Shown here: one piece after another, positions 1 to 52,434 of the stretch | Layout: every line of letters starts with the position of its first letter | Numbering within the stretch: the stretch's first letter is position 1 | From: a virus | Virus record (IMG/VR): IMGVR_UViG_3300036791_000368 | Coordinates: 1-52,434 of that record | Strand: one strand, 5' to 3' | DNA length: 52,434 nt | The notes under the pieces: model-generated | The model's input: only the letters and a program-made list of their open reading frames with translations | Database searches by the model: none | Told to the model about the DNA's origin: nothing | Position numbers and translations under genes: made by a program

Positions 1-25
1 GAGAATTGAAAAAGCAACAAAGTAG

Positions 26-113
26 CTAAACAAAGTGTGGTTGCTAACCAAAGTGGTTAGCAACCACACTTTTGTTTAGAACTTCTCTCGAAAGAGAAGT
101 TCTAAACAAAAGT
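26..113. repeat. Two overlapping inverted repeats
   Basis: Bases 68-88 pair perfectly with 93-113 around a CGAA loop (21 bp stem). Bases 26-49 pair with 55-79 around a 5-base loop with one bulged T. The two hairpins share 68-79, so only one can form at a time. There is no T-run typical of an intrinsic terminator. This lies at the left end of the window, far upstream of the first promoter; it could be a replication, packaging or transcription-control element. The structure is certain, the role unknown. Confidence 0.85.
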
Positions 114-150
114 TCATATTGCGGTCCCCGCTGGTGCGCACCACGCGCAC

Positions 151-360
151 GTGGTGAGCCCCACCTGCCCTAAAGTAGGGCATCTAAAAACCGGGGTGAG
201 TTGGGCCGGACAAGTCCGTCCAAATCACCCCGCCACAACTCACCGGGGTCCGGAAGGTCGGTCGCCCGGCACTCAGGCAGGTCGGTCGCCCGGACAAAAA
301 GCTGAGCTAGGGTCCGGACGCCGTGATTTGGGCCGGCGCAAAATATGACGCAAGATGACG
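151..360. other. Non-coding left end with small repeats
   Basis: No convincing gene. A 14-base unit GGTCGGTCGCCCGG occurs at 256-269 and again at 280-293, 24 bases apart. A GTGGTGAGCCC element followed by a hairpin (166-172 with 176-182) at 151-182 is repeated in diverged form at 1001-1034. CCGGGGTGAGTTG near 192-205 has a partial inverted partner near 234-247. The GC-rich repeats resemble a control or packaging region but nothing proves this. Confidence 0.6.
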
Positions 361-361
361 C

Positions 362-391
362 TTGATTTGTCCTGAGGTCCTGCGTTATAAT
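362..391 (+). promoter_or_regulatory. Early promoter P1
   Basis: -35 TTGATT at 362-367 and -10 TATAAT at 386-391, 18 bp apart, followed by AGATGTATGATG. First of twelve rightward promoters of one family. It opens the operon starting at 443, whose ribosome site AAAGGAG lies at about 428-434. The AATAGCACC upstream box found in most later copies is missing here. Confidence 0.88.
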
Positions 392-442
392 AGATGTATG
401 ATGATAAATATTCATCAGGAAACAAAAAAAGGAGCCAGTAAC

Positions 443-583
443 ATGCACGCAACACGGGAAGCGGAACTCAGTCGGGCACCGTGGTTACGGTACGACACGC
501 CCGTCCCAGAAGAGGTGTACGACACCCTGACGCAGGCCGAACTGTGGGTGGCACGTCACCACGACGCCAGGAAGGAGGCGTAA
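443..583 (+). CDS. Hypothetical protein, 46 aa
   Basis: First gene behind promoter P1. The ATG at 443 is chosen because AAAGGAG sits 9 bases upstream; the open frame reaching back to 362 runs through the promoter and is not coding. The product is a small charged protein with several His, Arg and Glu residues and no motif I recognise. Its TAA overlaps the ATG of the next gene (TAATG), so the two are translationally coupled. Function unknown; host-takeover peptides are typical of this position. Confidence 0.7.
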   Translation: MHATREAELSRAPWLRYDTPVPEEVYDTLTQAELWVARHHDARKEA

Positions 584-759
584 TGAGGGAACACCTAGCA
601 CACGTCTGGATACCGGACGACAAGGATGACCAAGCCGTCAACGTCATATGGGACAACGGACGGTTGGTGATCAGCACACACCGCCTGCCGGGCGAGTTGG
701 ACATCGACATCGTTGACGGTCGGGGTAACACCCACGAGTGCTTCAGGAAGGGGGTGTAA
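583..759 (+). CDS. Hypothetical protein, 58 aa
   Basis: Second gene of the P1 operon. Start ATG 583 overlaps the stop of the gene before it, with GGAGG just upstream. Small acidic protein; the middle (WDNGRLVIS) reads like a short beta-strand. It ends GKGGV-like with a ribosome site for the next gene embedded in its last codons. No family recognised. Confidence 0.65.
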   Translation: MREHLAHVWIPDDKDDQAVNVIWDNGRLVISTHRLPGELDIDIVDGRGNTHECFRKGV

Positions 760-923
760 TGAATAGCGTCCAGGCCTTTTGGCACTTCCTGTACACATTG
801 CAGCACGCCACTTCGCAGGCAATGGCGGAGGACGGCAGCAGCGTGCGGTACGGCGGCAATGCCTTGCAGGCATTCGTCGTAGCACTGCACGAGCACCTGC
901 AGTTCGTCTGGATCGACAACTAA
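759..923 (+). CDS. Hypothetical protein, 54 aa
   Basis: Third gene of the P1 operon, joined by a TAATG overlap and preceded by GGGGG at about 750. The product is mostly helical in look (FWHFLYTLQHATSQAMAED), with aromatic and Leu residues that could form an amphipathic helix. No family recognised. The operon ends here, before 650 bases without genes. Confidence 0.6.
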   Translation: MNSVQAFWHFLYTLQHATSQAMAEDGSSVRYGGNALQAFVVALHEHLQFVWIDN

Positions 924-1569
924 GCCGGAAGGTGAAGGTGAGTAACGTGTAAGCGACCCCGCAGGACACCACATACGCTTCAGGACGCTGATGGGCAACC
1001 ATGTGGTGAGCCCACTCTGCCCAAAATTGGGGCAACTTTCACGCGCGCCGGGCGGATTAGGGGGTCCGGCCAGCTGGAGATAGTGGGCCGGTCAAACCGG
1101 CTGGCAGGACATAATCACCACAGGGTCAGGAAAACCTCTAATCCTGACTAAATAGTTCCGTTATTATAAAGGTACAGGATTACCTTAAAGTAGTCACCTA
1201 TTAGGCAAATAAAAAAAACACGACGTAATATAAGAGTCAGGAGTTCCCAAAACTAGGGCCTTACGGTAGTTTTTGGGTACTTGTCGGGGGAAGATTTATA
1301 CATATATTACTGATATAATATAGTCCTAATATATATATATCCTGATATTTAAGCGGAAATCCCGTCACGAGTGACGGCCGGGGATTCCTAACATATTACG
1401 GCATATTATATGTGTTATTACCGTAATATATTACTAATCGTTACATAACATATTACGACATAGGTAATATATGTGACCGTAATATATTACTTATCCTGAC
1501 AGAAGAGAGGGAGATTACCTGACTCTTTACGTAAAAGCCGCAGTCTCCTAATAGCACCAAATAGGACTC
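924..1569. other. Long non-coding region, candidate replication origin
   Basis: No supported gene. At 1001-1034 there is a second copy of the GTGGTGAGCCC-hairpin element seen at 151-182. CCGTCAC-GA-GTGACGG (1362-1377) forms a hairpin. From about 1290 to 1490 the DNA is very AT-rich and carries repeated short words: the palindrome GTAATATATTAC at 1423-1434 and 1479-1490, ACATATTACG at 1391-1400 and 1448-1457, and related variants. AT-rich DNA with iterated sites is what an initiator-bound origin or a centromere-like site looks like. The function is inferred only. Confidence 0.5.
1391..1490. repeat. Iterated AT-rich sites
   Basis: Two copies of GTAATATATTAC (1423-1434, 1479-1490) and two of ACATATTACG (1391-1400, 1448-1457), plus TAATATATGTGACC between them. 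The spacing between the paired words is 56-57 bases in both cases, so a unit of about 57 bp is duplicated imperfectly. Likely protein binding sites. Confidence 0.65.
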
Positions 1570-1599
1570 TAGATTTGTCCTATGACAATGCTATATAAT
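1570..1599 (+). promoter_or_regulatory. Early promoter P2
   Basis: -35 TAGATT at 1570-1575, 18 bp spacer, -10 TATAAT at 1594-1599. The upstream box AATAGCACC lies at about 1550-1558, as in most family members. It drives the gene at 1636. Confidence 0.8.
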
Positions 1600-1635
1600 A
1601 TCATTATACCAAAAAATAAAGGAGCAGGTATAAAC

Positions 1636-1872
1636 ATGTCAGAGGAAGAGACGGAGCAGGACTTCAAAAAGATCCACGTCCACCACTGGAAGACGGACGA
1701 CGTGGAACCAATGGACGAGTTCGATCTCGTCTGGAATGAGGTTTACGACCAGATCGGAGAGGAAGACGAACACTTCGTTCAGTACATCCTCGTGTGGTCC
1801 CGAGACGGAGTCGGAGACCCTAAAGAGTGGTTCGAACTTCGAGTACCGAAGCATCTCCCGACAAGTTCGTAA
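1636..1872 (+). CDS. Hypothetical acidic protein, 78 aa
   Basis: First gene behind P2. ATG 1636 is selected because AAAGGAG lies about 10 bases upstream. Strongly acidic N-terminal part (SEEETEQDF) and a central EEDEHFVQYIL segment; the product could be a DNA mimic or a partner of a basic protein, but composition alone does not show this. No family recognised. The next gene starts 16 bases after the stop. Confidence 0.7.
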   Translation: MSEEETEQDFKKIHVHHWKTDDVEPMDEFDLVWNEVYDQIGEEDEHFVQYILVWSRDGVGDPKEWFELRVPKHLPTSS

Positions 1873-1888
1873 GAAAGGTAGAAACAAT

Positions 1889-2044
1889 ATGTATTACGGC
1901 ATGGAACAAATAGAGGTGGACAACCGAGACTCGTTGACCACCTGGTTACGTTTCCCGAACGGGATCATCCTCGAGGTCACATTGCAGGATCTTCAGGATC
2001 TCATCCAGAACATGAATGACAACGCCGTCAAGGAAGAAAGGTAG
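1889..2044 (+). CDS. Hypothetical protein, 51 aa
   Basis: ATG 1889 preceded by AAAGGTAG. The reading frame continues upstream through the previous gene but only the part from 1889 is likely to be translated. The product ends in a predicted helix rich in Leu, Gln and Asn (LQDLQDLIQNMND). Unknown function; second gene of the P2 operon. Confidence 0.6.
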   Translation: MYYGMEQIEVDNRDSLTTWLRFPNGIILEVTLQDLQDLIQNMNDNAVKEER

Positions 2045-2049
2045 ACCCT

Positions 2050-2415
2050 GTGGAGAACAACGGCAACCACAACGACGACGCTTCTGAGTACTGGGACCCT
2101 AAGGAATTTGTGCGTGACGACGTCATTACGGACTGGGAGGGGTTTACCAGTCCAGAAGAGATGAGTCAGCACATCGGGTGGATCCGGCGCTTGGTTACCG
2201 ACCACCCGGAATCGCCGGCGGTGTCATTCGTTGCGGATCTGACACTACACTGGGTTCACGAGAACATGGACCAGGCGGATAACAGCCCAACTGAGGCAGA
2301 AACAATAGAGATGTACTACGCGATCCTGAACGTCTTTGATGGCGGAAGTTTCATGAAGTCCGGAATCGATTGGCGGGGCGAGGCACCTTCAAATAGCACC
2401 ATAGAGGACGCTTGA
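2050..2415 (+). CDS. Hypothetical protein, 121 aa
   Basis: GTG start at 2050, five bases after the previous stop, with AAGAAAGG upstream. Acidic protein with WVHE and Trp-rich patches; no family recognised. Its last residues (NSTIEDA) and stop are encoded by the upstream box and -35 element of promoter P3: AATAGCACC is read as part of N-S-T, and the stop TGA is inside TTGATT. Its GTG start also sits inside one copy of the dispersed word CCCTGTGG (2046-2053). Confidence 0.68.
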   Translation: MENNGNHNDDASEYWDPKEFVRDDVITDWEGFTSPEEMSQHIGWIRRLVTDHPESPAVSFVADLTLHWVHENMDQADNSPTEAETIEMYYAILNVFDGGSFMKSGIDWRGEAPSNSTIEDA

Positions 2416-2441
2416 TTTGTCCCTAGGGTCTGCTTGATAAT
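2412..2441 (+). promoter_or_regulatory. Early promoter P3
   Basis: -35 TTGATT 2412-2417, 18 bp spacer, -10 GATAAT 2436-2441, with the upstream box AATAGCACC at about 2393-2401. It lies inside the 3' end of the gene before it and drives the winged-helix-like gene at 2482. Confidence 0.83.
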
Positions 2442-2481
2442 AGTAGTATGATCGAGATTTTGAGAAGGGAGGTGAAGAAAT

Positions 2482-2763
2482 ATGACTGACACAGATACGC
2501 TTACCGGATACGGTGTGCACACGCTGGCGAACAAGGCACTCGTCGTTGAGGGCCTGGAGAAGATCCCGCCGCAAATGGTGTACTCGTACATCCGTAACAA
2601 GCTGATCCCGACCGTTTTGGTTGGGACTCAGACTCGCGTGACTCGTGAGGCCGCGGAAACGTGGGTGGCAAAGTTTGTTGCCAACCGCGTTCGGCGCGCC
2701 AATGAGGCACTGGAAGTCGAGGCCCCGGCTGAGACTGACGAGTTGGTGGATGAGGTCGGCTAA
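2482..2763 (+). CDS. Putative winged-helix DNA-binding protein A
   Basis: 93 aa; ATG 2482 with GGGAGGTGA upstream. The central part PPQMVYSYIRNKLIP followed by a short wing and TREAAETWV matches the layout of small MerR/excisionase-type winged helices: helix, recognition helix, wing, helix. It resembles two other products of this region, at 5787 (RPQMIYQAIRDGKL) and 10087 (KPQVLYS), and all three lie directly behind a promoter of the same family. The acidic C-terminal tail is rich in Glu and Ala. It may regulate the early promoters; this is an inference from fold and position only. Confidence 0.6.
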   Translation: MTDTDTLTGYGVHTLANKALVVEGLEKIPPQMVYSYIRNKLIPTVLVGTQTRVTREAAETWVAKFVANRVRRANEALEVEAPAETDELVDEVG

Positions 2764-2819
2764 GGCACTCATCGTCAGCACAGCGACCGAAGGCGCCACA
2801 AGTGGGACTAAGTTCCCTA

Positions 2820-2900
2820 CCGAAACACAATGTGTTTCGGTGGCTTGTGTAGGTCGGCAGGTTAACTCCTTTTCCTGTCGGCCTACACAAGCTACCGAAA
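2820..2900 (+). promoter_or_regulatory. Overlapping alternative hairpins before gene 2915
   Basis: Bases 2835-2861 can pair with 2874-2900 over 27 bp with only three G-U pairs and a 12-base loop. A smaller hairpin, CCGAAACACA with TGTGTTTCGG at 2820-2840, uses part of the same left arm. The big loop contains CTCCTTT, complementary to the AAAGGAG ribosome site at 2902-2908 directly downstream. This could be an RNA switch controlling translation of the 2915 gene, or a processing site. The structure is clear, the role inferred. Confidence 0.7.
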
Positions 2901-2914
2901 GAAAGGAGGTGAGA

Positions 2915-3094
2915 ATGTATAAGTGGACGAAGACGTACGCAGTGAACACGAAGTTCAGTGACCCTGTGGAAATCGGGCAAATCATTGAGGTTGACGCGGC
3001 TTCTGGTAGTTCCAAGCAGAAGGTGCTGTCAGTCACAGTGCGCCGCAACCAAAAGGGTGACGAGTACAAGACAGTCATCGTTGAGGCTGTCTGA
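2915..3094 (+). CDS. Hypothetical protein, 59 aa
   Basis: ATG 2915 preceded by the strong site GAAAGGAGGTGA. The product has alternating hydrophobic and charged residues and reads as a small beta-rich fold (KVLSVTVRRN, KTVIVEAV). Unknown function. The ribosome site lies right behind a 27 bp hairpin, so its translation may be controlled by RNA structure. Confidence 0.7.
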   Translation: MYKWTKTYAVNTKFSDPVEIGQIIEVDAASGSSKQKVLSVTVRRNQKGDEYKTVIVEAV

Positions 3095-3114
3095 ACAGGA
3101 AAAGGAGAAGAACA

Positions 3115-3291
3115 TTGCTGCACCAATTGCTGCATCAAGCAGTTACGGTGTACCATTTGCCTGTCAAGCACATTACGTGCTGGAAAACAGGTCCAAACAC
3201 GGCAAGTTGCTGGCTCTGGGGCGATCACCATTTCCGGGCGATTTCTGAAGCCACCCGAACACGCAACACCTGGAAAGGCATCTTCAGTTAG
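3115..3291 (+). CDS. Small hypothetical protein with TTG start, 58 aa
   Basis: An open frame from TTG 3115 to TAG 3291, preceded at the right distance by AAAAGGAG. It fills what would otherwise be a 225-base gap between two genes. The product contains two Cys, many Trp and His (CWLWGDHHF) and a basic tail; it does not look like a random translation. Several other genes here use TTG starts, which supports the call. No family recognised. Confidence 0.55.
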   Translation: MLHQLLHQAVTVYHLPVKHITCWKTGPNTASCWLWGDHHFRAISEATRTRNTWKGIFS

Positions 3292-3319
3292 CCTTCAACA
3301 ACCAGGAAAGGAGGTGAAC

Positions 3320-3544
3320 ATGAAAATAAAGCCGTGGTGTAGTCATCACTTGACCGCACTCCAGTGTGAGCCGGAAGACACTGATTGCCTGCGCCTAATC
3401 GAGAACGGTTGGTATCAGGTCGACCTCGGCGCTTGGTGGTGTCCACAAAATCAGCAGAACCAGAAAACTGGCGCCGAAGACGAAGCAGGTGAAGAGTTCG
3501 GCGAATGTCGCTGGGCTTGGACGGTCTTGTCCTTGTCGCTCTAG
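3320..3544 (+). CDS. Cys/Trp-rich hypothetical protein, 74 aa
   Basis: ATG 3320, directly after AAAGGAGGTGA. It contains Cys at WCSHH, QCEPED, DCLRL, WWCPQ and ECRW, so a metal-binding fold is possible. Rich in Trp and Gln, acidic near the C-terminus. It is followed by a UCCG-capped hairpin at 3552-3569 and then promoter P4. Function unknown. Confidence 0.65.
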   Translation: MKIKPWCSHHLTALQCEPEDTDCLRLIENGWYQVDLGAWWCPQNQQNQKTGAEDEAGEEFGECRWAWTVLSLSL

Positions 3545-3616
3545 GAAGGTGGAAGAGCTCCGGCTCTTCTCCCTGCCTAAATTGGGTCCTGAGCAAAATA
3601 GCACCAAATCGCACTC

Positions 3617-3646
3617 TTGATTTGTCCTTATGTCCTGCGTTATAAT
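3617..3646 (+). promoter_or_regulatory. Early promoter P4
   Basis: TTGATT 3617-3622, 18 bp, TATAAT 3641-3646, with the upstream box AATAGCACC at about 3598-3606. Drives the genes at 3677 and 3919. Confidence 0.88.
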
Positions 3647-3676
3647 AGAAGTAAGAGAGAGAAAAGGAGGTGAGAA

Positions 3677-3883
3677 ATGGATGATGAAAAGATGCGGATC
3701 ATTGATGAGATTGTGAACAATCCTGAAGTACAGGAAAAGGTGCACGCACAATTGCGGAAAGAGTTCCAGTGCTCTGACGGCACAATTGATGAGATCCTGG
3801 GATCAATGCCGGAAGGAGATAATGAGCCGGCGCTGTACGCACGGTACTACGAACTGTTGCAGGGCTACTGCGACAACGCCTGA
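3677..3883 (+). CDS. Hypothetical protein, 68 aa
   Basis: ATG 3677 behind AAAGGAGGTGA. Helical, acidic protein with a clear amphipathic pattern (IIDEIVNNPEVQEKVHAQL) and a single Cys. It could be a small helical bundle. No family recognised. First gene of the P4 operon; 35 bases separate it from the next gene. Confidence 0.7.
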   Translation: MDDEKMRIIDEIVNNPEVQEKVHAQLRKEFQCSDGTIDEILGSMPEGDNEPALYARYYELLQGYCDNA

Positions 3884-3918
3884 TCAAAATCAGGCAACAA
3901 ACCGGAAGGGAGGTGAAC

Positions 3919-4149
3919 GTGAAACACAAAAACCGGAACGGGATAAAAGTGACTTGTTACTGGTGCAAGAACGACAACCACCAGTCCTGCAGCAATGAGG
4001 ACCCAGACCTCAGTGAGTACGTGTACTGCCATTGTGAGTGCCAACCTCCCTGTGGAGAGCCAAACTGTGACAAGGCCGTTCGCCTAACAAAACGAGCACC
4101 AGGAACCGTAACCAAATGGAAGCACGACGACCCCAGGTGGGAGCGGTAA
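3919..4149 (+). CDS. Cys-rich zinc-binding-like protein, 76 aa
   Basis: GTG 3919, placed after GGGAGGTGA. Eight or more Cys arranged in pairs (CYWC, CHCEC, CGEPNC) over 50 residues, with a basic C-terminal part, point to one or two zinc sites. Such miniproteins are common in actinophage early regions and are often nucleic-acid or protein binding. The particular family is not recognised. Confidence 0.65.
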   Translation: MKHKNRNGIKVTCYWCKNDNHQSCSNEDPDLSEYVYCHCECQPPCGEPNCDKAVRLTKRAPGTVTKWKHDDPRWER

Positions 4150-4174
4150 CAAAAATAGCACCCAAATCGCACGC

Positions 4175-4204
4175 TTGATTTGTCCTAAGTACCTCAGTTA
4201 TAAT
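4175..4204 (+). promoter_or_regulatory. Early promoter P5
   Basis: TTGATT 4175-4180, 18 bp, TATAAT 4199-4204; upstream box AATAGCACC at about 4154-4162, just after the stop of the preceding gene. Drives 4238-5243. Confidence 0.88.
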
Positions 4205-4237
4205 AGAGGTAGAGAGAGCAAGAGAAAAGGAGCAAAA

Positions 4238-4780
4238 ATGGACAGAGACGAACGGCTAGCAAAGATTGCAGCAATCGTCTGCCCGGTCTGCAACGCACGG
4301 CCCAATGAACCGTGCGACGATGGGGTGGAAGGCATTGAGCCGTATTTCCATCTTGGCCGAGGACGTGTTGCCGACGCTTTGTACGGCGAAGATAGCGGAA
4401 AAGTCAGCAACTCGGAGATGGACGGTATGAGAATGCCGATCAGCATCTTTGGCCCACCAGATACCGAGGGCAAGGTAGTAACAATTCCAGTTCAGTGGTT
4501 GATCGATTTGGTCAACGTCAAGGATTTGTCCCGGGGTACGTTAGGAATGGTACTTGATTCCGAGTCCGTAGTGGAACTCATGGATCGTACACCGTTCAAC
4601 GTCGGTGGATTCTTCAGGATGACAGAGGACGGAGACATCGAACGATTGGAAGGATCAGAACTAGAAGCGCCCGATTTCATGATGTTGGGCGACGCAGTCC
4701 GTAACGGTATGGAAGAGCTTCAGGAGATAGAACGCAAGTGGAGCGAGACGGAAGACCAAGCGTTCGGAAGGGGGGAGTAA
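4238..4780 (+). CDS. Zinc-ribbon protein with phage-type N-terminal finger
   Basis: 180 aa; ATG 4238 behind AAAGGAG. The N-terminus CPVCNARPNEPC, followed by a spacer and FHLGRGR, matches the small phage zinc-binding module C-x2-C-x6-C-x(n)-H-x3-R that is widespread in actinobacteria and their phages. The remaining 130 residues are acidic and of unknown fold. The next gene carries the same finger, so the pair may be related by duplication. It is coupled to it by a TAATG overlap. Confidence 0.68.
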   Translation: MDRDERLAKIAAIVCPVCNARPNEPCDDGVEGIEPYFHLGRGRVADALYGEDSGKVSNSEMDGMRMPISIFGPPDTEGKVVTIPVQWLIDLVNVKDLSRGTLGMVLDSESVVELMDRTPFNVGGFFRMTEDGDIERLEGSELEAPDFMMLGDAVRNGMEELQEIERKWSETEDQAFGRGE

Positions 4781-5028
4781 TGAACGACAAGGAAGCGCTT
4801 GAAGAAGCGTACAATGAACGAGAGCGGCAGTACAGGAAAATAGCCCGCTCAAGGTTCTGCGGGAAGTGCGGAGCGGAAGTAGGAGCACCATGTGTTTCCG
4901 GAAATGGAAAGAAGCAGGCACGCTTCCATGCCGACCGGATTTCATCGATTCCCAAAGAGATACCGGAGCTAATGCGGATCAACGCACGAATCGACCGGCT
5001 GCAAGAACGAGTGTACGGGAAGAGGTAG
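4780..5028 (+). CDS. Small zinc-finger protein, 82 aa
   Basis: ATG 4780 overlaps the previous stop; GGGGAG upstream. A charged N-terminal helix precedes CGKCGAEVGAPC and then FHADR, the same phage zinc-binding module as in the gene before it. The C-terminal helix is rich in Arg and Glu and may be a coiled coil. Probably nucleic-acid binding, by analogy with the module; no direct evidence. Confidence 0.68.
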   Translation: MNDKEALEEAYNERERQYRKIARSRFCGKCGAEVGAPCVSGNGKKQARFHADRISSIPKEIPELMRINARIDRLQERVYGKR

Positions 5029-5033
5029 GAAAG

Positions 5034-5243
5034 ATGACACGATACCACGTGTTCACAACTACAGAGTTCATTGACGCTGATACCCCAGCGGAAGCGTGTG
5101 GGAAGTTTCTAGAGGTAATCAACAAGTTGCTGATCATCGTTGAGGAACAGACAGAGGTCAGTGAGAAGGCTCCTTACGGATTCATCATTCATGAGTTCCC
5201 CGGTGACCCTGATGACCCAGGTCAAAACAAAAATCGCACCTAA
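5034..5243 (+). CDS. Hypothetical protein, 69 aa
   Basis: ATG 5034 with GGTAGGAAAG upstream. The N-terminal part (YHVFTTTEFIDADTPAEA) has the feel of a small beta-alpha domain, but I do not recognise a family. Last gene of the P5 operon; its final codons run into the upstream region of promoter P6. Confidence 0.6.
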   Translation: MTRYHVFTTTEFIDADTPAEACGKFLEVINKLLIIVEEQTEVSEKAPYGFIIHEFPGDPDDPGQNKNRT

Positions 5244-5251
5244 TAGCACTC

Positions 5252-5281
5252 TTGATTTGTCCCTCGGACATGCTATATAAT
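5252..5281 (+). promoter_or_regulatory. Early promoter P6
   Basis: TTGATT 5252-5257, 18 bp, TATAAT 5276-5281. The upstream element here reads AATCGCACC then TAATAGCAC, a duplicated form of the family box. Confidence 0.88.
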
Positions 5282-5311
5282 AGAAGTATGAATGAGGAAA
5301 AAGGAGAGCAA

Positions 5312-5479
5312 ATGAACCCTTGCAGCGAGCCAGACGGTAATGAGTTGGTAGACGATGTGCCAGCTCATGTGCTGATGCTTCGAGAGACAGGGCAATGCCC
5401 TTGGTGCGGTGAGACAGAGTTGAAGTACAACACCAGGATGGACCCAATCAGTCCAGACTTCGACATCAGGAGCTGGTAG
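5312..5479 (+). CDS. Zinc-ribbon miniprotein, 55 aa
   Basis: ATG 5312 lies after AAAAAGGAGAG; an in-frame ATG at 5288 has no ribosome site. The motif GQCPWCGETEL is a typical half zinc ribbon, with an acidic N-terminus. A possible second metal pair is only Cys4 plus surrounding residues. Unknown role. First gene of the P6 operon. Confidence 0.6.
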   Translation: MNPCSEPDGNELVDDVPAHVLMLRETGQCPWCGETELKYNTRMDPISPDFDIRSW

Positions 5480-5488
5480 GAGGCGAAT

Positions 5489-5701
5489 ATGGAACCTATG
5501 TTTGGCTACGTCATGAAGAAGGGCGCCAAGACGTTACACGTCTGGTGTGATGGCTACGGAGGCAGCGGTGGACGCAAGCCTGTGTCACTGACAGTCTGCG
5601 GGCTATCAATCGAAGGCGGACTTCGCTACAAGACAGCCCCGCCCGAAGCACTTGCGAAGGCGGGCGTCAAGGTGTGCAGGCGCTGTAAGCCTGACCAATA
5701 A
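5489..5701 (+). CDS. Small Cys-containing protein, 70 aa
   Basis: ATG 5489 with TAGGAGG upstream. Basic, Gly-rich protein with Cys at VWCDG, TVCGL and the pair CRRC near the C-terminus, which may form one zinc site. Its TAA at 5699-5701 is joined directly to the AATAGCACC box of promoter P7. No family recognised. Confidence 0.62.
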   Translation: MEPMFGYVMKKGAKTLHVWCDGYGGSGGRKPVSLTVCGLSIEGGLRYKTAPPEALAKAGVKVCRRCKPDQ

Positions 5702-5720
5702 ATAGCACCTAAGAGGACGC

Positions 5721-5750
5721 TTGATTTTCCATTGGGTCTTGCTATATAAT
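5721..5750 (+). promoter_or_regulatory. Early promoter P7
   Basis: TTGATT 5721-5726, 18 bp, TATAAT 5745-5750; AATAGCACC at 5701-5709. Drives the winged-helix-like gene at 5787. Confidence 0.88.
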
Positions 5751-5786
5751 AGAAGTATCATCAAACAAGAGAGGAAAGGAAACATC

Positions 5787-6164
5787 ATGTCGGAACAAGA
5801 AATAGTAATTCCCGAGCCTGAGGAGGTGACACCTGAGCAGCTCCAGGAGGAGCTTACCACAGGGTCAAACCTTCGTGGCATCGGCCTTGAGCAGGAGGGA
5901 GACATCGAGCGCATGCAGGAGCAGCTCGAGCACGGTGTCATCAACCCAATCCTGCTCGCGAGGTACATCAGCGTTCGTCCGCAGATGATTTACCAAGCCA
6001 TCCGCGACGGAAAGCTGACCGCAGTTGACTTCAACAACACCCAGAAGAAGTTCATCCGCATCGAGGAGGCGATCAGGTACGCCAGTCGTTACCTCAACAG
6101 GAAGCAGCAGCGCGACCTGGAGAAGCTCCGGGAAGAAGCCATCCTGAAGCAGCAGGCCAGTTAG
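5787..6164 (+). CDS. Putative winged-helix DNA-binding protein B
   Basis: 125 aa; ATG 5787 after GAGGAAAGGAAAC. An acidic N-terminal 50 residues is followed by LLARYISVRPQMIYQAIRDG, a helix-turn-helix, a short wing (KKFIRIEEA) and a C-terminal basic coiled-coil-like helix. The layout is that of excisionase/MerR-like winged helices. Related in pattern to the products at 2482 and 10087. It could bind the repeated promoters or the origin-like repeats; not shown by sequence alone. Confidence 0.65.
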   Translation: MSEQEIVIPEPEEVTPEQLQEELTTGSNLRGIGLEQEGDIERMQEQLEHGVINPILLARYISVRPQMIYQAIRDGKLTAVDFNNTQKKFIRIEEAIRYASRYLNRKQQRDLEKLREEAILKQQAS

Positions 6165-6362
6165 TTGTTCAACCTACTAAAGGTACCAGGACGCCGAGGA
6201 GGAATCTTCGGCGTCCTGGTTACTGGCGCGATGTTCTTTTGGTTCGGGTTGTTCAGTCTGGCTGCAGGCTTCATTGGGCAGGCAATCGTTGTCTTCCTCG
6301 TACCATTACTGGTGGTCATACTTGTTGTAGCGAAGCTGATTGGGAAACTTAAGGCCAAATAG
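6165..6362 (+). CDS. Small membrane protein, 65 aa
   Basis: The frame opens with TTG at 6165, directly after the previous stop, with only a weak ribosome site. After a short basic N-terminus (KVPGRRGG) there are two hydrophobic stretches covering about residues 15-35 and 38-58, and a basic tail KLIGKLKAK. This is a two-span, positive-inside membrane protein of holin-like size. The secreted Rpf-like hydrolase follows after one promoter, so a link to wall or membrane breakdown is possible. Confidence 0.6.
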   Translation: MFNLLKVPGRRGGIFGVLVTGAMFFWFGLFSLAAGFIGQAIVVFLVPLLVVILVVAKLIGKLKAK

Positions 6363-6367
6363 GCTCC

Positions 6368-6396
6368 TTGATTTCCAGTTTTGACTCCGTTATAAT
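6368..6396 (+). promoter_or_regulatory. Early promoter P8
   Basis: TTGATT 6368-6373, 17 bp, TATAAT 6391-6396; the upstream box is reduced to AAATAGGCTCC. The transcript first meets AAAGGAGG and a five-codon frame MTPD-stop at 6428-6442 before the Rpf-like gene at 6473, a possible leader peptide. Confidence 0.83.
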
Positions 6397-6472
6397 AGAT
6401 GTATGCAAGAAAGAAAGGAGGACACCTATGACTCCAGATTGACTTGTCCGTACTCAAACATTGGAGTGACGT

Positions 6473-6880
6473 GTGAACGTCGTTGCCTTGTTGATCATGG
6501 TCATGACAGGCATGACAGGTCATCAATCCCACCCGTTACCGGCACTCCCAACCACTACCACCACAGTAGCACCGACAACGACGTCGACCACGGCAGTTGC
6601 GACAACGACAACAACGTCGCCACCGTCGTCTCCGGTAGAGGTACCTGCATCAGTTATGCAGGCATGGGAGAAAGTTGCCATGTGCGAAGAAGGAGGTAAC
6701 TGGAACGTGAGAGGGTCCAAGTACTCAGGTGGACTCGGGATCTCAAACGTCAACTGGGTAGCATACGGAGGAACACAGTATGCATCTAACGCAGCGGACG
6801 CGACACCAGAAGAACAGGTGACCGTCGCTGAACGGATTCAAACCAGCCCGCCTGATCAGTACGGGTGCGCGAGCTGGTAA
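6473..6880 (+). CDS. Rpf-like secreted muralytic protein
   Basis: 135 aa, GTG start (a stop lies in frame just upstream; GGAG is 4 bases before). Residues 1-16 are hydrophobic, as in a signal peptide, followed by a Thr/Pro/Ser-rich linker to about residue 58. Then comes a resuscitation-promoting-factor/transglycosylase domain: WEKVAMCEEGGNWN, YSGGLGISNVNWVAYGG, and a closing Cys. The Glu in CEEGG corresponds to the catalytic Glu of Rpf (usually CESGG). Rpf enzymes cleave peptidoglycan glycan chains and are an actinobacterial speciality. Its place among early genes, not with the endolysin, is unusual. Confidence 0.85.
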   Translation: MNVVALLIMVMTGMTGHQSHPLPALPTTTTTVAPTTTSTTAVATTTTTSPPSSPVEVPASVMQAWEKVAMCEEGGNWNVRGSKYSGGLGISNVNWVAYGGTQYASNAADATPEEQVTVAERIQTSPPDQYGCASW

Positions 6881-6883
6881 GAA

Positions 6884-6969
6884 CTAGTCACGATCCACTA
6901 CGGGGTTGTGGTTGTGACTAGCAGTCGGTGTGTAGGGCCTGTGTTACTTATCCCTAGGAGCCAGGCCCT
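6884..6969 (+). promoter_or_regulatory. Two intergenic hairpins
   Basis: CTAGTCAC 6884-6891 pairs with GTGACTAG 6914-6921, with inner CCAC/GTGG pairing. AGGGCCTG 6934-6941 pairs with CAGGCCCT 6962-6969. Neither is followed by a T-run. They sit between the Rpf-like gene and the next ribosome site, and may be weak terminators or processing sites. Confidence 0.6.
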
Positions 6970-6997
6970 GCACCCGGCATCGGAGAGGAGGTGAAGA

Positions 6998-7171
6998 ATG
7001 GGTAAATGGTATGAGGACTACAGCAACATCGTGTTACTGGCACGATGGATGGTCGAGCACGGTCGTACAGCACAAAACGTAGCAGACATGGTTGAGAAGC
7101 CTTGGCACTGGTACGCTGAGTACGGAGCAGCTAAGTGGCAAGCACAACAGGAGGCCGCAGCTGCCAGTTGA
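6998..7171 (+). CDS. Hypothetical protein, 57 aa
   Basis: ATG 6998 directly after GAGAGGAGGTGAAGA, one of the best ribosome sites in the window. The product is helical, with many Trp, Tyr and Ala (MGKWYEDYSNIVLLARWM, WHWYAEYGAAKWQ). No family recognised. A ribosome site for the following gene lies in its last codons (ACAGGAGG). Confidence 0.75.
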   Translation: MGKWYEDYSNIVLLARWMVEHGRTAQNVADMVEKPWHWYAEYGAAKWQAQQEAAAAS

Positions 7172-7400
7172 ACGGTTTGGTAGAGAACCAGACTGGTGTC
7201 AAGTAAGAGGGACCAACAGTTGGCACCTGATTAACGCCAGAAGGCCTACAGTTCGCAGAACATTCATCACGGCTTGCGGAGTGGTAGTACCTGTCTCGGT
7301 GAAGCGGTACGACGTGTATTGGCCTTGGGAGATACCAAGTGCTTGTCGACACTGTAAGAAGGTCCTAGACAACTGGATGGAAGAGAGGATGAGCTCGTGA
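7161..7400 (+). CDS. Putative zinc-binding protein, about 79 aa
   Basis: The start is uncertain: AGGAGG at 7149-7154 is ideally spaced from CTG 7161, and no ATG, GTG or TTG is better. The product carries WCQVRGTNSWHLI, then TACG, then ACRHCKK: a C...H...C...C-x2-C arrangement typical of small actinobacterial zinc proteins whose core is H-L-x(n)-T-x-C-G. Its stop overlaps the GTG of the next gene. The function is unknown. Confidence 0.6.
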   Translation: MPVERFGREPDWCQVRGTNSWHLINARRPTVRRTFITACGVVVPVSVKRYDVYWPWEIPSACRHCKKVLDNWMEERMSS

Positions 7401-7693
7401 AGAAGAAGTACAAGAAGTACCTGAAGTGGTTCGCGAAGACCGAACTTGCTGAGATGGACCGTCTAAGTGTAATCGAGTTATTTGACATAGACGATCTCCA
7501 CGACTTCGCACGCGAGAAGGGATACAAGTACAGTCCAGACGACTTACTTTTTCACGGATGGTCGGTACAGAAAGTACTCGACTACGGGTTCACAGAAGAG
7601 GAGCTACTAACATCCTGTCGCTATCCTGAACTAGAAGAAGGACAGCTAGAGCTCCTTGAGCAAATGGTTGAGGGAACGAACGATGCCAACTAA
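7397..7693 (+). CDS. Hypothetical protein, 98 aa
   Basis: GTG 7397 overlaps the stop of the previous gene (GTGA), with GAGAGGATGAG upstream. A basic Lys-rich N-terminus is followed by an acidic, helical body with two repeated Leu/Glu-rich helices. No family recognised. The next gene starts inside its 3' end at 7683. Confidence 0.65.
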   Translation: MKKKYKKYLKWFAKTELAEMDRLSVIELFDIDDLHDFAREKGYKYSPDDLLFHGWSVQKVLDYGFTEEELLTSCRYPELEEGQLELLEQMVEGTNDAN

Positions 7694-8213
7694 GTATCAG
7701 GAGTACGAACAGGCGGTCCTAGACATGATGTGGAGCGAGTGTCAGCTGCATCCAGATGACGAAGATGAGTACGTCTGGATAGGAGGCCTGACTCGAAGGA
7801 TCCATGATCTTTTCCCTATCGGTGTGAATGCAGGCAGTATCTTAAAGGCGTTGAAAGACTCAGGTGCAATTCAAGAACTTAGCCGAGGCGGAGGACAAAC
7901 GCCGTCTGTCTACTGGTTACGTAGACGTAACCTTGCAGTCGACGACGACGGCCAACCTATAGAGGTCAAGGCGCATCCATACTCCGTATCCAAACAAGAG
8001 GCAGAGGCACAAAGTTATGCAGGGCTGAACTATCGACTACATAACCTAGAAAAGTTCCTGCCTATGTTGCTGGAGATCGCTACCGAACGTTCAGGTGCGC
8101 CATCGCCAGCCGAGCAGATCGCTGCAGCATTCGACGAGGCGGCTTCGGGTAGCATTAAGGATCAACTGCAGGCACTTCTGCCCGAAGAAAATAGCACACA
8201 AGAGGACACTTGA
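7683..8213 (+). CDS. Hypothetical protein, winged-helix-like N-terminus
   Basis: 176 aa; ATG 7683 overlaps the previous gene by 11 bases. Residues 1-85 (YEQAVLDMMW, GGLTRRIHDLF, GSILKALKDSGAIQEL, SVYWLRRR) have the helix-helix-strand pattern of winged-helix proteins such as replication or regulator modules. The second half contains a Leu-rich helix. The last residues (ENSTQEDT) and the stop are encoded by the upstream box and -35 region of promoter P9, the same trick as at 2415. Function not identified. Confidence 0.62.
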   Translation: MPTKYQEYEQAVLDMMWSECQLHPDDEDEYVWIGGLTRRIHDLFPIGVNAGSILKALKDSGAIQELSRGGGQTPSVYWLRRRNLAVDDDGQPIEVKAHPYSVSKQEAEAQSYAGLNYRLHNLEKFLPMLLEIATERSGAPSPAEQIAAAFDEAASGSIKDQLQALLPEENSTQEDT

Positions 8214-8239
8214 TTGTCATCTATGACATGCTATATAAT
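8210..8239 (+). promoter_or_regulatory. Early promoter P9
   Basis: TTGATT 8210-8215, 18 bp, TATAAT 8234-8239; upstream box AATAGCACA at about 8190-8198, within the preceding gene. Drives the genes 8271-9910. Confidence 0.87.
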
Positions 8240-8270
8240 ATAAGTATGATCAAAGAGAAAGGATACAACA

Positions 8271-8450
8271 TTGGTATACATAACTAATGCGGAGGTGGCG
8301 GAGCACGACGTCAAGGAGTTCCTCGAGAAGGAACTGCCTGAGAAGTGCGGCGTCGAACACACGCACATCGAAGACAACCTCGCCACTGTGTTGATGACAG
8401 ACGGGAGTAGGCTGGTTGTCATGCTTCACACTAGTGGCCCAGAACTATGA
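8271..8450 (+). CDS. Small acidic protein with TTG start, 59 aa
   Basis: Open frame TTG 8271 to TGA 8450, first gene behind P9, with GAGAAAGGA 6-14 bases upstream. Its stop overlaps the ATG of the next gene (ATGA), as in most of this operon. The product is a compact alpha/beta-looking protein (ITNAEVAEHDVKEFLEKE, TVLMTDGSRLVVML) with one Cys. Without it the P9 transcript would start with an untranslated leader of about 200 bases. No family recognised. Confidence 0.65.
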   Translation: MVYITNAEVAEHDVKEFLEKELPEKCGVEHTHIEDNLATVLMTDGSRLVVMLHTSGPEL

Positions 8451-8641
8451 TCAAGTGGCAAGAAGTAACTGAGGGGACGGCGAACCTAGAACAAGTCCTC
8501 AAGGAGGTTAGTCTCGTACTGACACCCTACCAGTTCGTAGTACTGAACGAAGTCATTCGTGAGTATACCCACGACAAGGGTTGCGACTCTCGAATCTATG
8601 AGGTGCTCAAGAACATTCAGTTCGACTTCGTGAAGAAATGA
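8447..8641 (+). CDS. Hypothetical protein, 64 aa
   Basis: ATG 8447 overlaps the stop of the gene before (ATGA) and its own stop overlaps the ATG at 8638. Helical protein with a hydrophobic core (LEQVLKEVSLVLTPYQFVVL). Unknown function; it belongs to a chain of six overlapping small genes. Confidence 0.65.
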   Translation: MIKWQEVTEGTANLEQVLKEVSLVLTPYQFVVLNEVIREYTHDKGCDSRIYEVLKNIQFDFVKK

Positions 8642-8859
8642 ACGCTGACATGACAGTAGCAGAGGCCACGCTCGTCTGGAACAACCTCAATAGCATGACT
8701 GAGGAAGACTTCGGAGGCTCTTACCCCATCGAGGTAATCGAGCAGGTATGTGAGGCAGCCTGCGTACTAGGTTTAATGTGCAAGTCGTCTATTGACGGTG
8801 AGGTAAACTATAGCCTCACGGAGAAAGGCCGGAACAGAAAACGAGGTGAAGATGCATAA
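8638..8859 (+). CDS. Hypothetical protein, winged-helix-like, 73 aa
   Basis: ATG 8638 in an ATGA overlap. The pattern PIEVIEQVCEAACVLGLM followed by GEVNYSLTEKGRNRK ends like many winged-helix domains (strand, turn, then LTEKG). It could be a small DNA-binding protein, but the fold call is by eye only. It overlaps the next gene by eight bases. Confidence 0.6.
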   Translation: MNADMTVAEATLVWNNLNSMTEEDFGGSYPIEVIEQVCEAACVLGLMCKSSIDGEVNYSLTEKGRNRKRGEDA

Positions 8860-9055
8860 GATCCAAACAATGGCGTGTCCCATGTGTGACGAGCAACCAA
8901 CCGTCGAGCTAACGGACGAGGAGTACGAAGCACTGAAATCAGGTACACTGATCCAGAAAGCGATGCCTACACGGTCAGCAGACTTCCGCGAGAAGTTCCT
9001 CTCGGGCTACTGCGGTAAGTGTTGGGACATTGTCTTCCCGCCAGAGGAGGAGTAA
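8852..9055 (+). CDS. Zinc-ribbon protein, 67 aa
   Basis: ATG 8852 chosen over GTG 8846 because GAGG at 8843-8846 is well spaced from the ATG. Two Cys pairs, CPMC near the N-terminus and CGKC near the C-terminus, flank an acidic helix: a classic small zinc ribbon. Probably binds nucleic acid or a host protein. Its TAA overlaps the next ATG. Confidence 0.7.
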   Translation: MHKIQTMACPMCDEQPTVELTDEEYEALKSGTLIQKAMPTRSADFREKFLSGYCGKCWDIVFPPEEE

Positions 9056-9228
9056 TGGACGTACGAGACTTTTTCAAGTGCCAAGCGAGCATAGACAGAG
9101 GCGAGAAGTGTCTATCGTGTGAGGCTGACTGGCAAGAGGTGCCGGGAGAGTCGGGACGTTCTCTATTCCATACTGAAGACTGTGCGTACCTAGCCGCAGA
9201 GCGAGTGAGTCAGGAGTATGATGTCTGA
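9055..9228 (+). CDS. Cys/His zinc-binding-like protein, 57 aa
   Basis: ATG 9055 in a TAATG overlap, after GAGGAGGAG. Contains CQAS, CLSC, H and DC in the order C...C-x2-C...H...C, compatible with one zinc site. Small and acidic. Followed at once by the PolX-like gene, whose start lies inside its 3' end. No family recognised. Confidence 0.65.
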   Translation: MDVRDFFKCQASIDRGEKCLSCEADWQEVPGESGRSLFHTEDCAYLAAERVSQEYDV

Positions 9229-9910
9229 TCGTCGATTCATGCCCGACAAAGTACGCAGACCTCGAGACGAAATGGTACTGGCGGTCGCACAACTTGAAAT
9301 AGCTGGACTGACAGTAGCTGGTAGTTGGAGACGACAGAAGGACACAATAGGCGACCTCGACATACTTGTACCGAACGTCTATAACATGGTGACAGCGGTA
9401 CATACTGCACAACTGTTCTTCGGCTACGAGGAGATCCGCGGCGGTGCTATGAAGTCAGAAGGCATAGCGACGTACAAAGATGCACCACTCCTCCTGAACT
9501 TCTGGTACGTACCAAATGAACTTGCCTGGGCGGGCATGTTATTGTTCGCCACAGGGCCACACGATCTGAACATCATGATGCGTGCGAAGGCCAAAGCACA
9601 AGGCAAAACACTTTCGCAGTACGGACTTTTCCAAGACGATGTTCAACTCGACAACGGCCTTGAGGAGGACCAAATCTTCGACCTCCTCGGCATTGTCTAC
9701 CTTACCCCTGTGGAGCGTGAGACGTGGCGGGACTATTTGATCAGGACGCCGAGCCCGAATATCGAGGTACAAGTCCCGAGCTCGGATGGAGTACACGCCT
9801 ATACCGTCACGCTGAAAGACGGGAAAGGTTTCGACTGTACTTGCAAAGGGTTCGCCTACAGGAACTCCTGCCGCCATCTCCGGGAAGCCGAGGAGCTTGG
9901 CAATGGATAA
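9221..9910 (+). CDS. PolX-like nucleotidyltransferase fused to a SWIM zinc finger
   Basis: 229 aa; ATG 9221 (or the adjacent 9218) after CAGGAG. Residues 33-50 read AGSWRRQKDTIGDLDILV, the palm signature of family X DNA polymerases (G-S-x-R-R...G-D-x-D-I). FGYEEIRGG, then FATGPHDLNIMMRAKAKAQG and YGLF follow in the order found in the bacterial PolX palm and thumb; the N-terminal 8 kDa and fingers domains and the PHP domain are missing. Near residue 93, where PolX has the third catalytic Asp (VDLRVV), this protein has Asn (LNFWYV). The last 35 residues form a SWIM finger, CTC...CRH. Probably acts in DNA repair or end processing, or binds DNA without catalysis. Confidence 0.8.
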   Translation: MSDRRFMPDKVRRPRDEMVLAVAQLEIAGLTVAGSWRRQKDTIGDLDILVPNVYNMVTAVHTAQLFFGYEEIRGGAMKSEGIATYKDAPLLLNFWYVPNELAWAGMLLFATGPHDLNIMMRAKAKAQGKTLSQYGLFQDDVQLDNGLEEDQIFDLLGIVYLTPVERETWRDYLIRTPSPNIEVQVPSSDGVHAYTVTLKDGKGFDCTCKGFAYRNSCRHLREAEELGNG

Positions 9911-10025
9911 AGGACTGGTGGTGGAAGCATACCCACGACCCGTACGATTGGATGGAGGAGTGCCCAGAGCTGGTACCTCCACCACGCCTTGTACACAGTA
10001 CCAAACATTCCAAATAGCACCCTAG
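9903..10025 (+). CDS. Doubtful small ORF, 40 aa
   Basis: ATG 9903 has GAGGAG about eight bases upstream and reads to a TAG that is part of the -35 box of promoter P10. In another frame, codons up to TAG 10015-10017 give a more protein-like Trp-rich sequence (DWWWKHTHDPYDWMEE) but without a clear start. One of the two may be a real gene; I cannot decide. Confidence 0.25.
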   Translation: MDKGLVVEAYPRPVRLDGGVPRAGTSTTPCTQYQTFQIAP

Positions 10026-10052
10026 ATTTTCCATATGGAGCTGCTATATAAT
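10023..10052 (+). promoter_or_regulatory. Early promoter P10
   Basis: -35 TAGATT 10023-10028, 18 bp, -10 TATAAT 10047-10052. The AATAGCACC box at 10014-10022 lies closer to the -35 than in other copies. Drives the gene at 10087. Confidence 0.83.
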
Positions 10053-10086
10053 AGTAGTAATAACAAAGAGAAAGGAGGTGAATATA

Positions 10087-10461
10087 ATGACCAACACAGC
10101 AGACGGCATGGAGGAAGTTCATGCAGAAGACCTGGACGATGACGAAGAGGGTGGACCAAAGCCCGCTTCGATCGGACGGAACTTCCAGGAGCTTCCCGAG
10201 GGCTACCTGACGCTCGTGGGTTTTGCGAAGTACCTGCAGAAGCCACGCTCCCAGGGTGGACGGTACGTGATCGTAAAGCCGCAGGTGCTTTACAGCACGG
10301 CCAAGAACACCAAGTCGTTCCCTGTTGAGACTCATGTTGATGGTCGACAGATCATCAACGTCGAGAAGGGTCTCGAGTGGTGGGACGAGAAGGAGCAGCG
10401 CAAGGCCGACCGCGCCGCCGAACAGGCTTCGCAGCCAGAGCCTGAAGAGGAAGCCGGTTAG
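10087..10461 (+). CDS. Putative winged-helix-like protein C
   Basis: 124 aa; ATG 10087 after AAAGGAGGTGA. Acidic N-terminus, then GYLTLVGFAKYL, VKPQVLYS, a wing-like DGRQIINVEKGLEWW and a charged C-terminal helix. The order helix / PQ-hydrophobic-Y helix / wing / helix ending in Trp matches the products at 2482 and 5787, so the three look like distant paralogues of excisionase-like DNA-binding proteins. Each lies just behind a promoter of the same family. Confidence 0.55.
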   Translation: MTNTADGMEEVHAEDLDDDEEGGPKPASIGRNFQELPEGYLTLVGFAKYLQKPRSQGGRYVIVKPQVLYSTAKNTKSFPVETHVDGRQIINVEKGLEWWDEKEQRKADRAAEQASQPEPEEEAG

Positions 10462-10548
10462 TGAGGCGAGGGGAACCAGTGGAAAAGGTTCCCCTCCTCA
10501 CTTGGGTGCTCCAGTGGATGTAACCGGCGCTGGAGCACCCTAGTGAGG
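10461..10548 (+). promoter_or_regulatory. Overlapping alternative hairpins
   Basis: GTGAGGCGAGGGGAACC at 10461-10477 pairs with 10487-10501 (two-base bulge). CCTCAC at 10496-10501, the end of that stem, can instead pair with GTGAGG at 10543-10548 as the base of a second hairpin whose core is GGGTGCTCCAG 10504-10514 with CTGGAGCACCC 10530-10540. The hairpins lie just before the ribosome site at 10553-10561. Same design as at 26-113 and 2820-2900. Confidence 0.75.
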
Positions 10549-10564
10549 ACGAGAGGAGGTGAAC

Positions 10565-10756
10565 ATGAAGAATGGAGAGTTGATCGCACTGTTGAGTGAT
10601 TGGGATGTCGACCTAGAAGTCGAGATCGAAATCGTCAACGAGACTGACTTTGACGTAGATGACGGCGACACACTTAACATAGTCAAAGATCAGACGGGAG
10701 TCAAGTACAACAAACTCTACATCGTCGCCGAAGCAACAGATCCAGACAACGACTAA
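10565..10756 (+). CDS. Acidic hypothetical protein, 63 aa
   Basis: ATG 10565 after GAGAGGAGGTGA. Extremely acidic (DVDLEVEIEIV, DFDVDDGD), ending in a beta-like stretch NKLYIVAEA. Very acidic phage miniproteins are sometimes DNA mimics; no direct evidence here. Its ribosome site is preceded by the paired hairpins. Confidence 0.68.
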   Translation: MKNGELIALLSDWDVDLEVEIEIVNETDFDVDDGDTLNIVKDQTGVKYNKLYIVAEATDPDND

Positions 10757-10775
10757 CGGGAAACGGAAAGGGACA

Positions 10776-11015
10776 ATGGCTGCAAAAACTGAACAAACCA
10801 AAGGGAAGAAAGTAACCTGCGACATCTGCAATAAGCAGTTCGTCGAAGGCTACATCGGAACCCACAAGCGAAGGCAACACGGAGTAGCCGGAGGACAATC
10901 CGGCATAGTACGAAACGGAAACAAGTCCACGTTCACAGACTTCAAACGAGTCAAGGATATGATCTTGTTGGAGGACAGCAAAGGTCAAATGTGGATCGCG
11001 GAGCGAATCAAGTGA
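10776..11015 (+). CDS. C2H2 zinc-finger protein, 79 aa
   Basis: ATG 10776, ribosome site GGAAAGGG. Basic N-terminus, then CDICNKQFVEGYIGTHKRRQH, a textbook C2H2 finger (C-x2-C-x12-H-x4-H) of the kind rare in bacteria but known in Ros/MucR-type and phage proteins. Residues 40-79 are a further beta-rich basic tail. Probably a sequence-specific DNA-binding protein. Its stop overlaps the GTG of the next gene. Confidence 0.75.
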   Translation: MAAKTEQTKGKKVTCDICNKQFVEGYIGTHKRRQHGVAGGQSGIVRNGNKSTFTDFKRVKDMILLEDSKGQMWIAERIK

Positions 11016-11344
11016 GGGGCGACGCGCAGGAGAAACTTGAGATACACGAACTGACGGACAAGTTCCTCACATGTAGGATGCTTGGACACTCGTGGGATGA
11101 CAACCCTCATGGGGAAGTCGACAGCGAGTTGTTCAGAGTGAGTCACGGAGCAGTAGCACTACGGTGCGTACGGTGTCGGACAGAGCGGTTCGATTACCTG
11201 GACAACACAATGCAAGTGTTCCAACGGTACTACAAGTACCCAAAACGATACACCACAATCCCAGGCTACACGCGACCTGACGTGCGCACTGAGATGCTGA
11301 GTCGGTCGCTACTGATCAGACGGAGGCGCAACGGTAAACGATGA
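11012..11344 (+). CDS. Putative zinc-binding protein, 110 aa
   Basis: GTG 11012 overlaps the previous stop. It contains FLTCRMLGHSWD, then ALRCVRCRTERFDYLD, a C...GH-x-W...C-x2-C layout that recurs in many actinophage proteins of unknown role. The C-terminus is strongly basic (RRRRNGKR). Probably nucleic-acid binding. Confidence 0.65.
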   Translation: MRGDAQEKLEIHELTDKFLTCRMLGHSWDDNPHGEVDSELFRVSHGAVALRCVRCRTERFDYLDNTMQVFQRYYKYPKRYTTIPGYTRPDVRTEMLSRSLLIRRRRNGKR

Positions 11345-11556
11345 AGATTGACTTCGTATCTAACTTCTTAGGCGAAGCGATCGTGTGGAGAACAGAAAGC
11401 CAAAGTAGGCCAGGCATGTTCCACTACACGTCCAAGCTTCGAGCAGGTGGCATAGTCTGCTCCTGTGAGGGGTGGCAGTACAACGGTTACTGCAAGCACA
11501 TGGAGAACCTTCCTGCGGAGAAGGTTGAAGCGGCCATGAAGGCTTGGCATGATTGA
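11341..11556 (+). CDS. SWIM zinc-finger protein, 71 aa
   Basis: ATG 11341 in an ATGA overlap. After a short beta segment, residues 40-52 read CSCEGWQYNGYCKH, a C-x-C-x8-C-x-H SWIM motif, followed by one helix. SWIM fingers bind DNA or proteins and are often fused to SNF2 helicases in bacteria. The gene sits directly before, and overlaps, an SNF2-type helicase, so the two probably work together, as a split version of the usual fusion. Confidence 0.78.
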   Translation: MKIDFVSNFLGEAIVWRTESQSRPGMFHYTSKLRAGGIVCSCEGWQYNGYCKHMENLPAEKVEAAMKAWHD

Positions 11557-12901
11557 ACTCTTCCCTTTCCAGAAGGAGGATGTCGAGTACCTCGACGGTA
11601 AGGTGAGCGCACTCATCGCCAATGAAATGGGAACAGGAAAGACCTACGAGGCGATCGCTAGAGACCAAAGGTTCCGTAACGGTCGACCAGGAGCTACGTT
11701 AGTAATAGCACCACTCACTATCCTCGAGGACGTCTGGAAGAAACACTTCGAAGAGCTGACCGACCTCAAGGTTGTCGCTCTGGATCCGAAAGACCGAAAG
11801 CGCTCGTGGGCTTACTGGCACGCGATTGCCGGCGACGTGTTTATCGTTCACTGGGAAGCTCTGAGACTGATGCCTGAGTTGCAGGAGGTACAGTGGCTCC
11901 ACGTGATCGCTGATGAGGTCCACAGGGCTAAGAATCGAAAGGCGCAACAGACTAAGGCCCTGAAGACGATTAAGCGTGTCAGGTATAAGACAGCAATGTC
12001 AGGTACCCCTGTTGTCAATAGACCAGACGAGATGTGGAGCATCCTGAACTGGCTGTACCCAAAGACCTATACTTCGTACTGGCGCTTCTTCAATAGGTAC
12101 GTTGCGACCGAGACTAAGTACTTCCGAGGACGTACAGTACGAGTGATAACAGGTCCAAAGAATCTAGAAGCCATGCACGAGGAGCTCGAACCATTCTACG
12201 TCAGGCGTCGCAAAGAGGAAGTGCTTCCTGACTTACCAGATAAGTACTACACCGAGATCAAAGTCGACTTAACACCAACGCAGCGTCGAGCATACGATAC
12301 AATGCGGAAGGAGATGATAGCCTGGATCGGTAACCAGGAGCAAGAAGTCTTAGCAGCCCCTGTGGTGATAGCACAGCTCATCCGGTTGCAGCAGTTCGCC
12401 GTCGCCTTCGCAGAGTACGACGGAGACCATATCAGGTTATCAGAACCAAGTTCCAAGCTCGACGCACTCATGGAGGTCTTAGATGAATCGGAAGAGTCGA
12501 TTGTGGTCTTCAGTCGATTCAAGCAACTTGTCAACCTTGCATCGCGACGTCTCGATTCGGCGTCCATTTCGTATGTTACCCTTACAGGTGATACGGGTCA
12601 AGCCGTACGCAGGCTCAACGTCGACCGGTTCCAGAAGGGTGACGTACGCGTTTTCGTTGGGACTCTCGGAGCTGGCGGTATCGGTATCACACTCACGCGA
12701 GCAAGTACGGTATGCTTTCTCGATCGTGATTGGTCACCGGCCCTTAACCTCCAAGCGGAAGACCGACTCCACCGAATCGGACAAACCAACGCCGTTCAAG
12801 TCATCGACATCGTAGCACGCAATACGGTTGATGCAGGTAAGAAACAAATGCTTGAACTGAAGAAGAGTTGGATTCGAGCCATCTTAGGCGATCCAAAATA
12901 G
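11549..12901 (+). CDS. SNF2-type DNA helicase/translocase
   Basis: 450 aa; ATG 11549 overlaps the SWIM gene. Motif I is MGTGKT (residues 27-32); motif II is ADEVH; motif III is AMSGTP; the second RecA domain has VVFSRF, GAGGIGITLTRAS and the arginine-finger region QAEDRLHRIGQT typical of SNF2 enzymes. All catalytic motifs are intact. It probably remodels or translocates on DNA in replication or repair. Its stop TAG is part of the AATAGCACC box of promoter P11. Confidence 0.93.
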   Translation: MIELFPFQKEDVEYLDGKVSALIANEMGTGKTYEAIARDQRFRNGRPGATLVIAPLTILEDVWKKHFEELTDLKVVALDPKDRKRSWAYWHAIAGDVFIVHWEALRLMPELQEVQWLHVIADEVHRAKNRKAQQTKALKTIKRVRYKTAMSGTPVVNRPDEMWSILNWLYPKTYTSYWRFFNRYVATETKYFRGRTVRVITGPKNLEAMHEELEPFYVRRRKEEVLPDLPDKYYTEIKVDLTPTQRRAYDTMRKEMIAWIGNQEQEVLAAPVVIAQLIRLQQFAVAFAEYDGDHIRLSEPSSKLDALMEVLDESEESIVVFSRFKQLVNLASRRLDSASISYVTLTGDTGQAVRRLNVDRFQKGDVRVFVGTLGAGGIGITLTRASTVCFLDRDWSPALNLQAEDRLHRIGQTNAVQVIDIVARNTVDAGKKQMLELKKSWIRAILGDPK

Positions 12902-12916
12902 CACCCAAATGAACCC

Positions 12917-12946
12917 TTGATTTTCCCCTATGTTCCCATATATAAT
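12917..12946 (+). promoter_or_regulatory. Early promoter P11
   Basis: TTGATT 12917-12922, 18 bp, TATAAT 12941-12946; AATAGCACC at 12898-12906. The expected transcript starts in a hairpin: GTATAAAAG 12952-12960 pairs with CTTTTATAC 12967-12975, so the mRNA 5' end would be structured. Confidence 0.87.
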
Positions 12947-12997
12947 AGAAAGTATAAAAGTAAAAACTTTTATACAGGAACAGAAAGGAAATAAACA

Positions 12998-13414
12998 GTG
13001 GTAGATTTTATCCCAGTCGACCCTCGAGAGATCAGCAACAGGTCAGGAGGCCACCGCGGGCGGGTTAGCTACCCGCTGTTGAAGGGCTTCATGGAGTCGG
13101 GGCACCTAGTCGTGAAGTTGGATCTCGAAGGGTCTCAGCAAACAACTGTGGCGCTGCGTTCTATGTTGACGGCGTACATCAAGTCGCATGACTTGCCCGT
13201 CACGGTCTTTCAGCGCGACGGTGACATGTACCTAGCACGTCTCGACAAAGAGATGATGGAAGACGGTACGATCATCGACATCGAAGACTGGCGTGCACCA
13301 GTAGCGTCAAAGGGGACAGGTAGTGGCTCGCAGGTCAACGCCGAGCCCACTCCGATCTCGATGACAGAAGTCAACAAGCGGTACGAAGAGGAAAGGAGTC
13401 AACTGACTAAGTGA
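12998..13414 (+). CDS. Hypothetical protein, 138 aa
   Basis: GTG 12998 with GAAAGGAAAT upstream. Reads as an alpha/beta fold in the first 90 residues (VSYPLLKGFMESGHLVVKLDL, LPVTVFQRDGDMYLARLD), then a flexible polar tail. No family recognised. First gene of the P11 operon, ahead of the PfpI-like protein and the ligase. Confidence 0.68.
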   Translation: MVDFIPVDPREISNRSGGHRGRVSYPLLKGFMESGHLVVKLDLEGSQQTTVALRSMLTAYIKSHDLPVTVFQRDGDMYLARLDKEMMEDGTIIDIEDWRAPVASKGTGSGSQVNAEPTPISMTEVNKRYEEERSQLTK

Positions 13415-14049
13415 GGGTACTCGTTGTATGCGCCAAGCGTTACAACGGTCACGAGTTGTGGACGGCTCTCGGAGTTATGACCCAGCGAGGTCATGAGTTC
13501 GAAGTCGTCTCCCAAGACACACTAGTCCGCGACGAGATCACTCTTCGACCAAACACCATCGATCGCGTACTGTACCAAGTAGGTACACGGGAACTGACGG
13601 ACCGATTCGACGCTCTGATGTTCGTATCTGGCAACATGCAGGACACAGAAGCATACTGGACTGACGGTCATGCTCTAGCACTCGTGGAAGGGAACGGAGA
13701 CCGACCTACTGCTGCCATCTGTTGTTCCGTACCTACAATCAGGCACGCAGCAGTTGGGAAACGTGTATCCTACTTTCCTCTCCTACGCTCTAGACAGTTA
13801 CTAAGCGAGGCCGGAGCTATCCTAAATCCGGTTAGCGTAACCGCAGACGAGAACATCGTGACCGCAGAACACCAAATGGGATCTCAACGGTGGGCTCGTG
13901 TCTTCTGTAACATCCTCGAAGGTAAAGACTCTGATGTTGGCCTAGTAGAGTCTAACTTTCCTACACCTAGCCGAGAGCGTCGCCCTGTGGCCGCAGTGGA
14001 AAGACTCAAGCGACCTTCGGATAGAATCAAGATCAGGAAACCAAAATAG
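13411..14049 (+). CDS. DJ-1/PfpI-family protein
   Basis: 212 aa; GTG 13411 overlaps the previous stop. The core matches class-I-amidotransferase-like DJ-1/PfpI proteins: N-terminal VLVVCAKRYNG, a variable middle, then RPTAAICCSVPTIRHAA holding the nucleophile-elbow Cys, VSYFP, LLSEAGA and the closing NIVTAEHQ region. The residue after the elbow Cys is Cys where many family members have His. These proteins act as deglycases, proteases or amidotransferase-like enzymes; the substrate here is unknown. The basic 35-residue tail is extra. Confidence 0.72.
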   Translation: MRVLVVCAKRYNGHELWTALGVMTQRGHEFEVVSQDTLVRDEITLRPNTIDRVLYQVGTRELTDRFDALMFVSGNMQDTEAYWTDGHALALVEGNGDRPTAAICCSVPTIRHAAVGKRVSYFPLLRSRQLLSEAGAILNPVSVTADENIVTAEHQMGSQRWARVFCNILEGKDSDVGLVESNFPTPSRERRPVAAVERLKRPSDRIKIRKPK

Positions 14050-14061
14050 AAAGAGGAACAA

Positions 14062-14922
14062 TTGAATAACGATCCATTCCCTTTGACACAATGCAAGACC
14101 CTTAAGTCCGTCGACTTCGCGAAGCTGAACAAGCAGCGCTTCGTAATGGAACCAAAGATCGACGGTTGGCGACTCCAAGTGGAGGTAGATGAGGCTGACG
14201 TTCAGGCTTGGACACGAACTAACCATAACGCAACAGGTAAACTTCCAATGGTTGAGAATCACCTCGCTGTAGCCTTCATCCCTGAAGGTACGCGGCTCGA
14301 TGGCGAGGTTGTTTACCTTGACAGTAACGGAGATCCGGACTTCAACTTTACTAGTCGGTGTATGGGAAGTGGAGTCGACGTATGCGTCGACAAGCAACAG
14401 CTTGAGGAACGATACCTATCGTACGTTGTGTTCGATATCCTACGTCTAGGCGATCGAGACCTTAGAGCCCAGCCATACGAAGAGCGGCGGAGCATCCTGG
14501 AAAAGCTGCTGAAGGGTTATAGTCCCTACGTACCAGTAATCGAAGTTGGTGCAGCGACTGAAGAGGCTCACGCTAAGAACATCAACAAGTACGGCGAGGG
14601 ATCTATTCTCAAAGACCTGTCAGCACCCTATGCTGGCAAGCGTCACAAGTCATGGCTTAAATGGAAAGCGGACGAAACGATGGACGTTCGTATCGTCGGC
14701 TACAAAGAAGGACAAGGAAAGTACAATGGTCTCATTGGAGCCATCACCTTCGTAGCAGGTGACGGTACGTTCGGCAACTGTAGTGGGATGGATGACGATA
14801 CGCGGGTACACATCTCGGACCACAGGGGCAGTTTGATCGGGAAGACCATTGAGGTGAAGCACTACGGTAAGCTCGTCGACGGTTGGCGGCACCCTCAGTT
14901 CATCCGATTCCGAGATGAGTAA
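14062..14922 (+). CDS. ATP-dependent DNA ligase
   Basis: 286 aa; TTG 14062 preceded by GAAAGAGGAAC. The nucleotidyl-transfer motif EPKIDGWR puts the active Lys at residue 32. RLDGEVV (motif III), VVFDIL (motif IIIa), EGSILKD (motif IV) and WLKWK (motif V) follow in order, and the C-terminal third is the OB-fold. Length and layout match short viral ATP ligases. Seals nicks in replication and repair. It would complete a base-excision set with the UDG-polymerase fusion and perhaps the PolX-like protein. Confidence 0.93.
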   Translation: MNNDPFPLTQCKTLKSVDFAKLNKQRFVMEPKIDGWRLQVEVDEADVQAWTRTNHNATGKLPMVENHLAVAFIPEGTRLDGEVVYLDSNGDPDFNFTSRCMGSGVDVCVDKQQLEERYLSYVVFDILRLGDRDLRAQPYEERRSILEKLLKGYSPYVPVIEVGAATEEAHAKNINKYGEGSILKDLSAPYAGKRHKSWLKWKADETMDVRIVGYKEGQGKYNGLIGAITFVAGDGTFGNCSGMDDDTRVHISDHRGSLIGKTIEVKHYGKLVDGWRHPQFIRFRDE

Positions 14923-15145
14923 TAGCGAGAGTGCAGGACAGTTGCAGGCTAAGATCTGCACCTGTGGTCGCTACTTCGACGAAGAGGGTCTACGCGCCTC
15001 ATGGGTTGGGAAGCCGTTTCCTAAGGGAAGTACGCACCACTTCGACACCCTACCGTGCCACGATGGTGACTGCGACGAGACATCGTGTCCCGACTACGGA
15101 GTAGTGAGTTGGGCCAAGAAGATGCGGGACAGAACGACTGGCTGA
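14915..15145 (+). CDS. Cys-rich hypothetical protein, 76 aa
   Basis: ATG 14915 overlaps the ligase stop. Contains KICTCGRYF, PCHDGDC and TSCPDYG: six Cys and two His, compatible with two zinc sites or disulphides. No family recognised. Last gene before the tRNA. Confidence 0.65.
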   Translation: MSNSESAGQLQAKICTCGRYFDEEGLRASWVGKPFPKGSTHHFDTLPCHDGDCDETSCPDYGVVSWAKKMRDRTTG

Positions 15146-15169
15146 GGCTTGCGGACGTAACCAGAACAC

Positions 15170-15243
15170 GGCGACGTGGCTGAGATGGTACAAAGCGGGG
15201 GTCTGCAAAACCCTTTATGACGGTTCGAGTCCGTCCGTCGCCT
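15170..15243 (+). tRNA. tRNA-Cys (anticodon GCA)
   Basis: Acceptor arm GGCGACG 15170-15176 pairs with CGTCGCC 15236-15242; discriminator T, the usual Cys identity base. Anticodon arm GGGGT-CTGCAAA-ACCCT (15198-15214) gives anticodon GCA at 15204-15206 region. T arm GACGG-TTCGAGT-CCGTC 15219-15235. No encoded CCA. A Cys tRNA fits the unusually many Cys-rich small proteins of the left arm. Confidence 0.92.
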
Positions 15244-15265
15244 CAAAAATTTCCGATCAGCACCC

Positions 15266-15294
15266 TTGATTTCCATCTTTGCCTTCGTTATAAT
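15266..15294 (+). promoter_or_regulatory. Early promoter P12
   Basis: TTGATT 15266-15271, 17 bp, TATAAT 15289-15294; upstream box reads GATCAGCACC. It lies right behind the tRNA and is the last rightward member of the family, so it probably drives the whole 15333-28389 operon. Confidence 0.86.
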
Positions 15295-15332
15295 AGTAGT
15301 ATACAAATCTTTCTAACGGAACGGGTAACAGG

Positions 15333-16322
15333 TTGCAGATCATACGTACAAGCGACAGATCGTATTTCAAACGGTGTCGTGTGCTTTGGGATTATACAAG
15401 TAAGATCCGACAGAACTACGAACCAATTCAACGTATCGAGGCGCTAGACTTCGGTACAGCAATGCACAAGGCCCTAGAGGCTTATTACCAACCTACGACG
15501 TGGGGCAACCAAGGCCTGAAGGAGGCGAACACCCTTCAGGCCTTTAATAATGCCATCAAGGATATAGGGATAAAGGTACGAATAGGACCTCTAGAGTTCG
15601 AGGAACGTTGGAACGAGCTACGTCAGTTAGGTCTGGACATGCTCGTTTTTTATTTTGCCTATGCACAAAACCATGATGCCTTTACTCCTACGTTTGTAGA
15701 GATCGAGTTCGAGGTACCTATACCAGGAATGGATGGTGTAGTCTACCAAGGTCGTATCGACTTGATAGCCGACGACGAATACGGCTACTGGATCATTGAC
15801 CACAAGACGACGGCACAGTTCGGTGGTACGGAATGGTTGGCTCTAGATGACCAGTGTAGTTCGTATGCCTGGGCTATCTGGATGAAGCTAGGACTCCAAG
15901 TGCGTGGTGTTATCTTCAACGAGCTTCGGAAGAAGGCACCCTCGAAGCCTAGGGTACTGCTGAGTGGCCAGCTTAGCGTCGCTAAGAATCAAGATACAAC
16001 CTACGAAACGTACCTACAGGCCATCCGCGATGGTGGCTATAAGGAAGAAGCCTATCGTGACTTCCTGGACTACCTCAAGATGAACCAGAGGGAGTTCGTT
16101 CGTAGGACAAGGATCGTCTTTAGGCCTGAGACGCTTGCGATCGTTGAAAAGCGAATCCAGTTGGAAGCGCACGAGATGCTGGACAACCCAAGCATCTACC
16201 CAACACCTTCGAGGATGAACTGTAACGGTTGTTCGTTCTTTGCACCTTGTCTAGCTCTGCATGAAGGAAGAGATCCAGAAACAATCCTTGACGAAAACTA
16301 TGAACGGAGGGCAAATGCCTGA
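15333..16322 (+). CDS. Cas4/RecB-like PD-(D/E)XK nuclease
   Basis: 329 aa; TTG 15333. Residues near 130-150 contain GRIDLIADDE and WIIDHKTT, the D...D-x-K nuclease core. Cys 15 region (KRCRV) and the C-terminal CNGCSFFAPC provide four Cys for an iron-sulphur cluster, as in Cas4/AddB-type nucleases. The Sak4-like ATPase and SSB-like genes close by suggest a recombination module in which this enzyme resects ends. A role as a host-DNA nuclease is also possible. Confidence 0.88.
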   Translation: MQIIRTSDRSYFKRCRVLWDYTSKIRQNYEPIQRIEALDFGTAMHKALEAYYQPTTWGNQGLKEANTLQAFNNAIKDIGIKVRIGPLEFEERWNELRQLGLDMLVFYFAYAQNHDAFTPTFVEIEFEVPIPGMDGVVYQGRIDLIADDEYGYWIIDHKTTAQFGGTEWLALDDQCSSYAWAIWMKLGLQVRGVIFNELRKKAPSKPRVLLSGQLSVAKNQDTTYETYLQAIRDGGYKEEAYRDFLDYLKMNQREFVRRTRIVFRPETLAIVEKRIQLEAHEMLDNPSIYPTPSRMNCNGCSFFAPCLALHEGRDPETILDENYERRANA

Positions 16323-16551
16323 TAAAGAAGAACTAGACCGACGCTTTACGTATCACCCACCAGACGCCGCGACTCGTGAGCTCCACGACGAGTGGCGTAA
16401 GCACGAGCGGTGGTACGCCGATCACATTAACGACCTTCCTGGAGGAGAAACAAGAGAGAAGTCGCTTGCTTTCACGGCACTAGAGGAAGCAACATTTTGG
16501 GTTCATGCCCACATCGCACGCAATCTCCATCCAAAGGAGAACAGTGCCTGA
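16315..16551 (+). CDS. acb2: Acb2-type anti-CBASS cyclic-nucleotide sponge
   Basis: 78 aa; ATG 16315 after CGGAGGG. RRFTYHPP near the N-terminus and REKSLAFTALEEATFWVHAH followed by IARN at the C-terminus are the two signatures of the Acb2/Tad1-hairpin family (usual forms R-F-x-Y-H-P-P and R-E-x-S-L-A-x-T-x-L-E-E-A). Acb2 proteins form hexamers that bind cyclic di- and trinucleotides and so block CBASS immunity. Length (60-95 aa) fits. Its central part differs from Pseudomonas relatives, so ligand preference cannot be read from the sequence. It overlaps the following recombination gene. Confidence 0.85.
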   Translation: MPDKEELDRRFTYHPPDAATRELHDEWRKHERWYADHINDLPGGETREKSLAFTALEEATFWVHAHIARNLHPKENSA

Positions 16552-17341
16552 GGCAAGAGACCTACTAGATGCACCTACACCCATACCCGCACCAGTGCTT
16601 ACACCAGACACAATAGCGGGTCTACGTATCGTATCGCCAGAGGCATACGAGTGGATCAAGCTGCTGGTGTATGGAGAACCTGGTGTTGGCAAGACACGCT
16701 TCGCAGGGTCAGCAGTACTAGTACCAGAGATGCAGCCAGTACTAGTACTAGACTTCGAGGGCGGTACGCTTTCACTACAGGACATGTCTGACATCAACAT
16801 CGTACGATTGACCTCTTGGGAGAAGGTCGATAGGTTGTACGGTAGCTTGTATGACAAGAACCCATACAAGACGATCGTTGTGGACAGCTTGTCCGAACTA
16901 CAGAAGTTCTCTATGTCAGAGATCATGAGGCAAGTAGTACAGAAGGACTCAGAGCGTGACCCTGACATCGCGTCACTACGTGAGTGGGGCAAGAGCAGTG
17001 AGCAAGTACGACGTTTCGTTAGAGCGTTTCGTGACCTACAGTGCAACGTAATATTCACAGCCCTCAACAGTGAGGACCGAGACGAGCGTACGAACACAAT
17101 CAAATCCAGACCAGGACTGCCAGGTAAGTTGAAGGGCGAAGTGTCTGGATACGTCGACATCGTGTTGTATATGTATAGAAAGGAGATACGAGTAGACGGA
17201 AATAGAAAGATACAAACACTGGTGCTAACCCAAGGAACGGAAAGACAACAAGCAAAAGACCGAAGTGGTAAGCTGCCTGAGCTCCTCGAAGCACCAACAA
17301 TGCAGGACGTTTACAACTACATCAGAGGAAGGGATTCATGA
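16544..17341 (+). CDS. Sak4-like RecA-fold ATPase
   Basis: 265 aa; GTG 16544 is chosen for the AAGGAG six bases upstream, rather than the ATG at 16505 without a ribosome site. Walker A GEPGVGKT near residue 45, Walker B-like VLVLDFEGG, KTIVVDSLSEL, then a Lys/Arg-rich loop. This matches phage AAA/Sak4 single-strand annealing proteins (RecA-like core). The neighbouring DUF669-like gene is the usual partner. Function: strand annealing in recombination or DNA repair. Confidence 0.85.
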   Translation: MPEARDLLDAPTPIPAPVLTPDTIAGLRIVSPEAYEWIKLLVYGEPGVGKTRFAGSAVLVPEMQPVLVLDFEGGTLSLQDMSDINIVRLTSWEKVDRLYGSLYDKNPYKTIVVDSLSELQKFSMSEIMRQVVQKDSERDPDIASLREWGKSSEQVRRFVRAFRDLQCNVIFTALNSEDRDERTNTIKSRPGLPGKLKGEVSGYVDIVLYMYRKEIRVDGNRKIQTLVLTQGTERQQAKDRSGKLPELLEAPTMQDVYNYIRGRDS

Positions 17342-17781
17342 GACTTAACCTAACCGACATCGACGACCGATCTTTTGAGCCACTGCCTGCAGGCAGATAC
17401 ATCCTGAAGGTCACCGGCTATGAGATGCGCGAGGTGAAGAACGACGGTAAGGTACCAAAGGGTACGCCCATGATCAACTGGGAGTTCACCGTCATCTCCG
17501 ACAACGGTGGGGATACCAAGTACGAGAACCGTAAGTTGTGGATGAATACAGTGATCCATGAACGGTCTCTTTTCAACCTCAAGGCGTTACTACGAGCGAG
17601 TGGCTCATTCTCACCCGAGCAGCTGGATGGGGAACTTGACTTCGAACCTGAAGACATCGTAGGGTCTGAGGTTGTCGCCGTCGTAGCTCAGCGACAGTAC
17701 AACGGTGACATGGTGAACGATGTCAAGCGCATCGTCAAGTTGGAAGAAGACAGTGAGGCTGCGAGCTCACTCTTGCCATAA
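17338..17781 (+). CDS. DUF669-like single-strand DNA-binding protein
   Basis: 147 aa; ATG 17338 overlaps the Sak4 stop. FEPLPAGRYILKVTGYE near the N-terminus, then INWEFTVIS and RKLWMN, follow the beta-barrel pattern of DUF669 phage proteins that act as SSBs next to Sak4 ATPases. The C-terminus is acidic, as in SSBs. Confident about the family, less so about biochemistry. Confidence 0.75.
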   Translation: MRLNLTDIDDRSFEPLPAGRYILKVTGYEMREVKNDGKVPKGTPMINWEFTVISDNGGDTKYENRKLWMNTVIHERSLFNLKALLRASGSFSPEQLDGELDFEPEDIVGSEVVAVVAQRQYNGDMVNDVKRIVKLEEDSEAASSLLP

Positions 17782-17842
17782 TCAGATCCTCGGGGGTAGG
17801 CGAAGGGCGTCTACCCCTGAGGCATACGAAGGGGATCTGATT
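17780..17842 (+). promoter_or_regulatory. Hairpin covering the start of the HNH gene
   Basis: AATCAGATCC 17780-17789 pairs with GGATCTGATT 17833-17842, enclosing a second stem CCTCGGGGGTAG 17788-17799 with CTACCCCTGAGG 17811-17822. The right outer arm contains part of the ribosome site and the first two bases of the TTG start at 17841. Start sequestration of this kind is known for T4 homing endonuclease genes. Confidence 0.72.
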
Positions 17843-18221
17843 GGTTACTGCCCAGTTTGTTGCCTATATTAAGAAAACACCTACCTGCTGGATATGGACA
17901 GGCACAGTAAGTACTGATGGCTACGGACACTATCGGAATAGACCGGCACATCGCGTAGCATACGAGCTGTACAAAGGGAAAATACCAGAGGGACTTCAGA
18001 TTGACCATGTATGTCGTAATGTTCTCTGTGTCAATCCCGACCATCTTGAGACGGTAACACTCCAGGAAAACCTACGACGTGCACCAGTCCGAGGCGGGCC
18101 ACGATGGAGATGCTGTATCCTTGGCCACGAGTTTACCCCTGAGAACACGTATGTCAGCCCGCGTGGTCTCAGAGTCTGTAAGGAATGCAGGAGGAATCGT
18201 AACACCCATAAGCGTAGTTAG
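17841..18221 (+). CDS. HNH homing endonuclease
   Basis: 126 aa; TTG 17841 with GGGGA upstream. CWIWTG-x6-GYG near residue 17, then HRVAYELYKGKIPEG, IDHVCRN and CVNPDHLE form an intact HNH_3 domain. The C-terminal 40 residues have two Cys pairs, possibly a zinc site for DNA binding. Free-standing HNH genes of this type cut related phage genomes and spread by repair. Its start lies in a hairpin. Confidence 0.9.
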   Translation: MVTAQFVAYIKKTPTCWIWTGTVSTDGYGHYRNRPAHRVAYELYKGKIPEGLQIDHVCRNVLCVNPDHLETVTLQENLRRAPVRGGPRWRCCILGHEFTPENTYVSPRGLRVCKECRRNRNTHKRS

Positions 18222-18236
18222 AGGGGGGGATAGATA

Positions 18237-20417
18237 TTGGCTGCTGTCCCTATTCTCGTTCTCTCCGAAGAGACTGCACTTCGGAGAGAAACATTCTTCA
18301 GAGTCGTATTCGATAGGGCACCTTCAGGTTACCTCTGTATCGCACGACGCGTGGCGGGCAAAGGTGCGTTTGAGGAACAGTTCTTTCGATGGCCAGATGA
18401 TCTAGAGGCGCTTAGCGAATACATAAACGAATCGGTAATGAACCATGATGTCTGGTTCTGTCCGATGTTGTTTGATGCTCCTGCCAGAAAGAAGGAGCAT
18501 GTCGACATCTGTCCTTCAGTTTGGGCCGACTTAGATACTTGTACGCCTGACCTACTACTCATCCCGCCTACAGTAGTTATCGAGTCTAGCTCCAAGCGGT
18601 ATCAGGCTCTCTGGCTACTCGACCCTCCAGTAGAACCACTCGAGGCAGAAGATGCTTCGAAGAAGGTAGCGTACTTCCACGCTGAGCAAGGAGCAGACAA
18701 GTCCGGTTGGGATCTTACCCAGCTGCTACGAGTACCGTTCACACTCAACTACAAGTACGTACCACCTGCAACAGTCACAGTAAGCGGAGCAGGCGATCCT
18801 GTTAACATAGTTGACTTCGCTGTCTACCCTGTGGTAACTGAAGACGTCTCAGCGATGTGGCCGTTTCCGGATTCGATAGAGGATTCGCAAACGCTTCTAG
18901 ACCGATATAAGAACGACATCGACCAATCGGTCTGGCCTCTACTACAACTAGAGCCACGAGACGATTGGTCAAAGGCGCTCTGGAACCTAGAGATGTTACT
19001 AAGCGAGTCGTCGCTATCACGTGAAGACATCTTTAGCATCGTACGCGATGCGAAGTGTAATAAGTACAAACGCGATGGCAGAAGTGAGAAGCTACTGTGG
19101 CGTGAAGTATGTAAAGCCTGGGCGAAGGTTCGTGAACGTAGTGAGGTCATAGAGAGTGCAACAGCATTTAAGAATCCTGATCTACTGTCTGATGGTGACA
19201 TGCAAGCAGTACAGAAGGATAGAACCTTCATAGAGGAATATGTCGACTGGGCTAAGGGTGTCGGCGATGCTGCAGAGGTATATCACCATGCAGGCGCGTT
19301 CATGTGTCTAAGTTGTATACTAGCTGGGTCAGTTCAACTACAGACGTCGTTCGGTCCAATAGCTCCTAACATGTGGTTCCTATTGTTAGCTGATACCACG
19401 TTGACAAGGAAGTCAACTGCACTAGACTTAGCAGTCGACCTTATTGTCGAAGTAGATGCTGACATTGTCCTTGCGACGGATGGTTCTATCGAAGGCTTGT
19501 TCTCAGCACTAGCAACAAGACCAGGAAGACCTAGTCTGTTCTTGCGTGACGAGTTCAGTGGCTTCATCGAAGTCATAACCAAACGGGACTACTATGCAGG
19601 TATGCCTGAGACGCTGACTAAGATGTATGACGGGCGATATCAGAAACGTCAACTGCGTAGGGAAGTGATCGAGGTTAGGGATCCTGTACTCTGCTTGTTC
19701 GCTGGAGGTATCAAGAGTAAGATACTGTGGCTGTTAGGTGATGAGTTCGTTTACTCAGGGTTCCTACCACGATTCGTCTTCGTCACAGCAAAGTCGAACC
19801 TAGGTAAGTTGAGGCCGTTAGGTCCGCCTAATGATCGAACGATCTCTGGTCGTGAGATGTTAGTAGCTAAACTAGCCACTATCAAGACTCGATACCAAAG
19901 TGAAGTCGAAGTCAAAGCAGGAAGCATCAAGGTTCCAGTACGTGCTCTACATGACGTACAGTTAACTCCAGACGCATGGAGACTGTACAACAATATGGAA
20001 CTGAAGCTACTAGAGTCAGGTATCAAAAGTACTGTACAGGATATGTTGACACCAACGATGGACCGACTAGCTAAGTCAGGACTGAAGGCTTCGATACTGA
20101 TTGCAGCTAGCAGAGTACCTAACAGTCGGGTAACTGTTACTGAAGGTGATGTTCTAAAGGCGTTTCAGTACGTCACACAGTGGCGTGAGTTTGCAATGGA
20201 GGTGATGGCTGGTATTGGAATGAGTCAACAGGAGAAGCAGATCGAGGTCCTCTTCAGCGCCATTAAGCGTAACCCTGGTGTTACGCGAAGTGAATTGATG
20301 AGGAACTACCATCTGACCAAGCGAGAAGCCGACTCAACGTTCGATACACTAGAACAGCGAGGGTTGATTGCACGAGTGAAGACTAAGGGAACCGAACGTC
20401 TAACAGCGATCCTATAA
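18237..20417 (+). CDS. Primase/helicase replication protein
   Basis: 726 aa; TTG 18237 after GAGGGGGG. Residues 60-190 (WADLDTCTPDLL, SSKRYQALWLLD, LTQLLRVPFTLNYKY) resemble archaeo-eukaryotic-type primase domains found in phage and plasmid replication proteins. From about residue 350 a DUF3987-like ATPase follows: MWFLLLADTTLTRKSTA in the Walker A place (the usual Gly is lost, Lys-Ser kept), SLFLRDEFSGF as Walker B, then FLPRFVF. The last 60 residues form a winged helix (TRSELMRNYHLTKREAD). Probably primes and opens DNA for the phage polymerase. Confidence 0.82.
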   Translation: MAAVPILVLSEETALRRETFFRVVFDRAPSGYLCIARRVAGKGAFEEQFFRWPDDLEALSEYINESVMNHDVWFCPMLFDAPARKKEHVDICPSVWADLDTCTPDLLLIPPTVVIESSSKRYQALWLLDPPVEPLEAEDASKKVAYFHAEQGADKSGWDLTQLLRVPFTLNYKYVPPATVTVSGAGDPVNIVDFAVYPVVTEDVSAMWPFPDSIEDSQTLLDRYKNDIDQSVWPLLQLEPRDDWSKALWNLEMLLSESSLSREDIFSIVRDAKCNKYKRDGRSEKLLWREVCKAWAKVRERSEVIESATAFKNPDLLSDGDMQAVQKDRTFIEEYVDWAKGVGDAAEVYHHAGAFMCLSCILAGSVQLQTSFGPIAPNMWFLLLADTTLTRKSTALDLAVDLIVEVDADIVLATDGSIEGLFSALATRPGRPSLFLRDEFSGFIEVITKRDYYAGMPETLTKMYDGRYQKRQLRREVIEVRDPVLCLFAGGIKSKILWLLGDEFVYSGFLPRFVFVTAKSNLGKLRPLGPPNDRTISGREMLVAKLATIKTRYQSEVEVKAGSIKVPVRALHDVQLTPDAWRLYNNMELKLLESGIKSTVQDMLTPTMDRLAKSGLKASILIAASRVPNSRVTVTEGDVLKAFQYVTQWREFAMEVMAGIGMSQQEKQIEVLFSAIKRNPGVTRSELMRNYHLTKREADSTFDTLEQRGLIARVKTKGTERLTAIL

Positions 20418-20425
20418 GGAGGAAC

Positions 20426-21097
20426 ATGGAAACTGGTATAGTCATCTTGTCAGGAGGCATGGATTCAACTACGCTAGCGTACTACCTGCACAAGATGTAT
20501 GAGTTTGACTGGCACTACCTGTCGTTTGATTACGGACAACGACACGTAAAGGAACTAAGTTATGCTGCGGCAACCGCAGAGACTTTGGGTGCTAGACATG
20601 ACGTCATCAATCTACAGCAGATCGGTAAGCTCATGGAGTCGTCTGAAAGCGTCCTTGTGAACCTTGACATGAAGGTACCAGAAGGACATTACGCAGAGGA
20701 GTCGATGAAGGCAACAGTAGTACCGAATCGAAACTCGATCATGCTGGCTATAGCGTGTGGTGTTGCGGTAGCTGAGCAAGCTACGTTCGTCGCAGCAGGT
20801 ATGCACGCAGGAGATCACTTCATCTATCCAGACTGCAGACCAGAGTTCGTAACTGCATTTGAACAAGCAGAGGCACTTGCGAACGATGGGTTCTGGGAAG
20901 CTCGACTCTACACACCGTTCATCGAATTAACCAAAACGACCATCGTAGGTGTGGGAGAAGAGTTCGGAGTACCATGGAACGGTACGTGGTCATGCTACGT
21001 TGGTGGAGCTAAGCATTGTGGCAAGTGCGGAACTTGTAACGAACGACGTGAAGCATTCTCGTTGGCAGGCGTAGTAGATCCGACTGAGTATGAATAA
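20426..21097 (+). CDS. queC: QueC, 7-cyano-7-deazaguanine synthase
   Basis: 223 aa; ATG 20426 with AAGGAGG upstream. The PP-loop LSGGMDS (residues 8-14) binds ATP; VPNRNSIML and GMHAGDH are family motifs; the zinc site CGKCGTC plus an upstream Cys is complete. QueC turns 7-carboxy-7-deazaguanine into preQ0. Next to queD, queE, folE and a DpdA-like gene it forms a complete preQ0 route, which in phages serves to modify DNA, not tRNA. There is no fused Gat domain. Confidence 0.96.
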   Translation: METGIVILSGGMDSTTLAYYLHKMYEFDWHYLSFDYGQRHVKELSYAAATAETLGARHDVINLQQIGKLMESSESVLVNLDMKVPEGHYAEESMKATVVPNRNSIMLAIACGVAVAEQATFVAAGMHAGDHFIYPDCRPEFVTAFEQAEALANDGFWEARLYTPFIELTKTTIVGVGEEFGVPWNGTWSCYVGGAKHCGKCGTCNERREAFSLAGVVDPTEYE

Positions 21098-21254
21098 GAC
21101 ACAGTGGACATCGTGGTGTAGTCAGCACAACTGCCGTCCTGAGGATTGCTGGGATATACATAATCCAACACACGGAAAGATCCGGACTAAGACAAAAGAA
21201 GAAACAGAAGAGGAGGTGAAGCAGCGACATGCAAACATTAAAGGTGCGCCATAA
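21090..21254 (+). CDS. Small Cys/Trp-containing protein, 54 aa
   Basis: ATG 21090 overlaps the queC stop region and TAA is at 21252-21254, running 26 bases into queD. It starts MNKTQWTSWCSQHNCRPEDC, giving three Cys and a His in a short N-terminal module, then a long charged helix. The ribosome site of queD lies in its 3' end. It fills an otherwise empty 130-base gap in a tight operon. Function unknown; a metal-binding partner of the modification enzymes is possible. Confidence 0.6.
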   Translation: MNKTQWTSWCSQHNCRPEDCWDIHNPTHGKIRTKTKEETEEEVKQRHANIKGAP

Positions 21255-21666
21255 CATAGAAGTAGCACACAGACTGAGCCTGCTGAAGGGGAAGTGCGAA
21301 CATATTCACGGGCACAGTATGTGGACAGTCGTGGAGTTTGAAGGGCCTGTGAACCCTAAGGGTGTGTTACTGGGTCTAGACTTCCACGATGTAAAGGCTG
21401 TATACAGACACCACCTGGATACAGTCTACGATCATCACTTGCTACTTAACGACCAGGATCCGCTACTAACTATGTTGGGTACGAATGCCTACGAGCTGTA
21501 CTACCCAGGACTCAAGACCTGCGACGGAGATCCTACGACAGAGAACATCGCCAAGTGGATAGGTGTATGGGCTCTAAGTGAGTTCGACACAAGTGGGTTA
21601 GCCCGAGTCAAAGTGGAGGTCTGGGAGACGCAGGTGAATAGCGCAACGTGGGAGGTAAGCGCATGA
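21229..21666 (+). CDS. queD: QueD, 6-carboxytetrahydropterin synthase
   Basis: 145 aa; ATG 21229 after AGAGGAGGTGAAG. Zinc ligands are His14 and the HIHGH pair (His27, His29), with catalytic Cys23 (KGKCEHIHGH), all present. DHHLLLND and PTTENIA are conserved family blocks. Converts dihydroneopterin triphosphate to 6-carboxytetrahydropterin, the second step of preQ0 synthesis. Coupled to queE by an ATGA overlap. Confidence 0.95.
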   Translation: MQTLKVRHNIEVAHRLSLLKGKCEHIHGHSMWTVVEFEGPVNPKGVLLGLDFHDVKAVYRHHLDTVYDHHLLLNDQDPLLTMLGTNAYELYYPGLKTCDGDPTTENIAKWIGVWALSEFDTSGLARVKVEVWETQVNSATWEVSA

Positions 21667-22349
21667 AGAAGTTCAAAGTCAACGAGGTGTATTCAAGCAT
21701 TCAGGGTGAGGGACCACGTGTAGGTACACCTACGATCTTCGCCCGGTTCTCAGGATGCAACATGAGGTGTCCGGCTTGGCCTTGTGATACACCATATGCA
21801 ATCTATCCTGACATATGGAAGCATGATCCAACAATGGACGTCGGAGAAGTTGTAGCCAAGATCAACGAGCATCCAGGAACAAATGTCTGCATAACAGGCG
21901 GCGAACCGACAATGCAGCCAGAAGAACTACTCGAGGAACTAGTAGAGATTCTGACTGGTCAAGGCTACACAGTCGACATGTTCACGAACGGTTCCTTGAA
22001 ACAGTTTCCTGATTGGATAGCACTGGACCCTGTTGTAGTGATCATGGACTGGAAGCTAGAAGGATCAGGAGAAGCTGAACGAGGCCTAGACGTACGAACA
22101 CAGAACGTCAAGATGCTGCGACGGAAGGATGCTATTAAGTTCGTAGTCGCAAGTGAGGATGACCTCGAGGAAGCATTCACCCTGTGGAAAGATATGAAGG
22201 GCGTCCCCGTAGAGTTCTACGTAGGCGCTGCGTGGAACCTATTCGCAGAAGCAGACCTGGTTAACTGGATACTTGAACGGAACGTACCATGGAAGCTAAA
22301 TGTACAGATACATAAGTACATCTTCCCAGATAAGGATAGAGGAATATGA
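21663..22349 (+). CDS. queE: QueE, 7-carboxy-7-deazaguanine synthase
   Basis: 228 aa; ATG 21663 overlaps the queD stop, GGGAGG upstream. Radical SAM enzyme: YSSIQGEGPRVGTPTIFARF leads to a cluster motif with Cys32, Cys36 and Cys41 followed by DTPYA. The spacing C-x3-C-x4-C is longer than the standard C-x3-C-x2-C. CITGGEPTMQ is the SAM-binding GGE motif. Makes 7-carboxy-7-deazaguanine. A homing-type gene follows with an ATGA overlap. Confidence 0.93.
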   Translation: MKKFKVNEVYSSIQGEGPRVGTPTIFARFSGCNMRCPAWPCDTPYAIYPDIWKHDPTMDVGEVVAKINEHPGTNVCITGGEPTMQPEELLEELVEILTGQGYTVDMFTNGSLKQFPDWIALDPVVVIMDWKLEGSGEAERGLDVRTQNVKMLRRKDAIKFVVASEDDLEEAFTLWKDMKGVPVEFYVGAAWNLFAEADLVNWILERNVPWKLNVQIHKYIFPDKDRGI

Positions 22350-22675
22350 TTAGTTGGGAATACCTAGCAGGGTTCATCGATGGCGAAGGCTGTATCAAAT
22401 GCTACAGGTCTGGTGGTGAGTATAAGAACCTAGAACGAAAGAAGTTACGTCCTCGAATAACAATCGGTCAGAAGGATCGTGAAGTTCTTGACGAGATACA
22501 AACGTTCCTAGGTACTAATCTGAAGGTCACGCTTAGCTACGACTGTCACTACCTTCAAATCTGTTCGGTATACCACGTACGTAGAATACTCACCAACATT
22601 CTACCGTACCTGGTTGTTAAGCGTAAGGACGCTGAAGAGGCACTAGCACTACTAGGGGTTGAAAGGGGTATTTGA
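22346..22675 (+). CDS. LAGLIDADG-type homing endonuclease, free-standing
   Basis: 109 aa; ATG 22346 in an ATGA overlap with queE. LAGFIDGEGCI at residues 7-17 is the single LAGLIDADG helix, so the active form would be a dimer. Length is short for the family (usually 150 or more) but the fold seems complete to a last helix. It splits queE from folE without breaking either gene; it looks like an invading gene that has been fitted into the operon. Confidence 0.88.
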   Translation: MISWEYLAGFIDGEGCIKCYRSGGEYKNLERKKLRPRITIGQKDREVLDEIQTFLGTNLKVTLSYDCHYLQICSVYHVRRILTNILPYLVVKRKDAEEALALLGVERGI

Positions 22676-23244
22676 TGGGGAGAGGCGAGGCATACATAGC
22701 CGGTCAAGACAACTCAACGGACTGTATCGCAACCTTTCTGACTCGAGAAGTACGAACACTATCAAAGGAAGCACAGACGAATACACCGCGAAGGTTCGTT
22801 GAAGCCTTCCGTGAGTTGATGGGTAAGAACGACGAAGACTGGAAGTTTACTACGTTCCAGTCTGACTGCGACGAGATGGTGCTAGTTCGTGAGATCAAGT
22901 TCGTATCGATGTGCGAACATCACTTGTTACCGTTCCTAGGTCAGGCGCATGTAGGTTATATTCCACAGGGGCAGATAGCGGGGCTTAGCAAGATCGCTCG
23001 AGCAGTACGGTGGAAAGCGCGAGGTATATGGGCTCAGGAGAATCTCACAATGGCGATAGCCTCTTTCCTAGAGCAGTCACTGGAGCCTCGGGGTGTTGCT
23101 GTAGTACTAGAGGCTGAGCATACATGTATGGCTATACGAGGTGTTAAAGCAGACGGCACAAAGACTACGACATCGGCTATGCGTGGCGCGTTCAGAGAAG
23201 AAGGTAACTATGCACGAGCAGAGTTCTTGGGTCTCCTACGATGA
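22675..23244 (+). CDS. folE: FolE, GTP cyclohydrolase I
   Basis: 189 aa; ATG 22675 chosen (TTG 22672 in frame), GAAAGGGG upstream. CEHHLLPFLGQAHVGYIP holds the zinc Cys and His residues, GLSKIARAV the substrate-binding part, and EHTCMAIRGV the second zinc Cys. Supplies dihydroneopterin triphosphate from GTP, the first step towards preQ0. The N-terminus is short, as in phage versions. Confidence 0.95.
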   Translation: MGRGEAYIAGQDNSTDCIATFLTREVRTLSKEAQTNTPRRFVEAFRELMGKNDEDWKFTTFQSDCDEMVLVREIKFVSMCEHHLLPFLGQAHVGYIPQGQIAGLSKIARAVRWKARGIWAQENLTMAIASFLEQSLEPRGVAVVLEAEHTCMAIRGVKADGTKTTTSAMRGAFREEGNYARAEFLGLLR

Positions 23245-23495
23245 GTGAGTTCCGAGCGTTCAGACTAGAGCGCCTAGAGGACGAGACAGGCGTGTCCGGT
23301 ACAGGGTTTGTGGCCGAGGGTGTGCAGTTCTCAGACGGCACCGTAGCGCTACGTTGGATGACCGAGTGGCCGACAAGCGTAGTGTTTCACGACCGCGGCA
23401 TCGAAGCAGTCAAAGCAGTACACGGACATAATGGCAAGACGCGCATCGTCTGGTCTTGGGACTACGGACCAGACGATGCAAAGGAGGAGACATGA
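23241..23495 (+). CDS. Conserved actinophage protein of unknown function
   Basis: 84 aa; ATG 23241 overlaps the folE stop. GVSGTGFVAEGVQFSDGTVALRW-like N-terminal half, then a variable loop, AVHGHNGKT and RIVW. This is a small all-beta fold that recurs in actinobacteria and their phages, with no known role that I can name. It lies in the middle of the modification operon. Confidence 0.7.
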   Translation: MSEFRAFRLERLEDETGVSGTGFVAEGVQFSDGTVALRWMTEWPTSVVFHDRGIEAVKAVHGHNGKTRIVWSWDYGPDDAKEET

Positions 23496-23605
23496 CGGGC
23501 TCCTACTATACCAACCTTCATCAGGGACTCGGGATTATCCTTTTCGGCGCAGTCGGATTGATTGCTTTCGCGCTCCTGTTTCTCCAGATGTGGAGGTCTA
23601 AATGA
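23492..23605 (+). CDS. Single-span membrane peptide, 37 aa
   Basis: ATG 23492 in an ATGA overlap, with AAAGGAGG directly upstream, and its stop overlaps the next ATG. Residues 12-32 are hydrophobic (LGIILFGAVGLIAFALLFLQ); the tail MWRSK is positive. Too short for most gene finders but with a perfect start site. Role unknown; small membrane peptides can act as superinfection or lysis modulators. Confidence 0.72.
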   Translation: MTGSYYTNLHQGLGIILFGAVGLIAFALLFLQMWRSK

Positions 23606-23904
23606 GGTCGATTGAGGACTACATCCAAGAGATGGAAGAAGACTCGCGCAGGTGGTTCGATATTGAGGAGGGATGGGATATCACGACTCTAGTGTTAGGC
23701 CTAGCAGGCGAGACCGGAGAGGTTTGCGACCTGATCAAGAAGTGGCGTCGAGGTAGTTTGACGTACCAGGACATCGAAGCAAACCTGCAAACGGAACTCA
23801 TTGATGTGTTCCACTACTGGTGCCTACTAATAGGTCTACTGAAGATCGACGTAGACGAAGTATATCGAGCCAAGAGGGAGTTTAACATTGCCAGATTCGA
23901 ATGA
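23602..23904 (+). CDS. MazG-like nucleotide pyrophosphohydrolase
   Basis: 100 aa; ATG 23602. GLAGETGEVCDLIKKWRRG and TELIDVFHYW give the E-x2-E...E-x2-D metal site of all-alpha NTP pyrophosphatases. Such phage enzymes trim (d)NTPs or alarmones and help shape the nucleotide pool. The next gene starts inside its last codons. Confidence 0.88.
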   Translation: MRSIEDYIQEMEEDSRRWFDIEEGWDITTLVLGLAGETGEVCDLIKKWRRGSLTYQDIEANLQTELIDVFHYWCLLIGLLKIDVDEVYRAKREFNIARFE

Positions 23905-24154
23905 CCCCGTAAACCACCCTCCGCATTACAATGCCCATCCAAGTGGTATTGAGTGTATCACTATCGTGGAGCACTTCAACTTCAACATAGGTAATGCCAT
24001 TAAGTACCTGTGGCGGCAAGGACTAAAAGCGAACTCGTTGGAGGACTTGGAGAAGGCTGTCTGGTATATCAACCGTGAAATAGAAAGGAGGACTAAGGAT
24101 GGAGTCGGCGCTGATCGTACCGTTGTCAATGATGGACCGAACGGAGAACTTTGA
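23888..24154 (+). CDS. DUF3310 (SaV-like) protein
   Basis: 88 aa; TTG 23888. VNHPPHYNAHPSGIECITIVEHF-type start, then GNAIKYLWRQGLK and LEDLEKAVWYI: the complete DUF3310 pattern, found in many phages as a small nucleotide-kinase-like or unknown protein. The family is clear; no activity is established. Its 3' end overlaps the dpdA-like gene by 56 bases. Confidence 0.88.
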   Translation: MPDSNDPVNHPPHYNAHPSGIECITIVEHFNFNIGNAIKYLWRQGLKANSLEDLEKAVWYINREIERRTKDGVGADRTVVNDGPNGEL

Positions 24155-24794
24155 CTACCATATGATCCTGCCTCAAATGGCGACTAACGAGCAGTACTAT
24201 AACTTCTATGCGAACGTTGAAGGTTTCAAGATACTCGACAACGGAGCTGCTGAAGGTCACTGGATTCGCTCTGAGGACTTACTATACTTAGCATGGAACC
24301 TTCAAGTAGACGAAGTGATAGCTCCTGACGTATTAGGAGACATGTCTGCTACACTTCGACTCTTGAAAGGGTTTATGTATGTAGGTCAGTCTTACAGGGT
24401 GATGGCAGTACTGCACGCTGAGACGTGGAAAGAGTTCAATACCATCTTCAATGCAGCCATAGACCTAAACGTAGTAAGTGTAGCACTGCCTCGAATGTTG
24501 GCAGAGACACTAGGGCCTATGGCTAGACTACGAGGTGCAGAGCTCATACGGAAGTACTCGCCTATACCTATCCACGCACTAGGATGTACAAACAGGATCG
24601 TAGAAGCGTTAGACCTGAAGCACCAAGGAATAGTTCGTGGCATTGACTCGTCTGCCCCTGTGGTGTTGGGTCTACAAGGACGGGACCTTGCACAAACATA
24701 TACAACAAAGAGGCCGAAGGACTTCTTCGACCTACCAGAAACGCCTCAAGCGTTACGAAACCTAAACTTGTTCAGACGTTGGTGCAGTACATGA
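24099..24794 (+). CDS. dpdA: DpdA-like DNA 7-deazaguanine transglycosylase
   Basis: 231 aa; ATG 24099 with AAAGGAGG upstream. TIM-barrel landmarks of the TGT/DpdA superfamily: ILDNGAAEG, EVIAPDVLGD (substrate-binding Asp), MAVLHAETW, HALGCTN, and VRGIDSSAP, where the Asp fits the catalytic nucleophile. It lacks the C-terminal zinc site of tRNA-TGT, as expected for DNA-acting phage enzymes. It should exchange guanine in DNA for preQ0 made by the genes upstream. Family assignment is by motif and by context; both agree. Confidence 0.83.
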   Translation: MESALIVPLSMMDRTENFDYHMILPQMATNEQYYNFYANVEGFKILDNGAAEGHWIRSEDLLYLAWNLQVDEVIAPDVLGDMSATLRLLKGFMYVGQSYRVMAVLHAETWKEFNTIFNAAIDLNVVSVALPRMLAETLGPMARLRGAELIRKYSPIPIHALGCTNRIVEALDLKHQGIVRGIDSSAPVVLGLQGRDLAQTYTTKRPKDFFDLPETPQALRNLNLFRRWCST

Positions 24795-27085
24795 GACGTC
24801 ATCCGTTAGCGAGATGTGAAGACTGCAGTTTGAATAACGACCACAGTGTGTTCGTCCCATCATTTGGGCCAATAGAGAACCCGGAGGTGATTATAGTTGG
24901 AGAAGGACCAGGAGTTCAAGAAGCACGAAGAGGCATTCCTTTTGTTGGCCCAAGCGGCAAATTACTGGACGTCGTACTCAGAGGCCATGGATTTAGCCGA
25001 GACAAAGCTTACATCACTAATGCCTGCCTTTGCAGGTCAAAGGATAATGCTACGCCTACTGCAAGAGATGTCGCAGCATGCAACCCAAGATTGCACAGCG
25101 AGGTGGCAGAGGCTACAAAAAATGGAGCATCCATCATCACACTCGGCAACGTCGCCGCCGGAGCTATCTTTGATACAAAAGTCGGCATCACAACCTTCAG
25201 AGTCGGGCCGGCACGTCAAACCCACCTCTACCCCGGAGTCAGAGTAGTACCCACAATACACCCAGCCTACGTACTAAGAATGCCAGACGCATTCCCGATG
25301 CTCGTAGACGATATAGGAAAGGTAAGAGCGAGTGCAGACATACGATGGGAAGCCCCAGTCTTTAAAGTCTTTGATGAAGGGCCTATCGCTTTGCGCGCAT
25401 TGTCCGAGTTGCGCAAGAGATCTGGTGACGTGGTCGTTGACATCGAAGTCGGAGCGGAGAAGGATGAAGAGTTCGTCCATCCAGATCGATATCAGCTGCT
25501 GTGCGTTGGACTCTGTTACGCTCCTGGACGTGCAATCGTTATTGGTGAGACCGCGTTACAAGACACCAGAGTGCGGAGTATGCTCGGTGATCTCCTTAGA
25601 GATGAGGGGGTACGAGTCATCGCGCACAATGGAAAGTTTGATCTCGCGGGCCTCGAGCACGTTATCGGTAAAACCAAGCTCGGCTTCGACACTATGCTCG
25701 CCAGCTACGCAGTCGACGAACGGCAAGGAACCCATGGACTTAAGTACTTAGCAAGAGAGAAGTTAGGTGCACCTAACTACAGCCTCGAGATCCATAAGTA
25801 CTTGAAGAAGAAGGGCGACAACTTCGCACACATACCTAAAGAGGTACTGCATAAGTACAACGCGTACGACGTAGTATGTACGTTTGCTCTGAAGGATATG
25901 TACGAAGACCAAATGAAACGAGAGGGTGTTACTCGTGTACACGATATGTTGGTACGAGCGAGCGACATGCTTATGGCGGCCGAGATGCGTGGACTACGAA
26001 TTGACTTGCAGCATACAGAACGGATTGCTGACGACTTCATATCCGAGTTGTACCGTCTGGAGAAGCAACTGTCGCGATGGGTGAATAACCCTCGTAGCCC
26101 ACTTCAAGTCAAAGCATCCTTGAAGGAGTTGGAGATCGATGTTTCAAGTACGAACGTAGATACGTTAAACAGGATCCTAACGCTTTCGAAGAACGAAGAG
26201 GTTCATGAGTTCGTAAAGTTGCTACTAGAGCATCGTCGACAGACTAAACTCTACGGCACATATGTTAAGGGCACCCTTCGAAGGTTGTACAAAGGTAGAG
26301 TGCACCCCACCTTCTTGCTTCACGGAACTACCACAGGGCGATTGAGCTGTCGCAATCCAAATCTACAGAACGTTCCGCGTGAGTCAAGAATCAAGAAAAT
26401 GTTCGTACCGTCAGAAGGGAAGACCTTTGTCCAAGCCGACTTCAAAGCTGCCGAAATACGTGTCATGGCTTGCGAAGCTAAGGATGAGTACCTCCGCCAG
26501 CTCTTCGCCGACGGCCGTGACATTCACAGTGAAGTTGCTACTCGATTCTTCGGGTCCAACTTTACTAAGGATCAACGTGTACGTGCGAAAGCCGTCGTCT
26601 TTGGACTTTCGTATGGACGAGAAGAATACTCGTTGGCACAGGAGTATGGATGGTCAGTAGCTGAAGCACGAAAGTACATCGATGCATTCTTCGAACTGAT
26701 CCCAGACGTTGTGAAGTGGCGTGAGGGTATCAAGCAGCAGATCCTACACGGTGAAGAAGATCTGACAACAGCGTTTGGTAGGCACCGTCACATCTGGTTA
26801 GTAACAAACGACAATAAGAATGAAGTAGTGAAAGAGGGTCTAGCCTTTGTACCTCAAAGTACTGCTTCTGATATATGTCTTAATGCTGCTATGGTGCTAC
26901 ACGAGCAGTATGGATTAGACATTCGTCTACTAGTGCATGACAGCATTCTGGTAGAGACCGACACCCCTGCGGAGACAGGACAACTGATGAGCGAGGTGAT
27001 GCCTAGGGTAGCAGCTGAAGTATATAGTGACTACGTACCGTTCCCAGTCGACATTACTAGTGGAGAAAGTTGGGGAAGCTTGTGA
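24791..27085 (+). CDS. Uracil-DNA glycosylase / DNA polymerase I fusion
   Basis: 764 aa; ATG 24791 (ATGA overlap), with in-frame TTG 24779 as alternative. Residues 1-180 are a family-4 UDG: N-terminal C-x2-C, IIVGEGPG, FVGPSGKLLD, YITNAC and TIHPAY. Then comes a 3'-5' exonuclease (VVDIEVG, AHNGKFDL, YNAYDVV) and a Pol A domain: motif A QADFKAAEIRV, motif B RVRAKAVVFGLSYG, motif C LLVHDSILVE. Motif C has HDS where Pol I has HDE. A UDG-polymerase fusion is known from phage SPO1. It is the replicative polymerase and could check the template for uracil. Confidence 0.94.
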   Translation: MRRHPLARCEDCSLNNDHSVFVPSFGPIENPEVIIVGEGPGVQEARRGIPFVGPSGKLLDVVLRGHGFSRDKAYITNACLCRSKDNATPTARDVAACNPRLHSEVAEATKNGASIITLGNVAAGAIFDTKVGITTFRVGPARQTHLYPGVRVVPTIHPAYVLRMPDAFPMLVDDIGKVRASADIRWEAPVFKVFDEGPIALRALSELRKRSGDVVVDIEVGAEKDEEFVHPDRYQLLCVGLCYAPGRAIVIGETALQDTRVRSMLGDLLRDEGVRVIAHNGKFDLAGLEHVIGKTKLGFDTMLASYAVDERQGTHGLKYLAREKLGAPNYSLEIHKYLKKKGDNFAHIPKEVLHKYNAYDVVCTFALKDMYEDQMKREGVTRVHDMLVRASDMLMAAEMRGLRIDLQHTERIADDFISELYRLEKQLSRWVNNPRSPLQVKASLKELEIDVSSTNVDTLNRILTLSKNEEVHEFVKLLLEHRRQTKLYGTYVKGTLRRLYKGRVHPTFLLHGTTTGRLSCRNPNLQNVPRESRIKKMFVPSEGKTFVQADFKAAEIRVMACEAKDEYLRQLFADGRDIHSEVATRFFGSNFTKDQRVRAKAVVFGLSYGREEYSLAQEYGWSVAEARKYIDAFFELIPDVVKWREGIKQQILHGEEDLTTAFGRHRHIWLVTNDNKNEVVKEGLAFVPQSTASDICLNAAMVLHEQYGLDIRLLVHDSILVETDTPAETGQLMSEVMPRVAAEVYSDYVPFPVDITSGESWGSL

Positions 27086-27528
27086 GAGGAAAGAGTGCAG
27101 AAGTCGGTAACCGTTATAAAAACCAGAACGGTTACTGGGGTACACGTACAGAAGATGGATGGGTGGCCGACCACCGATTCATTATGGAAACACACCTAGA
27201 GCGAAGCCTAGAAAAGGGTGAAAAGGTCGAGTTTGTTGATGGTGACAAGGACAACCTTAACCTAAGTAACCTTCGACTCGTGGGTTCTCCTATCGTACCG
27301 TTTAAGGATCGATTTGGTGCAGACGTAGTCGGAGGCTGTCGAGTACGAATATCTCGAGATGAGAATCAACGACCTTCAAGGGGTACATGGTCACGATATC
27401 GAAACAAGCTGGGCGAGGTCTTATTTGTTAAGGCCGAAGACCACGAAGCGTGTGTTAAGCTTGACGGTAAGGAGGACCCAACATGGTTTGCCGACTACGA
27501 ACTGGTAGTACTTGATGAAGCACACTAA
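27082..27528 (+). CDS. Degenerate HNH-family protein
   Basis: 148 aa; GTG 27082 overlaps the polymerase stop (TTG 27070 is an alternative). WVADHRFIMETHLERSLEKG and DGDKDNLNLSNLRLV follow the HNH_3 homing endonuclease pattern. Where active relatives have H-H-I-N-G-D, this one has EFVDGD, so the metal-binding His pair is lost. It may be a decayed endonuclease or one kept for DNA binding. The C-terminal 70 residues are of unknown fold. Confidence 0.7.
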   Translation: MRGKSAEVGNRYKNQNGYWGTRTEDGWVADHRFIMETHLERSLEKGEKVEFVDGDKDNLNLSNLRLVGSPIVPFKDRFGADVVGGCRVRISRDENQRPSRGTWSRYRNKLGEVLFVKAEDHEACVKLDGKEDPTWFADYELVVLDEAH

Positions 27529-27754
27529 AGTCCGTGGTAGGCCTAAGGGCTCGATAAAGAGAGACCTGCATCCTGAAACGAAAAGATGCTCCGCTCCAAA
27601 TCATGACGGCGATCGAGAGCTGTCTATAGACAACTTCTACTTCGATAAGAATCGTTTACGTTTCAAGTCCTGGTGCAAACGCTGTATACTCAACCCAGAA
27701 GCTAAAAGGTACCAGAGAGTGTTTGAACGAGAGTTTCCAGTAGATGAAGAATAG
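27515..27754 (+). CDS. Small basic zinc protein, HNH-associated
   Basis: 79 aa; ATG 27515 (TTG 27512 in frame). VRGRPKGS is an AT-hook-like basic patch. RCSAPNH, then FYFDKNR, then WCKRCI form the C...C-x2-C pattern common at the N-terminus of phage HNH proteins, but no HNH core follows. It may be a truncated HNH gene or a DNA-binding miniprotein. Confidence 0.62.
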   Translation: MKHTKVRGRPKGSIKRDLHPETKRCSAPNHDGDRELSIDNFYFDKNRLRFKSWCKRCILNPEAKRYQRVFEREFPVDEE

Positions 27755-27894
27755 ACCGTTTTGCCCCATTAAAGATCACAGCAAATAAATGGGGAAAATC
27801 AGTCTATACCTCTTAGAATCGCATTGTCAATATAAGAGACTTGCGTGCCCCAAAAAATCGAGGAGTAATCTATTTTTTTGGGGCACGCAGGTCT
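27751..27894. repeat. Two large inverted repeats before the resolvase gene
   Basis: First: ATAGAC 27751-27756 with GTCTAT 27802-27807 enclosing TTTTGCCCCATT 27759-27770 with AATGGGGAAAA 27788-27798. Second: a 20 bp stem, 27837-27857 with 27874-27894, whose core TGCGTGCCCCAAAAAA/TTTTTTGGGGCACGCA is perfect; the 16-base loop contains AGGAG. Neither has the T-run after the stem that a rightward terminator needs. The gap between genes is 164 bases, the longest in this operon. Confidence 0.8.
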
Positions 27895-27918
27895 AACTAA
27901 AGAGCTTCAGGAGTCATT

Positions 27919-28389
27919 ATGGTATACGCAATAGCACTTGACCCGGGCGGAACAACGGGCGTAGCAATCGTCAGAGACCCTGATCAACCATGGAGCATAG
28001 TCGTAGACCAGCTAACAGGTGATCACTACATGGAGCTGTTCCGAATGCTCTACACATTAGAGCCGGAGTACATCATATGCGAGTCGTTTGAGAACCGCGG
28101 TCAGAGCAATACGCTACTGACTTCGATGGAGTATATCGGCGTAGTGAAGCTGTACATACAGCGGACCGGTACTATCGGGGTATGGCAGTCAGCTTCCACA
28201 GGGAAGGCTTTCTGGACAGATGCAGCGCTCAAGAAGTATGGTCTATACGTACCTGGTCTAAAGCACGCAAGAGACGCTATACGCCACTACGCTGCGTGGC
28301 AAACCTTTGCAAATAAAGACCGCAGCCTCTTACAGGACTCAGCGGTCGGGTCGTCCGTAGTAGTTCGCGGAGCCGAAGCAATAGACTGA
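27919..28389 (+). CDS. RuvC-like Holliday junction resolvase
   Basis: 156 aa; ATG 27919 after CAGGAG. RNase-H fold with LDPGGTTG (first catalytic Asp), ICESFENR (Glu) and HARDAIRH (last Asp). Such phage RuvC-like enzymes resolve branched DNA before packaging. Last rightward gene; its 3' end overlaps the endolysin gene on the other strand by 51 bases. Confidence 0.88.
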   Translation: MVYAIALDPGGTTGVAIVRDPDQPWSIVVDQLTGDHYMELFRMLYTLEPEYIICESFENRGQSNTLLTSMEYIGVVKLYIQRTGTIGVWQSASTGKAFWTDAALKKYGLYVPGLKHARDAIRHYAAWQTFANKDRSLLQDSAVGSSVVVRGAEAID

Positions 28390-29121
28390 ACCTTCGTCAG
28401 CAACGATTCGGTAACCGTTATTGCCGACACCAGCGATGCCTACAATGGCATGACCTTTCGGAACAACGTTCGGACTGTTCGGTGCACCTTTGAACTGCGC
28501 GTCACCAAATGCGTAGACAGCGCCGTCAGGCTTAACGATCCAGTAACCGTTACCACTTGCAGTGTTTGCGATCATGTCTTCTCCTCCCTGTGGGATTGAT
28601 GGTGTTGTAGTTCCTTCTCGAGCCTCCGTGATGACACGCTCCCAAGGGAAGCTTGGTCCTGGATCCCAATGGCCGCCACCCGACGCACCTAGATCTACGT
28701 GGCCGCAAACTCCCGCTGCTCCGCCTTGAGCTTCGGAGCTAGACAGCTTACGTATTGGAATGCCGAAAGCGGAAGCTTCCTCTGCAATCCAAGCTGCGCA
28801 GTTCGACAGCATCGTCGGGTGGCGACTCCATTCGTCGGGAGACCATGCAGCGAAGGCGCACAGTTCAGTTGAATCGCTGTACGGGTTCGCATTAGCTTGA
28901 GTCCAAGCCTTACTGGTCCTCGCAACGTACTCTCCAATGGTCCCTGGTGTATCGTCGATGCCAGTCTGTGAGGACACACCTGACGCAGGGTTCTGGAAGA
29001 ACGATCCTAACGACTGGTATGTCGTCGCACCCTCAGCTGTGTGGATGACAATCAAACGTACACTAGACCCTCGCGAGCTGTAGTTCGGTGACGGAATAAT
29101 ATGACGGTTAAGCGGCATCAT
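28339..29121 (-). CDS. Endolysin, N-acetylmuramoyl-L-alanine amidase
   Basis: About 260 aa. ATG 29121 or the adjacent 29118 after AAGGGG; a longer form from 29157 is possible. RLIVIHTAEGATTYQSL starts an amidase_2/PGRP domain; ELCAFAAWS, CGHVDLG and GGHWDPGP supply the zinc and substrate residues (H-x-D-P-G). The last 65 residues hold two repeats, NGYWIVKPDGAVYAFGDAQF and NGYRIVADEGSVYCFGSANY, a cell-wall repeat type seen in actinobacterial secreted proteins. Cuts the glycan-peptide bond at lysis. Confidence 0.93.
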   Translation of the reverse strand: MMPLNRHIIPSPNYSSRGSSVRLIVIHTAEGATTYQSLGSFFQNPASGVSSQTGIDDTPGTIGEYVARTSKAWTQANANPYSDSTELCAFAAWSPDEWSRHPTMLSNCAAWIAEEASAFGIPIRKLSSSEAQGGAAGVCGHVDLGASGGGHWDPGPSFPWERVITEAREGTTTPSIPQGGEDMIANTASGNGYWIVKPDGAVYAFGDAQFKGAPNSPNVVPKGHAIVGIAGVGNNGYRIVADEGSVYCFGSANYYGRPDR

Positions 29122-29233
29122 TTCCCCTTGGTGGCGGAGCTCCCGGTGTCCCGTCATCTTCTAGAGACTCGGCAGGCTCCTCTCTTGGCTCTGGTTCCGG
29201 CTCTGGCCATTGTGTTCGCTCTATACGTTCCAT
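29108..29233 (-). CDS. Small Pro/Glu-rich peptide, 41 aa
   Basis: ATG 29233 behind AAAGGAGCAGT, stop TAA 29108-29110 just inside the endolysin gene. Composition is dominated by Pro and Glu (EPEPEPREEPAE). It fills the gap between the tail-fibre gene and the endolysin and gives translational coupling to the latter. No family recognised. Confidence 0.6.
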   Translation of the reverse strand: MERIERTQWPEPEPEPREEPAESLEDDGTPGAPPPRGNDAA

Positions 29234-29244
29234 ACTGCTCCTTT

Positions 29245-29754
29245 CTAGTTCCCGTCAGCGAGAAACCTAATACCAGATACTGACTGCCACCACGTATAGC
29301 CGGTAGTAGTCGTGCTGCAGTTCGCCGTAACAACAGTACCATCGGGCACAATGTCTACCCGACCTGGTCCACCGGACGCTGCTTGGTTGGATTGTTGTTG
29401 TGAAAAGAGAAGTCGATTTGCTGGGCGGAACCCGCTAGGTAACGTGCAGATCGTAGGACCACTGCCCCCGCCAGCTACGCTAGTATTGATGCACGAACAA
29501 AGTCCTCTCAGATACACCCATCCTAGACTGTCCTTCATGTACTGACCAGCACGCCATCCACTACCAAAATCGGTAAAGGCGCTGGTGTACGGAAGCCCAG
29601 CCCATACGCCGGCTTTGGGACCCACACCAGCTGGACCAATAGCTCCAGCCGCACCAGCTGTACCTATGCTACCTGGGCCACCTGGCGGACCTTGAGCACC
29701 AGGTACAGCAATGAAAGCTCCGGTCGCGACGTCCCAGTACTTGAGGAGAGGCAT
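29245..29754 (-). CDS. Collagen-like tail fibre protein, copy 1
   Basis: 169 aa; ATG 29754 (GGAGGTTG upstream). Layout: LLKYWDVATGAFIAVPG start, a short Gly-X-Y run, then a globular tip with YMKDSLGWVYLRGL, LPSGFRPANRLLF, GRVDIVPDGTVV and the end GIRFLADG. The two genes upstream have the same layout. Likely trimeric receptor-binding or adhesion fibres at the tail tip. The tip contains four Cys not found in its sisters. Confidence 0.82.
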   Translation of the reverse strand: MPLLKYWDVATGAFIAVPGAQGPPGGPGSIGTAGAAGAIGPAGVGPKAGVWAGLPYTSAFTDFGSGWRAGQYMKDSLGWVYLRGLCSCINTSVAGGGSGPTICTLPSGFRPANRLLFSQQQSNQAASGGPGRVDIVPDGTVVTANCSTTTTGYTWWQSVSGIRFLADGN

Positions 29755-29755
29755 A

Positions 29756-30259
29756 TCAACCTCCATCCGCTAGGAACTGAATACCGGAAAGTTGTACCCA
29801 CGGGTTGGTTGCGGCAAAGGCTGTTGTAGTGAACACTACACCTCCATCGCTTTGAACCTGCAGACGCCCCGGTCCCTGACCGTACGTCGCGTACCCACCA
29901 ATAACAATCGGGAACAACTCCCACGCAGCAGGACGAAACCCACTAGGTAAAGTTGTGATGATCGGCCCAGTACTTGAGTACGCAACCGATCCACTTAGCT
30001 GAGCAAGTCCGCGGATAAAGACCCACCCTTGGCTGTCTTTCATGTACTGGACGGGATTGAACGAATTCCCATAGTTCGACCAACCCGCCCCAAAAGAAAC
30101 CTGTACCCAAGCACCTAAAGATGCTGAAGAACCTGACGGACCTTGAGCTCCAGCCGCTCCTGGTGGCCCAGTCGGACCTTGCACACCTTGGGGGCCAGGT
30201 ATAGATGGCAACGAGATGAAAGCTCCAGTAGCGACGTCCCAGTACTTGAGGAGCGTCAT
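29756..30259 (-). CDS. Collagen-like tail fibre protein, copy 2
   Basis: 167 aa; ATG 30259. Same architecture as its neighbours: LLKYWDVATGAFISLPS, collagen-like GPQGVQGPTGPPG, then the tip YMKDSQGWVFIRGL, LPSGFRPAAWELF, GRLQVQSDGGVV and IQFLADGG. The ribosome site of copy 1 lies in its last codons. The tip sequence differs strongly from the sisters while the framework residues stay. Confidence 0.82.
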   Translation of the reverse strand: MTLLKYWDVATGAFISLPSIPGPQGVQGPTGPPGAAGAQGPSGSSASLGAWVQVSFGAGWSNYGNSFNPVQYMKDSQGWVFIRGLAQLSGSVAYSSTGPIITTLPSGFRPAAWELFPIVIGGYATYGQGPGRLQVQSDGGVVFTTTAFAATNPWVQLSGIQFLADGG

Positions 30260-30260
30260 C

Positions 30261-30767
30261 TCAGCTTCCATCCGCTATGAACTGGATATCAGAGAGCGAA
30301 GCAAAGGTAGCCGCAACCGTGGCTTGCGTAGTTGAGTTGTTGAGCACTACCGTACCGTCAGACAGTACATGAACACGACTAGGGTAGCCTTGAGTTGATA
30401 CCGACCGAACAAGGCTCTGGAAGAGCTCACCGTTCGCTGGTCGGAACCCACTAGGCAAAGTCGCTATAAGGCTGGTCGCATCAGTAGCTATCGCGGAGGT
30501 GCTCGTAACAAGGCCGCGCAGGTAGACGATACCCATCGCGTCCTTAGCGTACTGCCCAGGCCTCCAACCACTACCATAGTCTGACCACGTAGCAGCGTAG
30601 GGTAATGCAGTCCACGTCAAAGAACTACTGTAGGAAGGGCCCTGTGGACCAGGCGCTCCAGCTGGACCCGCTTGTCCTGCTGGACCTTGTATTCCTTGTG
30701 GGCCAGGTGCTCCGGGTATAGTGATGTACGCTCCAGTTGCTACGTCCCAGTATTTAAGCTGCGACAT
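30261..30767 (-). CDS. Collagen-like tail fibre protein, copy 3
   Basis: 168 aa; ATG 30767, AAAGG upstream. QLKYWDVATGAYITIPGAP, collagen-like repeats, then YAKDAMGIVYLRGL, LPSGFRPANGELF, VHVLSDGTVV and IQFIADGS. First of the tandem trio in transcription order. Tail tip fibre or decoration; receptor unknown. Confidence 0.82.
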   Translation of the reverse strand: MSQLKYWDVATGAYITIPGAPGPQGIQGPAGQAGPAGAPGPQGPSYSSSLTWTALPYAATWSDYGSGWRPGQYAKDAMGIVYLRGLVTSTSAIATDATSLIATLPSGFRPANGELFQSLVRSVSTQGYPSRVHVLSDGTVVLNNSTTQATVAATFASLSDIQFIADGS

Positions 30768-30777
30768 AATACCTTTC

Positions 30778-31347
30778 CTAGTTCACGGACAGAAGGTGTA
30801 CTGAGAAGTTCCACAGGGAGACGTACCCCGCTGGGCAGACACCAGCTTGACCTGTACCGTTGTAGTAGGCAATGGCAAGGGTGTCTCCTGCGACGCAGGC
30901 TACCTGGTCGTTGACTTCCGCTTCCCACGCCGTCGATGTGATAGCCGTCTGCGCTGCGCGGGCATACTCCGAGCTATTTTTCATAATCACGATATACGCC
31001 TGACCACCAGCGTTGTTGAAACCGATGTATACCCTACCGACCGCAAGGTATACACCTGGTATGGGTGCAGTAAACGTCCCCGCACCTATGTTCAACAAAC
31101 CGTAGGCGTCATACACCGTTTGGTTGTAAGTGCTGGTGTACGTAGTCGCTGTTGCGGGAATGTTCTGCTGTACATTGGTGTTCGCCTTTGCACGGATGAC
31201 ATCTCGCGCACGTCTCCATGCACCACTAGCTACTCCGTTCTTCGCAACCCACACGTCACCGTTCGGATCGGTATAGGTCTGGACTGTCGTACCCGTCGTA
31301 ACCGGTGGAGGTAGAGGAACAATAGTGGCGTACGTAGCGATAGTCAT
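30778..31347 (-). CDS. Tail fibre protein with C1q-like head
   Basis: 189 aa; ATG 31347 overlaps the stop of the longer fibre gene. TVQTYTDPNGDVWVAKNGVA, GAWRRARDV, then a beta-sandwich with IPGVYLAVGRVYIG and CVAGDTLAIAYY, as in C1q/TNF-like heads of phage fibres. Shares the VWVAKNGV/ARDV module with the next two genes, but has no collagen run. Confidence 0.78.
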   Translation of the reverse strand: MTIATYATIVPLPPPVTTGTTVQTYTDPNGDVWVAKNGVASGAWRRARDVIRAKANTNVQQNIPATATTYTSTYNQTVYDAYGLLNIGAGTFTAPIPGVYLAVGRVYIGFNNAGGQAYIVIMKNSSEYARAAQTAITSTAWEAEVNDQVACVAGDTLAIAYYNGTGQAGVCPAGYVSLWNFSVHLLSVN

Positions 31348-32771
31348 CAGCCCGTCCCCAGATAGTCAACAGTGGCGAATGTCGAGTTCGCGTTCGTACC
31401 ACCCGCAATAGCTGTTCCAGCCGACTCAACAACAGTAAGATAGTCACCAGCTGCACAATAGACACTGCCGGAACCTATCGGCGTTGGATAGAGACCGGCC
31501 GGCATAACAGTGGAAAAACCTTGTGCAGACAGAGAGCCATTCTTGTAGACATCTAGCTGGTACCAGTTAGTGCCTCCAGCTGTTGATAGTACAAGGCCTC
31601 GAGTTTGCAGGTGGTACCAACCAGCAACAATCGCAGAGAACTGTCCTGTCGCAGTCGAATACACACCGTAAACATCTCGATCAATCGTGTCGAAGACCAA
31701 CACCGCGGCTGCTGTAGTCCAGTTGAAAGCTGCGTTGCGCCATACGCGCGCGTGCAATACATCTCGTGCACGCTTCCATGCCCCAGCGTTGACACCGTTC
31801 TTGGCTACCCATACGTCGCCTAGTGCGTCGGTGAAGGTCTGAATCGTAGTCCCAGAGGTGACCGGCGCGGGAAGGTTGGGCGTGCGTGCATCGACGTAGC
31901 TCTTGTTGGCGTAGTCAGCGGGGTTGATCGGAGCCGGAGCCTGAGCCGATCCAATGATGATCACGTTGACGTTGTTCGGCATGTTCTGTGCGACGCGTAC
32001 CTGAAGGTGGTTGGCGTCTTGCACCGAGATCTGAGCAGAGACCATCTGGTTCGTCACTGCGTCCCACATCTGCACCACTGGGGTCGTGGTGCCGAGGTTG
32101 TGTGTGATCGTGTATGGTGACGAAGCAACCGTAGGCGAGGTCAAGGTCTGCATGTACGTGAACGGGTACGCTATAGGAGCTGGGTTGGTACCTGTATCTA
32201 CCCAGAGCAAACCCTCTGGAGGCGCGATAGTAGGCGCAGAGGGGTTCGGAGCAGTAGCAGCTACGTCGACATACGCTGCACCAGGCGCACCAGCAGGTCC
32301 GGCAGCACCAGGTGGTCCTGTTGAACCCGCTGGTCCTGTTGCTCCAGGTGGACCAGGTACCGTAGAGGCTGGTCCTGCCGGTCCAGGCGGACCAGTTGAT
32401 CCTGCGTTACCTGGTGGTCCAGTCGGTCCTTGTGGTCCCTGATCTCCTGCAACTTCAACAACCTCGATCGGCGGGATAGCAGAGATACCACTAACACTGA
32501 TGTGCGTTGGAGGAGCAGTGACTACGTTGACGGGTGTAGCTTGCGTAACGGTTACACTCACTGCCTCGACGGGAGCGAGGTTTACGTTGCCTACGCCAAT
32601 CACGTAGTTTGGCGGTATACCTGTAAGGTTTACGTAGTTCGGTGGTACCGTTACTGCGACAGTTGGTGGAGGTGCTATGATAGCACTGACGTGAGTTGTC
32701 GTCGTCTCTGCTTCGACGATGACCGTACTGGCATCAGTGACCGCTACGATGATGTCGGAGCCGTTGCTCAT
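31347..32771 (-). CDS. Long collagen-like tail fibre protein
   Basis: 474 aa; ATG 32771 overlaps the stop of the gene before it. A Val/Thr/Pro-rich N-terminal part carries repeated PPNYV and PPTH motifs, then about 20 Gly-X-Y triplets (residues 110-165), then a middle domain ending NKSYVDAR, the VWVAKNGV...AWKRARDV module and a C1q-like head ending VDYLGTG. Likely the main long fibre. Confidence 0.85.
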   Translation of the reverse strand: MSNGSDIIVAVTDASTVIVEAETTTTHVSAIIAPPPTVAVTVPPNYVNLTGIPPNYVIGVGNVNLAPVEAVSVTVTQATPVNVVTAPPTHISVSGISAIPPIEVVEVAGDQGPQGPTGPPGNAGSTGPPGPAGPASTVPGPPGATGPAGSTGPPGAAGPAGAPGAAYVDVAATAPNPSAPTIAPPEGLLWVDTGTNPAPIAYPFTYMQTLTSPTVASSPYTITHNLGTTTPVVQMWDAVTNQMVSAQISVQDANHLQVRVAQNMPNNVNVIIIGSAQAPAPINPADYANKSYVDARTPNLPAPVTSGTTIQTFTDALGDVWVAKNGVNAGAWKRARDVLHARVWRNAAFNWTTAAAVLVFDTIDRDVYGVYSTATGQFSAIVAGWYHLQTRGLVLSTAGGTNWYQLDVYKNGSLSAQGFSTVMPAGLYPTPIGSGSVYCAAGDYLTVVESAGTAIAGGTNANSTFATVDYLGTG

Positions 32772-33466
32772 CCTGTTCCTTCATAGTTGAGGGATCCGTA
32801 AGAAGCGTCAGCACGACCAGTTGTTGTCGTGAATGCTGTACCACAGCCGTAGAGAGCACCTAGTGTATCGTTGGCGTTACATCTTTGCACATCATTAACC
32901 GCTATTGTCAGCTGGTTTGTATATCCGCTGTGCAGACTACCAAAAGCTGTTTGTGCTCCATTCAACGTACTTATGAACTGACACCACTGTCCGGCAGCGG
33001 TAGGAGAATATGCTACCAGGAAGGTATAGCGATAAAGTCCTGGTATTGGCACCTTAAGATTGGGAGCTACAAACATGCCGTAAGGGTCATCCTGAGCGGT
33101 ATCAAAGGGAAATGCAGCTTGTCCAATGGTCATGGAGAAGCCAGCATTGCGGTAGATACGTGCATACAGCACATCTCTTGCACGCTTCCACGCCCCACCA
33201 CTTACACCATTTTTAGCGACCCATACATCACCCAGCTGGTCGGTGTACGTCTGGATGGTAGTGCCAGTAGTGACTGGTGGAGGAAGCGTCACATAGGAAG
33301 GTCCTGATGGTCCTACTGGTCCCTGGGGCCCTACTGGCCCTACTGACCCAGGTGGGCCAGCTGGTCCTTGCGCTCCTGGCGGTCCTGCTGCTCCAGCAAT
33401 CGAGACGACGGTGATACCCCAGAAGTTCTCCTGGACAACCGAGACAGTATAGTCCTGTACGGTCAA
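32768..33466 (-). CDS. Collagen-like tail fibre protein with C1q-like head
   Basis: 232 aa; TTG 33466 overlapping the previous stop (TTGA), with GGAGGAAGG upstream. Short N-terminal attachment part, Gly-X-Y repeats, then VWVAKNGVSGGAWKRARDV, a beta-sandwich with VPIPGLYRYTFLVAY and NANDTLGALYGCG, ending LNYEGTG like its sister. Three genes in a row share this head. Confidence 0.82.
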   Translation of the reverse strand: MTVQDYTVSVVQENFWGITVVSIAGAAGPPGAQGPAGPPGSVGPVGPQGPVGPSGPSYVTLPPPVTTGTTIQTYTDQLGDVWVAKNGVSGGAWKRARDVLYARIYRNAGFSMTIGQAAFPFDTAQDDPYGMFVAPNLKVPIPGLYRYTFLVAYSPTAAGQWCQFISTLNGAQTAFGSLHSGYTNQLTIAVNDVQRCNANDTLGALYGCGTAFTTTTGRADASYGSLNYEGTG

Positions 33467-33801
33467 GGCATTCCTTCCTCCGTTACGTCAGCTGTCACGG
33501 TGACTGTACCTGCGACGACTGTCGTGACACCGTTAGGACCGTCGAGCTCCAAATCCCAAACGCCGTTGAAGCACGTGTCGCTAAGTGTCGCGGATAGCTT
33601 TACGTCTACGATGTTCGGTGTGCTTACCGTGCACGCCATCTCTATCGGCCCAGCTATACCAGGTCCCTTACGGATCTGTGCCTTCGCGGTTACCCCCGTT
33701 AGATCCACAGGGGTCGTCATCGCAGTATCTTGCCAGAGTTTAAACTGCCAGTCGTATGAGTCACCTTGGTAGATCTGTAGGTTGAAATTACCTGGTGCCA
33801 T
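33463..33801 (-). CDS. Small baseplate/tail protein, 112 aa
   Basis: ATG 33801 behind AAAGGAGG. FNLQIYQGDSYDWQFKLW start, TPVDLTGVTAKAQIRK and a final beta strand rich in Thr/Val are typical of small Ig-like phage baseplate proteins (BppU N-terminal-like) placed before fibre genes. Likely connects fibres to the tail tip. Confidence 0.72.
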   Translation of the reverse strand: MAPGNFNLQIYQGDSYDWQFKLWQDTAMTTPVDLTGVTAKAQIRKGPGIAGPIEMACTVSTPNIVDVKLSATLSDTCFNGVWDLELDGPNGVTTVVAGTVTVTADVTEEGMP

Positions 33802-33813
33802 TGCTACCTCCTT

Positions 33814-34983
33814 TCACAGCTTCTTGGCTATCTGCAAGTGCTTCTTCTCCTCTGTGGATATGCGACGTAGCAACGAACCCATTCGAGGTCCGACTGTTAC
33901 AGTCACAGATTCTTCACCTGCATCATCACCGAGGAAAATATCAATCTCAGATACACGTCCGGTAAAGTTCTCGTCTAGACGTCCGTGGTTAATAATGACA
34001 TCTACGATATCACCTAACCAAAGTATGTCAGGATTCCACCAACCCATCGTCAACGTTAAAGTGTACGAAGGTATCGAAGCGGCACGCACAACTAGGTCGC
34101 CTAGTGCGGCGGCATCATTGGTTGCTTGAACTAGGATGTTAGTATTGCTGTCGATAGCTTCCCAACGGCTGCGAATAGCGAAGTTCGCCTCGTACAATAC
34201 ATTGGTTACGATATCGACATAAGACACAAGTGCAGCTCCGCCACTTGTAGGTTGACCACCAGTATAGCGGATCAGGTTCGCGTACTTAGTGGCGTCTAGC
34301 GTACGTTGTGCTGCCATTACGTTGTCACCATACACCAGTGTCAGGCCCTGAGCAGTACCACGTCCGAGCTGGTTGTAGATACCTTCAGATGGTATGGGCC
34401 AGGTGTTGAACTTCAGGTTAGCATCGATGTTCCAGTCGAAGCCTTGGTTGAGTGTAGCTAGAGACTCGACGTCGCCACCAACAATCGAACCTGCCGTCGC
34501 TGTATAGGTTCGCTGTACAGAGGCAGGCGTGACACCTCTCGTTATACCAAACGCGCCAGGCAGTCTCGTCTCGGATGTATTGATTAGACTCCAGGCAATG
34601 TCTGACTGATCCTGATTCGTAAAGACAACATCTGGATCCGTTACGATTCTGTAAGCTAGCATGCCTCGATAGTCTACTGCCGAGAATTGTACCGTATGTT
34701 GATCTGGTTCACCTCCAGCAGCTATACCACCAGGGGAGCCGAGTATGTCATTCGAAGCACCGAAACGTCCACGGTACATCAGTTTCGTGTCTCGGTAGAC
34801 AATACAGTCAGTATCTAGTTCATCAATCATACCAGCTTGATCATCCATGGCATTCATGGTGAAGCTAACTGTACAAGTATCCATCAAGAAGAACATGAGC
34901 TGTCGCGACGTAGCGTTGGTAATCTCGCCAATAGCATTACCCTGCGCATCTGCGACGATCATGTGCCAAGCTGCGGTAGCCAT
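33814..34983 (-). CDS. Minor tail protein (Gp37-like)
   Basis: 389 aa; ATG 34983 overlapping the previous stop. GEITNATSRQLMFFLMDT, then YRGRFGAS, and long beta-rich blocks match minor tail proteins of the Gp37/tail-associated type in actinophages. Located between the collar-domain protein and the fibres, so it is part of the tail tip. Confidence 0.78.
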   Translation of the reverse strand: MATAAWHMIVADAQGNAIGEITNATSRQLMFFLMDTCTVSFTMNAMDDQAGMIDELDTDCIVYRDTKLMYRGRFGASNDILGSPGGIAAGGEPDQHTVQFSAVDYRGMLAYRIVTDPDVVFTNQDQSDIAWSLINTSETRLPGAFGITRGVTPASVQRTYTATAGSIVGGDVESLATLNQGFDWNIDANLKFNTWPIPSEGIYNQLGRGTAQGLTLVYGDNVMAAQRTLDATKYANLIRYTGGQPTSGGAALVSYVDIVTNVLYEANFAIRSRWEAIDSNTNILVQATNDAAALGDLVVRAASIPSYTLTLTMGWWNPDILWLGDIVDVIINHGRLDENFTGRVSEIDIFLGDDAGEESVTVTVGPRMGSLLRRISTEEKKHLQIAKKL

Positions 34984-36050
34984 TATAACTTGATCAGAGG
35001 TACAACGCCGATAACGGGTGGGACGATCTGAAACGATGCAGGACTCGGGTTACCTAAAGTTACCGACCCGTGGACATTCGCAGCGCCGACGGCTGTAGAA
35101 GTTTGCGCCGTCATGTCGTAGGCAGGTGCGTGGTTCGCCGGAGAGCCTGAGGCATTGGAGTAAATGGTACTCGGTGAGTAGTAGGTCATGAACCCTGACG
35201 TCCCTGCAGTAGCCCCGTGACTGTGACCAGAGTCGCTAATACTGAGTCCAGCAGACAACTGTGGTATGTGTTGAGTTCCTAGCGTCGCAGACTGTGCACC
35301 ACCAACAGCACCCATTGGCAAGTTGATCGCACCACCAAAGAACACCGGAAGTAGACCACGAACGTCTGGTACGTTGAAAGTCGTAGAGTTGTCCCCAACG
35401 CCAAAGCGTGTACCCCACATCGCGAATAACGCAGCACCGGCACCTGTACGAGAGATCGCACGACCATCACCTACAGTCCAACCTGGTGGAGGACTCGTCG
35501 AGTCACCGAGCCACGGCTGGAGTGCACCAGACGGTTGCGGGAACGCAAGTACTCCCGGACGACTATCAGTGATCATAGCGTTAGTAACCGATGATGCAAG
35601 AGGCCCTACGAGAATCTGCGCTAGTAGTACGGAACTAGGTGCTAGCGTAGGAGGACTCTGCGAACCCGTAGTAGCTGGAGTACCAGTAACAATCTTAATC
35701 TGGAAGTCGTTGTTGCCACCACCGATGACGTTGTCGTCACGTACCTGTACGACGACGTTATCAATACGCGACTGGCCCGCTGGAGGTGAAGCAGTAACCG
35801 ATGGGTTCACGACAGTATCCGACCAGCAGATGTAGGAGCCTTGATTCGGTGCATCCGTACCGACAACTGAGATGCGCCCCGGCGCAATGTCTACAGACAT
35901 ACCAGGTGTACCTGCGTGCTGCGAGACAAGATAGGCACCAGAGCCCGATAGCAATAGCGAGGTGCTCCGTGTAACGTCTTGGAGGAACAGTCTGTCGTAC
36001 TGTGCTGGGTATGAACCCTCTTGCATATACGTTGGCGGGTAAAGTGCCAT
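34983..36050 (-). CDS. Tail-collar domain protein
   Basis: 355 aa; ATG 36050. Residues 1-160 hold a tail-attachment domain (VDIAPGRISVVGTDAPNQGSY). Then a phage tail collar domain: PPPGWTVGDGRAISRTG, FAMWGTRFGVGD and TTFNVPDVRGLLPVFFGG. The C-terminal part has DSGHSHGATAG with His pairs like the metal-binding fibre tips of other phages. Likely a tail tip fibre. Confidence 0.87.
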   Translation of the reverse strand: MALYPPTYMQEGSYPAQYDRLFLQDVTRSTSLLLSGSGAYLVSQHAGTPGMSVDIAPGRISVVGTDAPNQGSYICWSDTVVNPSVTASPPAGQSRIDNVVVQVRDDNVIGGGNNDFQIKIVTGTPATTGSQSPPTLAPSSVLLAQILVGPLASSVTNAMITDSRPGVLAFPQPSGALQPWLGDSTSPPPGWTVGDGRAISRTGAGAALFAMWGTRFGVGDNSTTFNVPDVRGLLPVFFGGAINLPMGAVGGAQSATLGTQHIPQLSAGLSISDSGHSHGATAGTSGFMTYYSPSTIYSNASGSPANHAPAYDMTAQTSTAVGAANVHGSVTLGNPSPASFQIVPPVIGVVPLIKL

Positions 36051-36059
36051 CGATACCTC

Positions 36060-36947
36060 CTATAGGTACGCGTCGTTCCAGAGGACGACACAACTGGCTG
36101 GTAGCGCAGCGGCGTCTGCGCTGAACCTGAAGTAGTTACTGCCTGGAGCCATTGGCGTCCAGACCGTATTGATGAAGTCGAGGTTGGCGTAGCGTGACGA
36201 CCCATCCGCACCGCCAAGCATCACCGTTCGAGCATGAGTATCGATCTCTAGCATGTCAGTCGTTAGGAGTGAAATCAAGACCTTGACCTCTCCTACGACG
36301 ACGTCGTTCGGCCGGTACCGTAGCTGGATCACCGGATTCGTACACGGACCATAAAATTGGTAAATCGGCCACGTCTTATACGTCCCATCAGTATTAGCTA
36401 CAGCAGTTCCGGGGTCTCGTACAGGTGGTGGATAGGTGATATTGTACTTGCGAGGGTATATACGACCGGGAGCGGGAAGGAAGAGTGACTGCAGGGTGAT
36501 CGACTGCTGTTGACAGTCGTGTGCCTCTGGATCAGCCTTGAACTGGATCTGGAACGCTAAGGCTGTTGGTGAGCTCGCCATCCGTGTCCACTGTGAGACA
36601 CGAAGGTTACGAAGCTCGTGCTGAGGCATATCATCGTCTATGTTGTAGCGTAGCTTGAACCGCCCCTGAGGATCGAGAAAAGGTTGTAGTAGCTGCCAGT
36701 TGTTGGAACGAGACGAACCAGGAATGTTGAAACACTTACCGGTAATACTTACGACTCGCTGGGCAAAGAACTGCGTAACGTCTTGAACACCATCACTAGA
36801 CGCGTTGTTGTATACGACTTCTCGAACTGCAGGTGCACCCAAATCCTTCTGCGAGATAGCGATGCCGTTGTTCTGCCAGTTGTTTAGGTCTAGCTTTAGA
36901 GTTGGCGGTGGACCATCTGACGTCTCAAGTAAGAAGGATCTAGTCAT
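36060..36947 (-). CDS. Distal tail protein
   Basis: 295 aa; ATG 36947 (GTG 36950 just before overlaps the tape measure stop). Directly downstream of the tape measure, the usual place of the distal tail (Dit) protein. Beta-rich, with a first domain forming a ring (VVSITGKCFNIPGSS) and a galectin-like second half. The family is inferred from order plus pattern. Confidence 0.78.
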   Translation of the reverse strand: MTRSFLLETSDGPPPTLKLDLNNWQNNGIAISQKDLGAPAVREVVYNNASSDGVQDVTQFFAQRVVSITGKCFNIPGSSRSNNWQLLQPFLDPQGRFKLRYNIDDDMPQHELRNLRVSQWTRMASSPTALAFQIQFKADPEAHDCQQQSITLQSLFLPAPGRIYPRKYNITYPPPVRDPGTAVANTDGTYKTWPIYQFYGPCTNPVIQLRYRPNDVVVGEVKVLISLLTTDMLEIDTHARTVMLGGADGSSRYANLDFINTVWTPMAPGSNYFRFSADAAALPASCVVLWNDAYL

Positions 36948-39900
36948 CACCCTGCCTTTCTCTGCGCCATGTAGAAGTCTGCCATATTCATGAACGCTTT
37001 CATGTCCGTCTGGTCCTGGAACGTAACGTGCTCAATGGTGATCATCGGGCCATTGTAGCCACCCATTGGCGATACGTATTCATTTCTCCCTGTGGTATTG
37101 AGAGCCATCGTAAGGCCTGGGGGAAGAACACCACCAGCGTCATACCAACCAAACTTCTGTTCGTGTGTCCAAGCTCCTTGCGGTGATCCGTAACGCTGAG
37201 TGATGTAGTTGAGCATAGCTCGAATCTGGCCCTGCGGTGACAGGTCACCACCGTACTGTGCATACCACGATGGTCCAGTGATACCTTGTGCAAGACCGTA
37301 CGCACCTGAACTTGGGTTCCTCGCGTTCGGGTCAAAGTTTGCCTCACGCTTCTCGACGTTATACAACGCTGTCCATTCTGCCCCAGTCCAACCACGAGCA
37401 GCGGCTGCAGCCTGCATCTGTGCTTGAATGCTGCCAGTTGCTGCTCCAGCGGGAGCAGCACCTCCACCTAGTCCTAGAGCGCCTGCAATACCAGAAAGGA
37501 GACTTCCGAATCCACTTAGCACATGCCCCGAGAGGCTGTTTGCTAGAGAGATACCTCCCGATAGGATGCTGTTGAAGAGGTTTGTCGCCGATGTTACACC
37601 ACCAGCGATCGGACCCAAGATTATACCGATACCCGGAACCTTCGCTAGTTGTGTTAGGATCTCACCTGGTATCTGATCTAGAGAGATAAGCCCCTTCGCG
37701 ACCATGTGCGCGAGGGCAGTTGGTAGATCGCCAAAGATTTTCTTCGCCACGTCTACCCAGTTTCGAGACATTAGTCCCTGGATGAAGCCTTCGATTGTGT
37801 TCCTACCTAGCTCAGCCATCACGGTTGAGGGCGACTTGATTCCGAAGAAGTGTAAGACAGCATTGATGATTGGCTGCACGATGTTGTTGTTGACCCAGTT
37901 CCAAACGTCCTTCAACGCATCGGTGATTCCATTGAAGAGTCCTGAGATGACATCCTTACCGACTTGTACTAGCCATGTGATAGCTTTACCCGTAAATTCC
38001 ACCGCATCCTTGATGGCGGTTGGGAAGCCCGTAAAGAACTTCCAGATCACGTTGTCCCATATCCAGGTGATTCCAGTCCAAAGACCTTGGAGGATATCCT
38101 TACCTGCCTGCAACAGCCAGCCCGGAGCATCCAAGAACACGTTCTTGACTACCTTCGGAATGTTAGAGAAGAAAGGCCAGATTATATTATTCCAAACCCA
38201 CTTCAATCCGTCCCAGAGACCGTTAAGGATATCTTTACCAACCTGCAGTAACCAGCTAGGAGCACCCTCAAACACACTGGCGATATCATTACCGAGATCC
38301 TTGATCCAGCCCCAAGCGACATCCCAGGTATCCTTCATGTCTTTCCACAGGCCTTTGAAGAAGGTTAACAATCCTCTCCAGTGCCCTATGATTGTAAGAG
38401 GTATGCCAATGAACGGAAGGAAGATGTCAACCGCAACCAGAGCAAACGTATGTCCATCTTTCTTGATGGTCTCCCAGAGGTCCTTGAAGAAGGTAATCAG
38501 TCCTCGCCAGTGTAGAGCAATGAATACAGGGATTGCGATGAACGGCAAGGAGAAGGCGAGCCAGCCTAGGATTACCGTGCCCATCCATCCGTGCATCCAG
38601 TGCCAAAAGTCTTCGAAGGGTGTCTTGACATCTCTCCACAACTTCTCGAAGAACCCTACGATCCCCTTCCAGTGCAACGCGATCTCCAACGGTATACCAA
38701 GGAAGGGATCTAGGACGACAAGAAGGGCTGCGATAGCCTGTCCCCAACTACCATGCATCCACTTCCAGAAGTCGTCGAACCACTGCTTAACCGTAGACCA
38801 GTGCTTCACGATCTCGTAGGCTGCAAGCCCTAGTAAGGCAAGGGCTAGAAGAATCTCTCCTACACCAGTCGCATCAAGCGAGATACCGATAGCTTCTAGT
38901 CCGGCCGAGATAGCAATAAGACCGTTTGCAATAATCGGCCACAATATCTCTGTACTCAAATAGAACAACGCTTTACCTAGACCCTCGAGAGCCTTAACAA
39001 CAGTCGGTAGTAGTCCCATCTTGTTGAAGATAAACGCAAAGGCTGCTACGTCAGCAAGGATAGGCCCTATAAGAGGAATCTTGAGAATCGCGTCGATGAT
39101 CTTGACGATGATTGTTAGGGCATTGGTAAACGCTGGACCGAATGCCAACTCGATCTGACCGAAGGTACCGATGACTGTCGGGAGCAACTTCAGCATTGCG
39201 ATCAACTCGTTCTTGTGTGCCTCGAACAAGTTGTGTACCGCTGCTTTTCCTGACGTCGAGGTTAGGTAGTCATGTAGCTGTTGGAGCATACCCGTAAGAG
39301 TCTTCGCGAAAGCCTGACCTTGTCCAGCTGAGAGGTTGAAGAACTGATAAATGTCCTTGAACATTATATCGAAGAGACCTAACCACGTATGGAACAGACT
39401 GAAGAGGTTGTCAAACTCTTTATGCCACTTCTCGGTGCCAGCAGGTGTGTTGAACTTAGTTACCAGTTTGTCGATTGTAGTAAGAAAGCCTCCAGTGTGC
39501 TGTGCAGCGTAGTCAAGCATCTTAATAATGAGCTCGACACCCTGTACGAAGATATGCATCGCAGTCGGCAAATGCTCCTGGAACATCTTCTCGAAGTCGG
39601 TGAAGATTTTGAGTCCTGGCCCCTGCATCCACGTAAACAGAGGCTGTAACGCCTTCTGAATGATCAGCATATTCTCACTGGCGTACTTGCCGATGATCGG
39701 GAGGAACTTCTCGCCAACCTGGACCATCTGCGTGAGGATCTCAGCACCAGTCTTCTCCGCAGGACCCGTCAGCTGATCGAACATGTTCTTGAACTGAGTT
39801 GTGGTCGTGTTGAGTGCGATGATGGCAGGGGCAGCAACAGCCGGGAACTGACTAACGGCGTAGTTCAGGGCGTTCTGTGCGTGCACCGCCTCTGTGCTAC

Positions 39901-40564
39901 CCGCACCGTAGACGGCGATCGCCTTATTGAGTGCGTCGAGCGCAGTAGCATACTTCTGTGCGTCACCTACCGCCTGACCGAGACCAGCTAGGTCCGTACC
40001 CATTCCAACACCAGCTGTAGCTAAGGCACCAGCACCAAGAATGCCGCCACCAATAGCACCACCAACAGCTGAACCAGCGATACCCAAGCCTGACGTAAGT
40101 ATACGCTCTGGTCCTAGACCTGCTAACCAACCCGCACCCCCAAGCTTAGGAAGTACGTTCAATGCACCAAGACCAGGTATTCTTCCGAATATGTTACCGC
40201 CTCCGCCTCCGCCTCCCCCACCACCCATGAAGGCTCCGGCAAGTAAGCTACCTATACCGGCACCGCCTCCACCACCGCCGGCAGCAGCAGCATCAGCAAC
40301 TGCCCCCGTCGCTGCAGCAGACGAGGCACCAGTATCAATACCTACTTTAGCCGTGAGATCAGCCGCCGCCAAAGCTGACTGCATCATCGCGATGGTCGCA
40401 CCTAGCTGCGCCAGCGCGGTACTGCTATCGAGGTTTAGTCTTTCGACTAAGGGGTCCTTAGTGATACCCTTAGCCCAAGTCATTGCCTCTTCTAGGCCTT
40501 GGATAAAGGGATCCTTATCAACTGTAAGGTCGGCCTCTATGCTGCCTGCGTTGAACTCAGCCAC
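36947..40564 (-). CDS. Tape measure protein with lytic transglycosylase domain
   Basis: 1205 aa; GTG 40564, overlapping the chaperone stop. Long helical protein with Gly/Ala-rich segment (residues 85-135), Trp-rich membrane-like repeats in the centre (WLLQVGKDILNGLWDGLKWV and relatives, three or more times) and, near the C-terminus, a transglycosylase domain: WTALYNVEKREANFDPNA, GAYGLAQ, SPQGQIRAMLNYI. The Glu in KREANF takes the catalytic place. Sets tail length (roughly 170-180 nm by the usual 1.5 A per residue rule) and opens the wall during entry. Confidence 0.95.
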   Translation of the reverse strand: MAEFNAGSIEADLTVDKDPFIQGLEEAMTWAKGITKDPLVERLNLDSSTALAQLGATIAMMQSALAAADLTAKVGIDTGASSAAATGAVADAAAAGGGGGGAGIGSLLAGAFMGGGGGGGGGGNIFGRIPGLGALNVLPKLGGAGWLAGLGPERILTSGLGIAGSAVGGAIGGGILGAGALATAGVGMGTDLAGLGQAVGDAQKYATALDALNKAIAVYGAGSTEAVHAQNALNYAVSQFPAVAAPAIIALNTTTTQFKNMFDQLTGPAEKTGAEILTQMVQVGEKFLPIIGKYASENMLIIQKALQPLFTWMQGPGLKIFTDFEKMFQEHLPTAMHIFVQGVELIIKMLDYAAQHTGGFLTTIDKLVTKFNTPAGTEKWHKEFDNLFSLFHTWLGLFDIMFKDIYQFFNLSAGQGQAFAKTLTGMLQQLHDYLTSTSGKAAVHNLFEAHKNELIAMLKLLPTVIGTFGQIELAFGPAFTNALTIIVKIIDAILKIPLIGPILADVAAFAFIFNKMGLLPTVVKALEGLGKALFYLSTEILWPIIANGLIAISAGLEAIGISLDATGVGEILLALALLGLAAYEIVKHWSTVKQWFDDFWKWMHGSWGQAIAALLVVLDPFLGIPLEIALHWKGIVGFFEKLWRDVKTPFEDFWHWMHGWMGTVILGWLAFSLPFIAIPVFIALHWRGLITFFKDLWETIKKDGHTFALVAVDIFLPFIGIPLTIIGHWRGLLTFFKGLWKDMKDTWDVAWGWIKDLGNDIASVFEGAPSWLLQVGKDILNGLWDGLKWVWNNIIWPFFSNIPKVVKNVFLDAPGWLLQAGKDILQGLWTGITWIWDNVIWKFFTGFPTAIKDAVEFTGKAITWLVQVGKDVISGLFNGITDALKDVWNWVNNNIVQPIINAVLHFFGIKSPSTVMAELGRNTIEGFIQGLMSRNWVDVAKKIFGDLPTALAHMVAKGLISLDQIPGEILTQLAKVPGIGIILGPIAGGVTSATNLFNSILSGGISLANSLSGHVLSGFGSLLSGIAGALGLGGGAAPAGAATGSIQAQMQAAAAARGWTGAEWTALYNVEKREANFDPNARNPSSGAYGLAQGITGPSWYAQYGGDLSPQGQIRAMLNYITQRYGSPQGAWTHEQKFGWYDAGGVLPPGLTMALNTTGRNEYVSPMGGYNGPMITIEHVTFQDQTDMKAFMNMADFYMAQRKAG

Positions 40565-40820
40565 CGTCGATCACCGTAAAGCCTGATTCGCGGAACTCCT
40601 CCATACTAGCCCCTGTGGGATCGAGCTCCCACTCGTCAGACTCACCTCCCTTAATCAGTTCCTCCTGCAGCATCCCCTCAACATACACCTGTCTCACCCA
40701 CCAAGGAGTGTCCAACCACTCTCGATGCGACATACCTAGGTGTCGTCTTGCTACGTATAGAAGTACTCGTTCTTGAGGCCCGCCACTTAGGAACTCGTAG
40801 CGAGCCTCACTCCTTCCGGG
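40557..40820 (-). CDS. Tail assembly chaperone, frameshifted extension
   Basis: A -1 frame open from above 40820 to TGA 40557-40559 has no start of its own. Read after a -1 shift near the end of the 40787 gene, it adds EARYEFLSGGPQERVLLYVA-type sequence, then LGMSHREWLDTPWWV and an acidic end, typical of the second part of siphovirus tail chaperones. CCCGGAA at 40814-40820 is one possible slip site, though its A-site re-pairing is poor. It ends eight bases inside the tape measure gene. Confidence 0.82.
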   Translation of the reverse strand, partial: PGRSEARYEFLSGGPQERVLLYVARRHLGMSHREWLDTPWWVRQVYVEGMLQEELIKGGESDEWELDPTGASMEEFRESGFTVIDGG

Positions 40821-41179
40821 ACTAGTAGCATTCCTACTACCCAGCCGAGGAAGGCTTGTCGCGCACGATAAGGTAACGCGTGCAACTCGTCAAACGAAGG
40901 CTGATTCGAACACACGTCCGCTACTAGATGTAGCGACTTCTCATCCGTCTCCGTTGTATCCTGATTAAGATACTCGGACAGTCTCTTTGCAAACAGTGTG
41001 GGATCATCCTGTGCAGGCTTATCAGGGCTATCTTCTACATCTCCAAGCATCTCGCCAAGTGCTTGACGAAAGGCTTGAATCTGAATAGCAGAAGGCTCCG
41101 GAATGATACCACTCCCAGCGTACGGCATGAAGTTGTATTCGAGTACTCCTACCTCTTCGGTTAGATTGAACGTGCTCAA
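40787..41179 (-). CDS. Tail assembly chaperone, first part
   Basis: 130 aa; TTG 41179 is chosen for the perfect AGGAGGT upstream; the open frame continues into the tail tube gene but that part is not coding. Acidic helical protein (AFRQALGEMLGDVEDS) between tail tube and tape measure, as lambda gpG. Its 3' end overlaps the -1 frame extension. Confidence 0.85.
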   Translation of the reverse strand: MSTFNLTEEVGVLEYNFMPYAGSGIIPEPSAIQIQAFRQALGEMLGDVEDSPDKPAQDDPTLFAKRLSEYLNQDTTETDEKSLHLVADVCSNQPSFDELHALPYRARQAFLGWVVGMLLVPEGVRLATSS

Positions 41180-41190
41180 GGTTCTACCTC

Positions 41191-42102
41191 CTATGAATGT
41201 GGTGCTGTGAAGTCGTAGATCTGGATAGCCGAAATCGGACATACTGACTGAAAGTCAGCCGTGTACATACGCTTCGCAGCAGCACGACGGAACGCACCAC
41301 TTGCGTTCGCCAAACAAGTCGTCACTGGAACATACAGCCACCTCGGATACCCAAGACGGTTGGCCATGATCAGCGCAACAGCGTACTGCAGGATGGTATC
41401 CGTCGGATTCAGCTGGGTGTACCCAGGAACCGTCAGTGATGGTGCAGACGCTATAGCCAACATGTTGTAGGCCATCGCGAGCGTACTCGAAATGTCTTCA
41501 GACAACGCACCTGAGACGGTCAACGACTGTGTCGTCATTTCCATTGCAACTGGTGATGACTGCTCTTCAATGTTGATCGCCTGCGTCGACTTGTTCGATG
41601 CAAACGTCCAACCTTGGTCCGTGGCTCCTACTGGGGTCCACAGGGGTTGAGTGAGAGTCAGCGTACCACCAGTAATGCCTGTTGGTACCTGAGACCACGT
41701 ACCGCCCATCAGCCGCTCAGCAAGTGCGATCGAGAATGGCGTTCCAACTGCAGTCAAAGGACCACCGGTAACGCTCACCTCGGACGGCAGTGCTGGACCA
41801 CCAGCTGCAGCAGGAAATGTTGACAGTGCTGCCACAATCGCAGTCGCTAGCTGTGCTGCTGTAGCACTCCACTGAACCGGTGCTGTTGCATATGGTGTCC
41901 CAGCTACCGTGTACGTCATTATGAATGTACCAGCAGTCAAAGCACCAGACGTACTCAACGTTGCTGAAGCCCACGGTGCGAGTGAGAACGGATCTGTCAT
42001 CACCGCAGAAGCCGGGGGCGGCATCGGTGTGTTCGCAGGTGCAACCAAGCACGCAGCTTGACCAACAACGACGTTGTTGGTGTTGTACAATTGCCCAATC
42101 AT
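41191..42102 (-). CDS. Major tail tube protein
   Basis: 303 aa; ATG 42102, GAGGTGAG upstream. Ala/Thr/Ser-rich beta protein with an Ig-like insertion (GTFIMTYTVAGTPYATAPVQ) and a C-terminal core; the place before the chaperones identifies it as the tube subunit. No strong motif, but size, composition and order agree. Confidence 0.85.
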   Translation of the reverse strand: MIGQLYNTNNVVVGQAACLVAPANTPMPPPASAVMTDPFSLAPWASATLSTSGALTAGTFIMTYTVAGTPYATAPVQWSATAAQLATAIVAALSTFPAAAGGPALPSEVSVTGGPLTAVGTPFSIALAERLMGGTWSQVPTGITGGTLTLTQPLWTPVGATDQGWTFASNKSTQAINIEEQSSPVAMEMTTQSLTVSGALSEDISSTLAMAYNMLAIASAPSLTVPGYTQLNPTDTILQYAVALIMANRLGYPRWLYVPVTTCLANASGAFRRAAAKRMYTADFQSVCPISAIQIYDFTAPHS

Positions 42103-42344
42103 GTACTACTCACCTCCTCGACAAGTAGAATGTTCGCGTCAGCAGCCGCTGCGTACACAGCGTCAACTAACTCTGCTGGAACGGACGTAGGGTTCGTTCC
42201 TACGGTAACCACGTTGGTACCGTCGTTGACGGTCAGTCCTACTACGTAGGGCTGATCGACGATCTTCAACACCGCGTCAGTACTACGTCCCGCGGGCGGC
42301 GAGGCCGAAGCTGCTTCTTTCGGTGCGTCTTCGTTGTTAGGCAT
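42099..42344 (-). CDS. Small head-tail region protein, 81 aa
   Basis: ATG 42344 behind ATAGGAGGTGA; GTG 42350 lies in the ribosome site. Pro/Ala-rich start, then a small alpha/beta part (VVGLTVNDGTNVVTVG, ADANILLVEEV). Lies between tail terminator and tube and overlaps the tube start. Function unknown; probably structural. Confidence 0.68.
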   Translation of the reverse strand: MPNNEDAPKEAASASPPAGRSTDAVLKIVDQPYVVGLTVNDGTNVVTVGTNPTSVPAELVDAVYAAAADANILLVEEVSST

Positions 42345-42353
42345 ATTCACCTC

Positions 42354-42785
42354 CTATTGTGTAACGTATTCGACTTCGAACACGTAGTTGCACGTGAAAT
42401 GGTAACGGTCTCCGTTATCCTTCATCATGAGAGCAGGAGCACCTCCTGAACGATATACGGTTAGCCACCACTTCCCATTGACGTTCTGCGACACCTGAAA
42501 GTCGTAAACCAAAGCCAAATCGATATCGCCAGCCAACTGCTCAGCTGTCTCGTAGTCCATCTGCGGTCCAACAGTTCGAATCTGCATGGGAGCTTTGTCA
42601 AACAGCATCTCGCTGTCGAAACCTCCACCAGGACCAGGCCCAATGATGACCATTGTGTTTGGTGTTAGGTCTTGTGCATCGAGATTAACACCAGGTCCCG
42701 GATCGAAGACAGGTAGCGGATCGTATCCTTTCGCCTGTAGTTTAGGCGTTAGGTACTCAACTACGTCAAGGTAGTTTAAACCCAC
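42354..42785 (-). CDS. Tail terminator protein
   Basis: 143 aa; GTG 42785 with AAAGGAGG upstream. LDVVEYLTPKLQAKGY start, VNLDAQDLTPNTMVIIGPGPG, then DYETAEQLAGDIDLAL and beta strands, the layout of small tail terminators (lambda gpU-like). It sits between the connector and the tube genes, as expected. Confidence 0.78.
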   Translation of the reverse strand: MGLNYLDVVEYLTPKLQAKGYDPLPVFDPGPGVNLDAQDLTPNTMVIIGPGPGGGFDSEMLFDKAPMQIRTVGPQMDYETAEQLAGDIDLALVYDFQVSQNVNGKWWLTVYRSGGAPALMMKDNGDRYHFTCNYVFEVEYVTQ

Positions 42786-43260
42786 GTACCCTCCTTTGAG
42801 GCTTCACAACATCAGGACTTATTAGATCGCTGACTATGTCGTGTATCCTGTCTAGCTCCTCGTCAGACAGACGTGGAACTAGTGGAGGCCGATCGTATAC
42901 CACTACGCCATTCTCTTCTACTGACGGATGTGCAGACCCTCGTAGGGTACCTACTTCAACTGGAGCTAGAACCGCTGACTCACGAGCCAGTGCCTCCATA
43001 TCTACAATCATGCCCAGTCGTGGTCCACCTTCCTGTAGAGTGTGATCAGCAATACGCTCCATGAAGCTATAGAGACCCGTGAAGAGTGCAGTAGACAAAT
43101 ATTGCGCTTGTCCACCATGAGGATGAATCCATCCTAACTCTTCATGTTGACGATGCGCATAGGCTTGGTCGAATTCAACCTTACCTACAAGCGAACCGTC
43201 TCCCACTGAGTCTAGCAGAGCCTCTATACGACCGTAAAAGGAACTTTCCTCAATAGCCAT
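42766..43260 (-). CDS. Head-tail connector / neck protein
   Basis: 164 aa; ATG 43260. HRQHEELGWIHPHGGQAQYL and an Ala/Val segment APVEVGTLRGSAH resemble HK97 gp10-like or minor capsid neck proteins. Overlaps both neighbours. Order and size support a connector; the exact type is open. Confidence 0.7.
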   Translation of the reverse strand: MAIEESSFYGRIEALLDSVGDGSLVGKVEFDQAYAHRQHEELGWIHPHGGQAQYLSTALFTGLYSFMERIADHTLQEGGPRLGMIVDMEALARESAVLAPVEVGTLRGSAHPSVEENGVVVYDRPPLVPRLSDEELDRIHDIVSDLISPDVVKPQRRVRGFKLP

Positions 43261-43759
43261 GGCGCGGATCTATCCAGTAGTAGGTACTGGAGCGGATTAT
43301 AGGCCAACCTATGGGCCAACCTCCTCGACCATATAGGTCGAACTGCCAGGGGTAGAACATAGTCATAGGAATTGGATTTATAACCGAACCTTCGTACACG
43401 TCTGACGTTGGCAGCTGTGTGCTCGGCAGCGCCGTAGTTCCGTTAAAGATACCCGCAAGTCTCCCAAGTGCTAGCTGATAGCGCAGTAGTACAGGATCCA
43501 TTGGCGTAAAGTCTTTCGACTTACGCCACGTACAGGTAGCTAGGAATGCAGCAACATCACGCGTCCAGTAGATAACCATATCTGGTACACTATCGGTGGG
43601 CAAATACGGCCCACCAACGTACGTATCAACAACCGAAGACGCCTCGCTAATTGCGTCCTGGATCGTCTGGTCATCCATGTCAGCAGCAGTGTTGGTTCCT
43701 GATGTCTCCCCGTCTTGTACAAGAGCATTGCGGACATCCGTCACGGTGCAGTAGGTCAC
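43250..43759 (-). CDS. Head-tail adaptor (DUF1320/gp6-like)
   Basis: 169 aa; GTG 43759 in a GTGA overlap. YCTVTDVRNALVQDG at the start, DDQTIQDAISEASSVVDTYVGGPY, VIYWTRDVAAFLATCTW and VLLRYQLALGRL follow the all-helical adaptor family (Mu gp36-like). Attaches the tail connector to the portal. Confidence 0.82.
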   Translation of the reverse strand: MTYCTVTDVRNALVQDGETSGTNTAADMDDQTIQDAISEASSVVDTYVGGPYLPTDSVPDMVIYWTRDVAAFLATCTWRKSKDFTPMDPVLLRYQLALGRLAGIFNGTTALPSTQLPTSDVYEGSVINPIPMTMFYPWQFDLYGRGGWPIGWPIIRSSTYYWIDPRHGY

Positions 43760-44007
43760 GGCTTAGCCTTCTCTGGCTCACCCCCCGACGGCGGCGAAGC
43801 TTGCTCAGTCTCCGCCTTCTTCGCTTCCTTGGTGTCCATAATCGCGCCCGCGTCTTTCAAGACTTGAATGCGATCATCGTCAACGTCGGCCAGATCAGTT
43901 GTGTCGCCCTTGTGGAGCTCCTCAACCTTCTTCGGTCGACCGTCAGCGTACTCGCCAGCTTCCTTGACTACGTGGTCAAGGGTATCGGCCATTACTGTGT
44001 ACGTCAT
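43756..44007 (-). CDS. Small head protein, 83 aa
   Basis: ATG 44007, AGGAGGTGA upstream. Acidic and Lys/Ala-rich. The middle part DDDRIQVLKDAGAI resembles the short motif of Ig-less head-fibre/linker or Rho-N-like small proteins found between capsid and adaptor in actinophages. Function unknown. Confidence 0.68.
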   Translation of the reverse strand: MTYTVMADTLDHVVKEAGEYADGRPKKVEELHKGDTTDLADVDDDRIQVLKDAGAIMDTKEAKKAETEQASPPSGGEPEKAKP

Positions 44008-44016
44008 TTCACCTCC

Positions 44017-44934
44017 TTATAGACCTGTCAAGATGACAGCGGCAAACGGCTGGTCAAGACCCGTCGCCGAACGACGGTTGGTGTCCGACCTCCACGTACG
44101 CCGTGGTTGGTCGCGGTACAACGGTGTAGCTTGCAACGGCTCCTCATCGGAGTAGAAGCCAACCGTACCACGCTCCAAGACGATTCCAGAGCTGTCAGGC
44201 AATACACCACCCGACTTTGTGACCAACACATCTAGGTTCAGCACCTTCTGTGGCATCGTGCCAGTGTACAACAAGTTCTCATCCGCCAAGTTGCCTTGGA
44301 AGATATTGTTGAACTGGACGCTGCTCAGTAGGTTGAACTTCTGAAGTTCCGTGATGATCAACGTGTCGGCGTTGAAGTTCAGGAAGTTCTGTGGCTGCTG
44401 ACCAGTAACAGCGTTGTTCACCAGTCGCGTCGCCTTCAGGATGTCCTGACGGATATTCGTTGACGTAGCCCACGCCGTTCCAACCGCGAACGTTGGAACA
44501 CTCGGATTCGACAGAAAGAGGTTGAAGAACACTGTATCCCAGTCACGAATCAGTGTGTTTCTTATCTGCGTTGTCTGAATGTTGACCATGTCCATCTTGT
44601 TCCGCATCCGCATCTCGTCTGAGATCAGAAGGGACAAGCCGCGGTCAGCGGTTGCAGCAACTGTCGGAATGCCCAAGCTCGTCTGAGCAAACATGTACTC
44701 ACCGAACTCCTGACGAAGCGCTGCAGCTGTGTTAGCAAACAGCGGCGTCGACTGGTAGTACTCGACGAGGCCAGAGTTGTTTCCTCCTGCATTCCGAAGA
44801 ACCGAGTCCGTGATGAACTGGTTCGCCGCAATTTGCAGGATACGCCTTGGAATAACAGTTGGGTTGTTGATGAGATCGTTTACTGTTATCCTTGGGCCAT
44901 CTGACGATGCCTGGATTGGCATTATTGCACTCAT
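44017..44934 (-). CDS. Major capsid protein (HK97 fold)
   Basis: 305 aa; ATG 44934 after AGGAGGTGA. Order (after protease/scaffold and decoration protein) and the patterns TADRGLSLLISDEMRMRN, NTLIRDWDTVFFNLF and DVLVTKSGGVLPDSS fit HK97-type shell proteins of the encapsulin-like branch. No long N-terminal delta domain is present, so a separate scaffold is expected. Confidence 0.88.
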   Translation of the reverse strand: MSAIMPIQASSDGPRITVNDLINNPTVIPRRILQIAANQFITDSVLRNAGGNNSGLVEYYQSTPLFANTAAALRQEFGEYMFAQTSLGIPTVAATADRGLSLLISDEMRMRNKMDMVNIQTTQIRNTLIRDWDTVFFNLFLSNPSVPTFAVGTAWATSTNIRQDILKATRLVNNAVTGQQPQNFLNFNADTLIITELQKFNLLSSVQFNNIFQGNLADENLLYTGTMPQKVLNLDVLVTKSGGVLPDSSGIVLERGTVGFYSDEEPLQATPLYRDQPRRTWRSDTNRRSATGLDQPFAAVILTGL

Positions 44935-44950
44935 GGTTTCTCACCTCCTC

Positions 44951-45385
44951 CTAACTGATATCGAGATTCACGGCGCCTACGGCGCCTAGCGCTACTCCGG
45001 CGGGTTCAAAACAAATGCCGACAACCTGACGAGCGTCAGGAGCAGCACCTGCTGGAGCAACTTGTCCGTTAGCCGCGGTGATCAACCGCTGACCAAATGT
45101 CGCAGCAGCTGCGTACGTCAAGGGGTAAACGCCCTCGTTGGCAACAGCTACTGTGTTTGGGTACGGTGCCAAGTTGACTGACACCGGTGCCCCTGGTACC
45201 GTTGGCACCTGACTCGTTGACGCAGGTAGTGCATCAGTAAGTGCAACACCAACACACACATTTGAACCTGCGGCTGAAGGCTGTACCCCTCCGGCTGCTC
45301 CGTCGACAAGCTGTCCACCTGCGACTTGAGCTAGGACCGTAAAGGTTACAGGACCCTCGGTAAAACGTGGAGTTATTGCAGGCAT
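44951..45385 (-). CDS. Capsid decoration protein
   Basis: 144 aa; ATG 45385, AGGAGGTGA upstream. Ala/Val/Gly-rich, all-beta (FTVLAQVAGGQLVDGAAGGV), as in DUF2190-type cement proteins. Lies directly before the capsid gene in transcription order. Likely stabilises the head. Confidence 0.72.
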   Translation of the reverse strand: MPAITPRFTEGPVTFTVLAQVAGGQLVDGAAGGVQPSAAGSNVCVGVALTDALPASTSQVPTVPGAPVSVNLAPYPNTVAVANEGVYPLTYAAAATFGQRLITAANGQVAPAGAAPDARQVVGICFEPAGVALGAVGAVNLDIS

Positions 45386-45401
45386 TCTACATCACCTCCT
45401 T

Positions 45402-46418
45402 CTATTGCTTGGCCCAGGCTTCGAGAAGCGCTGCTTCGCGATCGGCCTCGGAGTCTTTGTCCGAGAACCCTTGACCGCGCTCAGTCGCCATCTCGATAAA
45501 GCCTGTGGTCTCCTCGAGGATGTCCCGAAGTACCTTGGCTACGTCGATGGTATCTCCACCATGATTGCTCAAGTCGATAACCGGAGCCTGAGGCAGCTCG
45601 AGAACTGGCTTCGCCAGCATGACCAACGCAGGCGGAACGCCCTTGTCAATCCATTGCCGCGCCTCGTTGGCAAATTCCTGCCTCGCCAACTTGAGTTCCA
45701 GCTCTTCGATCCGCTGTAGGTTCGGATCTGTTACTGGTTGATCAGGCACCAAATCCATGAGGATCTCCTCCTCAGTCGGTAGGTTCGACAAGTCCGGAGC
45801 ACCTGGAACCGTATTTGGTTCTGGGTGCGCCGGTGGATCGGTGTCGCTAGACGAAGTCTCCACTGGTGGAGCTTCGTCCTTCGTCTGTGACATTTGCACC
45901 TCCTCGGTTGTCATATCGACTGTGTCGCCTACCTCCTCGGATAGCGACACCTCTTGCCAGGACGTCATACCCGTTACCCTTGGGTCTAACGTTCCCAACA
46001 CATGTTGAATCGCACGGGGAAACTTTGCCCCGTCCGCTCGATCTAGTCCTTCAATGATGCGTGCCGAGACTCCCAAGTTCGGGTTCTTCCGCACCAGGTC
46101 CGCAGCATCCTCGGTTAGGTCAAGGAGTACATCAAGGCCCTTATCGGTAACCTCCATGCCCTTTACCTCACCTCTGAAGCGCTCAGGATCCATTGTGTGG
46201 CTATTGTCGTCTTTGGCCAACAGAAACGCTACCTGATCGAACGCCCTCCCTCGAAACGAGGAAGCTAAGTCCGAAAGGTACTGATCGTCGAAACTGATCT
46301 TACGTCCCTTGTAGTTGATGGTTCCCCGCGGAAGCAGTTGCTTTCTCCACAGGGTGCTAGATAGTTCAACTGCCTCTTGCCGGTCCAGCGGAGCTAGTAA
46401 TGCGAACTCGCCGGCCAT
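45402..46418 (-). CDS. Capsid maturation protease with scaffold region
   Basis: 338 aa; ATG 46418, AAGGAGGTG upstream. N-terminal 170 residues contain DNSHTMDPERFRGEVKGME and NPNLGVSARIIEG, the pattern of Mu-like I/protease proteins (His and Ser of the active site visible). Residues 175-338 are Pro/Glu-rich, then a coiled coil (LQRIEELELKLARQEFANEA), the scaffold. Protease-scaffold fusions are normal in this head type. Confidence 0.8.
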   Translation of the reverse strand: MAGEFALLAPLDRQEAVELSSTLWRKQLLPRGTINYKGRKISFDDQYLSDLASSFRGRAFDQVAFLLAKDDNSHTMDPERFRGEVKGMEVTDKGLDVLLDLTEDAADLVRKNPNLGVSARIIEGLDRADGAKFPRAIQHVLGTLDPRVTGMTSWQEVSLSEEVGDTVDMTTEEVQMSQTKDEAPPVETSSSDTDPPAHPEPNTVPGAPDLSNLPTEEEILMDLVPDQPVTDPNLQRIEELELKLARQEFANEARQWIDKGVPPALVMLAKPVLELPQAPVIDLSNHGGDTIDVAKVLRDILEETTGFIEMATERGQGFSDKDSEADREAALLEAWAKQ

Positions 46419-46419
46419 A

Positions 46420-46842
46420 TCACACCTCCTTCACTAGGTCTACTACGTTACCCCACTCGTCGAACCTCCAAGAGAGTGACTTGGATGCAGACTGCGCATG
46501 TGCGCGTGCACGCTTCGCATCCCATTCAGCCATTGCCTTAGCAGCTGCAGCCTGAACATCGGGGTGAATCTTACCAGGATGCTTACCTGCTTTTCCTCCG
46601 CCTACCGCCGTCTCGCCACCTACTGGAATTCCCTTCGACCACTTCCGCACAATACCAACGGCTAACTGAATAGCCTCCGAAACGTTCTTAGCTCGACCGG
46701 ACTTTATCATCTCATGTGCTACGTGCTGAATGTAAGCAGGCAACATCATACCCTTAACATGCCAAAGACCAGGCCCTGAAGGCTTACCAAAAGGCTCAGG
46801 AACCGTTGAGGCTGTTGGAGTCTCGACAGTGAGCTCAAGCAT
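46420..46842 (-). CDS. Conserved head-module protein, 140 aa
   Basis: ATG 46842 behind CAGGAGCG, overlapping the portal end by eight bases. GLWHVKGMMLPAYIQHVAHEM, AIQLAVGIVRKWSKG and HPDVQAAAAKAMAEWDAKRA form a domain common between portal and protease genes in actinophages. Basic and helical. Role unknown; a head assembly factor is likely. Confidence 0.78.
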   Translation of the reverse strand: MLELTVETPTASTVPEPFGKPSGPGLWHVKGMMLPAYIQHVAHEMIKSGRAKNVSEAIQLAVGIVRKWSKGIPVGGETAVGGGKAGKHPGKIHPDVQAAAAKAMAEWDAKRARAHAQSASKSLSWRFDEWGNVVDLVKEV

Positions 46843-48307
46843 TTGTCGACGCTCCTGCTTGAGGCTGACCAAGAGTCTGTGGTACGTTGCCTGCCTCCTG
46901 CTGAGCCTGCGCTGCGACTTGTGCACCAACATCTGCTGTCGCTCCGAGGCGCTGCTGTTGGCTCATTGGCTGAAAGTCCTTGAATGACTGCTCAATCACG
47001 TCTGTATTTATACCAAGTTCGTCAGCAACCAACAACGTTAGCTGTTCGACAAACTCAATTGGTACGTTCATCGACTGGGACTGAGCAATCGTCTGTAGCA
47101 GACCGAACGCCGACTGCACGTCCTGCTCTTCAAGAGGTCCGACAGCAAACTGAGGAATCTGAACTGCCTTACCTTTATTCCACCTAACAAGGTCCGTGAT
47201 CAGTCCCTGAGTAACTGTTGTTGATAGTTCTGTACTGTACGCCTTTAGCATCGTCATGAAGAAGGCGATCTGTGACTGCGAAAGACCATATGACCCACGA
47301 GTTCCAGTACCCATTCCGGCCCCCGTGCCCATAGCGCGTCCGGCTAGGTCTGTGAACCCCGCAAGCAATGACAAAGCCGAATCGCTATCTAGATAAGCAA
47401 TGGCTGCCTGGAACTCGTGGGAACCTGCACTGCCAGGTGCTAGAGGAATGATCTCTGTGACCCATTCCTTAGGCAGGCCCGCAACACCTGCATTCTTCAA
47501 GGCAGCGATCGCTTGTGCCGCTTTCTTAGCGGCTGGATCACCATTAGCAAGCACGATTGTGCGTGGTAGCGACATCGTCTCGCAATAGGTGTACCACAAG
47601 AACTTGAGCTTCTCCTTGATCCTGTAGTTATGATACGGGATTTGTAGGTCCGAGATGCCCTTAACTGGATTACGATGCTGTCCGTGTATGTACACAAGAG
47701 CATATGGAAGGGTAATCGACACTTGCAAAGGTTGTCCTAGGACCCACTGCGTGAAGCCCATAAGGTCGCCATTTACCCTTTGACGCAACATCGTACAGGT
47801 CTCTGCAGGCCTAAAGGCGACCTTGTCATACACGACCTGATTCTTTTCGTCCTGCTTAAACACCTTCTCGTGGTACGAACGTCGAAAAGTGAACGCACTC
47901 GTCATCTGAGCAATGACGGTTTCCATCGGTGTTGACATGCCTCCCGACGGTGTATCCTTACGCAATATCTCCTCGACCCACTGTGCTGTCTCATGATCGT
48001 CGTTGCCTTCGCCCGGTACGATATGCCAACCAGCGCCTATGATCGGCATCGACAACACCTGCTCTAGGGATTTTGCCTTGCCATCGTGGTCCAGCATCTC
48101 TTGCAACTGTCCTACGTTGGGCTCCCGGTAATCGTAAACGAGGCCTACGTTCTCCGGGAGCCCTGGTTGGAAAGCGAAGAGGAGATCACCCGCAAGATAG
48201 TCAAAGGTTGTACCCTTTTCCAGGTCCATAACAGGTCTGGCTTCAGGGTCAATAGGAGGTACAGTAGTTGAAGGTGTCGGAGTAACCGGGTTAGGAGGAA
48301 GACTCAC
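46835..48307 (-). CDS. Portal protein (DUF935/Mu gp29-like)
   Basis: 490 aa; GTG 48307 overlaps the terminase stop. SLEQVLSMPIIGAGWHIVPG, FRRSYHEKVFK, QWVLGQPLQVSITLPY and the long alpha-helical crown GAGMGTGTRGSYGLSQSQI correspond to portal proteins of the gp29/DUF935 type. The Gln-rich C-terminus is typical. Forms the DNA gate of the head. Confidence 0.88.
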   Translation of the reverse strand: MSLPPNPVTPTPSTTVPPIDPEARPVMDLEKGTTFDYLAGDLLFAFQPGLPENVGLVYDYREPNVGQLQEMLDHDGKAKSLEQVLSMPIIGAGWHIVPGEGNDDHETAQWVEEILRKDTPSGGMSTPMETVIAQMTSAFTFRRSYHEKVFKQDEKNQVVYDKVAFRPAETCTMLRQRVNGDLMGFTQWVLGQPLQVSITLPYALVYIHGQHRNPVKGISDLQIPYHNYRIKEKLKFLWYTYCETMSLPRTIVLANGDPAAKKAAQAIAALKNAGVAGLPKEWVTEIIPLAPGSAGSHEFQAAIAYLDSDSALSLLAGFTDLAGRAMGTGAGMGTGTRGSYGLSQSQIAFFMTMLKAYSTELSTTVTQGLITDLVRWNKGKAVQIPQFAVGPLEEQDVQSAFGLLQTIAQSQSMNVPIEFVEQLTLLVADELGINTDVIEQSFKDFQPMSQQQRLGATADVGAQVAAQAQQEAGNVPQTLGQPQAGASTNA

Positions 48308-49935
48308 CTATACTCCTCCACATACTCAGACTCGCCACCGTATTCAGTAACATACGCTTCTCCAGAGTCAACGCCGTGGAACCAAAGAGACATGACGACT
48401 GCATCAGCCGTATCGGGCGACCGTCGTAGTCGCTTTTTTGTAGCCTCTTTCGGTTCCACGGCGATTTTCGCCCCCGCACCTATGCGCCAACGAGGCGCGA
48501 TCAGGTCTCCAATCAGCTGATCATCAGGCGGCAGACACAGCCTGGTGGCAGGATTACTTGGGTCAAGCATCTCCCGAAGATTCCACCAGGCTGCGCTGCG
48601 CGTATTGGGGAAAGAAAATTCGCCATGAGCATCCATCATGGAGGTCTTGGCTGCTGAGTTGAACGACAATACCTCCTTGTCTTCCTCTCGCAACCGGTCG
48701 ACAACGCCTGCACCGATACCGATGACGTCGACGATCGCAAGTGTTGAGCCGTAGTTGTCCATTCGTCTGGCCAAACGGAGGGCGGTTGTCTGAGTGTCTT
48801 GCTGTCCAACGCGGTCGACACTGAGCACAACATATCCAACGCGCTCACAGACAGCCGTTTCATCGTCGCCAAAACGAGCAACGTCACACGAGAAAACGCG
48901 GGACCCGAGAAGCTCTTCCACAGGGAGACCGGACTCTTTGAAGGCATACCACCGCTCCACGGCTTGTTGTACCCAAGTCAGAGGAATCACACCATTTGAG
49001 TGCGAATCCTGCGGGAAACATGCTCTTACACGTGATTCCCATAGGGGTGTCGTCTGCCAAGCACCGTCAGAATCACGGTAAACGCCCCAGTCGAGCATAC
49101 GTTCTGCGACCCAAAGTGGAGACAGTAGAAGCTGTGACAGGTCAAACGGGATCTTTTCATGGCTAAAACCGATGTGATTCTCTACCATATACCCGTACAA
49201 ATCGCCTGTTTGGTTAGGAATATTGGAGACAACCTTGACCTCATCCTCGGAAAAGTTCGGGGATAATAGGCCATCTAGCACGACAACATTCCAGCCAGAT
49301 CCCGGTAGACACATGCGTGCGAACTCACTATTGGCATCATCTGGGTTACCGATCGCCAGTACACGCGCATTCTCGTTGGTTGCCAGGGCATCCACTGCCG
49401 TCCAAAGCTGCTCAGGGATCCCAGCAGCTTCATCGACCAAGATCAGAGGATAACGACAGTGGATGCCCTGGAAACCCGCTTCGTCATAGTCGGCTGGCTT
49501 ACGTCCATAGCCTACAAGCTCCTTACCAATCTTCCACTCTGGGATCCGTCCCATGTTAATCTGGCCTTGAAGGCCCAGTTTACGGTGCAACTTCTCAATC
49601 TCCCTCCACAGAACAGCGGAAACCTGCGCACTTGTAGGTGCGGTAGACACAACAAATGCCTCACCTAACTCGTGCTCTTCTATCCACTGACATGCAACAG
49701 CGGCCGCAAGAAACGATTTACCGAGATCGTGTGCCGAGGGAACTACCGTATAGCGGAACTTCCTGATCGTGGCTAGGACACGTTGCTGTCCTAAAGTTAG
49801 GTGAATCTTGCTCTTACGGAACCAAGCTTGAGGCTCCTTGGGTGGTCCGAACCACTCATCTGCGACGGAATGAATGAGCTGATGCGCCTCCGAAGGCCGT
49901 TTTGGTGGAAAGAAGGTCGACATCAGCTCATTCAC
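48304..49935 (-). CDS. Terminase large subunit
   Basis: 543 aa; ATG 49935 (a second ATG at 49923). Walker A region VVPSAHDLGKSF, with the GKS core; Walker B LILVDEAAG; coupling motif AIGNPDD; C-terminal nuclease with CDVARFGDDETA, IVDVIGIGAG and DTADAVVMSLW. All parts of a packaging motor and nuclease are intact. No clear small subunit lies next to it; the 52022 gene is a weak candidate. Confidence 0.95.
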   Translation of the reverse strand: MNELMSTFFPPKRPSEAHQLIHSVADEWFGPPKEPQAWFRKSKIHLTLGQQRVLATIRKFRYTVVPSAHDLGKSFLAAAVACQWIEEHELGEAFVVSTAPTSAQVSAVLWREIEKLHRKLGLQGQINMGRIPEWKIGKELVGYGRKPADYDEAGFQGIHCRYPLILVDEAAGIPEQLWTAVDALATNENARVLAIGNPDDANSEFARMCLPGSGWNVVVLDGLLSPNFSEDEVKVVSNIPNQTGDLYGYMVENHIGFSHEKIPFDLSQLLLSPLWVAERMLDWGVYRDSDGAWQTTPLWESRVRACFPQDSHSNGVIPLTWVQQAVERWYAFKESGLPVEELLGSRVFSCDVARFGDDETAVCERVGYVVLSVDRVGQQDTQTTALRLARRMDNYGSTLAIVDVIGIGAGVVDRLREEDKEVLSFNSAAKTSMMDAHGEFSFPNTRSAAWWNLREMLDPSNPATRLCLPPDDQLIGDLIAPRWRIGAGAKIAVEPKEATKKRLRRSPDTADAVVMSLWFHGVDSGEAYVTEYGGESEYVEEYR

Positions 49936-49942
49936 TCACTCG

Positions 49943-50446
49943 TTAGACCGGCGCCACGTAGTCGGGCGGCTGGAATGGTGGCAGGTTGCCAAACACGAAC
50001 GCCTTGAGCGCTTCCTTCTGCTCGTCGCTCAGTCCCGGCGGCAGTACGATCGGGTGCTCGGGGTACACAGGCCAGTAGATCGGGTGTTCAGGGTGAGCGT
50101 CGTTGTCGGGCGGCGGTACCGGGACGTAAATCGGTGGCATCACCCAGGGTGGCAACTCATTGTCGACCCCTGGTTGGGCACCTGGCAGTGTGTTGTCAAT
50201 GCCGGGCTGGTCACCTGGCAACGTGTTGTCGATCCACTCAGGTGGTACACCGCCCCAGAAGCCTGGTGGACTACCTGGTGGCGGCACCGGAATGTAAATC
50301 GGTGGTGACGGACGTGGATCATTCGGACCCCAAATGCTGAGCGGTGGCTCGATCGGAATGTAGATCGGTGGCATGGGGTGATCGTCTTCGTCAGCCGAAA
50401 CCAACATAGTTCCCTCGACTACAACGTTAACCTTCTTCAGTGGCAT
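49943..50446 (-). CDS. Pro-rich repeat protein, 167 aa
   Basis: ATG 50446 after GGAGCAG. Contains repeated PPIYIPVPPP-type blocks (four) and a triplicated IDNTLPG-x-QPG unit. Low complexity and extended, with a short hydrophobic C-terminal helix. Similar Pro-rich proteins occur near the terminase of actinophages; function unknown, possibly a virion appendage. Confidence 0.7.
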   Translation of the reverse strand: MPLKKVNVVVEGTMLVSADEDDHPMPPIYIPIEPPLSIWGPNDPRPSPPIYIPVPPPGSPPGFWGGVPPEWIDNTLPGDQPGIDNTLPGAQPGVDNELPPWVMPPIYVPVPPPDNDAHPEHPIYWPVYPEHPIVLPPGLSDEQKEALKAFVFGNLPPFQPPDYVAPV

Positions 50447-50486
50447 ACTGCTCCTCTCATCATGTTGCTCTCATTGGTCGGGTTTG

Positions 50487-50675
50487 TCATTCAGATCCAT
50501 GATCCTTCCCGTTTGTGGGAAGAGTAACAAGAATAATTGCCAGTCCGCCTAGAAGGCCGACCGTTCCGAGTAACTCAGTGCTGATCGACTGATTCTGCGT
50601 GAGTACGATGAGCGACAATGTAAGCGTGCCTACTCCCAATAGGATAAGGTAGGCGACGCGGCGCGCCCTGGTCAT
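50487..50675 (-). CDS. Small membrane protein, holin candidate, 62 aa
   Basis: ATG 50675. Two hydrophobic segments (residues 8-25 and 35-53: YLILLGVGTLTLSLIVL, LLGTVGLLGGLAIILV) with a positive N-terminus and charged tail, as in class II holins. A second two-span protein is encoded at 51215-51430, so which of them is the holin is open. One CCCTGTGG copy lies just before its start. Confidence 0.68.
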   Translation of the reverse strand: MTRARRVAYLILLGVGTLTLSLIVLTQNQSISTELLGTVGLLGGLAIILVTLPTNGKDHGSE

Positions 50676-50709
50676 TCATTTTCCACAGGGTGTTGGAGTC
50701 ATAGGTGCC

Positions 50710-51180
50710 TCATGCTGGTAGTGCGAGGGTGAAGGGTAACGTGTTGCCAATCACGTTGTCCCCAGCGTCCAGGACGGATATCGCCGAGCTTGCATCGCCT
50801 GACGTGTCGGTGACACCAGAGGGTATGGCGAACACGATCTGCGTGTCGGTCTGCGTCCAAAAAGCACTACCCGCAAGTACAACCGACCCATCCGGGAGTA
50901 GAATCGACGCTACTCCCATCAAGCCTGTCCCCGTTATCGTGATCAGGTCGCCTGCCCATCCTGACCCTGGTACAACACTCTGCAGATCCGGACCAGTGGA
51001 AGCAATGGTTGACCACGTACCCACGTTGTGAGGCGTGTTTGGGTCCCATCTGAGCCCTGCTTCTCGGTCTTCCCATACTGGACCAGGGCCTGGATCGGGA
51101 GACTGTGTGACTGTGTCCCACGCTTGCATCTCCGGGTCCCATAGGTGTCCCGTCGAGTAGCGGACCCAAACAGGCATCAT
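50710..51180 (-). CDS. Ig-like (IPT/TIG) domain protein, 156 aa
   Basis: ATG 51180 or 51177, with AAAGGCC upstream. The first 60 residues have WDPxxxxWxx-like repeats (Trp-Asp-Pro twice). The second half (GSGWAGDLITITGTGL, VVLAGSAFWTQTDTQIVFAIP, GDASSAISVLDAG) is an IPT/TIG Ig-like fold. Such domains occur in virion surface proteins and adhere to cell glycans. Confidence 0.72.
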   Translation of the reverse strand: MMPVWVRYSTGHLWDPEMQAWDTVTQSPDPGPGPVWEDREAGLRWDPNTPHNVGTWSTIASTGPDLQSVVPGSGWAGDLITITGTGLMGVASILLPDGSVVLAGSAFWTQTDTQIVFAIPSGVTDTSGDASSAISVLDAGDNVIGNTLPFTLALPA

Positions 51181-51214
51181 GAGGCCTTTGATCCACAGGG
51201 GCTAGTTGTTACAG

Positions 51215-51430
51215 TCATAGGTCGATCACTTCCCGCACGAAGAGTCCAACACCGAGAGCGATACTGGCCCACGCCAAGTATGACTCATTCGGGAAGTGAT
51301 CACTGACCAGTACAAGGATCCCTAGTGCAATCCCTGCTAACGCGGCCAGTATGGTAATGAAAATGGCCATACGCCGAGTCTGTGCACTCACCTGGACGGT
51401 CCTAAGCCTCACTTCACTGGTTTCGCTCAC
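51215..51430 (-). CDS. Two-span membrane protein, holin candidate, 71 aa
   Basis: GTG 51430 overlaps the previous stop, with GAAGGAGGTAA upstream. Basic N-terminal stretch (VRLRTVQVSAQTRR), then two membrane spans (IFITILAALAGIALGILVL and YLAWASIALGVGLFV) with a short loop. Holin or antiholin-like. Paired with the protein at 50487. Confidence 0.7.
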   Translation of the reverse strand: MSETSEVRLRTVQVSAQTRRMAIFITILAALAGIALGILVLVSDHFPNESYLAWASIALGVGLFVREVIDL

Positions 51431-51576
51431 GTAGTTACCTCCTTCACTTCCGGAAGGTCGTCGATGTATGGCGGTTGAACCTGCCACTCGAGACTAAGTA
51501 CCTCGAACTGGAGGGGAAACGGTGGGAGCCATGGACTGACAGGAACGGTGCCATCACTCCCGTCACCGCTCGTCAC
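51427..51576 (-). CDS. Small hypothetical protein, 49 aa
   Basis: GTG 51576 overlaps the stop of the first late gene, and its TGA 51427-51429 overlaps the GTG of the next. Pro- and Val-rich, acidic end (DDLPEVKEVTT). Short, but the two GTGA couplings and the ribosome site for its neighbour in its own tail make it a real gene. No family recognised. Confidence 0.68.
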   Translation of the reverse strand: MTSGDGSDGTVPVSPWLPPFPLQFEVLSLEWQVQPPYIDDLPEVKEVTT

Positions 51577-52022
51577 GCCGCCTCATCTTCAGGTGGGTGG
51601 GGCGGTGTGTCTGTAGAGTTGGCGTCAATCACGGCCAACTCAAGGAGCGTCTCCCTAGCTAGTTGACGCACGTCTGCACTGTTCGGGTCGAAGCCGTACC
51701 TGAGGCCTAAAGACCGGACGGTGCTGAATAGTGCCTGCCCAACCATCTTTGTCTGGGCCTGCTGCAACTTTACGTCAGCGTCAAGGCCATTCACCAACGT
51801 TGTCTCGACGATGTAACGCGATGCGTCGAAGCGAATCCGGTCATTCTGACTATAGGCTGCGAGGTGGCAAATACTTTGTGCAGCAATCAACGCGTGCTCT
51901 CGAAGTATACGGGACGTCGCGGCCGCAGCATCGCCACCGTCAAGCTGTGCCTCGAAGACCAGAGAGTCGAGGGCTGCCCGCGGATCCCACTGCTCTTCTG
52001 GTACTCGCACGTCATCGGACAC
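51573..52022 (-). CDS. First late gene, hypothetical (possible small terminase)
   Basis: 149 aa; GTG 52022 with GGGAG upstream. Wholly helical (AATSRILREHALIAAQSICH, KLQQAQTKMVGQALFSTVRS) with an acidic C-terminus. The position at the head of the late operon is where small terminase genes lie, but I see no clear helix-turn-helix. First gene behind the leftward promoter. Confidence 0.7.
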   Translation of the reverse strand: MSDDVRVPEEQWDPRAALDSLVFEAQLDGGDAAAATSRILREHALIAAQSICHLAAYSQNDRIRFDASRYIVETTLVNGLDADVKLQQAQTKMVGQALFSTVRSLGLRYGFDPNSADVRQLARETLLELAVIDANSTDTPPHPPEDEAA

Positions 52023-52051
52023 ACGTAACTCCCATAGATTCCTCTACTTCT

Positions 52052-52080
52052 ATTATATATTAGTCCAATCGGAATATCAA
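52052..52080 (-). promoter_or_regulatory. Leftward promoter of the late block
   Basis: On the - strand: TTGATA (52080-52075), 17 bp, TATAAT (52057-52052), followed by AGAAGTAGAGG, the same downstream words as the rightward family. No AATAGCACC upstream box. It is the only family member facing left and lies 30 bases before the first late gene. Confidence 0.82.
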
Positions 52081-52092
52081 GAGGTTCACTAA

Positions 52093-52235
52093 AAATCCAT
52101 GATGCCAGCTGAAATCATGGATTTATTTTCTATATGCCAGCCGAAATCATGAATCAATTCCGTATGCCGGCGGAATTGATGGATTTATTTTTTCAGATCC
52201 TCTATGCCGGCTGAAAGCATGGATTTATTTTCGGG
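52093..52235. repeat. Four direct repeats with inner dyads
   Basis: Copies begin at 52102, 52134, 52164 and 52204. The consensus is ATGCCRGCNGAAATCATGGA followed by TTTATTTT; spacing 32, 30 and 40. Each CATGGAT end can pair with ATCCATG before the first copy (ATCCATGAT near 52096-52104 with ATCATGGAT near 52115-52123), and AT-rich tails follow. Upstream of the leftward promoter; could be operators, an origin or a terminator array. Confidence 0.78.
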
Positions 52236-52434
52236 GAGCCAGGCCGCGTGAACCCGCCGGTCCCCTCTTTTTGACCCGGGGGTGTAATCTCTTGTAAGTT
52301 GGTGTGTTTTATGAACTTCGTGAACTACATAAACTTCATGAACTACATTAAGTTGATGTATTTAATATTTAACATAAGCTATTAGTTGTCTAAGAGTTGA
52401 TCGTTTTCGCTTGACTTCGATCGATAGAACGTAG
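52236..52434. other. Non-coding right end
   Basis: No gene supported. AACTTCGTGAACTACAT 52314-52330 and AACTTCATGAACTACAT 52332-52348 are tandem near-identical 17-mers at 18-base spacing, with a weaker third version (AAGTTGATGTA) after them. The DNA turns AT-rich towards the end. Together with 1-360 this makes a non-coding region of about 750 bases between the leftward and rightward promoters if the ends join. Confidence 0.6.

What the first reader, a model, noticed from the sequence alone, without database searches (positions are those of the whole stretch)
1118..51200. 8-base word CCCTGTGG is strongly over-represented across the whole genome
Counting by eye I find CCCTGTGG starting at 2046, 2962, 4048, 9706, 12358, 13983, 18827, 22180, 24656, 28586, 30640, 37088, 40611 and its complement CCACAGGG at 1118, 5857, 9549, 11920, 14820, 22963, 26331, 28196, 30811, 33715, 41638, 46347, 48918, 50683, 51193: 28 copies, where about 1.6 are expected for an 8-mer on both strands. 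The next base is mostly A or T and the preceding one mostly C or A. Copies lie in both arms, both orientations, in all frames, inside and between genes, so codon use does not explain it. Candidates: a stoperator-like repressor site, a Chi-like recombination signal, or the target of the DNA modification machinery.
Basis: partly seen in the sequence, partly recalled or inferred. Interest (0 to 1): 0.8.

Follow-up and report, generated by a model that had tools for sequence, protein, structure and literature searches.

The report
Genome-wide start sites for phage primase
This virus of bacteria repeats one exact eight-letter DNA word 28 times, spread along both strands, and the best reading is that the word marks where the virus's own primer-making enzyme starts new DNA pieces during copying; relatives with a related enzyme carry related words.

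Summary
CCCTGTGG occurs 28 times (13 +, 15 -; Markov-3 expectation 1.1), is the most over-represented 8-mer, and its one-mismatch neighbours are not enriched (26 seen, 32 expected). One reader coordinate is off by ten (33705, not 33715).

The word is conserved at synonymous sites in relatives. It follows the replication genes, not the virion genes: contigs sharing only the replication module (primase 43-49% identical; no TerL, portal or capsid match) still carry it genome-wide. The best single-gene correlate is the protein at 18237-20417. Its model is an archaeo-eukaryotic-type primase (nearest solved fold RepB') fused to an MCM-like helicase. More distant primases go with related words sharing an STGTGS core (CTGTGC, GTGTGC, GTGTGG): 16 of 25 genomes with the primase, 0 of 17 without. 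In many, sites are evenly spaced on each strand separately. Characterised primases of this superfamily recognise GTG/GTGG, one in the model template CTGTGCTCA.

Best explanation (about 0.7, untested at the bench): the word is this primase's template recognition site for lagging-strand priming. Host Chi, stoperator, single-strand nick motif and DNA-modification target fit worse. Comparable genome-wide words in other phages suggest a general phenomenon I did not find described.

The parts
1118..1125 (-). CCCTGTGG copy 1
   Evidence: exact match
2046..2053 (+). CCCTGTGG copy 2
   Evidence: exact match
2962..2969 (+). CCCTGTGG copy 3
   Evidence: exact match
4048..4055 (+). CCCTGTGG copy 4
   Evidence: exact match
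5857..5864 (-). CCCTGTGG copy 5
   Evidence: exact match
9549..9556 (-). CCCTGTGG copy 6
   Evidence: exact match; kept in G002
9706..9713 (+). CCCTGTGG copy 7
   Evidence: exact match
11920..11927 (-). CCCTGTGG copy 8
   Evidence: exact match; kept in G002
12358..12365 (+). CCCTGTGG copy 9
   Evidence: exact match; kept in G002 and G010
13983..13990 (+). CCCTGTGG copy 10
   Evidence: exact match; kept in G002
14820..14827 (-). CCCTGTGG copy 11
   Evidence: exact match; kept in G002
18827..18834 (+). CCCTGTGG copy 12 (inside the primase gene)
   Evidence: exact match; kept in G002
22180..22187 (+). CCCTGTGG copy 13
   Evidence: exact match
22963..22970 (-). CCCTGTGG copy 14
   Evidence: exact match; kept in G002
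24656..24663 (+). CCCTGTGG copy 15
   Evidence: exact match; kept in G002
26331..26338 (-). CCCTGTGG copy 16
   Evidence: exact match
28196..28203 (-). CCCTGTGG copy 17
   Evidence: exact match; kept in G002 and G010
28586..28593 (+). CCCTGTGG copy 18
   Evidence: exact match
30640..30647 (+). CCCTGTGG copy 19
   Evidence: exact match
30811..30818 (-). CCCTGTGG copy 20
   Evidence: exact match
33705..33712 (-). CCCTGTGG copy 21 (reader gave 33715)
   Evidence: exact match; kept in G002
37088..37095 (+). CCCTGTGG copy 22
   Evidence: exact match; kept in G002
40611..40618 (+). CCCTGTGG copy 23
   Evidence: exact match; kept in G002
41638..41645 (-). CCCTGTGG copy 24
   Evidence: exact match; kept in G002 and L001
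46347..46354 (-). CCCTGTGG copy 25
   Evidence: exact match; kept in G002, L001, L004, L007, L008
48918..48925 (-). CCCTGTGG copy 26
   Evidence: exact match; kept in L001
50683..50690 (-). CCCTGTGG copy 27
   Evidence: exact match
51193..51200 (-). CCCTGTGG copy 28
   Evidence: exact match
18237..20417 (+). primase-helicase gene: AEP-type primase domain (about aa 15-200), linker and helical region (about aa 201-330), MCM-like AAA+ helicase (DUF3987, about aa 331-660). Proposed reader of the word
   Evidence: PHROG DNA primase, Pfam DUF3987 and sub-threshold RepB_primase, AF2 model pLDDT 86, Foldseek best hits RepB' primase then MCM helicases, association with the word
11549..12901 (+). SNF2-type helicase, part of the replication module that travels with the word
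   Evidence: Pfam PF00176; shared with contigs G329, G330, G332, G333
15333..16322 (+). PD-(D/E)XK (Cas4-like) exonuclease, part of the module; candidate reader under the Chi-like rival
   Evidence: phrog_1218, Pfam PF12705; weaker association with STGTGS words, P 0.13
16505..17341 (+). Sak4-like recombinase, part of the module
   Evidence: phrog_124, Pfam AAA_24
24779..27085 (+). family A DNA polymerase with N-terminal uracil-DNA-glycosylase domain, part of the module
   Evidence: Pfam

Best explanation
CCCTGTGG is the template recognition (initiation) site of the phage's own DNA primase, the AEP-type primase fused to an MCM-like helicase encoded at 18237-20417. When a lagging-strand template is exposed, the primase binds the GTG(G) core and starts a primer opposite the T and C just 5' of it, so Okazaki fragments start at these words. 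Because both strands serve as lagging template, the genome is selected to keep a copy on each strand every few kb (13 and 15 copies in 52 kb, about 3.5-4 kb per strand) in any gene or gap that can hold one. As the primase diverges, the preferred word and its required length drift (CCCTGTGG, CTGTGG, CTGTGGGG, CTGTGC, GTGTGC, GTGTGG). Shown: the word, its conservation, its link to the replication module and best to the primase, strand-wise even spacing in several relatives, the fold. Inferred: that the primase reads the word, the exact start base, and that Okazaki fragments start there.
For: Word tracks the replication module: G329, G330, G331, G332, G333, G337 match the window in primase (43-48%), PolA and other replication genes but have no TerL, portal or major-capsid match, and carry CCCTGTGG or CCTGTGGN genome-wide. 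O/E of CCCTGTGG rises with primase identity over 32 loci (rho 0.85; related sequences, so the P is not corrected). Across 42 genomes an STGTGS-containing top word is found in 16 of 25 with the primase and 0 of 17 without (P 1e-5); other module genes and TerL associate less. Phages picked later by primase match alone: Jojan60 CTGTGC 105 vs 45 expected, CMP1 CTGTGCCT 18 vs 1. Sites are evenly spaced on each strand in Nonagon, KimJongPhill, Elinal, Muddy, G002, G329 (no control word of similar count equals them), and strands alternate more than chance in Amigo, KimJongPhill, Nonagon, Yappy. Fold: RepB' primase 3h20/3h25, the latter solved with initiator DNA. Literature: pRN1 primase needs GTG, model template CTGTGCTCA, primer starting opposite the two bases 5' of GTG (PMC8076596, PMC11009956); phage NrS-1 PrimPol uses an 8-nt site TTTGGTTA and, among GTG motifs, GTGA/GTGG best (PMC8718748); T7 Okazaki fragments 1-6 kb, about 26 proposed priming sites (PMC12839067). 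Third-codon positions inside words are conserved, 51/60 vs 61% background; 14 of 21 alignable sites kept in G002 vs 21%.
Against: No biochemistry. Nine of 25 genomes with a primase match lack an STGTGS top word (G335, G336, G337, G340, Kela, Frankenweenie, Platte; CN1A and G334 have variants CCGTGCG and TGTGCT); G336 has 46% primase identity but only 3 copies. Strand-wise evenness is weak in the window itself (+ P 0.18, - P 0.06) and absent in G010, G331, G333. In the UNTPL group, with a different Prim-Pol and the word GTGTAAACG, spacing is clearly even only when strands are pooled. T7, with a known primase site, shows neither its GTC words as top words nor even spacing. The module genes travel together, so the primase is the best but not the proven reader. 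The helical-region correlation inside the 40-52% identity band depends on which word is counted (rho 0.80 for CCTGTGG, 0.08 for CCCTGTGG). Genomes were sampled by homology, not at random.
Confidence: 0.7

Rival explanations
1. A Chi-like signal read by a phage-encoded (or host) double-strand-break processing enzyme, such as the Cas4-like PD-(D/E)XK exonuclease with the SNF2 helicase and Sak4 recombinase, protecting phage ends and promoting recombination.
For: Strict octamer, in genes, both orientations, even spacing; phages lacking RecBCD inhibitors over-represent host Chi (PMC3784561); the module encodes exonuclease and recombinase; G-rich words ending GTGG resemble known Chi octamers (own knowledge).
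Against: Host Chi: no sampled actinobacterial genome is enriched for CCCTGTGGA (198 genomes) or GTGTAAACG (297 genomes). Phage-encoded: Amigo, Nonagon and Yappy have words but no match to the exonuclease; Papyrus and StAshley have the exonuclease but no STGTGS top word. O/E about 26 is far above the median 3.1 reported for Chi in recombinase-less lambdoids.
Confidence: 0.12
2. Recognition site of a phage nicking endonuclease that leaves localized single-strand interruptions, as in phages tf, phiKMV and T5.
For: Short strict non-palindromic motif, dispersed at coding density, few near-matches, clade-specific (PMC3517423, PMC11780129). My scan recovers the tf motif TACTGTGAC, which shares CTGTG with this word.
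Against: In tf and its relatives, as in the other nicked groups cited, all nick sites lie on one strand; here 13 and 15. The association is with a primase family rather than a nuclease.
Confidence: 0.07
3. Stoperator-like binding site of a repressor or a nucleoid-type protein.
For: Many short copies per genome; different words in related phages would resemble immunity groups.
Against: [quoted passage not shown] here copies sit in genes at coding density in both senses, with no over-represented variants. I saw no integrase or repressor among the proteins I annotated (the small left-arm genes were not all searched).
Confidence: 0.04
4. Target of the phage's 7-deazaguanine DNA modification.
For: QueC, QueD, QueE-like and FolE genes at 20426-23244.
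Against: G010 has 25 copies but no QueC, QueD or FolE match; QueC or FolE presence does not predict the word (P 0.17 and 0.55).
Confidence: 0.02

Closest known systems
pRN1 ORF904 primase (AEP Prim-Pol with helix bundle domain)
   Same: AEP-type primase fused to a helicase; recognition core GTG; model template CTGTGCTCA contains CTGTG as in the window word
   Different: Trinucleotide requirement; archaeal plasmid; no genome-wide evenly spaced octamer reported in the papers read
NrS-1 phage PrimPol
   Same: Phage AEP enzyme; recognises an 8-nt site TTTGGTTA and GTGA/GTGG
   Different: Different details (serine loop, ring helicase); relation to site frequency in its genome not examined here
RSF1010 RepB' primase
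   Same: Nearest solved fold to the window primase (3h20, 3h25) and Pfam family (RepB_primase, 24 of 37 relatives); known to prime only at ssi sites (own knowledge)
   Different: Few plasmid sites rather than dozens of dispersed words; no MCM-like helicase fused
E. coli Chi and phage Chi enrichment
   Same: Strict G-rich octamer, dispersed in genes
   Different: Read by host RecBCD; host genome also enriched; O/E much lower
Localized nick motif of Pseudomonas phage tf and relatives
   Same: Strict dispersed motif sharing CTGTG, few near-matches
   Different: One strand only; linked to nicks
T7 gp4 primase sites
   Same: Okazaki spacing 1-6 kb, about 26 proposed active sites, similar to 28 copies here
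   Different: Short pentamer, not a top word or evenly spaced in my test; DnaG-type enzyme

Membership tests
AEP-type (RepB'/PrimPol) primase, protein 18237-20417 | AEP catalytic-domain fold | tested here: met
   AF2 model pLDDT 86; Foldseek 3h20 E 2e-8, 3h25 TM-score by target 0.70, S-2L PrimPol 6zp9 0.71
AEP-type (RepB'/PrimPol) primase, protein 18237-20417 | Family profile match | tested here: inconclusive
   Pfam RepB_primase 23.9 bits, just under cut-off 24.3; 24 of 37 relatives match, best E 2e-10
AEP-type (RepB'/PrimPol) primase, protein 18237-20417 | Conserved acidic catalytic pair | tested here: met
   D98 and D100 invariant in 37 sequences; catalysis itself not testable
Primase recognition site | Contains the known recognition core of the enzyme's superfamily | tested here: met
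   CTGTG and GTGG in the word; literature
Primase recognition site | Co-varies with the primase | tested here: met
   with listed exceptions
Primase recognition site | Present at Okazaki-like intervals on each strand | tested here: inconclusive
   Strong in Nonagon, KimJongPhill, Elinal, Muddy, G002, G329; weak in window; absent in G010, G331, G333
Primase recognition site | Primer synthesis starts at the site | not testable with these tools
   needs biochemistry
Host Chi | Over-represented in the host genome | tested here: inconclusive
   Not enriched in 198 actinobacterial genomes; host unknown
Stoperator | Intergenic or gene-end position and fixed orientation to transcription | tested here: not met
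   24 of 28 inside genes, both senses
Localized nick motif (tf, phiKMV, T5) | All sites on one strand | tested here: not met
   13 + and 15 -
DNA-modification target | Needs the modification genes | tested here: not met
   G010 keeps 25 copies with no match to QueC, QueD, FolE

The most novel reading that the evidence does not exclude
Many tailed phages that encode their own primase carry a genome-wide priming code: a strict word matched to the primase's specificity, kept at Okazaki-like intervals on each strand and rewritten along the genome, including in virion genes of other descent, when the replication module changes. Primase specificity could then be read directly from genome sequence.
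Probability: 0.5. Interest if true: 0.85.

Novelty: new variant of a known kind. Interest (0 to 1): 0.74.

Why it matters
Where primases start in vivo is mostly unknown; well-studied ones recognise only three to five bases and use few of the available sites (PMC12839067). Here the genome appears to advertise the sites. If right, priming specificity could be predicted for many phages from sequence alone, tested with simple oligonucleotide assays, and used to follow co-evolution of an enzyme with dozens of target sites. It could also explain odd repeated words in other phages, such as GTGTAAACG in Streptomyces phage UNTPL and GGGTGTGG in mycobacteriophage Muddy.

Tried and rejected
Host Chi: class-wide pattern scans of actinobacterial genomes show no enrichment. 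Host identification: one genome-collection scan with TerL found only Actinomadura prophage-like relatives without a strict dispersed word, so the host stays unknown. Deazaguanine modification rejected through G010. Stoperator and one-strand nick motif rejected on position and strand. A shared word set by TerL or virion genes rejected. A strand switch marking a replication origin: no significant change point in any genome. T7 as positive control did not show even spacing. Attribution to the helical region of the primase looked strong with CCTGTGG but vanished with CCCTGTGG, so I do not claim it. An accession guessed for phage NrS-1 was a different phage, so that control was not run.
Full report
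Observation. CCCTGTGG is present 28 times in the 52,434-base window, 13 forward and 15 reverse; one listed coordinate is off by ten. Composition predicts 1.9 and a third-order Markov model 1.07. It is the most over-represented 8-mer. The word is sharp: the 24 one-mismatch variants total 26 against 31.7 expected, and no flanking base is fixed, though the next base is A or T in 24 of 28. Copies lie in genes at the rate coding density predicts, in all frames and both senses. The spread is slightly more even than random (P about 0.02).

Relatives. The window is a virus record, with TerL, portal, capsid and tape measure on the right arm (leftward) and replication genes on the left arm. Viral contigs with TerL 66-94% identical all carry the word at 2-7 copies per 10 kb, including G010 at 61% GC (25 copies); more distant TerL relatives do not. 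Between window and G002 (79% DNA identity) 14 of 21 alignable copies are kept exactly against 21% for other 8-mers, and third-codon positions inside words are 85% conserved against 61%. So the word is under selection at the DNA level.

A wider phenomenon. Streptomyces phages UNTPL and Marky (TerL 47% and 43%) lack this enrichment but have their own strict dispersed word, GTGTAAACG, 33 and 28 copies in the first 50 kb against less than one expected. Other phages show Muddy GGGTGTGG, Elinal and KimJongPhill GGTGTGG, Nonagon CCTGTGCT, Amigo GTGTGC, Yappy CTGTGC, BSP7 CATCTGCGG, G314 GGGTGGCGGT. As a check, the scan recovers the experimentally known nick motif TACTGTGAC of phage tf (PMC3517423). 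GTGTAAACG is nearly absent from 297 actinobacterial genomes, and CCCTGTGGA is not enriched in 198. These are therefore probably phage-specific, not host, signals, with the reservation that the window's host is unknown.

What the word follows. Viral contigs found through the window's primase include G329, G330, G331, G332, G333 and G337, which match the window in primase (43-48%), PolA and other replication genes but show no TerL, portal or major-capsid match, and still carry CCCTGTGG or CCTGTGGN across the contig. Over 32 loci the O/E of CCCTGTGG rises with primase identity (rho 0.85; related sequences, so the P value is not independent). Below about 40% identity related words take over: CTGTGGGG, CTGTGC, GTGTGC, TGTGCT. 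Among 42 genomes or contigs over 34 kb, the top word by a fixed blind score or by Markov-3 contains STGTGS in 16 of 25 with the primase and 0 of 17 without (P 1.2e-5). The same test gives 0.0036 for the SNF2 helicase, 0.012 for Sak4, 0.043 for PolA, 0.13 for the exonuclease, 0.17 for QueC, 0.9 for TerL. The core was noticed on some of these genomes first; Jojan60 and CMP1 were fetched afterwards by primase match alone and fit, while Kela, Frankenweenie and LS06, fetched with them, did not give an STGTGS blind top word.

The protein. 18237-20417 encodes 726 aa. Pfam finds DUF3987 and a sub-threshold RepB_primase; 24 of 37 relatives match RepB_primase. The AF2 model (pLDDT 86) matches the RepB' primase, including the structure solved with initiator DNA, the S-2L PrimPol, and MCM helicases: an AEP-type primase fused to an MCM-like helicase. 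Phages with other words have other primases: UNTPL and G314 Prim-Pol with PriCT_1, BSP7 and Youna2 a DnaG-type CHC2/Toprim protein with an MCM domain, Muddy RepB_primase with AAA_25.

Spacing. In KimJongPhill, Nonagon, Elinal, Muddy, G002 and G329 the sites are more evenly spaced on each strand than every control word of similar count in the same genome, and in Amigo, KimJongPhill, Nonagon and Yappy the strands alternate more than chance. That is expected if each strand must offer a site at intervals. It is weak in the window (few sites) and absent in G010, G331 and G333. UNTPL-type phages are clearly even only with strands pooled. These are real limits on the claim.

Mechanism. The pRN1 AEP primase requires GTG, was studied on template CTGTGCTCA, and starts opposite the two bases 5' of GTG. 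The phage NrS-1 enzyme uses an 8-nt site and, among GTG motifs, prefers GTGA/GTGG. CCCTGTGG holds both CTGTG and GTGG. T7 Okazaki fragments are 1-6 kb with about 26 proposed active sites; the window has 13 and 15 sites in 52 kb. The simplest account is a primase recognition site for lagging-strand priming. Steps shown: word, selection, module link, fold. Steps inferred: the primase as reader, start base, Okazaki ends.

Verdict. A well-founded observation with a testable explanation at about 0.7. Primase recognition sites are known; a strict, genome-wide set of them that changes with the primase was not found in the literature I could search, which is a partial library.

Noticed in passing
window 20426-23244: QueC, QueD-like, QueE-like radical SAM and FolE genes, a preQ0 (7-deazaguanine) pathway; I did not identify a DpdA-type transferase.
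   Followed up: partly
window about 339-402, 1546-1630, 2391-2457, 3588-3675, 4150-4211, 5228-5291, 5700-5768, 8185-8254: A repeated element of about 60 bp in the left arm, shared with G002 and L003; the over-represented TATAATAG-type words suggest a set of early promoters, but I did not check that they lie in this element.
   Followed up: no
window 24779-27085: Uracil-DNA-glycosylase domain fused in front of 3'-5' exonuclease and family A polymerase.
   Followed up: no
window 15170-15244: A single tRNA-Cys (gca) gene.
   Followed up: no
L062 and L063 (Streptomyces phages UNTPL, Marky): GTGTAAACG, 33 and 28 copies in 50 kb with hardly any one-mismatch neighbours; several copies sit directly before start codons.
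   Followed up: partly
L195 and L232-L234 (Pseudomonas phage tf): The published nick motif TACT/RTGMC has its nick between CT and GTG, the coordinate where an AEP primase would start; possibly the nick motif and a priming site are related, though the nick is on the motif strand.
   Followed up: no
G336 (L322-L324): Primase 46% identical but a different strict word, AGTCTAAC/GTTAGACT, 13 copies against 0.7 expected: a possible word switch.
   Followed up: no
G314 (L168-L170): Dispersed GGGTGGCGGT, 33 copies, mostly on one strand, in a phage with Prim-Pol and PriCT_1.
   Followed up: partly
G016 contig C299 (L066-L068): 55.8 kb phage-like contig in an Actinomadura assembly; its TerL match is split into two pieces.
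   Followed up: no
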